A DNA stretch of 64,000 bases, taken from the NCBI GenBank assembly GCA_027475525.1, contig JAMWFC010000115.1, positions 62,001 to 126,000 of the forward strand, read 5' to 3'. How positions within the stretch are numbered: position 1 is the stretch's first letter; each line of letters opens with the position of its first letter. Positions 1-64,000 of the stretch are shown here, in pieces. Below the pieces are notes generated by a model. It was given only the letters and a program-made list of their open reading frames with translations. It was not told the DNA's origin and searched no databases. Source of the stretch: Macrolepiota albuminosa. Taxonomy: Eukaryota > Basidiomycota > Agaricomycetes > Agaricales > Agaricaceae. A program made the position numbers and the translations under genes.

Positions 1-2042
1 TGGATAGCAGCATGCTCACGGACCAACTCTCTACACTCCTCTCTGACTTTCTTGGCACATGTGGAACACTGTCAAGGGCAGCAGCTCATGCTCACCTTAC
101 CCTTGGCCCAGTCAATCTCAGGATTGTCTTGGCACATGTGGAACACTGTCAAGGGCAGCAGCTCATGCTCACCTTACCCTTGGCCCAGTCAATCTCAGGA
201 TTGTGATTATGCAGCCAGGAGAACCCAAGTATCATGTCCTGCTTTTCTAGGCTGGTGACCGCAAGACAGCACACTCAGAATGAGTCTGATAATGAAGGAC
301 TAAATCCACCACTCAGATAGATCCAGCTTCATTGAGCATACTGTCAATGTTATAGACTGGAATAGGATGAGAGAGGGGTCGGATAGTGAGCTAGTGTTGT
401 TCCACATAATTGGTGTCCAGCAAAAGTCCAGTAGCACCACTGTCCAAGAGAGCTATGATGCTTCAAGTCTGCTGAGTGTTGGTTGTCTCAATCTCCACAT
501 TCAGATGCAGAGAATTGGGAGAGGAAGTGGAGGCAACAACATAGCAATGAGGAAGGCATTGTTTCCAAGCTGGGACACATGGTCATTGGACAGGAGAAGG
601 AGGAGAGGAGGTCTTAGCTGAGGCTTGGACCAAGGAGGTATTTTGTATGTCAGAGGGGGTGCTTACAGTTTCAGTCAGAGAATCAGGAACAGGAAGTGAT
701 ATATTAGAAGATTCTACTGATAGACATGTAAACTGATTAGCACCAGGTGGCAGAGGCGTACAACTCATCCGTTGCTCTATTAAAAACCCTCTCCTGCAGA
801 ACCAGAGGACCTATCCAATGGTTCTGCTACAGCTTTCACAGGACCCAAGGACTCCTCCAAAGGTTCTGTTTTGGTCTGTACATCTGGGGAGGGGTTTCCT
901 CAAACGTCTCAGACAGCAAGGAGCTGGAGAAGGAGCTCTTCCTGCTTTAAAGCTGAGAGATAGCACACCTCCAACCCCTGGAGACAATATCAAGTGAAGT
1001 GACCAGGCTTTCCACAGCAACGGCAGAGGAGAGGAAGGGAGGAATGTTGATGAGAGGCATCAACATCCATAGGTACTCCAAGAGGGAGGAGATGCGCTGC
1101 AGGTACCTGAGCCAGAGGTGGAGCACAAAATGGAAGGGAGGGCTGGATGGGATGATGAGCAGAAAAAGATGCCTGTGAAGTAGAGCAAGGGGCAGTTCCA
1201 CAGTGGAGCTCACATCATAACTCCATGAGCTGCCACTGATCACATGCTACCTGATACCAGGTCTCAATACTTGTGTCATCAGGTCATCCCTCAGCCATGC
1301 TGTTGATCTGGTCCATGAGAGAGGGAAGGAGGCCATCTTGGAAGGTGAGACAGAGCTGAAGACCATCTGGATAACAGACCTGTGCAGCAAGAGCTCTGAA
1401 GGAGTCAATATACTCATCTAGGGTCTGCTTCCCCTGCCCATATCAATGAGGATCTTGGAGAGTGAGGGCTGCCACCTTAGCAGGGTCCAAGGGAAAGAAC
1501 TCTGTCTGAAACTCCTTCTCAAACTGATCCTAACTTCCAAAACCCTCCACTCCTCCAGGGCATCAAAAGACTTGTAGCACATATGTCAAAGCTTGCCCAG
1601 ACTTCATGTAAAAAAGAATCCAAGCAATCTTGAGAGCATCAGAGGGGAACGCCTCACCACTGAGCTGAATATAGGTGATGCAGGACTGCAGGAAATGCTC
1701 ACCTATTGCTTGGTCACCATCGAATGCATCTGGGAGTGCTGGGCAAGGAATATTGGCATGAACTGGGGGAGAGGCCCCAAAGCGAGGGACTGGGGGGGTG
1801 TCAGCCCTAACTGGAGGCACCTGGAGAGGGGTAGGAGTGAGAGGGAGGCACTTTAAGAGGGCCTGAAGGGAATGAGAGATGGTGTCTGTGGCCTGATGTA
1901 ATCCAGCAAGTTCAGTGGTGTAGAGGGTGAGAGAAGCTTGAGTAGTCTGCACCTGAGTCTCCAGAGCAAGCAAGCAACCCCAGGCATCATCCTGAGGGGC
2001 AGAAGCGTCCAGAGGAGTGTCTGAGGGGGCTGGTTGGGTCAT
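1..2042 (-). pseudogene. Gypsy-type gag-protease remnant, degenerate, cut by window edge
   Basis: Read from 2042 leftwards. The first 159 codons are open and match a Ty3/Gypsy capsid: a coiled N-terminus, then a short segment with FDGD and FLQSC. The capsid continues around 1560-1260 in shifted frames (YGQGKQTLDEYIDSF, then DGLLPSLMDQINSMAEG). A CCHC zinc knuckle (CRCCGKPGHFT-stop-YC) lies at about 983-1024, with a TGA before its Y-C. An aspartic-protease site (LDSGATGL) lies at about 431-455. Several stops and frameshifts make it non-coding. Reverse transcriptase and integrase would lie left of base 1. The first 200 bases include a 77-bp duplication. The Gypsy assignment is secure from motif order; the clade is not resolved. 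Confidence 0.85.
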
Positions 2043-2713
2043 AGAAGCAACAGAGGGGCAGGGAGTAATCCAGTGGGGGAGGGACCTAAAGGGGCAAGAG
2101 AGGGCTCAAGCAGGCTGAAGGGGGCTCCCAGACCGAAATGTAGAGACTTGTTCTGCTGTAAGGGCGACCTCTAGAGGCTGTGGCTCAGTCACACAGCTGG
2201 CAGAGGGAGATCCAAAGTATATTAGAATATATACTGACAATATCATGATAGCTACTCACCTGGCAGAGGGAGATCCAAAAGAAACAAGTCTAGGGATTCC
2301 CTATGCCAGGTTGGACACTTCTGGGGCCTCTGAAGCATGGGAAACAACTGTACAGTACAACAAAACCTTAAAAACTCAAAAATTGCCTACACAAACAGTT
2401 GCACAAATAAGGGGCAAACTCTGGCAAACTCTGGCTTATATAAGTGGTCTGGAAGCGGTGCTGAGGGGCCCACACTTGTCTGAATGGTAGCTAAAGAACC
2501 AGAGCACCTCAAGGGCTGAGAGTAGTACTAACAGATAGTGTTAAAAGAATAGAAACAGTAAAATGAAATAATGTCAGAAGAAATAAGAGAATGAATGAAT
2601 AGTACTAAAAGATAGTATTAAAAGAATAGAAACAGTAAAATGAAATAATGTCAGAAGAAATAAGAGAATGAATGAAAGGAGAGTGAAGAGATAAGGAGTG
2701 AGAAAAAGAAGAA
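2043..2713. other. Leader or LTR of the Gypsy remnant; purine-rich, no gene
   Basis: No credible coding frame. This is the side where the 5' LTR and leader of the minus-strand Gypsy remnant should lie, but I found no second LTR or TSD to prove it. The stretch 2520-2715 is strongly purine-rich on the plus strand and contains one of the imperfect 77-bp duplications (2524/2601). Confidence 0.4.
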
Positions 2714-3928
2714 ATGAGGAGTCTCCTGACAGAGACAGACCACTGTTTCTCCTCCTATACATGTACTGGCTGCATTCTCTGGAAAGTTGATGGTCAATTT
2801 GTCAGTTCAGAGGGAGTCACTTACTGTTTCACATTTAATGGTCCAAACTCCTGCTCCACTTCTGACTGCACACATTGTCATGCCTGCTCCCTATATGGCG
2901 GTGGACAACACTCTGCTCAGAACTGCACTTCTCAGTAAGTTCTTCCTGGTTACTACCCCCTCTTAATGTTGATAGATGGGCTGCCATCCTCCATGAAACC
3001 AACACTCATGACCGCTTTGCACACATTATACAAGGTTTATATTACAGCTTCTCCTTGGATCTAGAAGACTTTACTCTAAATTCCACCTACTCTCCACCTA
3101 ATCATTATTGTGATACCTCCCATCACTTGTTCATACTAGAGAAATACAGTAAGGAACACCTTTTAGGATGTGTGTCCAATGAATTTGAACCTGAAATGGT
3201 GGAACAACTCTTTAGTCCATATTGTATGGCCCCTTTAAACGTCATTGAGCGGACTCCAGGCAAGATGTGCATTACCATTGACCACTCTTTTCCTTGCAAC
3301 AACCCTTTAATTTCATCAGTGAACTCACACATTGACACAAAACACTTTCAGTGCAATTGGGGCACATTTTCTGCTTGCTGGCTCTTAGTCACAGATGCTC
3401 CTGTTGGAACACAGGTTGCAGTGTTTGATGTGGAATCAGCCTTCTGCATCATTTCCACACTACCTTGTGAAAGACTATTCACTGCCTTATGCATTGACAA
3501 CAAGATTACATTCGACCACCGACTGAATTTTGGGATTAGCCCTGCTCCAGGCATTTTTGGTTCAGTTGCAGACACCATTGCGTATATTTTACATGCAAAG
3601 GGCATTGAAGACCTCTTGAAATGGGTGGATGACTTCATTTTCTTCAGATATTCTCATCATCATGATGACAGCTCAGTTTCCTATCAATACTCAGAAGATC
3701 TTATTTGGATGATTGCAAAAGACTTGGGTTGGCCTTGGGCTCCCAAAAAATTTGTTTCTTTTTCTCCCATCTTTATGTACATTGGCTTTGGATGGTCTCT
3801 TGATCATAAAACAGTCTCACTACCAACACCAAAACATATCAAATATCTCAATAAGCTTTCTTCTTGGTCATTGGGAGCATTTGTCAGTTTGCAGAATCCC
3901 TTCTAGGAACACTCAATCATGTCACATT
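2714..3928 (+). pseudogene. Reverse transcriptase of a DIRS-like (tyrosine-recombinase type) retroelement, 5' part
   Basis: The long open frame at 2875-3906 encodes an RT core. In order: a Cys/His-rich segment (CHACSLYGGGQHSAQNC, in the frame ending at 2938), a PPNHY segment, FDVESAFC in the palm, NFGISPAPGIFG, then LLKWVDDFIFF, the two-Asp catalytic box in WVDD form, and GWPWAPKKF. The palm-to-thumb order resembles RTs of DIRS/Ngaro-like elements rather than Gypsy (YVDD followed by RNase H). This subclass is my inference; no recombinase gene is visible. A one-base slip near 3890 moves the frame into QFAESLLGTLNHVT. The ORF is then interrupted exactly at 3928 by a solo LTR and resumes at 4797. 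Confidence 0.7.
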
Positions 3929-4791
3929 TGTCAGGTTCCGCTGACGATGGGGGCCTCCAGGGGCAAGCAGATCCTTACTAGGTGGACTCAAAGTCTATGA
4001 AGAGTCTCCGGGTAACAGAAGATGAGCTCCGGAGTTTTGGGTGGGGTGCGGGGCGGCTACGGAGCACTGGAGTTCATAGGAGGAAGTGGAGCAGGATCCC
4101 GGGCTAAGTCTGGAATATGGGGCAGAGGTAGGCAGAGCTTTGCTAGGGCGGAGAAGAGGAGGGGTGATCGGAGAAAGAGACTAAGACTGGGAGACTGAGA
4201 TTGGAACCAGGAGACTGAGTTAGAATTGGAGTGAGACTTTTAGAGGGCCGAGAAACTTGAGAGGATAAGACAGATAGATTGAGATAAGTACGAAATAGAC
4301 AAGAGAGTATAAAGACGAGTTTATGGCAATATCAAGACTACTGTAACGTACTACGAGCTGCGGGTTAAGTACCAGGTGCCAGGTGAGCTCCGGGCCCCCT
4401 GGGTAAGGTCCGTGCCCCCCCTCCATGTGGTGCATCCCGTGCGGTGTATTGTCCGGTTGTCAGTCCTCTGCGGTCGTGTGGTCCCGGGGGTGTAGATGGG
4501 TTGTGGTGTATTGCCCGGGTTCAGGAGTGGCACTGGGAGGGCAGCATCAAGTGGGGAGGCGGCCCCCGGCTTGATCGATCGAGGCTTGGAACGGCGTCCG
4601 GGGCACGTGGCGCGTTGGCAGGGCTTCGGGCCTTATCCGGGGGCTGGGCCGGCCTTGGTCGGGGTGGCATCAGATCTAGTTGGTCTTGATCCAGTGTGTC
4701 CTGGGGGCGTGTGGGGGGTTGGGTTTCGAAGGAGGGGTTTCAGGTAGGAATTATTGGGGGGGTCGGAGTGGCGTAGGTGTGGTTCGTGACA
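3929..4791 (-). mobile_element. Solo LTR inserted in the RT gene, 5-bp TSD ACATT
   Basis: Begins TGTCAGGTTCCGCTGA and ends GGTTCGTGACA, giving TG..CA termini with a 5-base inverted end TGTCA/TGACA. It is flanked by ACATT on both sides (3924-3928 and 4792-4796). There is no internal gene, so this is a recombined solo LTR of 863 bp. Its ends match the solo LTR at 13215-14127 in reverse orientation, so both belong to one LTR family. The plus-strand frames running through it are random. Confidence 0.88.
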
Positions 4792-4796
4792 ACATT

Positions 4797-4943
4797 GGTT
4801 ATTCCCATGGAACATTCTCATTTGCTAACTTGTGGACTCAGTTTAAATGGTGTAAGAAAGGTCTGCTGTTGTTGGTCAGTTGGAGCAGTAGCTGCTTGGG
4901 TTGGTTGTGGCATCTCCAGCTCAGAGATTGGTGGCTCAATTGA
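4797..4943 (+). pseudogene. Continuation of the DIRS-like RT gene after the solo LTR
   Basis: The frame reading YSHGTFSFANLW continues the RT thumb after ..GTLNHVT at 3928, with one base out of phase. Coding similarity fades after about 4860, and 4944-5387 holds no recognisable gene. The break at 3928/4797 coincides with the TSD, so the LTR insertion is what split the gene. Confidence 0.55.
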
Positions 4944-5389
4944 AGGTAGAGTCTTCAGGGCGGTCAATGCAGGGCTAGCACTCACACTTGAACTGGAGTC
5001 TCCTTCCATAAGACTCTCTTTGTGTGCAGATGTAGACAATAGTACAACAGGCATAATACTGGGACCAGCTATTTGTTCGGCTATGGTCAATAGTGAGAGA
5101 AAAGTTAGCTTGCCAAATATTGATTGACTCATGGCAAAGCAGAGACCATTTTGGATTCCTCAACTGCTTGACTGTGACTATCAGATGTGCATACACTGTA
5201 GGTAATCAATATCAAACGTTTCATGTTGCCTATCTAGCACCTTGTTTTTGTCAGCATCTTTCCTCCTCTGTTCACAAGGCTTACTGTAAGTCTACTTAAG
5301 CAGCCCACAAAGTCTCCATACTTCAATATTGGAATCCAGGCCAGGAACCCTAAGGAAACACAGTAAATGTCCTCCTGTGCACTTTATTA

Positions 5390-5412
5390 CAGTTGACTGG
5401 CTCATAATGCAT
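5390..5412 (+). repeat. Left terminal inverted repeat of the pogo element
   Basis: Identical over 23 bases to the reverse complement of 10924-10946, preceded by TA. A subterminal motif just inside it (CATAATGCATATGGGTCAG, near 5403) recurs in near-identical form at about 10813-10834 and may be a transposase binding repeat. Confidence 0.92.
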
Positions 5413-5531
5413 ATGGGTCAGACCAACCAAAAACTGATGCAATATGAGATTTATGCAACATGAAAAGAATCACACTATGTGACATTATGTGACTACAGCC
5501 AAAATTGTGACATTTGAGATTATGTTATGAA

Positions 5532-5859
5532 TTAATGATCTAATGTACTCTGCTTGTTTTCTAATAGCTCTTTCTGTTGCAACTGAGCCTTAAAACACCT
5601 CAACTGTCTGAGAAGCTCCAGCAGTAAGTTGGAATCTCCATTTTTTAGGCATAACTTCTCTAACTTCTTGCACAGAGCAATGGTATCTGCGTGTGAGATA
5701 TCATCATCAGGATCACATTCTTCTTCCTCAGAGTCATCAATTTCTATTGAATTTGTGTTGCCTGCCTCCATCTGCTTTATCCAGAGAAACAGAGCCTGTT
5801 CAACATCAGGCCTAGTAACAACTTGAGGATGCTTGAAAGAAAGTTGTCATGTGCATGAG
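5532..5859 (-). pseudogene. pogo transposase remnant: end of CENP-B HTH fused to the C-terminal tail
   Basis: Reading leftwards from the Copia junction: a piece of the second helix-turn-helix (VVTRPDVEQALFLWIKQMEAG, typical of the CENP-B/Tc5 HTH), then abruptly the acidic linker (IDDSEEEECDPDDD) and the C-terminal tail (ADTIALCKKLEKLCL.. to QSTLDH, stop at 5532). The catalytic DDE domain that should lie between them is absent, so an internal deletion joins residues near 5745-5770. One frame slip lies near 5825. It cannot transpose by itself. Confidence 0.72.
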
Positions 5860-6156
5860 TGACAAAGAGAATGACATCTGACTGTGGAAGATGACCACAT
5901 AACTTCATCATAACTATGTATGTCCCTCCACTTGTTTCAATTCTTTCAATTCAATTCTTTATTGCAAATTCTATACAAGTTTCACTAGTACATATCTACT
6001 TATAGTACGACCAACCTGAAGTTCGAGTCATCTTCTTGACTTTGAGCTTCAGGTGAGTCACTTATGTACGATTCGTGTTATAATCTTCTTGACTTCGAGC
6101 TTCAGTTGTATTATATTCATACTCGAAATACATCAGTTCTGCAATATGCTGCAACA
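5860..6156 (+). repeat. 5' LTR of the Copia element
   Basis: 297 bp, TGAC..AACA. Directly after it, GGTTATGGGCCC (6157-6168) is a plausible primer-binding site of the initiator-tRNA type used by Copia elements. It differs from the 3' LTR at 16 positions by my count, all transitions. Confidence 0.9.
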
Positions 6157-6160
6157 GGTT

Positions 6161-7158
6161 ATGGGCCCTGCTGTTAGCAAATCCACTTCCAAATCCTTAC
6201 AGTTCGTGAAGTTTGATGGAAACAATTACCATATCTGGGCAGACAATATGAAAATCACCTTACAGACCAAATCCCTCTGGGGGGTTACGTCTGGTCGTGA
6301 ATCATGCCTGCCCAAACCTCCTGGAGAATTCCCAGAGATGATGACAACTTCACGTTCTACCGACAATGGCAAAGTCACTATTGTCAAGAAGGAAGGGCAG
6401 GAGGCTTGGGACATCATGCAGTCCAAGCCTTACATCATGTGGGAACATGCTGTTGAGAAGCACGAATGATGGTTAGGCAAGGACGAGGCTGCCGTAGGAC
6501 TGATATGCGGTGCTATGGAATACACACAGTGTGAATCTATTGTCAACTTCCGAAGATTGAAAGACATATGAGACCATCTTCATAAATGTTATGTCAACCA
6601 ACAAAGTGGTATCAATGTCCACTACTACTATTAGCAATTGTACGATAGAAAATGGGACGGCAGGACACCAATGACTGACCACATCAGATTTTACCTCAAC
6701 ATTTGTCAACGTATAATTGATGCCAGACACAAGGTTGACGATAACACAATTATCAATGCCATACTCCTATCTTTGCCTCAGTCAACTGCTTGGGAGGTCA
6801 TGAAGCAAAATTTACTTTACTGAGGAAGCTCTCTTACTATCAAAAGTGTGTCTGCAGAATTAATATCTGTCTATGACCGATTGATGCAGGAACAAAGCTC
6901 CACAAACAAGCCATTAGCCTTTGCCTCCAAGATCAGTACTCAGTCAAGTGGGAGTAAAGCATTAAAGAAGAAACCCAAGTCTTGACGTGAACCAAAGCCA
7001 GATGACATCTGTCATAACTGCAGTGAGAAAGGGCATTCGAGTTCAAAATGTCCCAAACTCAAAAAACCAAAGAATGTCAGAAACGCCAATGTAGCCGTAA
7101 AGAAATCGACTGATGAGCCTGAAGAGGTAGGAAAACTCCTTATAGCTACGAACAACGG
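6161..7158 (+). pseudogene. Copia gag (capsid plus CCHC zinc knuckle)
   Basis: The ATG at 6161 overlaps the primer-binding site. The protein opens with FVKFDGNNYHIWADNMKITL, a typical Copia gag N-terminus, and continues in one main frame through YDRKWDGRTPMTDHIRFYL. It ends in a zinc knuckle, CHNCSEKGHSSSKC, near 7014-7055. In-frame stops interrupt it, for example TGA at 6467, another TGA near 6568, TAG near 6634, TGA near 6822 and TGA near 6983. Most are explainable as CGA-to-TGA or CAG-to-TAG change. Protease follows in the same reading direction without a clear gap. Confidence 0.85.
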
Positions 7159-8448
7159 CATGCTCTCTGGACTGTTACTAGACAGTGCCACTTCCTGCCA
7201 CATGCTGGCAGATCAAGAATGGTTCTTCAAACTTAAAAACGTTCAAAATCAATACATATCTGTTGGAGGCAATAATCAGCTCACTGTCGCCGGCGTTGGA
7301 TCTATTGCAATATGCACAAATGTCCCCAAGGGGATCAATGACGTACATTTTAATGACGTATTGTTTGTGCCTAAATTAGGGGCAAACCTCATCAGTCTAG
7401 GTTTGTTACAACGCAATGGGGCTGTTTTACAGGGACTCCCCTATGGCATGAGCCTGGCTTGAGAGGAACCATGTATTGTGTCGAATGCATGAATATGGGG
7501 ACCCTGGATGGTCATGTTGCTTTCATCGCAAATGAATCAACCATGCGCTTATGGCACCGCCAGTTGGGGCACATCAGCCCTTGCGTCATCAAGATAATGT
7601 CCGACCAGAATCTTGTAACTGGTCTGGAGATTAAACTCCCTCGTGAATTTGATCGACTTTGTAGCGGATGTGTTTAAAGAAAGTCGACTAGACCACCATT
7701 GCCAGAAGCAAGCACTAGACAGTATAAAAAGAACGAACTTCTCGTCATGGACCTTGCAGGACCAATGAATGTGCTGACCTGGGATGGAAATTGTTATGCT
7801 CTTGTCATTGTCGAAGTAAGTCGACACTTACCGTGTGGCAGCTTACTCCAGCAAAAGAAACAAGCTGCTGACGAAATAAAAGTAACCGTTGCACAACTTG
7901 AAAGACAATCAGGTCAACTTGTCAAAATCATTCGAACCGATAATGGCACTGAATTCGTAAACTCTACTGTCGAAAAGTTCTGCCGTGCAAATGGAATAGC
8001 GCATGAAACGACTAACCCCTATCAACCTCAACAAAACGGTATTGCAGAACAAATGATTGCGGTACTAATGGAGATGACACATAGCATGCTTCACGCCGCC
8101 AATATGGATTTAAGATACTGGGGCGAAGCTTTTGCCTATGCTGTCTACATCCGATCAATCACTCTGACATCAGCTCTTGGAGGTAAAATCCCATACACTG
8201 AGTGGAGTAACACCGGTGAGAAACCTGACGTTTCACATCTTCATGTCTTTGGGTCCTTAGGGTGGGTGCATGTTTCTAAGGAGGTCAGACATGGAAAATT
8301 AGAGTCACGGGCAGTTTGGGTAAGAATGTTGGGGTGGTGGGCTGGAGAAACCAAAGGTTATAGACTTGAAGACCTCAAAAACGGCAAGTTAATTACTTTC
8401 CAGGATGTGCGATTTTATGAAGACAATGTGCCAAGTGAACTAGCTTGA
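7159..8448 (+). pseudogene. Copia protease and integrase
   Basis: Protease: LLLDSATSCHML at about 7171-7206, the DSA form of the aspartic active site. Then a GAG-pre-integrase zinc region (LWHRQLGHISP .. LCSGC, 7540-7677) and the integrase core. Core residues seen are MDLAGP (first Asp, near 7750), RTDNGTEF (second Asp, near 7938) and QNGIAEQ (Glu, near 8050). The chain GSLGWVHV..MLGWWAGETKGYRL matches the distal integrase region. A stop TAA near 7677 and a frame break near 7460 split it. It would have inserted the element's cDNA when functional. Confidence 0.85.
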
Positions 8449-10131
8449 GTGGGATTAGATTCTACTTGAGTGACCAAAGGACACATTGAGGACCTAGTTG
8501 ACACAGCCTTATATCCCAAAGGGGATCCACCTCGTAAAATTTGACTCACAGCACAATCACCCGACGTTAGCCAGATGACAGAGGATGACGATGCATACTC
8601 CAGTGCTTCCAAAGGCAGATCAGTAAGTGAGGAATTGCAATATCCTGAACCTGTAAGGCGAACACACCAGTGGTACTTAAAGAAAAAATTGATGAACAGG
8701 GTAAACGGGTAAAGTACAAAGCACGAATAGTCGCACAAGGTTTTTTGCAAGTTCCTGGCATTGATTACCAGGACACCTTCTCTTTGGTCGCCAAATTTGT
8801 CACACTTCAAGTTTTCCTAACTCTCTCAGCTTTATTAGATCTCGAAATCCATCAAATTGATGTGATCAGCGTGTACCTTGAGGCCAATCTTGACGAAAAG
8901 ATCTACATGAGGCCACCAAGTTGCCTCAAAAGAGATAAGTATTGGAAACTCAATAAAGCAATATACGGTCTTAAGCAGGCTGGTCACAAATGGAAGGAGC
9001 GCCTTCACGATGTCCTTATAACTCTTGGATTCAAACAATCACGTGCTGACAACTGCCTATACATCTTGAGATCAAGTGGGAAAATCATATTGATAGTTCT
9101 TGTCTACGTCGATGACATGGCCATCGCGGGCAATGACATTCAAGAAATCAAATCATTTAAATGCGCTATGAGCAACAACTTCAACATAACTGATCTTGGA
9201 GAAATACCATATATACTCGGGATTGAAATCAGTTGCAACTGTCAGAACCGCCACATCTACTTGAATCAATCGGCCTATATCAATTCTGTGCTCGAATGTT
9301 TTGGGATGACGTCATGTCATGAAGTTGCCATTCCTTTAGCAACAAACCACAACTTGTCGCTCTGGCAATCCCCTTGAACAACAGAAGAAGTCAAAGCGTA
9401 TGCAAAGTATTCAAACAGACTGAATTATTTATCACTTGTGGGGTCCTTGCTCTACGCCACTCAAACTCAACCCTGACATACAGTTTGCAGTGAGCCTTGT
9501 AGCTCAATTTTCTGGTAATCCTGGCATACCTCACCTCACCGCATGCAAACGAATACTTCGATACCTGAAAGGGACAAAATTGCTTGCGCTCAAATTGGGA
9601 GGAACGAAAGATGGGGAGATAAGATTGGTCAGATGGAGCAATGCAAACTGGGCTCAAGATAATTATGACAGGCGATCAGTCAGTAGGTGGTGTTACAAAC
9701 TCAACGGGAGTACCATATCATGGTCTTCAAGGAAGCAATTGGGAGTAGCGACTTTGACAGTGGAGGCCGAATATATTGCCTCCGCAAATGCGACTAGAGA
9801 AGCAATATGGCTCCGAACCCTATTAAACGATCTCGACTACAAACAGATCGGTGCAATGACTATATTCACAAATAGCGCCAGAAGCATTTCTCTCTCTAAG
9901 AACCCAGTCTCCCATTCATGCGTGAAGCACATCGATATTCGGTACCACTTTATACACAAACAAATCGGACGGGGGAACATCCAGCTTGAATATGTATCCA
10001 CACACGACATGATAGCCGATGTCCTAACAAAAGCATTACCACGCAAAGCCTTTAACAAATGCCGTTCCAAGTTGGGAGTCCTCCCTCCTACATCGCCGTC
10101 TAGTGGGAGTGACGAAGGGAATGACATCTGA
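8449..10131 (+). pseudogene. Copia reverse transcriptase and RNase H
   Basis: RT: KARIVAQGFLQVPGIDYQDTF, IHQIDVISVYLEANLDEKIYM (palm Asp present), LNKAIYGLKQAGHKWKERL, then VYVDDMAIAG at about 9101-9130 with both catalytic Asp codons intact. A TGA near 9375 and one frame break near 9430 precede RNase H (SWSSRKQLGVATLTVEAEYIA, then LTKALPRKAF). In RNase H the usual SDAD motif reads SNAN, two Asp-to-Asn changes consistent with G-to-A mutation, so RNase H would be inactive even without the stops. Confidence 0.87.
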
Positions 10132-10406
10132 CTGCGGAAGATGACCACATAACTTCATCATAACTACGTATGTCCCTCCACTTGTTTCAATTCTTTCAAT
10201 TCAATTCTTTATTATGAATCCTATACAAGTTTCACTAGTACATATCTACTTATAGTGCGACCAACCTGAAGTTCGAGTCATCTTCTTGACTTCAAGCTTC
10301 AGGTGAGTCACTTACATACGATTTGTGTTATAATCTTCTTGACTTCGAGCTTCAGTTGTATTATATTCGTACTCGAAATACATCAGTTCTGCAATATGCT
10401 GCGACA
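10110..10406 (+). repeat. 3' LTR of the Copia element
   Basis: 297 bp, TGAC..GACA, the same length as the 5' LTR with no indels between them. The pol reading frame runs 22 bases into it and stops at 10131. Confidence 0.9.
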
Positions 10407-10759
10407 ACGAGCTTTGAGTGACTCGTGCTGCTTGACTTTTTGTGACAAAGTTGATTGTGTAAAAATTAGAAAATTAGAGCATCTTCCTTCTTTAACTTGA
10501 AGTGGCCTACAACTTGACTTTGTGAAAGATCGGGATGCTGATCGATGTATGCAAAGACTGTCAGCCAATTGTGGAGTGTCAGGTTCTCATGTTTGGTGCT
10601 TTGCAGAGTCTTTGCAGATGTTCTGGGTGCATCCTTGACATTAATCTTCTTTGGCTGCTGTCTAGCATAAGGTGCAGGTTTATCACAAGGCTTTTGATGA
10701 GGTGGTGAAGGCATAATGCAAGTACAATTGATAAGAAAATGATGCTTTTTTGCTTTCAA
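10407..10759 (-). pseudogene. pogo transposase N-terminus (Psq/CENP-B type DNA-binding HTH)
   Basis: Starts near 10759 (a second Met follows 16 codons later) and reads into a basic region, then LTLHNWLTVFAYIDQHPDLSQ..VVGHFKLKKEDALIF followed by TQSTLSQKVKQHESLKAR. This is the layout of the first DNA-binding HTH of pogo/Tigger transposases. The IF/TQSTLS junction crosses a one-base frame change near 10460. The fragment ends at the Copia insertion point (10406/10407) and resumes at 5859. Confidence 0.75.
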
Positions 10760-10923
10760 CCCCTGTCACTGAGTATAAATTACACAAAAATTGTTCTTCC
10801 AGCCCAGTCTCATAATGCATATCTGGGTCAGCAGGCCTATGCATTAAATAGCTCATTTAGGCGGGTCCCACAGTGGTTCCATGCTATTTGCTATGCAATA
10901 TCAGAATTATGCATTATGACGAC

Positions 10924-10946
10924 ATGCATTATGAGCCAGTCAACTG
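10924..10946 (-). repeat. Right terminal inverted repeat of the pogo element
   Basis: Exact inverse of 5390-5412, followed by TA at 10947-10948, which is the duplicated target dinucleotide. Confidence 0.92.
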
Positions 10947-10948
10947 TA

Positions 10949-11591
10949 TGTACCTGAGCAAATACACACACACACAAGTACAGTTAGTTAGAGTACGGAG
11001 CGAGTACGTCATAACGGCTCACCCTCAGCCTGTGTTATAAACTCTGAGAGTGTCCTACAGTAAGATATACTGTAAGTGTGTTAATACCTCGTCACATAAT
11101 TTATCACATTGTATCTACCGTTACACTATGTATGAGGGATGATATTTTACATATATCACCATAAGCAACAGGATCGCAACATAACTCCTATGAACGGAGC
11201 TTCATTATCAAAAGTGTTCATCGTGGGTTGACCATCTAGAGGCAAAACAAATAAAATGTCTTATGTGGACATTTCGCTGTTGCTACAAACCGTTAATACG
11301 AGTTCTGTTCATAATGGGTGAGATTTAGCAATAAGAATTACATCGATGTACCACAATATAGCATTATCTTCCTTTCATCAGCAAAATTTCTAGTTCAATT
11401 TGACGATCAAGAACTCCCAGGTCTTTCACTTTGCGATTGCTTACAACACTGTCATGTAAAACGGGAGGAGAAACGAAGATGGTGCTTTGTTTAACCTTGA
11501 TGGCGTGGGGTCGCAACATTATAATGCTTTTGTAGAATGGTCAATGGAGTTCCGAGATCTAGAATAGATCGAGGTTTTTCTGTGCAGCGGA
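10949..11591. other. Intergenic sequence, no gene seen
   Basis: AT-rich, stop-dense in all frames; includes a short CA run near 10963-10975. Nothing recognisable. Confidence 0.6.
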
Positions 11592-12128
11592 CTATGTGTG
11601 GGAAAAATGTCTTCGATTTTTGCTGTCATGTGACTGTGTTTGTTCTTGTTGCCATTACTTCCTTCAGGTAAGTGTGGGAATAATGTCTTCGATTTTTAAC
11701 GTCATGTGATACTACCGTTCGCTGTACGGTTACAGATATGCATGGGAATAATGTCTTCACTTTTTAATGTCATGTGATACTACCGTACGTCTGTACAGTT
11801 ACAGAGATGCGTGGGAATAATGTCTTCGATTTTTAATGTCATGTGATACTACCGTTTGTCTGTACGGTTACTTAGTCAGCAGTAGACTATGTACACATGG
11901 GAGTAATGTCTTCACTTTTTAATGTCATGTGATACTACCGTACGTATATACGGTTACAGAGATGCGTGGAAATAATGTATTTGATTTATAACATCATGTG
12001 ATACTACCGTCGTCTGTATGGTTACAAATACGCATGGGAATAATGTATTCACTTTTTAACATCATGTGATACTAGTACGGTTACATATATGTGTGGGAAT
12101 AGTGTCTTCCCTTTTTAACGTCATTTGT
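11592..12128 (+). repeat. Minisatellite, about 8 diverged copies of a ~69-bp unit
   Basis: The unit contains GGGAATAATGTCTTC followed by a T-rich run, GTCATGTGATACTACCGT and CGGTTACAGA. Copies begin near 11596, 11670, 11739, 11810, 11897, 11966, 12034 and 12092. The first and last are partial, and the 11810 copy is longer because of an insertion. It is unlike the 77-bp duplications: period and sequence vary between copies. Confidence 0.85.
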
Positions 12129-13209
12129 TCCGTAGCTTTACTATGTTAATATTTGATATCTACATACACCAGAATGTAGCCACAGTTGGGTCTGTTTTAA
12201 CACCTTCTCTACACCCACTCGGTCCATAATGTTTCAAATTTATTTGGCTGACGTTCTTTCCCTGCCAGATGTATTGGATTTCCAGTCGACCCATAGATCC
12301 AGCGGTCTCTGAAAAATAGGCCTATTTTGGTGACTAAATGTGAGTCTTTCTATGTCCTGCCTGGTACAGGCACGACAGGACACAATATTAGATCGCAGAT
12401 AATAGCCGCCATGCAAAAATCATATATCAGAGCAGACACATGCATTATGACTTATTTCCTTGGCTGCCTTCTGTGGAGAGCAATCCCTGAATACCAGTGC
12501 TGATATACCCCCCGAAAGATTCGGCATATCACCACTATCTAGTGAACACCTATTGTCACTTGAGAGGTCTGTTATCCAGCACAATAGATATATGACAACA
12601 AATCATTGATTTACTAGATCATGGCAATTACTGATTTCGACAGTCTGCCATGCGACAAGCTGTCATTACGACCGATTATTAATGCGCCATGGCTTAACAT
12701 GGAGCAACAACGGGCTATGCTCAAAGTTAAATATTCTTATTCAGACTCTTCTGACAGTTATTCGGATTCCCATACTACTTACTTCAGACTCTACTCCGAA
12801 TCGTATGCGTTTTCTCGTGGTCGTTCACTGTCGCTGTTTCTATATCCCTTACTGATGTGTTTGTGATGAATACAGGTCGCCACCACCATATCATTGACAT
12901 CATGATTCCAAGTATCTCCTCGCCTAAGCAGAGGTATTTATATGCTTTGTTTCCCAAAAACAAGGCGCGTACTACTCGATTTGATGTCTTCTCCAATCCG
13001 AGCTTCTCTACATTGTCCCACTATTTTTTCCTTTATGTCTTTATCCGCTCCCTCGTGTGCTCCTTGGTGGTGCTCCTCCCTCTAAGTATGATGGCAGAGA
13101 CGACTCGGCACGCTACAACCCTTATCAGCGAGACATTCGCTGTTTAAGCGGCCGTTGTGCATCGACGAGCCATAATCTAGAGTGCTCCCAGGATGCTCAT
13201 ATAATGATG
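12129..13209. other. No confident gene; two short open frames only
   Basis: Open frames at 12621-12866 and 12857-13147 contain Ser/Tyr-rich and hydrophobic stretches without recognisable motifs, and there is no clear intron pattern. They may be fragments of a gene disrupted by the solo LTR at 13215, but I cannot support a product. Confidence 0.35.
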
Positions 13210-13214
13210 TTACA

Positions 13215-14127
13215 TGTCACGACCCCTCCTCTCCGGGCCCACCCCGGGACACCCCCGGAACACCATCCGGGACCCTCCCTCCGACCCCACAGGACACGCC
13301 CCGCCATCACGACCGCCGACACCGCCATCATGCGCATCAAGGACCGCCATCAGCCGCCACCAGCCCCGATCAATGATCGGATCATGCGACTCATTCCTGG
13401 CCATCACACATCACGCATCACAATCCCCTCCGTGCCAATTGATCGCGTGCCCCACACGCGCGATCCAGGTATACAGTCCCTGCCCGCTACTCAATGACTC
13501 CCAGAACCCATCCCAGACACCCCAGAACCCCGAGACCCGGTCCCGTAGTACTTATAGCGTAGTTCCCTGTTGTATTCGCTAGTCTTGATATTACAACCCC
13601 AGAACCCCGAGACCCGGTCCCGTAGTACTTATAGCGTAGTTCCCTGTTGTATTCGCTAGTCTTGATATTACACTGCTTATACTGTTTTCACTTGGTTACT
13701 TGAATTGTTGTGTGCCCTCTATTTGACTGGTACACATTGACTGGCACACTTGACTGGCACGCTTGGATAATCACGTGCTCTAAGACTGGTACGCACTTCG
13801 TGACTTTAACTTACTAACTTGGTCTCGTCTTAGAACCTCCAGTTCGCGACTCGACCCCCACCCAAATTCCCCAACTACCTACCACCCAAAACCCCCGGAC
13901 CAAGTCCCCTCTCCCGGGATTCCCCTGTCCGCGTCTTGAACCCCGGAGTCCTAGCCCCGGAGTTCCAGACACCCGACCAAGTCCCCTCTCCCGGGATTCC
14001 CCTGTCCGCGTCTTGAACCCCGGAGTCCTAGCCCCGGAGTTCCAGACACCTGAGTATCCATGGGTCAAGTCCGCATTGTAAGGGCGATTGCTTTCCCGGA
14101 AAGCCCCCAACTCAGCGGAACCTGACA
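13215..14127 (+). mobile_element. Solo LTR, 5-bp TSD TTACA
   Basis: Begins TGTCACGACCCC and ends GCGGAACCTGACA; flanked by TTACA at 13210-13214 and 14128-14132. GC-rich, with CCCCGGAGT-type blocks. It contains two 77-bp duplications (13519/13596 and 13899/13976), so the real LTR is probably about 759 bp. Same family as the inverted solo LTR at 3929-4791, judged by shared terminal sequence and shared internal GGGTTTTGGGTGG-like blocks. Confidence 0.88.
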
Positions 14128-14132
14128 TTACA

Positions 14133-15078
14133 GACTTCAGCATTTTCAAATGCTGTTATGGACTGGGGTTTTGTTGTTTGCACTAGCAAGACATACGGTC
14201 AAAGACACCCAACACGTTCTTTCATCCTCAATTTACTACCACATGGAGCACTACCGCGATATCCTATTGTGGCACCCTCACACATCCTCCCAGTTCTTTC
14301 ATCCTCAGTTTACTACCACATGGAGCACTACCGCGATATCCTATTGTGGCACCCTCACACATCCTCCCATCACCCCTCTGGAATCAAGATGCGTGCCATG
14401 TCTTGTCAGGGGATTCTCCAGGTGACGGAGAGGTATTCAGATGTGCTGTATCACATTAGACCCGCTCATCTCGTTTTTCTGTATGTTTTGACTTCTTGGT
14501 TCGCTCGTTAATTGACCTTGAGTCAGGAGCTATACGCATCGTGACAAACGGACCCATCTCACAACGAAAGCTTTCGATGGACAAGGAATTCTCGTTGCCA
14601 CCTTCCATACTCACGAAAATCAACGGCTTGATGAAGTTTGGACTTACTCAGATGCTTCAAAAGAGGTCAAGGGAACGCAAAGCTCATTGTCGCCAAACAT
14701 ATAGTACGCCGCGAGCCTAACAAGCCTGATTTCACTTCATGTGGAAAGGATTTGGTACGTGAAGTGTTCTTGACGATCGAACTTGCTCAATGTTATGCAC
14801 AGTGCAACAACGTAACAATACCTCATCAAGTAGATCTGGGCATAGTCAAGGCCAATATTTTCATGCTCGACTAGAGGTATGTTCGCTTTATGCATATCGA
14901 AACACTCATACTAAACGTTCTGTTTCTAGTTATTTTTATTGTAGTTAGTAGAATATCTATATATACATTCTATACCCGTAGCTGGACGTCAAGACTAAAC
15001 ACACGCTGCTGGGTTTATGCGGTGTTCGGTGTCCACCGTCATTGGAGCCTTAGGCGCAATTCTCATGAGGAACATTGA
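14133..15078 (+). pseudogene. Possible spliced gene remnant, unidentified
   Basis: Coding-like pieces occur, for example a frame at about 14190-14455 reading ..LPHGALPRYPIVAPSHILPSPLWNQDA.. once the 77-bp duplication at 14217 is collapsed. A further segment at about 14520-14710 reads LVATFHTHENQRLDEVWTYSDASKEV. Plausible splice signals (GTACGTGAAG at 14754, TCGACTAG before 14875) exist. I cannot name a family or build an uninterrupted model. It lies just right of a solo LTR, which may have disrupted it. Confidence 0.3.
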
Positions 15079-15978
15079 ATGGTACGTCGTCTTTGCTCTA
15101 TTGTCAGTAAAGCTCTTATAGATTAAACATCTTTAGTGGAACGGTTTCATAATAATAGTAGAAGACCCTTTATTAATCATTTGTATCGGTGCAGCTAATA
15201 ATTACATTAATACTTCACTACTGAGGCCATAATTTGTTTCTTATCAAAAAAAGGGCAAAGAAAACTGTTGCCTGTTTCGTAGCTAGGTTTTACAATAGAA
15301 ACTGGCAAATTTCCTCTGTCCGAAGACTTTTTTCTATTGGAAATTGATACATTGAAAATGGCATAACAGTTTTCCTTTTCAGCAAATTTCCTCTGTCCGA
15401 AGACTTTTTTCTATTGGAAATTGATACATTGAAAATGGCATAACAGTTTTCCTTTTCACTTTTTTTTTTTTTTTTTTCAAGGAAACACAATTGGGTGCCA
15501 TTAGTGCTTACTACTAGTCAACCGTTCATATTTTTGTATATAATGTCTTTATGCCAACCTGGATCGTCAACGTTCAGCTAACTGAGCTTTATTGCCAGTA
15601 GGTAAAAGGATTACCAAAACGCCTTAATCGGTATCATAGTATCATGATTTGTTATTCCCCTACACTGTTTAATACTTCAAGTTTCTGATTGTGATAACGT
15701 AGGCTTGTTAAATACAATTGATTATTAGCATGTCTAAGTCATCCTTTAATACTTCAAGTTTCTGATTGTGATAACGTAGGCTTGTTAAATACAATTGATT
15801 ATTAGCATGTCTAAGTCATCCAATCACTTATAACGTATGCAATGAAACATTGTCGGTATCACACCGTCCTGATGTATAGCCCGTTAGTCCAATGTAGTAC
15901 ACTATCTACATCTGTAGTACACTATATACAACGTTCAACCATATACAATGTACAACATTTAGGGTTGCGAGCAAGAAA
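15079..15978. other. Intergenic sequence with two 77-bp duplications, no gene
   Basis: AT-rich and stop-dense; contains duplications at 15305/15382 and 15668/15745 and a poly-T run near 15461-15477. Confidence 0.6.
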
Positions 15979-18178
15979 TTACGATAGGGGCCTCCTCCCA
16001 ACCTCATCTTCCTCCTCCATCTCTCCCATGGTTGTCGTCGCTGCTGCTTCCACTTTGACCATTGCCGCTGTTGCCACTGCCCCTCTGCCCATCATTGCTG
16101 CCATCACTGCAGCTTCACCCGCCTCCGCTGTTGTCATTTCTTCTTCTAAAGTTGATACCAACATCGCAATTATTTCATTCCGTGTTGGCATGGGCTGGCC
16201 AGCGTCCGCTGCCACTTCCATCCAAGTTCCCGGTGTCACTGCATTCCTGCGTCGGTGCGCTGCTAACAGACCTCCCAACTGATCAATTCCTTGCGTAATC
16301 TCTGGTGGGATCTGCTGGGGCAGCCCTTGCTGGATGAGGGCAAACACCGAGAAACTACCATCCAATAACAGTCGGTACTCATGCACCATTCCTGGGCATG
16401 AAGATGTATCAGGTATATGGTATGGGACATAGGGTCACTTACGCATAACATCTTCATGAGACGATGCCAACACGTTCAACAGCCAGTTCCTCCTCCTTAA
16501 AATCCATGGCTGTGCCACCTCCACTTGCTGTATTGCCTGTTGTACCTCCTCTATCTCTGACACCCCGGGTGCTGCATTGTCCAACCCTCGATTCTCGATA
16601 TTCTCTACTCGTGCTTGCAAACCAGCCAACTCGTCTTTGATAGCCACGCGTGCCACCAAAGCGGCATCCCTGTCTCCAAATGCTCTGTCCCTGCCACGAA
16701 TAGCCGCATTCCTCTCTTCCCACATGGCCTCCCGAGCACGTCGTTCCTGCTGAAGATCCTCTCGCGTGTGGTGCAGCTGTAATGTTACCTGGTACCCATT
16801 TGCCATGGCCTCCTGCAACTGCTGGCGCGTTTCCTCATCAATAGACGATTGGGCAGGTATCGGGGGGGGTACCCATTTGCCATGGCCTCCTGCAACTGCT
16901 GGCGCGTTTCCTCATCAATAGACGATTGGGCAGGTATCGGGGGGATTTCATGGATATCCGACATGTCCAAGCTTGGGGATCTCCGTGCACGCTTGTACCC
17001 TATTATCTCCACCGACTCGGTCGAAGCTCGGCGCTTCCCTTTGTCCTGTTGCAGAGACGATGCTTCCACCCTTCCTCCTTGCGACAAACCCTCAGTCTGC
17101 ACCTCAACCGACCCCACATCCTTTGATGAACCCTCAGGCTGCGCTCCACTTGACTCCTCGGCCTTTGACCTAGGCACATTACCTGCACTCGATGACTTTG
17201 TATTCGCGTATCTGCACGCACGATTAAATAATATCGAACCCAAATTCCTTGCCTCTCCAAAGTATGGCTCCGGCAATGCTCGGCGCTTTCCCTTATCATG
17301 CTGAGCCGTTGGCGCTTCCTCTGTCAACGCAGGTGAAGCTCTGCGCTTCCCCTTATCCTGCTGTGTAGTTGACGCCTTCGCCTTCCTTCCTCTCGATGAA
17401 CTCCCAGCCTGTGCCCCACTTGACTTCTCGGCCCTCGATCTGGATGCACTAGCCAACTGGCTCAGCACCCAGGTCATGTCCCACCCCTGTTCTTTGCTCA
17501 TGCAAGATGCCTTCCATGCCTGAGCCACGGAGCATTGCTCATGCTGGGCTCGACAGGAAACACACACAGAATTATTCCTGCGAGATTTTGCCACTGGTGC
17601 CTTGAATTCGCATGGTTCACCTCGATGTGAGCATAATGAGCACTGGTGATGGTTAGGACGCACAACCGGGCCAGGAGAACACTCACAGGACCTTTGTTCT
17701 GACACCACTTGAGGGTGGGAGGGCCACGGTGCCGGTTTTGGGCCGCGGCAAATTGCTCTGGTGTTACATCGGCTTGAGGGATCTGCTTCGTTGCTGGGAC
17801 TCGCCGTACCTGACCGGGCCTGAGAACAGGCTGTTCAGTACGCGTCGACGAGCTTGTAGCAGGTGCTGATTGGACTGAGCTGCTCGGACCAGCTGTCTGC
17901 GTGCTCCTCTCTGGTGCCAATGAGTCGGATGTCAGTGTCGATGAACTTGATCCCATAGACCAGCCTGCCATCTCTGGGGGGGAGGAGGGCATGCCTGGTG
18001 AGTACGCAGACATGCTGGGAAACTACTTACGCTGCTGGAAAAGGGCTGCTATCTGCTGCTCGTCTAGACGGCGCTCGTATATTTCTCAGCGCTCCTCGTA
18101 GCATAGCCATGAAGCAGTTGAGTTATCACCAGGCGGGGATGGCGTAGGCAAACAGTTAGGAGTAGAGTGGCGCGACAT
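15979..18178 (-). CDS. Spliced gene: paired Cys-cluster protein with coiled coil, unknown function; one internal TGA
   Basis: Four exons: 18178-18031, 17994-17687, 17642-16443, 16391-15979, all with GT..AG introns (44 nt for the second). After removing the 77-bp duplication at 16791 the exons total 1992 nt, exactly 664 codons. The N-terminus is Ser/Pro-rich. Two CX2CX6C clusters follow (CSLCSHRGEPC at residues 153-163, then CVSCRAQHEQC), which should bind zinc. Next come repeated DKGKRRA blocks, a basic KRARRS patch, a helical Arg/Glu-rich region (EERNAAIRGRDRAF), and a tail beginning HEYRLLLDGSFSVF. Codon 31 is TGA (18086-18088) in an otherwise open exon, readable as CGA-to-TGA. I do not recognise the function; a DNA-binding or transposon-derived role is a guess. 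The Cys layout resembles the antisense genes at 22802 and 36295. Confidence 0.72.
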
Positions 18179-20240
18179 AGTCAAAGAAGGATGGATGGTC
18201 AAAATGTTTTTCTTATCTACCCTTTTGTTATGATGGCATCAAGATTCTACTTCTATTACCGCTATGAATGCATAGCCACCACCACATCGCTTAGATGAAT
18301 AAATAAAAATAAACCCTGAGTTTGTATGTAAGTAACAATAAGAGTGTTGTGTCCATACAGATAGTTTTGAATCCTCTGCAAAGTTCATGTATTTTTAACT
18401 AAACTTTTCAAGTGCGTTTTCATCATTTACTGTTTCATGTGTTGTGAATGTCATATGCAAAGCACGTAAAGGATGGATGAGAATGTCATTACTCACTTAG
18501 ACTCCTTGCCGGTTGCGTAAGACCTACACAGTGTGTCGTTCCAAAGCCTCAAATGGTACAATATATCACCGATCACATACAGGGTTGATCCTAAGATGCT
18601 CAGCATTCAGCGGATTCTCATGGAATGTGATCGCCGAATAGACTGCTGATTATCGGCAAGTGTGACTTTGGTTTCACTATCCTCAACGACAAGACACGGC
18701 CGCCTTGAACCATATTTTGGGTACAGGTGCCCTGGGGTCAACGCAGGTAATATATAATACATCCAATGCCGATTTTGATGCTGATTATGATTGGTTAGAG
18801 CATAACTATATTTTGACTGAATGAGGGGATATAATACATCCAATGCCGATTTTGATGCTGATTATGATTGGTTAGAGCATAACTATATTTTGACTGAATG
18901 AGGGGGAGGGGATGGGGAGTAGGGGGGGAGAGGAGAGGAGAGAGAGAGAGATAGAGGGTTAATACAAATATCCGGTGATTCATAATATTGGATTATAATA
19001 CCATTGTTCATTTACCGACGCATTTTAAGTCAGCATTGTGGCTTGCCGGCTACATAAAATCGAAAGAGCATCTTAGGGTTTGTATGTATCATCACACCTG
19101 TGTGTGATAGCATTTCTTTGTGAGTATGTTATTGCTGTCTGAAACCAGTACATTGTTTTGGTCCCAGGTATGCAGCCACCTGGGTGAAGAGGCGCAGTGA
19201 GTATGTTATTGCTGTCTGAAACCAGTACATTGTTTTGGTCCCAGGTATGCAGCCACCTGGGTGAAGAGGCGCATAGGACGTCGGCCTCCTCTGAAGTATT
19301 CACTTGTTCATAAATAAATAAATAAATAAATAAATATATGATCTATTTGTCGTTATGGCTGTGTACCATTCAAATATGCGGCCGTTGCACAGCCACTATA
19401 ATCATGAACATACATTTTATATTATATATTTAATTATTTATTGTCAATATAGTAATAGCAGTTGCACAGCCACTATAATCATGAACATACATTTTATATT
19501 ATATATTTAATTATTTATTGTCAATATAGTAATAGCATGTAATTTCATGCATATAGTGGCTGTATATCAATCGTATATTCGACTAATATACAGCCACCAG
19601 GGGTTGGGTCCAACACTCGCTTGCTGGCTTAGTCGCATCCTAACAGGCCCTTTCTATCATAATAGCCTTATCCTTCAAACTCTTCCTTTATGTAAATAGT
19701 GGATTTCGCTCGTGGTGGTGGCAAGCTTTCTTCATTGGGTTTTTGATGCTACCCCAATTGCACCCTTTTAGTTATGCCTATACTGTTCAGCTGTGGGTCT
19801 ACCGAGGTGTTTCCTACCCGATATGTCCTTAGCTACCATGTAGTTTAGTTATGCCTATACTGTTCAGCTGTGGGTCTACCGAGGTGTTTCCTACCCGATA
19901 TGTCCTTAGCTACCATGTAGCGGAAGTAAATAGCATTGTAGACGTACGGCTGTATTTAATTATTTATCCCAATCGTGTTATTGTGGCTGTGCATTGTTCG
20001 AGTATACTATTGCTGTACAGCCATGAGTTCTGTGCTTGCTACATGTATTCCGTATTATTACATTCTTTTGAGTGCGAAACAATCTAATTGAATCTAAAAC
20101 ATGTAATATTGCTTTTACCTTCATGTATTGTTTGAGGTGATATAACTATTTATCCGTCAATGTCGTATTTAATCTTTCTTGGTCCGCGGTTTATAAAGGT
20201 ATTGTACTTAGATAATTCATTGATCAAGCATTAAGGGAGA

Positions 20241-20274
<34 letters not shown>

Positions 20275-20519
20275 TATACATATAATTCCCTTTGGTAGGT
20301 ATTGCCAAACCGTTCGTCCATACAGTCAATTATATAATTGATGTATTATTTTGATGCGATGACACTTATTACGACATGTTGTTTTGATGATGACACTTGG
20401 TTATTACTGTATTAACTGGGAAAAATACAAAAAAAAAAAACAAACAAACAAACGACACAACATGATGTGGGCGGTAGTATGTTGTATGTTAGCGCTATAG
20501 ATGGTGGTATATGTGGTGC
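18179..20519. other. Intergenic AT-rich DNA with simple repeats
   Basis: No gene seen. Simple repeats: GA/GGGGAG tract 18901-18957, (TAAA)n 19311-19335, (AAT)n 20241-20274, A-run plus (CAAA)n 20428-20453. Four 77-bp duplications lie here (18752, 19121, 19384, 19768). Confidence 0.7.
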
Positions 20520-21533
20520 TGATGATGCCCAAAGTTTGGTCAGTAACAAATGTATTTGATAGTGTTACCGTACCAAGAGTTTGCGTTGGGCGCGCTATAA
20601 GTGATGTGAGGAGTCCCGGGCAGGTCCCAGAGAACGCGCCTGTGAAAAAGGGGAAAAGTCGGTAACGGGGTCGGCAAGTGTCAAGCGCTAAGGTAAAGCG
20701 CCTATGAAGAAGCGGTAAGCGAACACGGCAATGTGAGCGGCAAGAGCACGGTATGCTTAGCGAAGTCTAAGCGTCGATAATGCCTGCCGTAGTTGCAAGG
20801 CGCGAGTATGTGAGCGGCAAGAGCACGGTATGCTTAGCGAAGTCTAAGCGTCGATAATGCCTGCCGTAGTTGCAAGGCGCGAGTGTGTTGAGTGTTGGCG
20901 AGCGTCTGCAACTGCCGATGAGTTTGACGTTGCCGACCGTAAATGGGCTCTTGAGCGTAAGGGAGACTGAAGTAAGGGGAGCAGGAGATTCTGGTCTATT
21001 GTTCTCTGATGGTATGTACAAGTCGGTAAGTACTTTATATACTACAAGGAGTTCACCGTCGCCAGTGACCAACCATTGCCAAAGTGCGGTAAACTGGAAA
21101 ATTTCATAGGGGTAGCTCCAACGGTTTCAGATCCCTACCGTCCATTGAAGACCCTTGGCGCCACCAGGCGGCAGATCGCGGTGCTAAATCATCAATCCAT
21201 CACCCTTCTGTCTGTCAGAACACCTAAGCGACGTTAGGCGCCAAATCAAGGCGCTAAGCGGTGTCAGACGCCAAGGTCAAACGCCAAGCTGTCTGTCAGT
21301 TCTTGATAGATCATCAGGCTTCTCGCTAAGCGCTGTCGTCAGTGACTGATGCCATCTGTCAGTTGTCATTCTGTCTGCCGTCGGCGCTATCATTGATTGG
21401 ATCTGCTTCTTGCCGTGCGCGGCCGTCAAATCTTGCCAAAATTAGTTAGTTAGCGCGCACTAAGGTATTCCAAGCCCATGCCATGTTGCCGCAGCCTGCC
21501 GTTGATGCGCTGATCCTGTATGGGGTCCTATCA
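20520..21533 (-). repeat. 3' LTR of Gypsy B
   Basis: TGATGATGCCCAAAG..GGGGTCCTATCA. Matches 45692-46660 over most of its length. Contains a 77-bp duplication (20731/20808). Confidence 0.85.
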
Positions 21534-21545
21534 TCTCCCCCCAAC
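21534..21545 (-). promoter_or_regulatory. Polypurine tract of Gypsy B
   Basis: On the minus strand GTTGGGGGGAGA immediately precedes the 3' LTR, the expected plus-strand primer for reverse transcription. The same tract in the same position occurs in element A. Confidence 0.82.
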
Positions 21546-21586
21546 TGAAAAATTAACTGTCCTCAGTCACCCAATAAGGCTACCGT

Positions 21587-22656
21587 TGATGACGCCAACT
21601 GTGGTTGGGTGCGCTGGACGTATACGCAGTACAACGCCGTCTCCAGCGCTTGGCGTACGTGGTTGTGAGGAGTCCTGACAGGGTCCCGGTGTGCTCGAGT
21701 GGAAGTAGTAAAACGATGCGCTAGATTATAGCGCTTCGGGGGCTACCTGGCAGACGGTAAGCGTCGTAGTTTAGGCAAGAATATTAGAGAAAAGTCAAAT
21801 AGCGCAACGTATTGTGCCCGTAGGTGGCACCGTAAACAATGAAGACGAAATAGACGAAGCTAGCGCCCGACTTAGTGACGACGTCGAAGGAAGCTAGCGC
21901 GAGTTGAACGCTAAGTGTAACTGTGTGCTCGAGGGGTTACGATTCGTTGTTATATACATGAAAAGTAGCTATTTTATATACAGTGCGCTACCGTGTTTGC
22001 CAAGATACAAGTCCATCTGCGGCGCTACCTCCTAGCGCCTCTCCTCGTGGTTTACTCTAACGGCGACCTGTCAACGGCGACCTTGTGCACATGGCTGATG
22101 GCGACCAACGGCGTTATGACCCACGGCGACCTGCGGTGACTCTATATTGACTTAGAGTTGTACGAGTCTGCTCACTTTTCTATAACTCCGATTGGCCAGG
22201 CTGTTCCGGGGTATGGTCGGAAAATCCTCGACAGACGCCGTGAGCGCTAATGTCAGCGCTACTCATTGTATTAGTTCCTGTCAGGTCCAGATGTCGGATT
22301 TAAGTATATCCAGTGCCGCCGTCATTGATCCCTTTAGACTTCTGATTGAAGTGCCTCGTCCAATGGCAGCGCCTGCTGCTGGCTCCTTCTGGAAGTGATC
22401 GGGGTTTAGTTATAGTCCTCTCCCGCCGTCGTGTTAGCGCTATATGTTATGAGCCTCCTTCGTCCTTGGGCTAGGTGAAAGGAGAGTGCTGAAGGCTTGG
22501 TAGCTAGGGGTTAGGATAAATTTCTAAATCCTGTAGTAGTTTGCCAGAGCTAGAGCTGCTCTATACTCCCAACTGGTCGCCAGAGTCCTGCGTACGTCAA
22601 GTGTCGGTTGGCCTATAATGTCCCTTGATGCGCTCAGTCCGAGTAGAAGCCTATCA
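21587..22656 (-). repeat. 3' LTR of Gypsy A
   Basis: 1070 bp, nearly identical to 35105-36174. Plus-strand start TGATGACGCCAACTG, end GAAGCCTATCA. Confidence 0.92.
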
Positions 22657-22668
22657 TCTCCCCCCAAC
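22657..22668 (-). promoter_or_regulatory. Polypurine tract of Gypsy A
   Basis: Minus-strand GTTGGGGGGAGA directly abuts the 3' LTR. The following stretch (CAACTGAAAAATTGACTGTCC on the plus strand) is also shared with element B at 21541-21561 apart from one base. Confidence 0.85.
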
Positions 22669-22744
22669 TGAAAAATTGACTGTCCTCAGTCAAACGCCGT
22701 CATTAATTTGACTGCGCTACGGTCCGTAGAATGCCGCCGGCGCC

Positions 22745-22752
22745 TTATAAAA
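22745..22752 (+). promoter_or_regulatory. TATA-like box of the antisense gene in Gypsy A
   Basis: TTATAAAA about 50 bases upstream of the ATG at 22802, inside the element between PPT and gene. Suggests the cargo gene has its own promoter opposite to the element transcript. Element B has TATTAAAA at 36282-36289, closer to its ATG. Confidence 0.4.
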
Positions 22753-22801
22753 TCGTTTTTAGCCCTTCACCTTCTCGTGTTTTCCTTCCCATCTTTCCAA
22801 C

Positions 22802-25383
22802 ATGTCCACTCCTTTCGATGCCTCTGCTCTTCGCAATTTCCTGGCTAAAGCCTCTTATTTATTCGATCGCGCTAAGTCTGTCGGTCCCGCCGATGCGCCA
22901 CAAACCGTCCCTGGCATTATGCAACTCTATCGGCGCTGGCTCGTGGTCCGCGGCTCTGACAGTTCCTGGGTGCGGGGCGTCGAGGTTCGTGAATGGTGCA
23001 TGGCTCGGTACCGTGAATATGAGGGTGCCGATTGGTTGCTACCGTTCGCGGACTTGTTCGTAAGTTTTTAGGTTTGATTTTAGGTTCGTGGCGCTAAGGT
23101 TCAGCGCCCATACTAGGCTCCTTCTCTATCCGACGAGATCGACGCCCTGCTGGCTAGTACCGAGGTTGGCGAGGTGAGTTCCTTTTCTTCCTCACATTTT
23201 CCGTGTTAACCCTGAGTAGTCGGTTGCTACGTCGCCCACCGTTGCAAGTCTTCCTAGTGCCCCGTCGGCCTCTACCGTTCCTTCCGTTCCGGCCGCTCCT
23301 GCTGCTCCTGTTTCCGTTCTGCCTCCTCCCGTTCTTGGTAGTCCTTTTCGTGGCGATGCTTCTCCCGCTCGCCCTGCACCCATCGTCGCTTCTCCCACTC
23401 GTACTGCGCCTCCTCACTCGGCCATCAAACGGATTGCCGTTACCGCCAGTGAGCCCCGGCCCGGACCTACCCATACTATTTCTCGCCTTCCCCCCCGTAA
23501 CTTCGCCGTCGTTATTAATCGCGCGCCCCCTACTCTCGCTAGTCCTCCCAAACGTACCGTGCGTCCTTGTCTTCTTGCCTCTAGTTCTTCTACTCACTCT
23601 GCTTCTTAGGTCAATCTCCCTGCTCGTGTGGCCCCTCTGTATGTCGTAAGTGTTTCCTTTTAAGATCGCTTGTCTCTAGCGCCTGATCGAGCCCTCCTTA
23701 GGCGCCCAACCAAACTATGTTTACCGACGCGGAGCTTCGTGATTTGCTGCGCCTTCGTCGCGATACTACCGTCATTGATACCGGCCTCCCGGCTGGTGTC
23801 CAGGTGCTCGGCGCTAAGAAGAAGGTTACGGTGGCACCCGTGGAGCGCCGCGCCTTTAGGGCGAAGATTGGTGCGGTAAGTGCTTGTTTGTCCCTGAAAG
23901 GTTGATGACGTCGCTAACTTCTTTCCCAGTGCGATAAATGCTGGTCTGAAAACGATCCTGAGGGTTGCTGGTTTCCTACCGCCTCTCTTCCCTGCTACCG
24001 TTGCGATGCGTTGAAACGGGGCTGTGCCTTCAATGGGATTCGTACTCGCGAACGTGGTAGGGACGCTATCATGCAGCGCAATTACGAGCGCGCAGTCTTA
24101 GTTCGTAACGCCCGGGCCTTTGTGCTGCAGCAACGCGATTTGGCCGCTACTCGTCAGCCCACTGTGATTAGCGCTGCAAGTCTAGCGCTTCCCATCACCC
24201 AAGATGGTACTACCGTGACTGCCCCCTTCGCCCGTTCTCCCCGTCGTCCCGTCCCTTCGAAGCGTAAGCCTATTGTCGCCTCTCCTAGCAAGAGTCCCGG
24301 TAAGCGCCGGGAGCTAGCGCCTGCTACTCCTGTCGTCTTGTCTTCTACCGAGTCGTCTACTGATGAAGGCGAGGATACCGAGAGGGACGCCGAGGGCGAG
24401 GATGATGATGAGGCTGGGCCTGTAGTCGACACCGATGCGCTGTTGGCGGTACGCGCTCTTCTGCTTCGCATTACTCCCCCTTTCGCCGCTAACCCTTATC
24501 AGAGTGGCCCCAGTGGTAACCGGTGCGTAGTCTTCGGGTTTTCTTCGCCAGGTGGTACTAACCTCTTCGTCGCTAGTTCCCCTACTCCCTCGCTTCCGGT
24601 TGTCGTAAATATCCCTCCCGCCGAAGATGTCGTAATGTCTGTTGCCGGCGCTACCCCGGCTCCCGAGCCTGTCGCGGCTAGCGCCTCCCCCGTCGCCCTT
24701 CCTATTACACCATCTCTTACCCCTCCTCGTAGCCTCTCTTCTTTCCCCAGTACTCGCGAGTCCTCAACTGCGCCTGAGTCCGAAGGGACCCTAGTAGCTC
24801 AGGGCGAGCGCCGCCGCCGCTGGAGGTACTTGCCTTCCTACGGCATCCGCCTTTCTTCCGCTAGGGCCATGTCCCCCGGCGATGAGCGCCATGAATGGAC
24901 CCCCCGTGCTCCCGTAACCGTTCGAGTAAGTCTGCATTTCCTAGTTGGATCGTCTCTCCGCTGACCTCCATTAAGTTCGATCCTTTTTGGACTCCTCCCC
25001 CAGTAAGTCTGCATTTCCTAGTTGGATCGTCTCTCCGCTGACCTCCATTAAGTTCGATCCTTTTTGGACTCCTCCCCCGCCATGCGCGTTTCCGGCGACG
25101 CCTATCCTTGGCTTGGGGATGAGTTCTCTTATCCTGTCACTCCCCTTCGTCCTGCCGCCGATCTTCATCAACAACTTCGCCAGGTCGAGGACGCGACCGA
25201 CGTCGTCGGTAGCGAACTCGCCCTCCTCCGTCCTCGTGTCTCCACCTTAGCGCGCCGTGAGCTCCTCCTGCTTGAGCTCCATGACGACATCACTGATGCG
25301 CTTGAGTGGCAAGCGAGTAACGCCATTCAAGACGGGGACTTGCTTCCATTGGGTGATCCCGCTCCCTCCGCGTCTGATGCGTA
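22802..25383 (+). CDS. Antisense spliced cargo gene of Gypsy A: Cys-cluster protein, unknown function
   Basis: Exons 22802-23059, 23117-23173, 23220-23558, 23610-23645, 23702-23875 and 23930 onwards; all these junctions are phase 0 with GT..AG introns. Exon 5 has the same length (174 nt) as its partner in element B, and exons 1, 2 and 4 also align with theirs. The last part starts with CDKCWSENDPEGC, followed by CYRCDALKRGC, a CX2CX8C plus CX2CX6C cluster likely to bind metal. Then come a basic region, an acidic stretch (DEGEDTERDAEGEDDDE) and a conserved tail (GDAYPWLGDEF, later LEWQASNAI). Near 24925-25080 a 77-bp duplication and a one-base slip in a C run disturb the frame; an extra 50-nt intron starting GTAAGT is possible there. 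It lies opposite to gag-pol. Function unknown; nucleic-acid binding is inferred from the Cys cluster. Confidence 0.75.
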
Positions 25384-25910
25384 GTCGCCGGCCCGTAGCG
25401 CTTCGAACTTTTGTGGACTTTGAAAATTTTGATACGTAGTTTGTGATAGCCGTACTAAAATAAACGCTCCCCTCCCCTTGTTTCGAAATCGTCAGTTTGT
25501 AAGTAATCAAAATACAAAGTAAGAAAAAGGGGAAACGCTCAGTAAATCATCATGGCGTAAAAACCCCTATTACCAGCGCGACCCAATAGCCAATATCGCG
25601 CCAGCCTAGGAAGAAATAGGTATCGTCTGTAGAAAAATAAGTCGATTCATGCAAGAAGTTTTAATGTATAGGAAATAGAGTGCCACTGATCGCTTGTGGT
25701 TATTCGGTGATGGTGGGTATAAGCGCTAGATCTCGAAGGTTAATACCCTCTTTGTGCGACCTAAAATGGACTCCAGCGCATCCTATTGGTTCGTGTCTGC
25801 GTCAGGGTCCAAGCCCCTTGAGAAGTGCCCTCCCACGCTGTCGCTAGTTGAAACACCGTCCGAGTCCTATAAATTGCCCATGTCCCGACAGCATCTCATC
25901 AGTCTTCGCG
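25384..25910. other. Spacer in Gypsy A with a block conserved in B
   Basis: No gene. The block at about 25527-25567 (AAACGCTCAGTAAATCATCA) is nearly identical to 38928-38965 in element B (AAATGCTCAGTAAATCATCA), in both cases just after the antisense gene. It may hold transcript-end signals for the convergent genes. Confidence 0.55.
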
Positions 25911-26540
25911 ATGGAAAGCCCAACCGGCATCGTGTGGACTGCCCGTTGTGATCGTGCTCATATCGTAATGGATCCCCCCACTTTCCTGGAACGCGCTACC
26001 TCGTTCTTCCACCACTACCCCGAGGTCGGCGTGCCCGGGCTGACCGACGGAGTCGTTGAGTTAGGTCGTCGCTGCCAGCTACTTCGTGTGGCCTGTGAGA
26101 TCTGGAATGATGACCTGCCGTTGACCCGTTTCGGTATGGAGAAAAACTGGAGTCGGATTTTTCAGGTGCGCTATTGCCTTTTTCGCCCTCCTTCTCTTCT
26201 GATAGTCGCCCAATAAAGCAAATCGCGACCAAGGAAACGAAGGAGCGTCTTGAGTTGCTACTGGAGGAGAGTCACTACCTGGTCCGTTACCTTATTACCT
26301 TGTTTTCTTCCTTCTAACGCATTGCCCCGCTAGGCGCCCCGCTCGTCTACTGGTGGCCGGCTTTTTCGCGGTCCAACTGAAGGCTGGCGGCCTTCCAGGC
26401 CTCTCCTTTTGCCCGGTCCTTGATACTCGTCCGTCTCCCATGTCGTTTATGTAAGTCGGCTTCTTCTTTTTCGTGGCGCCTCCTTTTGCCCGGTCCTTGA
26501 TACTCGTCCGTCTCCCATGTCGTTTATGTAAGTCGGCTTC
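25911..26540 (+). CDS. Second antisense gene of Gypsy A (small spliced ORF), unknown
   Basis: ATG at 25911 opens an 85-codon exon (MESPTGIVWTARCDRAH.. to NWSRIFQ) ending at a GTGCGC donor at 26166. Further coding pieces follow: IATKETKERLELLLEESHY near 26220-26276, and a frame reading LLVAGFFAVQLKAGGLPGLSF at about 26350-26410. Exon borders after the first are uncertain, and a 77-bp duplication (26403/26480) disturbs the end. The first exon resembles the gene at 26740 (FLER.. then RRCQLLRVACEIW against LDRLERFL.. then RRYRILLAASAEW), so the two look like tandem paralogues. Element B lacks this region. Function unknown. Confidence 0.5.
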
Positions 26541-26739
26541 TTCTTTTTCGTGGCGCCCCGGGCTGACAGATTTTGGCTAGTTGATTTCTTTTGTCGTAGT
26601 TATATGAAATGTATCATTGTCTTCTCCCCCCCCCTCATGATTGTTTGCGCATGTAAGAGTTCCCAAGTATCCGCGACCCTGCAATCAGCTGGAGGTATTT
26701 TATGGATTCTGGCGCAGTTAACCCGGTTAGTATCATATC

Positions 26740-27636
26740 ATGCCAGAACCTTCCCTCCTTCTTGATGACCCCGTACTCGTTCACCGGCCTCTCATCCTAG
26801 ATCGCCTCGAGCGCTTCCTCGCGTTAATGCCTGACGGCGGCTTTCCGCAGGAGAATAGTAACATATTGACCCTTGTGCGCCGATACCGGATCCTTCTAGC
26901 GGCCTCCGCCGAATGGGAGATAGACACAGAAATAGTAACATATTGACCCTTGTGCGCCGATACCGGATCCTTCTAGCGGCCTCCGCCGAATGGGAGATAG
27001 ACACAGACCGGCCCTAGTCACCGTAAACCCTTTATTAGCGCATGTTTTGGGTAATACTTATGCGCGCCGTAGGAGCAGACCATTGCTGGTACCGCGTTGA
27101 GCCTTCATAGTCTTCTCCGCGAGACCGGGGGTTTGGTTAGTACCTATACCCCTTTTTCGCCTGGCTTTGGTTAGCTAACTCCCTGCCCTTTTCTAGAGCC
27201 TTTCCTGGCTCCCTCTTCCGGTTCTTGTCAACCCTACCGCTAGTAGAGCCGTGCTCGACCGCGTGATCGTTCCTTTCACAGCTTTAGAGCGTCGCTTGGA
27301 CGAGGCCGGGTGGTACTTGTCCCCTACTCGTCCTGCCGCTCCCCCGTTCCTTTCACAGCTTTAGAGCGTCGCTTGGACGAGGCCGGGTGGTACTTGTCCC
27401 CTACTCGTCCTGCCGCTCCCCCGGGTCTTCCGCGCTCCACCTACAATCGCCCTTCCCATGCCTCCTCCTCGCGCTCCCGTACCTCCTTCTCCAGTCGCTC
27501 CCGTACCTCCTCCTCCAGTCGCTCCTCCGCGCCGCCTAACGCTGCCATTCGTCCCCCTTCCGGTGCTCCTCCCGCCTATAGGCGACACAAGGAGCGAGTC
27601 AAGGGTCCTCGTCGGCGGTCGTCATCGTTGTCTTAA
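26740..27636 (+). CDS. Third antisense gene of Gypsy A, paralogue of the second, with Ser/Arg-rich tail
   Basis: ATG at 26740 begins MPEPSLLLDDPVLVHRPLIL, then a helical segment to AASAEWEIDT (broken by the 77-bp duplication at 26854). A last exon from about 27197 reads ..SRAVLDRVIVPFTALERRLDEAGWYLSP and ends in a low-complexity tail of SRSRTS and SSRSS repeats, then RRHKERVKGPRRRSSSLS and stop at 27636. Middle exons are not resolved. Duplications at 27268 and 27574 interrupt the last exon. Basic and Ser/Arg-rich composition suggests nucleic-acid contact, but no domain is recognised. Confidence 0.48.
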
Positions 27637-27846
27637 GCTTTTGTAGTCGAGCCTATAGGCGACACAAGGAGCGAGTCAAGGGTCCTCGTCGGCGGTCGTC
27701 ATCGTTGTCTTAAGCTTTTGTAGTCGAGTATAGTAATGCCGCATGTATTAGTATCGCCACGTTATGCACCATTTCATGATTACTAGCGCATGCTTTAAGT
27801 CCGTAGCAGGGGCGCTAACCGCTGGCGCCTCGTTTTCCGTGGTCTT

Positions 27847-30800
27847 TTATTGTTCCTCTTCGTCATCAGGAGTGATCTCGTCATCGTCCACCAACTCAGT
27901 CTCTTCAAGCTCTCGCAGTTTGGCCGTGTCAATGTCTAGCGCCGGCAACGGTAGTGGAATGCGTCCACCAACTCAGTCTCTTCAAGCTCTCGCAGTTTGG
28001 CCGTGTCAATGTCTAGCGCCGGCAACTAGTGGAATGTGTTCACGCGCTAAGTAGGGAATGAGTCGAAACGCCGCTACCGGTCGATGCAAAACCGAGCCGT
28101 CCAGCTCGCAGAGTACGTAGGCTCCTCCCCTATTGCGGGAAACGACTATGAGGGGCCCTAGGTATCGAGGTCGCATCTTTTTGTTATGGGTACGTAGGCT
28201 CCTCCCCTATTGCGGGAAACGACTATGAGGGGCCCTAGGTATCGAGGTCGCATCTTTTTGTTATGGGTACTTCGATTTTCGAGTTGCGCATTAGCACTAA
28301 GGCGCCAGCTGTAAAATTGTAGTCCCGATAGTAGCGCTATGCTCGCTTTCAAATCGTAGTGCGGCTTGTCGTCTAGCTTGAAATACCACCTCGTGTAGGC
28401 GCTCTAGATCCTCCATGCGTCGTTGTAAGTCAATAGCGCGCCTAGCAATAAGGTCGGTAGAGGACAGGATTGAGTTAGGTGGTGGTTGTAGGTATGTTGC
28501 CTCCACAACGTCTGCTGGAAGCAGGGGATGGGTGCCAGTCGCCGCGTAGTAGGGAGAGCAGCCCATCCTCTTCCGTACGGTAACTCGTTCAGACCAAAAG
28601 ACCGAATAAGTCGCTTCGCTCCAGCGACTTTCGTCGCCGTCTACCGCCTTAAATAGCGCCTGTCGTACGTCAAAATGTGGCCTTTCCACTATACCGTTAG
28701 CGCGTTTATTGTATCCTGAGATCCGAATATGCTGTATGTTGTATTTCTTAGCGAGGTAGGTAAGCGCCTTAACTATTGGCGCTCCGTTGTCTGTAACAAT
28801 CTCGTGAAGGGCTCCCCATCTGCAAATAACATCTTCGAAGAGCCACTTAGCTATAGCGTCGGTATTTTCCCGCTGGAGCATACGGAACTCCGGCCAATGT
28901 ACCAAAGAACACCTTCCCTGGATAATGTACTTGTAGCGTCCCGACTTGGGCATGTGCATAGTGTCGATATATATTGTACCAAAGAACACCTTCCCTGGAT
29001 AATGTACTTGTAGCGTCCCGACTTGGGCATGTGCATAGTGTCGATATATATTTTCCGAACAAGGGTGCTGGAGTCGCTACGGTTGGGGGAATAAGGACTT
29101 GGCGCGTCTGTTGGATTTGGCAAGATGACAAGTACGAATATACCATGCGATATCGGCGCTAACTTGAGGCCACCAAAAGCGTTCCAATAAATTCGCCCGC
29201 GTCGCGTAGAGTCCTCGATGTCCCAAGTCATCATGCATAGCGCGCAAAATCCTGACGCGGCCCTCTGGCTTGATTACTAATTTGTGCGCGCCAGACCTAT
29301 TTCGTCGCCAAAGCCGATTTTCAACCATAAAGAAAGTCGTTGCATATCGAATGAAGGTGGCGTATTCCGTGTCCGTAAGGTCTGATGGTCGTCGCAAATC
29401 CTGTAACCATTTCCTAACCTGATCAACTCGTTGGTCTTCTGACTTAGCCTTGGCGCTACGAGGTACCGCCGAATATGGAAGGTTGCGACTATCTTCCCGT
29501 AAGGGTCTTGGTTCCTCGACTATCTTTAGATCATTATGCGGCTTAGCGACGTTATAGATACTGGCCGTGTAAAAAGTCGATGGAGCCTGATACGGATTAG
29601 GTTGGTACGGAATGATAGGGTGTAGCCAGGTCGAGACAGGTCGGTCTTCGCGAAGGGCCGTAATAGGCAATTGAATAATATGTATGAAACCGTGCAGCCG
29701 GTCAATCCAGTCGTCAAATACGTCATTATCGCTTTCGTCTAGCGCTTCGTCCTCCGGTTGCCTAGGTCGCCTAGATAGTCCATCAGGTCCATGAAACGCA
29801 CTTTTGACATGCACGAGCTCGAAGTGGAACATTAGTATCGCTACCACCCAGCGATTCATGCTAGCCGAAGGTTGAATGTCTGGATTCTGAAGCATTCCTT
29901 TGATGTAGCGTGCGTCCACTTCGACAATCAGGTTTCGAACCCCAATAAGATACATGCGCAGCGCCTGGAACGCTCGAAACAGTCCATATAATTCCAGTTT
30001 GGGCTGACTGTAGCGCGATTCTCTGTCGTTAAGGGTAATCGATCCGAAGCGATTGTAGCGTCTGATTTTTCGATTCGCGCTATCACATTGACATAAAAAG
30101 AAGCCAACCGCGATGTAAGAGGTGTCGACGGCAAGTATAACTGGGTCGGATGTAGTATAATCGATGGGTACCAATGGCTTCGCTTCCTGCAGTGCCTTTA
30201 CTAAGTCTTTTTGGGCGTTAATTTGGTCGGGTCCGAATTCGAAGGGGACCCCTGAACGAGTTACTGCAGTGCCTTTACTAAGTCTTTTTGGGCGTTAATT
30301 TGGTCGGGTCCGAATTCGAAGGGGACCCCTGAACGAGTTAGCGATTTAGCGCGTGCGCTCGATGTGAAAAATGGTGTATGAACATGCGCAGCACGCCTAC
30401 CGTGCCTAGAAACGCGCGAACTTCCGAGAGGTTATGGCAGACTCCCCACTTCTCTAGAAGCGCTAATCGGCTCTCCTCAGGGATCCTGCCTTCTGGCGTG
30501 CAAACGTGCCCTAAAATTTTAAATTGTGGCGCGCAAAGAACCAACTTGTGTCCTGAGAACGTTCCACCACAATATTTCATGCGCTGAAGCACCCGGTTGA
30601 CCAATTGGAAGAAGTCCCATAGCGCCATGCGGATATTAGGATTTTCCGGGTGCACTTCGGGCTTGCCATCTACAAGGCGCCAATCTTTTGGGCCCATAGC
30701 GCCATGCGGATATTAGGATTTTCCGGGTGCACTTCGGGCTTGCCATCTACAAGGCGCCAATCTTTTGGGCCTTAACGCCAACATCGTCGATAAAACTAAG

Positions 30801-32171
30801 CACATGGTGGGGTATTTCGGGTTGTAGAATAAACGTAATGTCGTCGTGGAATATGGGTACCGAATTCGTCCACCCCATGGGAAGTGTAACCAGTCGTAGC
30901 GCTCCGAATGGCGTTTGAAATGTCGTTAAGTCGCGAGAGGAAGGATGAATCAAGCGCTCGTCATAGCCAACGTACAGATCCAGGGTAGCGCCACATATTC
31001 TTCCCGCGAACGATTCAGCGACGTGATCGGGGAAGGGCGGTACCCCTGAATGACGAATCGTGACTTTGTTCAGCGGCTCCAGACTGTGAACTATACGTAG
31101 CTTGCCATTTTTCTTTAGTACACAAAACCATCGCGACCGGTATGCCGAATTGGAAGGTTCGTAAACTCCCGCCGCTATTTTGGAACGAATAATTTGGCAA
31201 ACTTCAGCTTCAATACCCGGCGGTATTGGTCGGTTATGCTCGGTCCAGCCGCTATTTTGGAACGAATAATTTGGCAAACTTCAGCTTCAATACCCGGCGG
31301 TATTGGTCGGTTATGCTCGGTCCAAGGTACATGAGGTATTGTGGTATAACCACTGGTGGAAAGAAGTCAGTTCTCAGTTTACCGCGTTCGGAATCCTCCC
31401 AAGCAAATGCTTTGTTTGTTTTCGCATAATGTCGGTCAATACATCTAGTTCCGCCGTCGATAGAAAGCCTGTATCGTGGGCGCTAAGGAATAGCGCCCTT
31501 CGTTCTTCCGTAAATATACATCTAGTTCCGCCGTCGATAGAAAGCCTGTATCGTGGGCGCTAAGGAATAGCGCCCTTCGTTCTTCCGTAAATCGTCCGGT
31601 AGGCTCGAAGGGTGGCGGGTTCGGATTAAGCTCGGGAAGGGTCGCTAACGGGTCTCCAATGATTTTTCTCTCGATGCGAAATTCTTCGGTGGCGGGTTCG
31701 GATTAAGCTCGGGAAGGGTCGCTAACGGGTCTCCAATGATTTTTCTCTCGATGCGAAATTCTTCGGTACGCCGCTCGCTACCGGTTTCGTTTTAAGCGCT
31801 ACTGGCTTGTATTTCTTTTTAACCTGAACCCCTTTGCGCTTAGGGGTACTGTTGTTAGCAAACGTATTATAAATGGAACTCTGGTTTCTAGCGAAACCGG
31901 ATATCAAAGGTTCTTTAGAATCAGGGGAAGAAACGAAATAAGTGTCTGTCGAAAGATTTTCAGTAATATCGGATGCAGTGAGGTATAAGTAGGATAAAGC
32001 TTCGCTAGTAAGCGACGTAGAAGTGTTCAAGATTTCAGGGGCTAAAGGGGTATATGATATAAAGGTTACTTGCCCAGTCCGATGATTATAGTCCAAAATA
32101 AGCGCTTCATCTCCATGATCCTCATCACTCATCTCCTCGATGGCGCCGGAAAACACTCGCAAGGGTCGTCG
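27847..32171 (-). CDS. pol: Pol of Gypsy A: reverse transcriptase, RNase H, integrase
   Basis: Read leftwards from the frame opening at 32171. After an N-terminal linker comes RT (RSRWFCVLKKNGKLRIVHSL, LPMGWTNSVPIFHDD, then FIDDVG, the catalytic box in FIDD form, near 30780). RNase H follows (VILAVDTSYIAVGFFL, KLELYGLF, EVDARYIKGML). Integrase has an N-terminal zinc segment (HDDLGHRGLY.. to TCHL) and core residues IDTMHMP, VTDNGAP and ERPHFDVR, giving D, D and E. The tail is acidic, ending near 27847 (TAA). Eight 77-bp duplications fragment the frame. After collapsing them, single-base slips relative to copy B remain near 29053, 29122, 30343 and 30769. The pol frame is -1 relative to gag-protease, as in copy B. 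Confidence 0.88.
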
Positions 32172-34716
32172 CTAACGTAAGGTCGCTTTCTTGGTCCAGG
32201 CTTCTGGAACCTCCCTCGGGGAAATGTCGGTACCGTTCTCCTAACTCCAGAATTGGGGTCGCTAATAGTTAGCGTCGTTTCCTCCTCGGATGTTGTTTTG
32301 ACCACTGATCGCGCTAGCACATCGAAGGGCCTTCCTAATAATAAATCGTAGGCAGGCGATCTAAGTATGTTGTTTTGACCACTGATCGCGCTAGCACATC
32401 GAAGGGCCTTCCTAATAATAAATCGTAGGCAGGCGATCTAAGTATATGAATTTGTAGATAGAATGTAAGATCGCCTATAGCACATGGCACGTTCCGAGCC
32501 ATCCCCAAGGATCGATCAATCGTGCCGTTAGCGCTCTGCATGTTAAGAATGATCGTTGGATCGTAAATGATACCCAGCTCGTTAGCGACGTCGGCAGCCA
32601 TTGAAATAATTTGTGATCCGCTATCCACGATCGACTCTATTTCGCTTTTCCCATCAACTGTCAGCATAATTGAGCGAATCGCGTGAGAGTCTTGGGCTAC
32701 AGTCAAGATGGCGGGATCGTCGCTAGATCTTAGCGATTTGAGGTAGGTTTCGACCGGGTCAACGGACGTGGCTTCTTTAGGTGGAGCGACCTCTTCCTTG
32801 GTTTCAGGAGCTACCGTCTCGGTTATATATGCGAAACCAGGCAGCGCGTCGTCGCATTCGTCCACCGTCGCTACATTGTTAGCTACGTTTCGTCGAGGGG
32901 TAACCGCGGTACGCATCTGGTTCCTGACATCTGGCGCCACGCTGCATAACTCTCCTACCGATAGCGTAACCTGACTTTGCATGATACGATCAAAAACTAA
33001 CTTCGACTTCTCCAGATCATATATAACTCTCCTACCGATAGCGTAACCTGACTTTGCATGATACGATCAAAAACTAACTTCGACTTCTCCAGATCATATA
33101 TAGGCGCTGTGGGTCGATATCCCCCCGTAGGCTTATCTGGCGCTCCAAAGTTACGATTGAGGGGCGGGGCGTAGTTGCCTCCTAGTCCAGCGTAAGGATG
33201 TAGCGGTGGTTCCGGAACGGCCGGCGCTTTGGTGGCTTCTGGTACTTCGTCGTTAGCGCTAGAGGTTGAGGCTGGTGTTGGGGTGGGACCTGTCGTCGCA
33301 CCCGACGGTCTGTAATCCTTTAAAGGCTGCTTGCCCTTTTTGATCTCCACTCCATCGAAGACCTGATTCTTTAGCGACCTCAGTTCCTTTTCTAGCGTCT
33401 CAATCCTTTCCTCGCGGGATAGCGTGGGTCGGTCACTGATAGCGTTTAGCTGGAGTACTTCGTGAATTAGTGCTTGTTGAGGAGTCGCCTCTGCGATAGC
33501 GTGGGTCGGTCACTGATAGCGTTTAGCTGGAGTACTTCGTGAATTAGTGCTTGTTGAGGAGTCGCCTCTGCTCGTTGTCGTCGTGCTATTCAGGTTGCCT
33601 GTCGCTAAGTTCCCGGGGTTCCGACGGTGCCACTCGTCAATGCGTCCCTGGAATGTCTTATGCTCGGATATAGGGGAATGATAGCGCCCGAAGGTAAGAC
33701 TAGTTTCCCGTCCATTCCCCGGCGCGCCTTCCCTTGTCGCAGATATTGTTCAAGGATAGCGCACCTACCCCTGGTCATGGTATGTCCTGCCTCTCCGCAA
33801 AAATGGCAAAGTCCCGTCGGTACGTTGTTTCTAGGCGCCACCTACCCCTGGTCATGGTATGTCCTGCCTCTCCGCAAAAATGGCAAAGTCCCGTCGGTAC
33901 GTTGTTTCTAGGCGCCAAAAGACTAGTCGAGATCAAGGTTTCCAGTTTATTCATGACGTTAGCGACTGCATTGTTAACGGCATTCTCCAAATCCTCCTTC
34001 TTGACGTACCCATTACGGTCATTGGCGGCGCTAGGCGCTGGCGACTCTGTCTTGGGTGCCATTCCTCCGTGGTCCGCCCCAGGTCGCTGTAATGGTATAC
34101 CCGTATCCGTGCCTTTTAATACCCACTTTCCTGCCTCAAAGACCTTTTCTATGTCGTATGGTTCCTCGGGGTGATGGTCATGCATAATGATCTCCAAGCG
34201 TCGCGCAATCTTAGTCCATAACGAAGTCGGGAATCCTTGTTGAAACAAACGGCGCTCCTCGTTCCCATATAACTTCCCATTTTGGACCAGCCATCTCGCT
34301 ATCCGCTGGAAATCACGATAATAAGTCGATAGCGCTCCTAATGTATAGATACCAGCCGCGAAAGTGTCCTGTACTAGCTTCTGGATTTCCATTACCGTAT
34401 AACGCGTAGCTTCTTCAGCGCCAGGATATAAATGAATGATAGCCTTTTTCCATTCATCATAGGTAAAAGGCCTAGGTGGTGCGTCACTAGTAAGTCCTTG
34501 GAACTCCTTCAGCCCTGTCCATGATTCGGCTGTGTCGTATGAGACGTATCTGGCGGCGTATTCTTTCATCTGTGTATCGTCGGTCACCCGACAGTCGCGT
34601 AGCAGATACTCCAACTCTTTGAAGTACTGCGTTAGTTCGCGAGGTTTCGTTTCGTCCCATTTTGGCGACGAGAAGTGGTTTCGGGGTGGCATGCGCTGAT
34701 TGTTCGGCTGATCCAT
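32129..34716 (-). CDS. gag: Gag-protease of Gypsy A
   Basis: The start at 34716 (MDQPNNQRMPP) is the first ATG shared in position with copy B. The open frame continues upstream to about 35025 without an ATG. Capsid region: PKWDETKPRELTQYFKELEYL, later GALSTYYRDFQRIARWLV and FPTSLWTKIARRLE. Zinc knuckle: CHFCGEAGHTMTRGRC near 33770-33815. After a Pro-rich linker, protease carries IVDSGSQII (active-site Asp) near 32622 and LLLGRPFDVLA. Stop TGA at 32129-32131. Duplications at 32290, 32946, 33418 and 33762 break it. Collapsing them keeps gag and protease in one frame (604 codons between reference points). Confidence 0.87.
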
Positions 34717-35083
34717 ACCGATAGGTGTATTTGTCGAGGTAGGAAGGGTGGTAGTGCTCGTGTTACTTAGCGTCGATGTCGTAGGTACCGGCTCAGTTAG
34801 CTCCGAGTCGCTAGGTTCTGGCGATAATAGCCTAGATAACTCTTCTAGAGGCGTAAGCGGCGTATGGTTTTCGCCTGCTAAGTACTCAAATGGTCGGGAA
34901 AAAGGGAAAAAGCTTTCGGCTAAGCTGTCTGGGGCGGCCTCAAGCTCCTGATCCAAAGTCTGTCTCGGTAGCGCGCCTGGTAAGTGTGGTGAGTCGGTGG
35001 TACTTGGTTCAAACGCGCTCTCCAACAGGAGGCGGCGCTGTCGCTGGGCTCGAGTTTCCGGCGGAATTCTGTCTCAGAAGAAC

Positions 35084-35101
35084 CCCTCGCGGTGGGCTCC
35101 A
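35084..35101 (-). promoter_or_regulatory. Primer-binding site of Gypsy A
   Basis: Minus-strand TGGAGCCCACCGCGAGGG lies three bases inside the 5' LTR. It starts with TGG, complementary to the CCA end of a tRNA. The tRNA species was not identified. Element B has the same site with one base changed. Confidence 0.78.
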
Positions 35102-35104
35102 AAA

Positions 35105-36174
35105 TGATGACGCCAACTGTGGTTGGGTGCGCTGGACGTATACGCAGTACAACGCCGTCTCCAGCGCTTGGCGTACGTGGTTGTGAGGAGTCCTGACAGG
35201 GTCCCGGTGTGCTCGAGTGGAAGTAGTAAAACGATGCGCTAGATTATAGCGCTTCGGGGGCTACCTGGCAGACGGTAAGCGTCGTAGTTTAGGCAAGAAT
35301 ATTAGAGAAAAGTCGAATAGCGCAACGTATTGTGCCCGTAGGTGGCACCGTAAACAATGAAGACGAAATAGACGAAGCTAGCGCCCGACTTAGTGACGAC
35401 GTCGAAGGAAGCTAGCGCGAGTTGAACGCTAAGTGTAACTGTGTGCTCGAGGGGTTACGATTCGTTGTTATATACATGAAAAGTAGCTATTTTATATACA
35501 GTGCGCTACCGTGTTTGCCAAGATACAAGTCCATCTGCGGCGCTACCTCCTAGCGCCTCTCCTCGTGGTTTACTCTAACGGCGACCTGTCAACGGCGACC
35601 TTGTGCACATGGCTGACGGCGACCAACGGCGTTATGACCCACGGCGACCTGCGGTGACTCTATATTGACTTAGAGTTGTACGAGTCTGCTCACTTTTCTA
35701 TAACTCCGATTGGCCAGGCTGTTCCGGGGTATGGTCGGAAAATCCTCGACAGACGCCGTGAGCGCTAATGTCAGCGCTACTCATTGTATTAGTTCCTGTC
35801 AGGTCCAGATGTCGGATTTAAGTATATCCAGTGCCGCCGTCATTGATCCCTTTAGACTTCTGATTGAAGTGCCTCGTCCAATGGCAGCGCCTGCTGCTGG
35901 CTCCTTCTGGAAGTGATCGGGGTTTAGTTATAGTCCTCTCCCGCCGTCGTGTTAGCGCTATATGTTATGAGCCTCCTTCGTCCTTGGGCTAGGTGAAAGG
36001 AGAGTGCTGAAGGCTTGGTAGCTAGGGGTTAGGATAAATTTCTAAATCCTGTAGTAGTTTGCCAGAGCTAGAGCTGCTCTATACTCCCAACTGGTCGCCA
36101 GAGTCCTGCGTACGTCAAGTGTCGGTTGGCCTATAATGTCCCTTGATGCGCTCAGTCCGAGTAGAAGCCTATCA
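35105..36174 (-). repeat. 5' LTR of Gypsy A
   Basis: 1070 bp. Differs from the 3' LTR at two sites I can see (GTCGAA against GTCAAA; GACGGC against GATGGC). Confidence 0.92.
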
Positions 36175-36294
36175 CCGTTACTGCTTTTGTGACAAGTGGT
36201 CCGTGCATTCTTGAGATTTTGTTTATAGTCCTGGCGCATGAGTGTGGACTTCGTTTCTCCTCCCATCTTTTATCTGGCGCTCTATTAAAATTAA

Positions 36295-38701
36295 ATGTCT
36301 TTCCGCATTCCAACTCTGCCCCCCGTACCGTCTCGTGAGGCTCAAGACGCTGCCTCTGCCTATATCGAAAAGGTGAATAATTTCCTTAAGCAGATCGATG
36401 GCATTGGCGCAGATGCGCCTGTAAATTTGGTCGTTGCCGTGATCAAGTTATACGAGCGATGGCTGGAGGTGCGCGTTCTTGGCGTGGGATGGGATCGTGA
36501 GATAGAGGTTTGGGAGTGGTGCCGGTCGCGGTACTTGGATCATCGTGGCGCAGAGTGGCTAGCGCCCTTTGCTCATTTTGTAAGTACCTCCAGTTCTTGC
36601 CATGTCGCTAGCTGATCGAGTTGCCAGGCGCCTCCTCCCATCCCAACGATTGAGGACGAGTTGGAGGATATTCTGTCCGGTGCCTTGCCGATGAAGGTAA
36701 GCGCGCCTGCGGCAGAGTGAGTATTCCTAACCCATTCCTTTGACCTTAGCTTTGGTCTGACTTGTTGCCTCATAGTAAACAGGAGGTGTTGGCGCCGTTA
36801 GCGCGTATGCAGGTGGAGGAGGTTTCTCAAGACGCCCACGAGATTACCAGGGCGCTAGAGGAGCGAGAGAGGGTGGCGGCGTTGGCAGCAGAGATGGAGG
36901 AAGTTGCTGCGGGGAAGGCGCCTGCCGCCAAGAGGCAATCGGTAACAGAGGGATCCAGCCAGGGTGGTCGTGCCGGCAGCACTTTGAGCCCAGTGTTGCC
37001 GGCTAGCAAGTCGGGCTTGTCGAGGAAGCCGGCAGGTGCTTCCAAACGTAAGGTAAGTGCTAATTTCACTTGCTGTTGCCGACAGTCGCTAACGACGTTT
37101 GTAGAGTCGCAAGGCGGCTCCTCAATATGTGGTAAGTGGTCTTTGGAAAAATCTAGTCTCCTTATTTACCGTGATCCTTCTAGGCGCCAACACAGTCCAG
37201 CTTTGATGACAAGGAGCTTAAAGGACTGCTGTTGCTGCGTCGCGAGGAGGCCGTTCTTGACAAGGGGCAAGAGGCCGGGGTCGTCATGGAGGAGATGAAG
37301 GGAAAGAAGACAGTTTCCCTGGTGACCTGGCAAGCGTTTAAGGAGGCGCGGGAAGCGGTAAGTGACTTTTCTATCTTTTAAGCTCGCGCTGACTTGTAGC
37401 GCTAGTGCGACAAGTGCTGGGCCGACAACGACCCAGAAGGCTGTTGGTTCCCGACTGGGGCCCAGCCGTGCTATCGCTGTGGTGCCCTCAAGCGCGCTTG
37501 CACCATCGACGGGGCTAAAAGTTGCAAGCGTGGCGGCGCGCCAGACGCACTTGTCGAGAAGACATTTTTGCGCGCTGTTTTGGTGAGGAGGGCCAGGGAG
37601 TTTGTGGAGGGCCAGAAGAGGAAGGTTGCCGCAGGGGGAATGGCAGCCATTGGACGTGCCTCCTTGGTGTTGCCGACATGCCAAGGAGATGGGTCAGAAA
37701 CAGTCGGCAATCGAGGCGCTGGAGAGCGCCAAGGGACTTCGGTTCCAGAAAAACGACAAGCCCCTTCCCCAAGCAAGGGGAAGGGCAAAGCAAAGCGCCC
37801 TCATGTGGTCTCGTCGTTGCCTTCCCCCTCGCCAGCGCCAAAGGACACCGAGATGGAGGACCTGGAGAAGGCGTTGGCGGCTAGTTGCCTCCCGCCCCGT
37901 GACACAGAGGCTGGCCCCAGCGGTCTCTTGTCGCCCATTCATTTGGCGGCAAGGTCTCTTGGCAAGGAGCAGGAGGTAGGGGAGCGGGCAGTGGTTGGCG
38001 ACTTAGCGCCGCCAGAGGAGCGGGAAGAAGCCCCCATCGACGTCGAGATGGGGGATGAGGAGAAGGCAGAGGGAACGGTAGCGGGAGGAGATGAAGACGC
38101 CGAAGGTGAAGAGGAAACCTTGGCGACGCAACGGGACGGTGGTGAGGAGGAGACGTCGGCAAGGGAGGTAGTGGCAGAAGAAGGGGAGGGAGCGGCAAAA
38201 GTTGCCAGGGAGGAGCCTGAGTGGCACTGGCTGCCTCCCTACAGTAGCGTTGCCCCTTGGGAGGTTTCAGACCCCGAAGATGTTGCTGGCCTGGAGCCTA
38301 GGCGCCCCGTGGTCGCCAGGGTCAATCCCTCGTGGACCCCCCAGCCGCAGCCAATGGTCATAGGCGACGCTTTCAACTGGCTGGGACAAGACCTCGTGTA
38401 CCCGGTGGTGGCACTTAACCCGCGGGAGATGCTGGAGAGGTTTTTGAGGAGGGCGGCAACGATGGAGGCATCAATGGGGCGAGAATGGGAGTGAGTCCGA
38501 GGGCAGCTAATGGCGCTAAGGTTGCACTATTCCAACCTTGGTCGTAGCCTTAGCGTTCTTCGAGACTACCAGGCGGATTGCCAAGCCGCCATGGATTGGC
38601 AGACCGCCAACAACATCTTGCCTGGCGACCTTCTCCCTCTTCGCAAGTCCTCATTGCCAGTTACTGACGACTCCCTCTCTATGGATGATGTTAGCGAATA
38701 A
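36295..38701 (+). CDS. Antisense spliced cargo gene of Gypsy B: Cys-cluster protein, homologue of the gene at 22802; one internal TGA
   Basis: Six exons, all phase 0: 36295-36579, 36628-36696, 36783-37052, 37105-37131, 37184-37357, 37406-38701, total 2121 nt (706 codons plus stop). N-terminus: VIKLYERWLEVR..EVWEWCRSRYLDHRGAEWLAPF, aligned with the copy A protein (LYRRWLVVR..EVREWCMARY). Exon 3 is Ala/Glu-rich, probably coiled coil. Exon 6 opens with CDKCWADNDPEGC and CYRCGALKRAC (residues 276 on), then a basic segment with KGKGKAKR, a long acidic region and a conserved tail (GDAFNWLGQDLVYPV, later AAMDWQTANNI). Codon 638 is TGA (38492-38494) within an otherwise continuous frame. The gene is convergent with pol, which ends at 39126. 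Role unknown; conservation of exon pattern between two element copies argues it is carried by the family. Confidence 0.8.
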
Positions 38702-38924
38702 ACGGACCTTAGCGTAGATAGGCCGTTTATGTATAGTTTCTTATGTCCATCTCGATATATATATTGCCGTTTCCCTGCCGAGTGAAAGAATAAGTCCAAT
38801 AATCTGAGTTAGCGTAGTGGCAGAGAGCAGAGAAAGTATAGCAAAGAGAAAGCAAGCGGTAAGTATTCTGAGGTAGGTTTTAGCAAGAACAGTAATATGT
38901 GAGGGACTTAGACAAATTTTGAGG

Positions 38925-38965
38925 AAAAAGGGAAATGCTCAGTAAATCATCATAGCAAAAAACCC
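38925..38965. other. Block conserved between Gypsy A and B downstream of the antisense gene
   Basis: GGAAAAAGGGAAATGCTCAG and the following bases match 25523-25562 in copy A almost base for base, although the flanking spacers have diverged. Possible shared 3'-end signal. Confidence 0.45.
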
Positions 38966-39125
38966 TTGGCGAGAGTTGCGCAGTGCGCTAAGCGTTGGCG
39001 ACACGCTAGCGCTGCGATTTGACTATGTAAGAAAATGTCTGTTGGATATAGTACAGTAAGTATCAGCAAGAAAGATAAGTAAGGTAAGTAATAGAAAGAA
39101 AGAGCTTATCAATATATAGTCTTTT

Positions 39126-42100
39126 CTAATCATTTTCTTCTTCTTCAACTAGAGTCGGCAAGTCATCATCGTCCAATAATTCGGTTTCTTCAAGTTCTCT
39201 TAACTTGGCGGTGTCGATATCTAGCGCTTCCAACGGCAAGTCAATCTGTTCTCTGGCGAGATACGGCAATAGGCAAAAAGCGGCAACGTGTCGATATCTA
39301 GCGCTTCCAACGGCAAGTCAATCTGTTCTCTGGCGAGATACGGCAATAGGCAAAAAGCGGCAACCGGTCGATGTAGTACTGAACCATCTAATTCACAGAG
39401 CACGTAAGCGCCTCCATGGTTACGAGAGATAACTACCAAAGGTTCCAAATAGCGCGGGTGCATTTTCTTGTTGTATGAGGTTTCGATTTTGGAGTTGCGC
39501 ATAAGCACTAGCGCTCCTCTCGGGAAGTTGTAATCCTTGATAGTAGCGCTATGCTTGGTTTCGAATCGTAGGGCTGCTTGGCGACGTGCGCTAAAGACTA
39601 TCTCGTGGAGTCGGTCTAAATCTTCTTTCCTTCGCTGGAGATCAATAGCTCGTCTGGCGATAAGGTCGGTAGTCGCTAAGATGCTGTTGGGTGCTGGCTG
39701 AAGATAGGTCGCTTCTATAATGTCGGCAGGGAGTAACGGATGGGTGCCAGTAGCCGCGTAATAGGGAGAACAACCCATGCGCTTACAAATGGTAACTCTT
39801 TCCAACCAAAATACTGAATAGGTTGCTTCACTCCAACGAGACTCGTCGCCATTGACTGCCTTGAAAAGCGCTTGCCGAACGTTGAAGTGTGGTCTCTCTA
39901 CCAGGCCATTGGCGTGTTTGTTGTAGCCAGATACTTGAATGTGATGGATATTGTATTTCTTGGCGAGATAGGTTAGCGCTTTGATAATTGGCGCACCGTT
40001 ATCTGTGACGATTTCTCTTAGCGCTCCCCAATGGCAAATGACGTCTTCAAATAGCCACTTGGCGACTGCCTCGGTATTTTCTTTCTGAAGCATTCGAAAT
40101 TCAGGCCAGTGGATTAGCGAGCAACGACCTTGAATAATGTACTTGTAGCAACCAGATTTGGGCATATGCATGGTGTCGACGTAGATTTTGCTGAAGAGAG
40201 GAGCTGGCGTTGCAACGGTTGGCGGGATGAGCACTTGGCGTGTTTGTTGAATTTGGCAGAGGTGGCAAGTCCTGATGGAGCTGGCGTTGCAACGGTTGGC
40301 GGGATGAGCACTTGGCGTGTTTGTTGAATTTGGCAGAGGTGGCAAGTCCTGATGTACCAGGCGATGTCGGCGCTAGCGTGTGGCCACCAGAATCGTTCTA
40401 ACAGAGAGGCTCAGGTAGCGTACAGACCTCTATGTCCTAGTTCGTCATGCATGGCGCGCAGGACTCGTAAGCGACTTTCTGGCTTGATGATCAGCTTGTG
40501 AGCGCCATCTCGATTTCGTCGCCAAAGTCGGTTGTCGGTAAAGAAGAAGTGGGTGGCATATCGGATAAAGGTCGTGTACTGTTCGTCGGTAAGGTCTGGG
40601 GGTTGCTTAAGGTCTCGTATCCATTGTTCAACTATTAACAAGTGACTGTCTTCTGCCTTTGCCTTGGTGGATTGGGGAACAGCGTCGTAGGTCAGGTTTC
40701 TGCTATCTTCTCTTAGCGGTTGGGGTTCTTGTACGACTTTTACGGGAGGCAAATTTTGACTGAAAATGCTTGCCGTGTAGAATGTGAGGGGTGCTCTAAA
40801 GATCTCGGGGCGGTAAGGGATAATGGGATGTAGAAATATGCTGGTAGGCTGTTGCCGTCGTAGTAGGGGGATTGGCTGTTGTATGAGGTGCACGAAACCA
40901 TGTAAGCGGTCGATCCAGTCCTCGAAATCGCTATCAGCCTGTGGGTCCACTGCCGGGTCGCCAGGCTGCCGTGGTCGCCTAGAAAGTCCATCTGGTCCGT
41001 GGAAAGAGCTCTTGACGTGTACCAACTCAAAGTGAAACATGAGGATAGCGACTACCCATCGGTTCATACTAGCGGATGGCTGGATGTCGGGATTCTGCAG
41101 CATGCCTTTGATGTACCTAGCGTCGACTTCAACAATAAGGTTCCGTACGCCAATCAAATACATCTTTAGCGACCGGAAGGCTTTGAAGAGTCCATAGAGC
41201 TCCAGCTTAGGCTGACTGTAGCGAGACTCTCTGTCGTTTAGCGTAATAGACCCAAAGCGGTTGTAACGTCGCTGTTTCCGATTGTCGCTAAGGCACTGGC
41301 ACAGAAAGTAACCAACGGCAATGTACGAGGTATCCACCGCCAGGATAACAGGGTCGGCAGAAGTATAATCGATGGGGACTAGGGGCTTGGCGTCTTGTAG
41401 GGCTTTTACTAAGTCGCGTTGGGCAGTGACCTGGTCTGGCCCAAATTCGAAGGGCTCGTTAGCGCGGGTGAGTCGGTTAAGGGCGTGTGCGCGATGGGCA
41501 AAGTTTTTGACGAATATCCTGAGAACGCCAACGGTGCCAAGAAAGGCGCGAACTTCAGATAAGTCGCGGCAAGGACCCCATCGCTCCAGGAGTGCTAAGC
41601 GAGACTCGTCGGGAACATGACCGTCGGGAGTGCAGATATGACCAAGTATTTTGAACCTTGGCGCGCAAAGGAGAAGTTTGTGGCCGCTAAAGGTTCCACC
41701 GCTATACTTCATACGTTGAAGAACTCGGTTGAGCAACTCGAAAAATTCCCATAGCACTAAGCAAATGTTGGAGTTGTCGGGATGGGTTGCCGGCAAGCCG
41801 TTTACGAGTCGCCACTCTTTGGGACCTTTGACGCCAACGTCATCAATGAAGCTGAGGACATTATGTGGTATCTCGGGTTGGAGGATGAAGGTGATGTTGT
41901 CATGGAATATAGGGACTGAGTTTGTCCAGCCCATCGGTAAAGTAACTAGGCGCAAGGCGCCATATGGGGTTTGGAAAGTAGTGAGGTCGTGGGAAGAAGG
42001 GTGTATTAAGCGTTCATCATAGCCAACGTAGAGATCAAGGGTGGCGCCACAAATGCGCCCGGCAAAGGACTTGGCAACGTGGTCAGGAAAAGGTGGTACG

Positions 42101-43074
42101 CCAGAGTGTTGTATTGTAACTCTATTCAGTGGCTCGAGACTATGAACTATGCGTAGATTGCCGTTCTTTTTGAGGACACAAAACCATCGGGAGCGGTAAG
42201 AACTGTTTGAGGGCTCGTAGACGCCAGCCTTTATCTTGGTCCTAATAATTTGGCAGACCTCGGCTTCGATCCCAGGCGGTAACGGTCGGTTGTGCTCAGT
42301 CCACGGCACGTGAGGGATGGTCAGGATTACGACAGGCGGGAAGAAGTCTGTGCGGAGGCTGCCGCGTTCCGAGTCCTCCCAAGCAAAAGCTTTGTCTTGC
42401 TTAGCGACAAGATTGGTAAGGACGTTCAACTCATCTTTGGTCAAAAATCCTGTGTCGTGCTCCTTGGTGAACTGCTGCTGGCGTTCTGTGGTAAAACGTC
42501 CTGTGGGCTGAAAGGGTGGCGAATTCGGTGATAGGGTCGGCATGTCGGCAAGAGGGTCGCCAATGATCTGGTGCTCGATTCTAAACGTCTCAGGAGAGTG
42601 CGTAGCGACGGGTTTTGTTTTAAGCGCAACTGGCTTATATTTCTTTTTGACTTGAACCCCTTTCCTTTTGGGAGCGTTAGCTTGGTTATATACAGAGGTG
42701 GAAAGGGGAACTGTAGCCTGAGGGGCGGCAAGTCCAAGAACGGCAGGAGACGAGGCTCCGGGAAGAGTAGTGAGGTAAGTATCGGTAGACGCAATATTTT
42801 GAAAGGATTCGGAAGCGGTAAGGTACAAGTAGGCAAGAGAGGAGTCGGTAATGTTTTGATTTTTCTGGGAAGGCTCTGCGTCGGTAGTGGGTAAAGTAGT
42901 TAAAACATCTTCGTCAAGAAAGGTAGTAGACATAACATTTACAAGACCAGTAGAATGGTCATATTCCAGCGTTAGCGCTACATCTCCGTGATCGTCGCCA
43001 ATCACCTCCTCGATGGTCTGTGAAAACACCGGTGGGGAGGCTCGTTGGCGTGCTGGTCGGTAAACTCCGGGGGC
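39126..43074 (-). pseudogene. pol: Pol of Gypsy B: reverse transcriptase, RNase H, integrase
   Basis: A long frame of 872 codons (43029 to 40411) covers RT and RNase H: SRWFCVLKKNGNLRIVHSL, TLPMGWTNSVPIFHDN, FIDDVGVKG; then AVDTSYIAVGYFLCQC and EVDARYIKGML. It reaches the integrase zinc region (HDELGHRGLYAT), where a TGA at 40411-40413 interrupts (copy A has Arg). Integrase continues with VDTMHMPKSG, VTDNGAP and ERPHFNVR, and an acidic tail ending at 39126 (TAG). Duplications at 39211 and 40201 add frame breaks. The pol frame starts after a TAA at 43075-43077 and overlaps the gag-protease frame to 43002, offset -1. Less fragmented than copy A, but dead through the nonsense codon. Confidence 0.88.
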
Positions 43075-45311
43075 TTAGCGCGGGTGCCTTTTTGTTGTCC
43101 TCTAGGGAACGTTGGCACTGTTCGTCAGATTCCGGAATTGGGGTCGCTAATTGTTAAGGTTGTTTCGTCGTCGGTAACTGTCTTGACGACTGATCACGCC
43201 AAGACGTTGAAGGGTCTGCCGAGAAGTAAATCGTATGCCGGGAAGCGTAAAATGTGTATCTGAAGATAAAACGTAATGTCGCCAAGGGTGCACGGCACAT
43301 TCTTGGCGAGGCCTAGGGATCTGTCTATCGTGCCGTTAGCGCTCTGCATGTTTAGTATCACAGTTGGGTCATAAATGAGGCCTAAATCATTAGCGACTTT
43401 GGCTGCCATAGAAATGATCTGAGACCCGCTATCAACAATTGCCTCTACCTCGTGCTTGTTGTCGACTGTTAGCGCGACGGAGCGAATAGCGTGTGATTCT
43501 TGGGCGACGGTAAGGATTGCTGGGTCTTCTCCATGGTCTACTGACCTAAGATAGGTCTCCACTGGGTCCACAGAGGTGGCGTTAGCGATGGTGTCAGCAG
43601 GAGAGTCTTCAGTGTCTAAAGAGTCGACGGTAACAGAAAAACCAGGGAGCGCGTCGTCGAGATCCTCGACCTCGGCAACGGTTGTCGCCAAGGGTTGTTG
43701 GGGAGTGACTGCCGTCTTGACTTGGTTGTGAACGTCGGGAGCAATACTACAAAGTTCTTCAACTGACAAGGTGACATTGGTTTTCATGATGCGGCTAAAG
43801 ACGTGATTTGATTTTTCTATGTTGAATATTGGCGCGGTAGGTCAGTAGCCACCCTCAGGATGTTTCTCAGGAGCGGCAAAGTTTCGTTGTGCTGGTGCGT
43901 GATAACGGTCAGGAATCCCTGAGTAGGGATGGAGAGGCGGCAAAGGCGGTTTGGGAGCAGTAGCGGACGACGATGGTTCTGGAGTAGTAGCAGGGGTCGT
44001 AGCAGGCGGTGTGGCAGGAGCAGGTGTCGGTAACTTGCTAGCGGGAGGGATTGGCTTATATCCTTTGAGAGGTTGTTTGGGCTGCTTAACTTCAACCCCA
44101 TCAAAAACCTGGTTCTTTAGCGAATCCAGCTCCTGTTGGAGCTTGGCGATACGTTCTTCCCGTGAGAAAGTAGGATGGTCGCCAACGCTGTCGAAGTGTA
44201 AGACCTCATGAATCATTTGCTGTTGGGTCGCCTGTTCGGGGTCGGGGTTGGTGTTGCCGGAAAGCGTGCCGGTAACGATTTGTCCTGGGTTGCGCCTATG
44301 CCATTCATCAACTCGCTCCTGGAAGGACTTCTTGTCCGGGTAGTTGGGGATGGTGGCGCCAGTGGTGAGAACTATCTTGCCGTCGATAGCCCGTCAAATC
44401 CTTCCTTGCCGAATGTAGTTTTCTAGGGTAGCGCAGCGTCCTCTAGTCATAGTATGGCCAATTTCCCCACAGAAGTGGCAAGGGCCATTAGCAGGTACAT
44501 TAGCGGGTCAGTTAGCGAGATTTGTGGTAATCATTGTTTCAATACGAGTCATGGCGGAAGTGACAGCAGCAGTAACGGCAGCATTGAAATCCTCCTTCTT
44601 AACGAAGTCGGCAGGAGGGGGCGGGATGGGAATGATACCATTAGTTCGCTCAGGTGGTGGGCTCGTCCTAGCGCGCTGCAGTCCAACGCCAGTGTCCGTT
44701 CCCTTGAGAACCCATTTACCGGCTTCAAAGACGTCGGCAACGTTATAGGGCTTGTCTGGGTGATGGGCCTGGTGAACTATCTCTAGGCGACGAGCAATAC
44801 GAGTCCAAAGCGAAGTCGGGATGCCTTGTTGGAATAGGCGATGTTCCTCGTTAATGTATAGCTTGCCGTTCTGTACTAACCACCTAGCGATCTTTTGGAA
44901 TTCGCAGTAATACGTGGAGAATGCGCCAAGAGACGATGTGCCACTGTCGAATGATTCCTGTACTAGTTTCTGGAGCTCGTTTACCGAGTATCGGGTAGCC
45001 TCTTCTGCGCCAGGGTACAACTGGATCACTGCCGTCTTCCAGTCCTCATACGAAGCGCCTTGGGCTGGAACGGGTGGGGCGGCAGGGACAAAGGCGGCAA
45101 ACTCGGTCAAACCTGTCCACGTCTCTGCCGTGTCATATGATATGTATCTTGCCGCGTACTCCTTCATCTGCGTGTGGTCAATAATGTTACAATCTCTGAA
45201 TAAATACTCCAACTCCTTGAAATACTGGGAGAGCTCCCGTGGCTTGGACTCGTCCCATTTTGGTGCCGAGAAGTGGTTGCATGGCGGCATGCGCTGGACT
45301 TGTTGTTCCAT
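43002..45311 (-). pseudogene. gag: Gag-protease of Gypsy B, five TGA stops
   Basis: ATG at 45311 (MEQQVQRMPP). Capsid: PKWDESKPRELSQYFKELEYL, later FSTYYCEFQKIARWLV and IPTSLWTRIARRLE. Zinc knuckle: CHFCGEIGHTMTRGRC at about 44440-44490. Protease: IVDSGSQII near 43430 and LLLGRPFNVLA. Frame is constant from gag to protease and is interrupted only by TGA codons at 44508, 44394, 43842, 43194 and 43125 (lowest base given). Each aligns with Arg in copy A. The frame ends at TGA 43002-43004, overlapping pol. Confidence 0.87.
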
Positions 45312-45670
45312 AGCGACTGTGATGGCGAGTTCAGTTAGCGGTAGTGGGGAAGGAGTTCTAGAGATTGGCAACGGGGTAAGAGAAATGAGTTGTGAAAGAG
45401 GCGTTAGCGGAGTAATGGGGGTGATTGGTTGCGGTACGGTAAAGGGCAACGCTAAGGGGTCGTCAGCGCTATAATCGAGGGAATGCGGGAAGAGATCAGG
45501 AAATGCGTCTACAGTGGCGTTCTGTAGTTCCTGTGCAAGAGAGAGACCCGGTAAGGCACCAGGTGGTTGTGGAGTTGATGGGTGGGAAGGAGCTATGCCT
45601 TCTGCCGACTGGTCTAGCAGGCGGCGCCTACGCTGGAGACAGGTTTCTGGTGGAATTCTGCCCTAGAGAT

Positions 45671-45688
45671 CCCTCGTGGTGGGCTCCA
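45671..45688 (-). promoter_or_regulatory. Primer-binding site of Gypsy B
   Basis: Minus-strand TGGAGCCCACCACGAGGG, three bases inside the 5' LTR. It differs from copy A by one G/A change at a CpG. Confidence 0.78.
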
Positions 45689-45691
45689 ATT

Positions 45692-46660
45692 TGATAACGC
45701 CCAAAGTTTGGTCAGTAACAAATGTATTTGATAGTGTTACCATACCAAGAGTTTGCGTTGGGTGCGCTATAAGTGATGTGAGAAGTCCCGGGCAGGTCCC
45801 AGAGAACGCGTCTGTGAAGAAGGTAAAAAGTCCGTAAGGGAGTCGGCAAGTGTAAAGTGCTAGGGTAAAGCACCTAGGGAAGAAGCGGTAAGTGAATACG
45901 GCAAAGGTAAGCGGCAAGAGCACGATAAGCTTAGCGAAGTCTAAGCGTCGATAATGCCTGCCGTAGTTGCAAGGCGCGAGGGTGTCGAGTGTTGGCGAGA
46001 GTCTGCAACTGCCGATGAGTTCGACGTTGCCGACCGTAAATGAGCTCTTGAGCGTAAGGGAGACTGAAGTAAGGGGAGCAGGAGATTCTGGTCTATTGTT
46101 CTCTGATGGTATGTACAAGTCGGTAAGTACTTTATATACTACAAGGAGTTCACCGTCGCCAGTGACCAACCATTGCCAAAGTGCGGTAAACTGGAAAATT
46201 TCATAGGGGTAGCTCCAACGGTTTCAGATCCCTACCGTCCATTGAAGACCCTTGGCGCCACCAGGCGGCAGATCGCGGTGCTAAATCATCAATCCATCAC
46301 CCTTCTGTCTGTCAGAACACCTAAGCGACTGGCGCCACCAGGCGGCAGATCGCGGTGCTAAATCATCAATCCATCACCCTTCTGTCTGTCAGAACACCTA
46401 AGCGACATTAGGCGCCAAATCAAGGCGCTAAGCGGTGTCAGACGCCAAGGTCAAACGCCAAGCTGTCTGTCAGTTCTTGATAGATCATCAGGCTTCTCGC
46501 TAAGCGCTGTCGTCAGTGACTGATGCCATCTGTCAGTTGTCATTCTGTCTGCCGTCGGCGCTATCATTGATTGGATCTGCTTCCTGTCGTCAGTGACTGA
46601 TGCCATCTGTCAGTTGTCATTCTGTCTGCCGTCGGCGCTATCATTGATTGGATCTGCTTC
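45692..46660 (-). repeat. 5' LTR of Gypsy B, truncated
   Basis: Starts TGATAACGCCCAAAG and matches 20520 onwards up to TTGGATCTGCTTC. The last ~130 bases of the LTR present in the left copy are missing. Similarity ends exactly where the second copy of the 77-bp duplication 46507/46584 ends. A second duplication lies at 46253. Confidence 0.8.
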
Positions 46661-46730
46661 TTTGCTCGAAATTGCTGGTACTGATCGCCTTGCCGGCCCT
46701 CTGTTGGGGTTCTCCGTTGTCTTCATACGT

Positions 46731-47760
46731 TCAGAGCTTCCTTTTCACCAGCTCGTAGTCTTTGCATTTGAGTAGTTGCCCCTTCCTCTTCTTGGTAATT
46801 GTCAGAGTGAGAAGAATACATTTATTGTTTATATGGCTGCTCACTAGTGCAAATGTTTTGTCCAGCAGTGTTATCGATCTCAAAACTGTTAACATCTTGT
46901 ACTTCCCTCCCCTCAATGGAACAACTGCAAAGGATACCTGCGCCGCAACTATATCGCTGATTCGGAAGGTCTGCGGTTTGATCCTCTTGAACCTTTGATT
47001 TGTGTGAGCATCTATGTTTTATGGTCGTTGTCCGTATATTCTTACGTTTTATCTCCTTCCAATGTTATCCTTGCTTGCGCATACTCGACGACATTGTCTG
47101 ATGTTCTCTTGAATATTCTTACGTTTTATCTCCTTCCAATGTTATCCTTGCTTGCGCATACTCGACGACATTGTCTGATGTTCTCTTGAATCCCTCTCGT
47201 GCAATTTTTTCAAGCAATCCGTTGGGGTCAGTATCCTTTTCGAACAGAATGTGAACTTCTCATTTGTCTGAGTCCTTTGCGGGTGTAAACACCCTATTGT
47301 TTGCATACAATATCTTGTTTCCTTCGTCTGACATTTCTTCCGACCATTTTTCCAGTTCGCCCTCTTTAAACTCCTGGTCAAATGCTTTGTATACTGTTTT
47401 CGCCGCAGCCATGGCATCGTCGAACTGCTGTGTGCCAAGCCCGTCCAGTTTTATTGACTGTTTGAGGTATTTACACTTCCGATTGAATTCACTACATCTC
47501 TATCAGCCATCTTCAATATGTATAGCATCATTGAATGCTCACTTTATAGATCCTCCTATCTTAAATGGAGGAAGATCTATGTCTGCTATTGCGTCGTACA
47601 CCGTGAATATTGCTTCCTTGTTTGTCACCTTGCCGTCCTGGTCTGCTAGTAGGATTCTCCATATTTTTGGGCTTTTGTACTGCCATACGACTACCGTACT
47701 TTTCTATTCTGGGTTCTTCACAAGACATTAACTCTATGTGTGGATGCGATACATATATAT
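46731..47760 (-). pseudogene. Remnant of a hypothetical gene
   Basis: Read leftwards. About 47690-47540: YKSPKIWRILLADQDGKVTN, then AIFTVYDAIADIDLPPF. About 47500-47150: EFNRKCKYLKQSIKLDGLGT, FKEGELEKWSEEMSDEGNKI, EVHILFEKDTDPNGLLEKIA. About 46900-46800: KYKMLTVLRSITLLD. These are coherent protein segments in order on one strand. They are interrupted by TGA/TAG codons (for example before EVHILFEK and between the first two blocks) and by a 77-bp duplication at 47037. It looks like a decayed single-copy-style fungal gene of unknown function, without a named domain that I can identify. Confidence 0.5.
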
Positions 47761-49132
47761 TTTCATTTTACCTGAAGAATGTCATGGAGTCATGCTTCCC
47801 CCCTATGCTTGTCATACTCAACATGTCGTTCCAATGTACTTCCTACGTTAATGTCCATTTAAATATCTTTTTATAATTCTAAAAGGCTTCATTCAGTACG
47901 CACTTGCATTGCTTTCATTGTACTCGTTGTCCATTTTTGTATATGTGTATGTGATGATAAGATAGGCTACAGAATGTCTGGTGAGCTGATACTGTCTCGT
48001 GTCGTGTTGCAGCCATCTATTATAAGCAACTTTTCAGGGTCAACTATCTGTATGGCTTCTTATTCTCATGTCGCGTTGCATTGGTCTGATGCAGACAACG
48101 TTTACAGGTTGTCTGTCTGTCTGGCTTCTTAGCGATTTGTACATATTTTATCCCTCCTATTCAACGTGTTTGGAAACGATAAGATCAACCCAATTTATTG
48201 GATCTCCCTATATGCTAATCCTCCAACTGTCTCACAGACAACTTCTTTCCCATAGATTCTCCCATCCCATAGGACTGTGTTCTTTTCCTTTTAGTTCGAA
48301 GCATGTACATTTCCGCATCGATATATTTATTCCGCTGTATCATTTTATTTGATTTTGGCTTATAGATTGTCTGTTCCCTGGATACTGAGTGGGTTACTTT
48401 GCTTCTAACATCTTTTAGGATTGAAATAGGTTAATTCAAACTGACTGATTGGTTTGCCTACATATTACCTATGTATTACTCTGTTATTACTACGGGATTG
48501 AACAAGGCTAATTCAAATTGACAATTTGGCTTGCCTATTGGTATCCCTTACTTCTTACACCGTTATGGCTACATTTCTCATAGTATCTGGATGTTTCCGC
48601 CTTTTTGCCTTTCTATGTCCAGACTCGCCGGTCTGGCACATGTAGAGCTTGTGTGAAGTGGCGGTTTCTTACACAGGCGTTGTCGTTTGATTTGTATTGA
48701 TTTATTTGTCTAAGCGTGTATTAATGGTTCTTTATCCGTCTCCCGAATGGGTGGCTCAAAACTTCTAACCCATCATTAACTCCGTGTTATTTTTCTTTTT
48801 ATTTTTTATTTCTATTTGTTTTAAATGTTTTTTACCCTATATTTGGCTTGTATATTCAGTTTGTTATTTTTCTTTTTATTTTTTATTTCTATTTGTTTTA
48901 AATGTTTTTTACCCTATATTTGGCTTGTATATTCAGTTTATCATGCAACCATGGGTACTCATACTAATATATTTGGTTTATTCAACCTTCGTTGCTTTTG
49001 ACGTTTATGTGTCCATTAGTCTGCTGGGATACCATAAAACCTGCGTGCTGCAGGCTTCCTTATCCTCAAATCTTTTGCTCCATCTATCTGTCCCTATATT
49101 TGTTTATATACATCGTTATACTTGATACTACC
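47761..49132. other. Intergenic, T-rich, no gene
   Basis: No coding frame supported. Contains the 77-bp duplication 48786/48863 of a T-rich block. Probably includes the promoter of the gene starting at 49133. Confidence 0.55.
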
Positions 49133-51981
49133 ATGCCCCCACGCAAAAAATCGAAGAAATCCACAGATAACCCGGATGATATGACGCGTTCTTTGTACAA
49201 ACAGCTGCAAGCTTTGTAAATTTATATCTATCTGCCTACGTCTTATTATTGTACTGATATATTTGACTAAGGAATGCAGACCAATTGAATGCATGCATTA
49301 TGTAATCATTCATATGTACGGTCTTGACATGTGCTATCAGTATATTTGCAGCTGTGTTAGCCGGCAACTCGCCTGTCGATGCCAATTCTGCATCTTCCTC
49401 TTCAGTCAAGCGCAAAATTGGTGTCGCCCGTGATGTGTACAACCTTGTATATCGTGTTGATGTCAATGATTGCTTATCATTTGTAGCGATAGTACGCCCT
49501 GTACGCCTTCGCCAAAGAAGAAGAGGGCCAGTGGCCCTTCAAGCATTGAGTCCCCGGTTATGTGCGTACTAGTGTTATGTTATTGACCTTCGGTTGACTG
49601 CCTACTGTTTATTTAGACGTGCCTTGGAGAAGCTTTCGGCCAGTACAGGTGATACACTGTCCACTCCAACTGGGCAAACTATGTTAGTCGGATTACACTA
49701 TTTGTAGTATGACCCCCCCTGAAAATGTTGTTTCTCGTATATCTTCAGGCGCAGTCGCACCCTTTCAGATAACCCTCAGGTTGCAGGGGTCACAAAATCG
49801 ACCACACGTATCCTTCCCAACATATAAGCTGATTCAGACGATAACTTGGTGTCTGACAATTCCCTGGATAACAGAAATAGCATCATAACTCTTGCAGAAA
49901 GCGATGGTTTGCCGAAAGGGTCAGTATTTTATTTTCAATTTTATTGTAAATACTGCTCATGTGTTGTGTCTTTTATTTTTATTCTTATTTGTGGTATCAG
50001 TACATATTGCGTTTGTAAACTGCCTGCCCATTCATTGGACGACAAATTCTATGCCACTAGTGAATCTATTGTCGATAAAGACGCATCCGACGACGGAGTC
50101 GACGGGAGTAGCTTTGAGTCATTGGAATTACCCAATGATGAAGCTGATACCGCAGACTTAGTTTTTTCAGACAGTGCGCCGATTGCATGTGTCAATTCTG
50201 ATAACAAATCCTTGGTGTTTGCTGCCTCTGCCGACGAACAAGAGTATGCTGATGATAACAAAGATTGTCGTGTTATGGAAGATGCCAGTACTTATGTACA
50301 TGGCGTCACTACTAAACACGATGATCCTGTCAATGTTGGTGCTGGTGAACATTATGATATTGAAGAGTAGCGTCTTATTATTTGTTTGATTGATTTCTGT
50401 ATTCTGATTTTTTTTTTTTTTTTTTTTTTTTGGTTAGATTTGACGGTGCTACTGATCCGACTGTTATGGTTACTAATCCTCCGGTTATGCAGCCGGACGT
50501 ACAGGATTCTATGTTCTCCTCTACATACAGTATGCTTCCTTATCTTCTGTATGTCTGTCTATAGTATCCACGTCGCAATATGTACCGGTCTGTTTCTATT
50601 TATTGACATATTTTTCGCACAGTTGCGTGTTCAATATCATACCGTATGGATATGATAAACAAATCAGTGACAGATCAGTGCGATTTGCATGTATATCGGC
50701 CGTGACATTGAAGATGACCGAAGAAAATGCAGAGTAAGTGCTTATGTTGTCTTGTTCATGTGCATCGTCATTATGCACGTGTATAGGTCTTTGATTCAAG
50801 GCCTATTGTGGGTTGAACATGGCTTATACGTGCATTCAGCTCGCATACATCCTGATAATCTTACTGCCAAATCTCGTCGCCTTGCTTTAAACCATGGGGG
50901 TAATGCCTTTTGCATCGACGTCATGTTTGGCGTCGTATCTGCTTCTCATCTCTTTGATTCCGGCGTAGAAGTCGGCAGTTACTCATCTCCTTATAAACAG
51001 AAACGTTTGATGATTGTGCCATTCCAGCAAGAATTCCTGCGTTCTATGGCCAATGTTGGAAATGCGTTGAGTTTGCATTCTGATCCCATGGGCTCTCATT
51101 CAAGCTATGGGATGGCCTTTGTAACCAGAGGCGAAGGGAAGAGCGTGTCCTTCAAAAACTGTAAATTTTCAACTTGCGTGTAGCATACCTTTGTGTTGAC
51201 ATCATTTTGTAGTGGGTGGCTACTCAGTGCCTGCCCTTACGAAGCCTCCTGTACTTACAGACGATTCGATGTTTTCTGTCAAATCTGCTCCTATCGTACC
51301 GACCCCGAAATTCAAGAATTCTATGGAAGCGGTAATAAATTATGAATCAACAGGTGTGTCTTCCATGTCATTATTCGTTGACTTCTCTATTTATTTATTT
51401 CCAGTGCCTGTATACGACGGTCGTTTGGAAACTGGACCTGCCTTTCAATTTTTGGCTGCTGACTTCAATGCTATCGCTAGTTGGCGCTCATACAATGATA
51501 ACACGTCCGATGTTCCTGAGGGGTCCGTTGTTGCCGTGGGTTACACAGCTGGATGGTTTGAAGGGTCCTCTTCAATGTATGTTGACCATTTATTATGATA
51601 TTCTTATTGGTTATCTATCTATTTATTTGTAGCTTCCTTTCGACTAACATCAAGTTCGTCATGGTTCTTCACACTCCTGATCTTGTTGTGGTTGGTGGTG
51701 CAGGCACCAGGCACATGGCATCCTTGTTGAGACCCGGTGGTCTTGAAGGGTCTGAATATGGCGCTCCGGGAGGGTCGAAAGATATTTCTTCTTCCGGTTC
51801 TGTGAGTGGTATACCCTCCGAACGCCGCAGTGCCAGCTCCAAGACGTCTCGCGATGCTGGTTCGACTGCTTCTCCCCGATCTGGTGTTGGTAGATCGGCC
51901 ACAAATCAGGGTGCTATCTCTAAGCCGGCTCGTTCTGCCGGGCTACCCAAGGGAAAAGGTAAAAATAAAGAAGCAACCTGA
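49133..51981 (+). CDS. Large spliced gene of unknown function
   Basis: Probable start ATG 49133 (MPPRKKSKKSTDNPDD). Exons whose borders and phases fit: 49487-49560, 49617-49682, 49749-49919, 50001-50367, 50438-50548, 50623-50733, 50787-51160, 51213-51353, 51405-51576, 51633-51981. The N-terminal joins (49133-49490) are unresolved. N-terminal part is Ser/Pro-rich with a KKKR patch, then a very acidic exon. The core (NIIPYGYDKQISDRSVRFAC, LLWVEHGLYVHSARIHPDNL, SDPMGSHSSYGMAFVTRGEG, VPVYDGRLETGPAFQF, SVVAVGYTAGWF, NIKFVMVLHTPDLVV) looks globular. The tail is Gly/Ser-rich ending in GKGKNKEAT. One in-frame TAA (49825-49827) needs an extra intron or marks decay. No domain recognised. It is 0.6 kb upstream of a JmjC-like gene on the same strand. 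Confidence 0.68.
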
Positions 51982-52584
51982 TCGCTGGCACATGGACCAT
52001 ATATAGTTCCTTTGATTTTCCGCGCTTGTCAATATAATTTTGATTTTGTTGTTTGCCGCATTCTGATCCCTTTGCTGAACTATCTCGTACCGTTTTTGCA
52101 TACATCACTCTGATTGACTACAAAATTTGGAGCAATGAATAAAATATACATTATTTGCAATGTGCCATTGGTCTCGTGTAAGAGTGTCGTGGACGGATAA
52201 AACTAACTCGGTATGACCTTTGTATTCATTGATATTATAGCGCGTATTTACTGTTTGATTGTTTTACTTGCTGAAGGTTGTGTCGTCTGTTTTGTATGAC
52301 TAATCCTTGTTGTTTGAATTGTATTTACTGTTTGATTGTTTTACTTGCTGAAGGTTGTGTCGTCTGTTTTGTATGACTAATCCTTGTTGTTTGAATTCGT
52401 CCATAGTTAATCCGCTATCAATTTAAATATGGGCCGCTATTACATATATAATTTTATTTACTGAAAATGTTGATTTTTTATTTTATACATATATATATGT
52501 GGTGCGTTAACACCCCCAAACCTCCATCTTGTCCTCTCTCCTGCCCTCTCCACATACACACATACTTTCTGATATTTTCGTTAT
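51982..52584. other. Spacer between two spliced genes
   Basis: AT-rich, no gene; contains the 77-bp duplication 52244/52321. Probably 3' UTR of the upstream gene and promoter of the next. Confidence 0.6.
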
Positions 52585-55500
52585 ATGTCTGTGACTTTCC
52601 TGCATCCTCACTTATCAAACAAGGCTTTTGCGTCCTGTTCCTGGTTCACTGATGCGCTGCTATCGGATGGAGATCTTGCTACCTGCTATGGACAAGACAT
52701 GGCAATCCACGTGAGTGAACATTGTCAACTCGTTTATTGTTGATGATACCATAAGTACATGCTGTTGTCGTTTTGTAGCAACTTGTGAGCCAGATAATTA
52801 CAGAGGAAGCTACGGTTTCTCCTGCCCGCAAGGATGATCAGTATTCTCTGTTTTGCGCTCTTATGGTGGGAGATGATGTGCCCATGATACCTGAAAAGAT
52901 CCTGACGGATGCTCGATTTCGGATTCTCATGGCCTATCGTGTTGTGGACGTATTTGAAATGATGAATGGGGGGGCTATTCGGAGACCCTCTTCATCTGGT
53001 CCCGTAGTTGACAACTACAAAGCAGTATGTGTCATTGTTTCTATTGGCTTTTATCAATTGGTCAAGTATGATATTTTATGTATTACCTAGCCTATGGGAA
53101 GCCTTAATAATATTCCTGCTCTACTGGAGAGATCCCAGAACGCCCTAAACTCTCATATACGTGCACTTCGATCCAAGGCGTGTAGAGATAAACAATTTGA
53201 CTCTTCCACGTATTATTTGTCGGAAGGCGATCCCTTGATTCGCTTGTACTCAAGTCTCGCTCGGCACGTTGGGAAAAAAAATGTTGTCACTACACTCATC
53301 AACTTGACCTCTGCGGCCCTGCATTTGGGATGTCTTCTTAAGGTACGTCAATGTCTATATTGTGTGTGTATTGTTAATGCTGAAAATATCGGTGCTTGTA
53401 TCAGGAAAATTTATTTCTGCCTACTGACATCGAGTCCATCGAGAGTATGATAGTTTCCGGGTACGATACTTTTCGGTTTAATTGTTATTTACATTTTATA
53501 TTTTGATACCGCAGGTCGGAGAATGACCAGTCTGGGCTTGTGCATATTTGCCAAGTTCACGGTTCAGCTCCTCAAGGTCGCACAACTGTTCTTCATAATT
53601 CTTTGTATATTGTGTTGGCTATATCGCCTCTCATGTTACTCAATCCTCGCGAGTATAATGAAGTGGGCGCGAAGGAAACAGTGTTCAAGGTGTGATTGTT
53701 CTCTCGCATGCCATATTGATAGTTAATTGTATCGTTAACGTGGTAGTTATGGAATCACATAGGAGGGCTAGAACGACCTCTTGCTGTAGTAGAAGTGGAT
53801 TGGGCGTTGTGGAAGGTGTTGTTTTCTGCAGCTCTAGGGGGGAACCTCTTAAAGGAACTCAGATCCACATTTCAACATCTGGAGGGGGTGGTGAGGGATG
53901 CCGCGCCTCATTGGCTGAACCTCGTTAACGGGTCTTCGTGCATCCCTGCTACCCTATCTTCGCTATCCGATGTAATTGATCAGCTCGATATGGTGGTATA
54001 TTCCGATGTTTTACCTTTTCCTGACAATTCTTTACTCCTGACCTCACTAACCAGAAGTGCCTCTGGTACCAACGTCCCTGTGCCCAACAATTCCCGTTTG
54101 TCTGCAATTACGTATGTTAACGAGTTCAATAACAACAGGCTTCACGATAAAGATGTGTGTCCTTCTCAATCTGCTGGTAGCGATCCGTATCATCCACCTA
54201 TCGATGATGACGATTCTTGCGATACTCGTAGGACACATATGTCGCCTTTATGGGATACTACCGACAATCCATTCAATGACGATGTCAATGCTGGCAGTAA
54301 AAATCCGAGCAATTCGACGAACAAAACTGGACGATTTGGTGGGCGTGATGCGGCAGACAGATGTCCGTCTTTTGTGTCTCCTCCACCATATTCTCTCAAC
54401 AATCATGACCCTTCTCCTTCTGACGGGCCTGCCAATGTTGATATCGATAGAAGAGGTGTACCTGGTAGAGATAACGCTAGCAATGATGATCAAGCAGTAC
54501 TCGATAACCCTAGTGTCAATTTGTCATTATCTGAGAACCCCATCAATGATGATCGCAATGTACTCAATATACCCAGCGTCAATCCGTTGTCCTCCGATGA
54601 CCTTGTTCCTCCACTGGACGAAGAACCTCCGGTTTTGGTTCCCAAAAGTAATGTATTGGGGGTGCGGTCGCGACGATCTGATAAAACAAGTAAACTGCCG
54701 TCTATTCCTTCTCTCACTCCCAAAAGGAAAAGACGAGCTCGCAAGAACACCAAAACCATCAAAGGTACGTGTGGTGACGGTATTGACAGGACACGGCCTA
54801 GCAAACGCATTCCTCGTGTCCTCATTGATTTGACTCTTGACGTTACTGTATGTACCCCGTTATATGTGATCACTATATTTCACTGTATATCGTACGACCT
54901 CAGGACTTGGAGTTCGACAATTCTGATATCAATGTATCCGATGACGTTGTATTCGTGACGGGGGAAAGTCCTGTCAAGTATGCAATTCACGGTACAAACC
55001 ACGCATATTGGTTTACTCCCAAGTTCCATGTAAGTCCTGTAATATCTGTTTCCGTAACTGCTGCTGAACACCCTACAGTTAACAGAGGATTTGCGATGGT
55101 TTTACTCACTCCACAAATTGGTCGTTATGGGGTCGACTAGACCAACGTTTATCAAGATTGCTTCTATGGATGAATTGACGGACCCCACTAATACCAGCAT
55201 TTCTAAATATCTGACCGATCACACTGCCGTATTGATCAAAGGCATCAACCATGTAGACAACGGATTTACCGGTGCAACACTGACCTCCATCTGCAACATA
55301 TACAGTGTTACCACCATTCATGGTATGCCTGTTTGGGTATCCTTGTGTTCCATTCCGTATACTTACATATGATAGATTTCACCTCGCTAGATACTCAACG
55401 TACGCGTAGAGGTTCCCCAGTTGATGTGTTTGCTGCTGTTTTGTCTGCGGAGCTGCGGGCTCTGAGCGCTCTCGATATGCCAGCAGTACGTGATCCATTT

Positions 55501-57310
55501 CCCATCTTATCCGTGTCCGGTGATTGGTTCACGTAGTCGCAAGTAAATGGTCAATCCTTGTACTGCGACTCCTCCAACCATTATCCGATATCTGACATGT
55601 GGTGGGCAATAGCGTCGACCGGATCTGCCCATCATTACTGGCACATTAGTTCTAACGGGTATGGCACTTTCTTACGGGTGGAAACGGGATTCAAGTTACT
55701 GTACGTTGCGCGACCAAAGTCAGGGTCTTTCGAGGATTTCGCTACCGTATCTATTTTTACGGATAAATACGTCATGCATGAGGCAAACGCTAACTTGTGG
55801 GATACCGAAGTGGTTGTATTGGAACCTGGTGACGTTTTGTGAGTGGTACCCTTATATTGCTGCATAGACGACATGACTGTTCCCGTAGTATTGTGCGCCC
55901 TAACGTGCCACTTTGTGTTGTGACACCGGTACCTTCCATATGTGTTGGAGGTCATTATTATCTAGCGACCACTCTTGCTGATTCTGTTATTGGGATATAT
56001 CACCATTTTGTGGGTAGTCAAACCCTCGCAAACGCTGATCACGGAACGGCATCTCATTCTATACTGGTTCGCATGCTCGTGCATTACTACCGCTATACAA
56101 ATAAACTTTTTGAGGGCAACCTAGGTAAGCATACCTGACATTGACTTCTAATTTTTAGTTTATTAAATTTATTTTTATTTAATTTTTTATTCTTTTAATT
56201 TTGTTTATTTATTCATTTATTTTTAGACCGGGAGTATCATCATGTGCCGGATTGGGATACCTGGGAAGGCGCCTTGTCTATTTTCTCACTATGCAATTAT
56301 TTCGAATTGCATAATGCTCTTATTAATTGGAACTACCCATTTCATATGGACGTCCGCACGTTTGAGTCATCTATCAAAAACCGCTCGAGGGCCTGCAAAA
56401 TTGTGTACTGGTACTTCCTGCGTCATACCTTTCGCAGGCCTGGTGATACTCTGAATGGTCATGATGCATTCCAGGCTATTTACTCCGTGTTTTTGGCTCG
56501 TCATGCTCACGTGCTTATACTACTTAAGAGAGCCGCTTGTGCGTCGGGAATACAAGGTGAGATTGAAGGGCTAGGTACATCTTCAGTTCAGACAGCGGTT
56601 TGCAAATGTATACGCAATGGGCCTGCATGGGATTATTTCAAAAATATGACAGCCAGTTCTTCTGACCGATCGTTTTATTGGGATGGACCGTCATACACCG
56701 TCAAGAAATTTACTTGTGATGCATACAGTGCGCTATAGTCTTGCTGCGTCAGTTTTTTATTATTATTGGTTTATTCATTTGTATTTACTAGATTGTCCTT
56801 ACCTCGATGGTCTGGTGTACGGAGATAAGGAAACGGCATATGAACTCGGGTACTCTCTATCACACATATCACCTCACCTGGATCGCAACAATCCTAAGGA
56901 TGATGACGTTTACAAAACCCTTGCATACAGCGATGGAGACAATTTTGATGATGACTTCGAATCAACAATCCTAAGGATGATGACGTTTACAAAACCCTTG
57001 CATACAGCGATGGAGACAATTTTGATGATGACTTCGAATCTCCTAATGAGGCTATAACTGAACCATATTCGCGTCGGTCTTTGGACCCTGAATCCTCGCC
57101 AGAGGAAACTGTTTTGCCATCTAATCGTTGTTTGCAACAGAAAGGATTGCCAATCTGTCTGACTGCAGGATCTGCTCGAAATATTCGCGAACGGGATCAT
57201 TCGTCTTTGACTGCATCAGAACACACTCATCGCCAAGGTACGTATTTATAATTGGAACACTTCTGTATTATCAGGTGGTTAATCAATTATTTGTTGTAGT
57301 CCGTCCCTGA
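52585..57310 (+). CDS. Thirteen-exon gene with a C-terminal JmjC/cupin-like region; iron-ligand Asp replaced, one internal TAG
   Basis: Exons: 52585-52710, 52779-53024, 53091-53342, 53405-53460, 53515-53689, 53747-54847, 54904-55029, 55079-55322, 55376-55838, 55889-56124, 56227-56715, 56792-57237, 57300-57310. Phases match at every join. With the 77-bp duplication at 56886 removed, the total is 3894 nt, 1297 residues plus stop. Residues 286-652 hold a Ser/Asp/Asn-rich linker with a KRKRRARK patch near 610. The region after 830 reads MWWAIASTGSAHHYWHISSNG, then GFKLLYVARPK, WDTEVVVLEPGDV, RPNVP and GGHYY, the beta-strand order of JmjC-type dioxygenases. The HxD pair reads H865-I-S867, so the Asp ligand is replaced; the distal His is H952. 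TAG at 55534-55536 (codon 829) lies just before this region. The family call rests on motif order only. Function, if any, is unknown. Confidence 0.66.
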
Positions 57311-58353
57311 ATTACATTATCCGACCCCTGACCTATATTATTTACATATGTCATGTTTACATTCGATGTGTCAAAAAAAAAAAAAATTGTGTTTGTATCT
57401 ATATACTAATGTAAATATTTGTGTGTTTTGCTAATACATTGATGTAATATGAATTGTACTTATACTCAGCGGCGTCTATACAAATGATTATATAATAACA
57501 AATTACGTGTCTTACCGAAGAGTTGTCTGTCTTGACGCTTGTGTAACAAATACCACCTTTCAAGTTATTAGTATGCGACTCATCACCTTTTTCGTTGAGC
57601 GATGGGCTAGTGTCTATCTGCTCGTCATGTGCAGATTATACATCCTTGTTGTATCTGCAAATGCATATAATATTGGGTAAGTTATACCCTATTAATTGAT
57701 GTTCACCTACATATTAAACTGAACTGAATGCAAACCAGACCCTCTTTACACGATGTAAAGCCTGTTGAACCACACTATTTCACCTACATATTAAACTGAA
57801 CTGAATGCAAACCAGACCCTCTTTACACGATGTAAAGCCTGTTGAACCACACTATGTGGTACACAACATTTCAAACGCAACCTGCATGCATTCAGAACGC
57901 AATGTATCATGCATGCAAATCGACCGTGGTGGTTCTGCACCTCTTATAGGTTTATGCACCCACCATATCAACCGATGTGATTATGCTGAGGTAAATCAGC
58001 ACCACTCTCATGTTGCCCTTTTACGTTACGTATGTTCGCGTCTATACGCATTCCGATGTCTTTCACAGTATTTGCGTATCGAACTAGACATTGCGTCAAT
58101 TAAATGGTGGTTTGTTTATCTGGATGGACAAATGTACAATTAACGGTCTCCTCATAGTTACATCGACCTATACAATTTGCTATACCCTTGGGTACATGTT
58201 TGCTGATTTTGGACTGGTATGCACACTGCGAGGATGTGTCATGTTTTACAAGTTCTATCAACCAGAGGACATATTCTACGGCATGATTTTGCAATTTCCT
58301 TGAGGGACTGTGTGTCCGGCACCAGTATATTTTGACGTGCTGTCAAATACGGC
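57311..58353. other. Spacer before the Helitron gene, no confident gene
   Basis: AT-rich, with a poly-A run near 57373-57386 and the 77-bp duplication 57702/57779. An open frame at 57805-58143 has no recognisable motif. If the Helitron has a nearby 5' terminus it should lie here or further left, but no diagnostic sequence could be fixed. Confidence 0.45.
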
Positions 58354-60144
58354 TTGTGTGATGCTGCAGTAATTGCACGTTTAATTGAAGAGGATGTTGA
58401 CCTTCCTGACGGCTGGCCGTCCTTTGTTTATGTACTCGCACTCAGGCACGTAATACTTACTATGGAGCACGCGAGTTGTCTCTATGCATATAATGTACTC
58501 CGTCTATCGATCATCTTACAAAACCATGTTCGTACACTCCACTACTCAAAGAGATACATATCGAGTTGTGTACTTCACTTTGGTGGTGGCAAGTTCTATT
58601 CATTTCCTGTAGAGGCAGTTAGTCTGTATGTGTCTGCCGGTCATGATCATGTCATGGTAGGGCGGGTGTTCAAATATGTTAATCATGTAGATGCCAGCGG
58701 TCTCACATCATATCCTGTGACAAAAGGCTTTGTGCATGCGCAAATACCTGTACGAGAGTTAATCAACCACTTGTCTATAAAAAATATCTGTCTGGTTGCC
58801 CGCATGCACGGCATCAGTATGAGTAGTTCTATACTGAAGGAAGAATTACCCTTTAAGTTTGATGGTCACAGTTGCCCATCGTGCGTCATCAACACTACGG
58901 TGTTATGGTCTGAACCAGATAAACAAATCAAAGACGCAGCACGGCGGGCAATCACCCATTGCACACGTAAACAGAGACGATCCTCATATCCTTGTCATCA
59001 TGGTACTCGTAGACATACCTGTAAATCCACATGCATTGAACAAAGCATCGCCGTACCTCTTGAACAAGAATATCCGGATCCAGATGAAAGTGTAGTATTT
59101 CCACCACATCTGCTTAGTAAGTCGCGAACCATGGATATTGTAGGAAATTTTTGTTCTGGCACAGGACAGAGATATTTCCACCACATCTGCTTAGTAAGTC
59201 GCGAACCATGGATATTGTAGGAAATTTTTGTTCTGGCACAGGACAGAGATACGTGAAGGAGGCAGGTTGTGCGGTGTGTGGTCTCCTACATCCTGTAGCC
59301 GATATGAATCCTCTCAAGAGTATGAAAGGTTATCTAGACATACTTTGCGTTCCAGGAGTCACCAAAATAGAACGATTATCCAATACAGATCGTGTTAGGG
59401 AGCTGAGAGGACTGGTAATTGATCACTCGTGTAAACACGTTTGTCGATTGTGCAGACAGCAACTGTTCAATGGGCTCGTTCCAAAAAACGCGCTAGCCAA
59501 TGGCTTTTGGATTGGCCCTATACCTGACGTGTTAAAACGCCTTAATTGGATCGAACAGATATTAGTTGCTAGGGTAAGAAAGTCCTTGTGTTATACTCAT
59601 GTTTCAGCCTCCGGTCTGAGCAAGATGAAGGTGCATCTTATTGCTTTTGAGTCACCTATTCAGAAGGTATATCAAGTCCTTCCACCTCCTGTAACCGACC
59701 TCGATGACATGATTGCAATTTTATTTTCTGGTCCTTGCAAGCCATCTGCTAAGGAGTTACAGAGGCTACCTCTGCTCGTGAGAAGACGGAATGTTCAGCA
59801 TGCGTTAGAATGGCTCAAACTTAACCATTCTTCATATAGCGATCTGGAAATATCGTACAGCAACTTAGAGGGATATCCTGAAGATGTTCCTCCTGTGTCC
59901 ATTGTTCATCGCCAAAGCGCTGACGAGGCTGGTACGATAGACCCACCGGTACATGAAGATAATAAAGAGTCTGGTGTCAACGCGGGTGATTGCCCCTTTG
60001 TTGTCCACGGCCTCACCGGTGATGCTTTATTAGCCAAGACTACGGATGAACTTAAAGGCCTTGCAATGCAACATTGGATGTCTAACGGAAAGGCTCTGCA
60101 TATTGGTCATTCTACATACCCCAAGAATACATTCAGCGATCTGG

Positions 60145-60950
60145 ATTTGTATCCACAAATGTTTCCTTGGCTGTTCCTCTATGGTCTAGGTGGCATAGGC
60201 GGTAACAAGTGCGGCGTATCAGTGCACATGCATAAAGTCAATTTGCTTATGTATCATGATAAATGCTTTCAAACAGATACTGGATTCCCATTCGCTGCCT
60301 TCAGCCATGAACAGATAAAGGCTGCTACTAGTGGAGGCTATCTAGCAACAGAACGTGCAAACTTTAACGACATATCTGACCGTCTTACAACTGTCAATCC
60401 AAAAGTGTTTTCTGACCTTTCACAAAGAATGGCAGCTGGAGATATAGTGAAGCTGGTTACAGAGGATGAAAAAGCTTGTTTCCATGTAATAGATGACTTG
60501 GATGTAATTTCTGGCAGTGTCAAAGGGTCTGCTGTTTCCAAAAAACACATGCGGAATGAGATCTGGTCCCTTGTCATAAGCAAAGGTGCTCCTTCTTGGT
60601 ATATCACCTTATTGCCTGCCAATGTAAAATACCCTATATGTCTTTATTACGCAGATAGCAAGACGTCCTTCACGCCGTCTGTGCCCTATACTTTGGACAA
60701 TGCTTACCGTCTTATATCCAAGAATCCTGTTGCCGGCGCACGTTTCTTTCATTTTATGATAAACGCATTCATAATCCACGTATTAGGAACATATCCAAGA
60801 ATCCTGTTGCCGGCGCACGTTTCTTTCATTTTATGATAAACGCATTCATAATCCACGTATTAGGAACCAACTCAGATAATCCGGGATTGTATGGGCATAC
60901 TTCGGCATACTACAGTACCGTGGAGCAACAAGGTAGGCTTACCCTCCATT
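60145..60950 (+). other. Helitron-like N domain region
   Basis: Contains LLMYHDKCFQTDTGFPFAAF, RMAAGDIVKLVTEDEKACF, ISGSVKGSAVSKKHMRNEIW and GAPSWYITLLPANVKYPICL. These blocks are typical of the conserved N domain before Rep in eukaryotic Helitrons. The end is duplicated by the 77-bp block at 60714. Confidence 0.8.
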
Positions 60951-62994
60951 TACAAATGCTTTTGTAGATTCGAGGAGGGTTAACTCCAGATGAAGTCAGG
61001 AAAAAAATCATGAAGCAACCGTTGTCAGGGTTTCAAAAGGCTATCGTAGAATATCTAGAATCAGTACATCGAGGTGATTTCTTGACTGGAGCACTGGAAG
61101 ACGTCAAAAAGCATATATCGTTAAATAAAGCTGCACTGGAATATACGGATCCCACTAGATCGCTTCTGGAATAGCCGTCCATTCCTTGCAAAGAAGAATG
61201 CTCATCGTGCGCAGCGTGTGATAATGCAGCAGGATGGTGGGATCGCTTTTGTCATACGGTGGACGATCTGCTGTACCGATCAAACATACATACATGTACT
61301 TCTACTAAGGATAAAAATGGCATACAGAAAAAAAATAAGGAACATAAAGGATGTCTTGATAACCTGTGGGGTAAATGTAGAGCAAGATTCCCTCATCCAT
61401 TGTACGCGCACACAGAAGTTGATCCGACTACTGGTGCTTTGAACATGCGGAAGACGGAACCATGGCTCAATACGTTTACAAGTCCTCTTACTTACCTGTT
61501 TCGATGCAATACCGACGTAACAAGCCTCCGCTCTGGTACGGCCATCAAGACTGTTTTGTTGTACGTCACTAAATACGTTACGAAGCCCACCCTCAAAACA
61601 TGCACTGCATTTGAGGCGGTTGCTTTGATATTCACTAAACATGCAGATATACTGAACGGTCCACTTAATCGTCAAGAGAAAGCCCGCACGCTAATGACCA
61701 AGATAGCTAATGTTCTTAGCGCTAAAACAGAAATGGGATCGCCAATGGTTTGCATGTATCTATTAGGCAATCCTGATCATTATACTGACCATAACTTCTC
61801 GAATTTGTATTGGCCTACTTTTGTTCGAGAAGCCAGATGTCCTTGGGCAGACGATGCTGCTGACCAGTTACATGACAAGTTTTCCGATAAGTTGGCAATA
61901 ATTAAGAGACAAGGACGAGTGATAGGGCTATCACCCGTATTTGATTATATTTTCAGAGGGCCGGAGTTGAACCGAATGACTTTGTACGAGTGGTCGTCGA
62001 GATGTAAGAGAGTAAAGTTGACCAACAGAACACGTAATATATTAGTCGATGATGACGACATATCCCTTGGTGGAATGAAAAACATGCAGAGTTTGGTGGT
62101 TATTAAATTCTCAAGTCATCATCTGCTTTCCGACACTCATGGTACTTATGTGTATCCTCCTTTATGTAGGCGTGTCTCTAATTTAGTAGGCGGAAATTTA
62201 CCTAGAAAGGATCAAGGGGATAGAGAGTACTATTGTGCGACCATGTTAACGCTTTTCAAACCTTGGCGTACAGGACATGACCTTAAAAATACTGGAGAAA
62301 CGTGGGATTCAGCTTTTGAATATACATCCTTCAATAAGCGTCAACTCACATTGCTCAAGAACATGAACATACAATATGAATGCTTACAGCTTTTGAATAT
62401 ACATCCTTCAATAAGCGTCAACTCACATTGCTCAAGAACATGAACATACAATATGAATGCTTAGATGCGGCCGACAACTTTTATGCTCAGCTGAAGAGTG
62501 GAGGTGTATGTCTTACTAATTCAACGCTGACCAGAGACGAACTATCTAACATGATACAGAGGGACAAAACTGAAAACTTCGAGGACATGGATGATATAAT
62601 CGCAGGTGTTGATGAAGAAGCATCCACTGTGTTTGGCAAGAAAGAATTAAAACATAGATCTGATATGCTGCAAATGTCAGCAACTATGGCAGATCTGGGG
62701 TGGAGAGATCCTATAATGGACCAAGTGTTTCCTCAAATCGACGCCGTTGAACCTATGAATGAAGAACGTAACTCTTCTTACTGGAAAGCTGTTGTTACAG
62801 CAAAGCGGGATGAGGTGCTGAAGAGCCAAAATTCCAGCATACCTGCATGCAGTGGTAAGTTACCAGGCAGCATACCAGAACTACCGGGACATGTCGACAT
62901 AGTAGATAGGAAGTATCTTCAGAAGATATATGTGGACGATAAATGGGAACCTACTATCGCTATTATATCTTCAGACTACGGGCTGAACAAAGAA

Positions 62995-64000
62995 CAGCTG
63001 AGAGTGTTCCACATTGTGGCTAATCACACAACGTCGTATATGTCTGAGCAACTTAAAATGTATATGGGAGGAATGGGGGGCACCAGAAAAACCCAGGTGC
63101 TCTGAGCCCTCATCAAGTATTTTGAAGCTAGAGGAGAGGCATATCGTCTGGCTGTGGTTGCACCTACCGGCACTGCTGCATCGCTTATAGGTGGCTCAAC
63201 ATATCATTCGATGTTCGGCATTAATGTCATGGTTGGTGTATCAAAGAAACAACTCGCTCAAATTAAAACTCGTTTACTAGGTGTTGAATACGTGTTTTTC
63301 GACGAAGTATCTATGTTATTGTGTCGAGACTTGTATAAGATTTCCGCAAGACTGGCTCAGCTGTCTGGTAGACTAGATATCCCTTTCGGTGGTATAAACA
63401 TGGTATTTGCAGGTGATTTTGCTCAGTTGCCCCCTGTCACTGGGCACGAAGGATCGGCCTTATATAGTAGAACTGTAGGTTTAAATACCAAAATGTTGAA
63501 GGATCAGGAGTCTGCCATAGGCAAGGCTGTATGGCATCAGGTAACAACCATTGTTATATTGCGTAAAAACATGAGGCAGAAAACTCAGTCTATAGAGAAC
63601 GTGGCTTTGCGTACCGTGCTCGAAAACATGAGGTATAGAGCATGCACCAAAGAAGACGTGAAGTTTCTTAAGAGCAGATCATTGGCCGTCTCTAATAGTT
63701 GCCCATCTATATCCAATAAACAGTTCAGAAATGTTTCTATAATCACCGCACAAAATGTAGACAAAGACGCTATTAATATTATAGGAAGTACTCGATTCGC
63801 AAGCAAGAGCCGTCAGGAACTAGTGCATTTCTACAGCGAAGATAGTCCATCATCCAGAGATGGCGATGCAACAAAAAACCATTCATCTAACTACACACGC
63901 TCTAAAGAAACCATGAGATTTCCTCCAACTATACAGCGTGCGTTGTGGGACCAACCTCCATCATCTTGCAGCGTTCAAGTTGCGGGAAAGCTGTCGTTGT
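62995..64000 (+). other. PIF1-type helicase domain of the Helitron, partial
   Basis: LNKEQLRVFHIVANH leads into the altered Walker A (GMGGTRKT). After the TGA at 63103, APTGTAASLIGGSTYHSMFG, VFFDEVSML, GGINMVFAGDFAQLPPVTG and LRKNMRQ follow in PIF1 order. The segment is cut by the window end. Confidence 0.85.

Follow-up and report, generated by a model that had tools for sequence, protein, structure and literature searches.

Two nested LTR retrotransposons, herein called A and B, each carry a multi-exon gene (gene 1) on the plus strand, opposite to gag-pol and between pol and the 3' LTR, as a sequence-only reading of this DNA had proposed. Comparison of its copies supports gene 1 being a conserved antisense protein-coding gene that belongs to the element, and being spliced. 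Coordinates are positions in the window, meaning the whole stretch of 64,000 nt that was analyzed, and + and − denote the strand.

Architecture of the two elements

A and B are LTR retrotransposons of the Ty3/Gypsy type, and their earlier description as two related elements is borne out by paired LTRs and a minus-strand gag-pol in both. A is nested inside B, being inserted between the 3' LTR and gene 1 of B. Paired LTRs with TG..CA ends were found together with a PBS and a PPT; in A, the latter are a PBS-like TGG... start and a PPT-like run next to LTRs with TG...CA ends (PBS and PPT judged by eye). The coding regions follow the order gag–protease–RT–RNase H–integrase. Pfam scores lie above the cut-off for the RNase H of B and the protease of A and below it for the RT of A; integrase gave no convincing Pfam match, and integrase and gag were assigned from position and sequence. 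In addition, 39 exact 77-bp tandem duplications were found, which are very probably an assembly artifact.

20520..21532, −: 3' LTR of B
21587..22656, −: 3' LTR of A (TGATAGG...GTCATCA on the minus strand; 99.8% identity to 35105-36174)
28297..35073, −: gag-pol region of A, frames broken by 77-bp duplications
28297-29076, −: integrase of A, by homology to B and position
29077-30294, −: RNase H of A, by homology to B and position
30747-31280, −: RT of A, by Pfam, below cut-off
32335-33066, −: protease of A, by Pfam, above cut-off
33775-35073, −: gag of A, by homology to B and position
35105..36174, −: 5' LTR of A, partner of 21587-22656
39221..45662, −: gag-pol region of B
39221-40372, −: integrase of B, by homology to A and position
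40411-43074, −: RT/RNase H of B, RNase H by Pfam
43194-43841, −: protease of B, by homology to A and position
44508-45662, −: gag of B, by homology to A and position
45692..46662, −: 5' LTR of B, truncated

Antisense genes and their introns

Gene 1 of A consists of eight exons and seven introns and is preceded by a TATA box, which lies at 56-58 bp in all 21 A/A2 copies with a located ATG (22 examined), A2 being a second subfamily. The window copy is imperfect, as a 77-bp duplication interrupts it at 24925-25078; other copies are open there.

22746..22752, +: TATAAAA box, 56-58 bp 5' of the ATG
22802..23059, +: exon 1, 86 aa, N-terminal helical domain
23117..23173, +: exon 2
23220..23558, +: exon 3
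23610..23645, +: exon 4
23702..23875, +: exon 5, 174 nt
23930..24522, +: exon 6, with the six-Cys cluster CDKCW..DPEGCWFP..CYRC..LKRGC at its start
24577..24925, +: exon 7, after a phase-2 intron (24523-24576) predicted from comparison with A2
25053..25386, +: exon 8, broken in the window copy by the duplication 24925-25078

Gene 1 of B consists of six exons and five predicted introns, and a clear TATA box is absent at the position used in A. Exon 3 most likely starts at 36750, because the segment LWSDLLPHSK is matched by the Termitomyces protein P0004. A premature stop at 38492-38494 ends the window copy; other copies are open there, and in these the exon 6 frame continues to about 425-431 aa.

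36295..36579, +: exon 1
36628..36696, +: exon 2
36750..37052, +: exon 3, revised start
37105..37131, +: exon 4
37184..37357, +: exon 5, 174 nt
37406..38494, +: exon 6, six-Cys cluster, premature stop at its end

The gene-1 products of A and B are homologous, as had been noted, with 36% identity. Two further likenesses claimed in the sequence-only reading hold in part. Exon 5 has the same length of 174 nt in both elements and differs in sequence (26/58 identical residues, 53% nucleotide identity), and the shared phase-0 exon joins do not extend to the whole of gene 1 in A, because the intron 24523-24576 is in phase 2.

Overlooked in that reading were two further spliced antisense genes of A (25911-26423 and 26740-27636), both absent from B. 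The TATAAAT box of gene 2 is present in all 18 A/A2 copies with a located start context (22 examined).

25868..25874, +: TATAAAT box of gene 2
25911..26165, +: gene 2, exon 1
26219..26281, +: gene 2, exon 2
26334..26423, +: gene 2, exon 3, including the stop; a 77-bp duplication starts nearby at 26403
26740..27016, +: gene 3, exon 1, with a 77-bp duplication artifact inside (26854-27007)
27079..27135, +: gene 3, exon 2
27197..27636, +: gene 3, exon 3, Pro-rich with a basic C terminus; one 77-bp duplication inside

All seven gene-1 introns of A, as seen in copy L018, are also GT-AG in the A2 copy L040, with identities of 61-91%. Copies lacking the intron at the exon 5-6 join were seen neither among the matches listed from 150 scored A-type loci nor among the 13 B-type matches listed. 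From these comparisons, we infer that gene 1 is spliced in vivo. It is proposed that the introns are kept because reverse transcription uses RNA of the opposite strand, on which they would not be splice-competent.

Linkage and selection across the genome

At least 263 gene-1 loci, falling into at least three subfamilies (A, A2, and B), are present in one 100-Mb genome. In 18 of 20 A copies, an LTR match and an integrase-end match flank gene 1 in a constant order; copy L021 is missing exons 1-2 and the LTR on the side of the gene, and in L023 the integrase-end match is missing in the stretch compared. An LTR match lies beside gene 1 in 19 of the 20. Among the matches listed, 77 of 98 A/A2-type integrase matches have gene 1 on the opposite strand at their 3' side, at a median distance of 3252 bp (range 2730-8128), and 21 of the 98 are without a gene-1 match; these 98 were taken from 129 rows, leaving out 29 B-like ones (87-88%) and two fragments. 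A same-strand gene 1 near an A/A2-type integrase occurs once. Conversely, 71 of 150 A-type gene-1 matches have no integrase partner among the matches listed. For B, at least 31 of 113 exon-6 matches are followed, among the matches listed, by a B integrase in the opposite orientation at a distance of 635-943 bp.

Purifying selection, which had been suggested as a check, is strong: gene 1 of A versus A2 gives a dN/dS of 0.091 over 711 codons, with 58, 43, and 255 differences at codon positions 1, 2, and 3. This ratio and the third-position excess (255 versus 58 and 43) show that the coding signal is not due to chance. With the first gene models, median dN/dS was 0.144 among B copies (55 pairs) and 0.236 among A copies (210 pairs). 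Selection on gene 1 is weaker than on integrase, for which one pair gave 0.032. Judged by A versus A2 comparison, genes 2 and 3 are likewise under purifying selection (dN/dS 0.175 and 0.239, respectively). The frames are stop-free in 141 of 150 scored A-type 142-aa matches and 76 of 113 scored B-type loci, and 64 of 66 exon-copies of B have lengths divisible by three. Exon indels relative to the window reference, as pairwise gap counts within old exon limits, comprise 22 non-multiples of three versus 9 multiples in A and 39 versus 55 in B.

Protein features, related systems, and proposed role

The gene-1 protein of A (about 710 aa) is composed of an N-terminal helical domain, a coiled coil, the six-Cys cluster, a charged linker, and a C-terminal coiled coil; that of B likewise contains a helical N-terminal domain, coiled coils, and the six-Cys cluster. 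AlphaFold models the N-terminal helical bundle and the C-terminal coiled coil of Termitomyces P0004 with confidence, and its confidence is low for the Cys cluster. Searches of PDB and BFVD gave no match at E <= 0.001, a threshold at which a remote match may be passed over. The cluster is probably zinc-binding. Zn2Cys6 domains (GAL4-type, PF00172) have six cysteines in the pattern C-X2-C ... C-X2-C-X6-C, and the gene-1 cluster shares this number and spacing; however, its first loop is X8 instead of X6, and it is acidic rather than basic. The products of gene 1 (A and B), gene 2, and gene 3 match no Pfam family up to an E value of 1, including PF00172 for the cluster, the bZIP domain of HBZ, and the TRP28 domain (PF04195) of plant Retand.

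The HBZ transcript of HTLV-1 is spliced, and HBZ lies in the 3' region. It is a retroviral antisense accessory gene whose protein acts in the nucleus (PMC11963269, in the part concerned). Unlike HBZ, gene 1 does not overlap gag-pol, and there is no sign of a relation. Plant Gypsy elements contain an antisense aORF-3R between pol and the 3' LTR, as described in the relevant parts of PMC7264820 and PMC11963269 for maize Grande (gene23), rice RIRE2, and Silene Retand (TRP28). Gene 1 resembles these in position, antisense orientation, conservation (dN/dS 0.09), presence in most copies (77/98), absence of a clear function, and a proposed nuclear regulatory role. It differs by its 6-8 predicted exons, by the three such genes of A/A2, and by its basidiomycete-type host; the word "intron" is absent from the main text of both articles. 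Among fungi, the Gypsy element Boty of Botrytis cinerea carries the antisense gene brtn (Zhao et al. 2011, as cited in passages of PMC7264820 and PMC8365987). It is likewise a fungal LTR element with an extra antisense gene, but its host is an ascomycete. The earlier statement that a conserved spliced antisense gene in a fungal element is unusual therefore has to be narrowed: because brtn was already reported, the antisense gene is not new in itself.

In the proposed mechanism, a Ty3/Gypsy lineage would carry, between pol and the 3' LTR, a module of accessory genes on the opposite strand. Gene 1 would have a promoter of its own a short way inside the 3' LTR, with a TATA box in A/A2; the host would splice the transcript, and its translation would yield a protein of about 710 aa. 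A/A2 add two smaller antisense spliced genes. The likeliest role of the protein would be to act in trans in the nucleus on expression or integration of the element, at the LTR or chromatin, comparable to HBZ of HTLV or to the antisense accessory ORFs of plants. That gene 1 is a protein-coding accessory gene of the element is nearly certain. The best explanation as a whole, an antisense accessory module with a protein acting in the nucleus on the element, is reasonably probable; a nuclear self-regulatory role of the gene-1 protein, taken separately, is put forward tentatively. Weighing against the best explanation are the Cys cluster's lack of a Pfam match and low AlphaFold confidence, the shortened cluster of Termitomyces P0008, the missing TATA box in B and its lack of genes 2 and 3, selection on gene 1 that is weaker than on integrase, the exon indels that are often no multiple of three, and the integrase and gene-1 matches whose partner is not among the matches listed. 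Since selection has preserved working antisense genes, production of accessory proteins by the element is probable, as in complex retroviruses. The fuller analogy to their expression logic is again a tentative one: an element of this mushroom lineage would have as many as three antisense genes, each with its own promoter and spliced by the host, all under purifying selection and with introns shielded from loss because their strand is never reverse-transcribed as mRNA; one of the genes would encode a new Cys-cluster nuclear protein regulating the element in trans.

Instead of regulating transcription, the gene-1 protein might be a structural or packaging accessory (gag-like, an integrase cofactor, or a tether), with the coiled coils and the helical domain serving assembly and the Cys cluster binding nucleic acid. 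The confidently modeled parts of P0004 and the family-wide retention, which fits a replication function, speak for this. The lack of PDB/BFVD matches at the above threshold speaks against it, as does the antisense promoter, since a structural protein would hardly be expected to be expressed independently of gag-pol; we consider it unlikely. A role mainly as RNA, forming dsRNA with the genomic transcript and leading to small-RNA silencing or self-limitation while the protein matters little, is improbable. Such a role has been suggested for plant antisense ORFs (in part of PMC7264820), transposon-derived antisense RNAs in powdery mildew are the subject of PMC10648671, and the antisense RNA necessarily overlaps the genomic RNA. 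However, the third-position excess and the dN/dS values of the three genes (0.09 to 0.24) reflect protein-level selection, which RNA pairing does not need, and introns would lower the pairing of the mature RNA.

The introns also imply that the gene did not arise by way of a spliced RNA from that strand, which would be predicted if a host gene family had been captured once from the genome and just carried, or if the elements insert beside host genes. The A-type gene matches without a listed integrase partner would allow for copies outside elements. Nevertheless, this is very improbable given the near-constant integrase spacing in most of the 77 copies and the LTR match beside the gene in 19/20; that A, A2, and B have all kept the gene under selection speaks against a passive passenger, and no host-locus homologue was identified in searches that could have missed one. 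Repeated insertion at one single-copy host gene is disfavored as well. The chance that frames and introns were misread in a compositionally biased repeat is negligible. It would draw on the many exact 77-bp tandem duplications in the assembly, but L018 and L040, in which no such duplication was found, agree in exon structure and open frames, and independent Termitomyces gene models keep the same segment order; agreement across copies and species thus disfavors an artifact.

Antisense accessory ORFs of LTR retrotransposons have long been known, and a function for them has been lacking. The accessory module favored here offers at least 263 loci in one genome, with most frames intact in the part scored and measurable selection, and illustrates how a retroelement can keep introns. 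Because of the splice signature, expression is directly testable by strand-specific RNA. Among the matches listed, at least 67 database relatives were found, all annotated as Termitomyces "hypothetical protein," which suggests that a multi-copy class of these is retrotransposon-encoded. Termitomyces homologues of gene 1 include P0004, P0007, and P0023. In the gene models of P0004 and P0007, the segments of exon 1, exon 2, the Cys cluster, and the C terminus are joined in matching order, and the annotated P0008 lacks the second half of the Cys cluster.

Elements A and B and the place of gene 1

In elements A and B, both of the Ty3/Gypsy type, gag-pol lies on the minus strand, and gene 1 occupies the plus strand between pol and the 3' LTR. 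Element A sits inside B, between the 3' LTR of B (20520-21532) and B gene 1, and is flanked on both sides by a CCGT repeat. Its LTR reads TGATAGG...GTCATCA on the minus strand; by eye, a purine run (PPT) precedes the 3' LTR, and a TGG... primer-binding-like stretch follows the 5' LTR. The LTRs of B show 91-99% identity in pieces, the 5' LTR being truncated, and this pair is older than that of A.

Element A and other repeats of the window
21587 to 36174, gag-pol on minus: element A, LTRs 99.8% identical over 1070 bp
7678-9377, plus: Copia-type element remains (Pfam rve, SH3_retrovirus, RVT_2)
59121-60836, plus: remains of a Helitron-type replication protein (Pfam Helitron_like_N together with DUF6570)
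15979-18022, minus: repeated gene for another Cys-rich protein (CSLCSHRGEPCEF...CVSCRAQHEQCS), with 122 matches across this genome (116 candidates scored), many of which contain stops

The window also contains 39 exact 77-bp tandem duplications (e.g., 24925-25078, 26854-27007, and 46253-46406), whose positions differ between copies of one element and which occur on other contigs too. They interrupt many reading frames here and very probably arose as an artefact during assembly, from a k-mer overlap of 77.

Gene 1 belongs to the element. The sequence-only reading had placed gene and pol together within LTR pairs, and in the 100-Mb assembly (129 contigs, window included) an LTR match and an integrase-end match flank gene 1 in 18 of 20 fetched A copies, the gene-side LTR and the integrase end on the other side each being matched in 19. 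The exceptions are L021, which lacks this LTR and exons 1-2, and L023, without an integrase-end match within the fetched stretch. In copy L022, an insertion separates exon 1 from exon 2, and just 72 bp of LTR lie at the stretch edge; L017 misses most of the gene 2/3 region, LTR matches are partial in L014 and L015, and the integrase-end match is partial in L018.

Among the matches listed, at least 77 of 98 integrases of A or the third subfamily, A2, have an opposite-strand gene-1 match on their 3' side (median distance 3252 bp, range 2730-8128); same-strand placement occurs once, and 21 have no partner among the 150 gene-1 matches listed. The 98 were drawn from 129 rows, leaving out 29 at 87-88% identity and two fragments. 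Conversely, 79 of the 150 listed A-type gene-1 matches have an integrase partner. For B, at least 31 of 113 gene matches pair with one of 107 integrase matches on the opposite strand, 635-943 bp away, vs three other placements, among the best-scoring matches listed (113 of 1178 and 107 of 2862 first-look candidates). Some unpartnered B integrase copies have a more diverged opposite-strand gene-1 piece at 1.3-1.5 kb (C114:5163370, C51:118614, and C85:154163).

Gene 1 product, relatives, and selection

The products of A and B are homologous, as had been proposed, with 36% identity overall, rising to 59% within the initial 70 codons of the Cys-cluster exon. The cluster follows C-X2-C-X8-C-X8-C-X2-C-X6-C, and all six cysteines are invariant in a 13-sequence alignment. 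Exon 5, previously called identical in A and B, is so in length (174 nt) but not in sequence (26 of 58 residues). Comparison with A2 (L039, L040) revealed an additional phase-2 intron in A (24523-24576); hence, gene 1 of A/A2 has eight exons. Once joined, the exons encode about 710 residues; L018 and L040 both give 712.

Two database searches, each scoring about 8000 best word-sharing candidates, matched 31 and 54 proteins, 67 of them distinct. By their names (T32_za158, J132, T112, Mn162, and T159_Od127) all are from Termitomyces, and all are labeled "hypothetical protein." The host may itself be a Termitomyces or belong close to that genus. In the structural model of one of these proteins, P0004, an N-terminal domain at about residues 10-100 is predicted with confidence to be helical, and long coiled coils span about 128-196 and 541-608; the Cys cluster has no confident prediction, and a fold search with the model gave no match of note.

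The evidence shows that gene 1 encodes an accessory protein of the element and that selection acts on it in at least three subfamilies. Over 711 codons (88% identity), A copy L018 and A2 copy L040 differ at codon positions 1/2/3 by 58/43/255, with pN 0.062, pS 0.459, and dN/dS 0.091. Median dN/dS, from first gene models, is 0.144 within B (11 copies, 55 pairs) and 0.236 within A (21 copies, 210 pairs), which bears out the purifying selection to be looked for between copies. Constraint is weaker than on integrase, since the latter gives 0.032 (one pair). No stop interrupts the coding parts of 17 of the 21 A copies and 8 of the 11 B copies; counted by hand among the matches listed, 141 of 150 A-type 142-aa matches and 76 of 113 B-type loci are likewise stop-free. 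In addition, 64 of 66 B exon-copies have a length that is a multiple of three.

Twenty A2 loci share score, identity, and open-frame length over the 142-aa stretch, suggesting a recent amplification. Two gene-1 pieces (C81:1145936-1146352 and C110:4632519-4632734; 71% identity to B, 68% to A) indicate that additional subfamilies probably exist. Copies L032, L034, and L036 are decayed, with stops and, by eye, R-to-C/H/Q/W changes, as expected from CpG-to-TpG decay.

Predicted introns and further antisense genes

All seven gene-1 introns are GT-AG in L018 and L040 alike, 50-58 nt long and at the same positions, while their sequences have drifted to 61-91% identity. Reading through gives a stop or frame shift in six of the seven A introns (by eye); the sixth (54 nt) leaves the frame open. 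Donor and acceptor sites of B hold with some exceptions, such as one ATAAGT donor in L029 and one GCAAGT donor in L031. Its exon-3 acceptors appear displaced because this exon was initially set too late; judging from the matching Termitomyces segment, it most likely starts at 36750.

No intronless row spanning the A exon 5-6 join was found among the matches listed (150 loci scored of 1253 candidates), a search in which an intronless copy is expected to outscore every row. For the B-type join, nine of the 13 matches listed at E <= 1e-45 span it with 45-48 extra nt, i.e., intron length; the other four begin inside the query and read stops, taken as intron sequence. In Termitomyces, too, gene models connect these segments. 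Of the "spliced antisense gene" originally read from the window, the antisense position, the conservation, and the predicted introns stand, and splicing by the host is probable on sequence grounds.

A and A2 contain two further plus-strand genes between gene 1 and pol.

Further antisense genes of A/A2
Gene 2, plus: three exons; 135 and 132 aa; dN/dS 0.175; codon-position differences 25/17/56
Gene 3, plus: three exons; 199 and 201 aa; dN/dS 0.239; codon-position differences 59/44/105

TATAAAT lies upstream of gene 2 in all 18 copies located, and L018 and L040 share an identical short leader ahead of its ATG. Gene 3 encodes a Pro-rich product that ends in a basic stretch; of the gene models, this one is the least secure because the first donor is weak (GTCACC/GTCACG) and the promoter uncertain. 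In the window copy of B, only about 500 bp separate the gene-1 frame end from the integrase frame, so genes 2 and 3 would not fit there.

Putative expression and known antisense genes

Transcription of gene 1 would start just inside the 3' LTR, and the transcript, once spliced, would be translated into a protein that may act in the nucleus. Antisense expression would herein yield this protein independently of the 5' LTR of the element. Since the genomic RNA contains the introns in reverse orientation, they remain stable. PMC7264820 and PMC11963269 describe an own promoter upstream of gene23 in the maize element Grande and nuclear localisation of the gene23 and HTLV-1 HBZ proteins.

A conserved, spliced antisense gene in a fungal element had been expected to be unusual. 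The antisense orientation itself is not new: plant elements and, among fungi, Boty of Botrytis cinerea are known to carry antisense genes at this position (PMC7264820, PMC8365987). The A/B lineage differs from these in number of genes, protein type, and host group, and in its predicted multi-exon structure, for the Boty gene brtn as far as the citing papers describe it.
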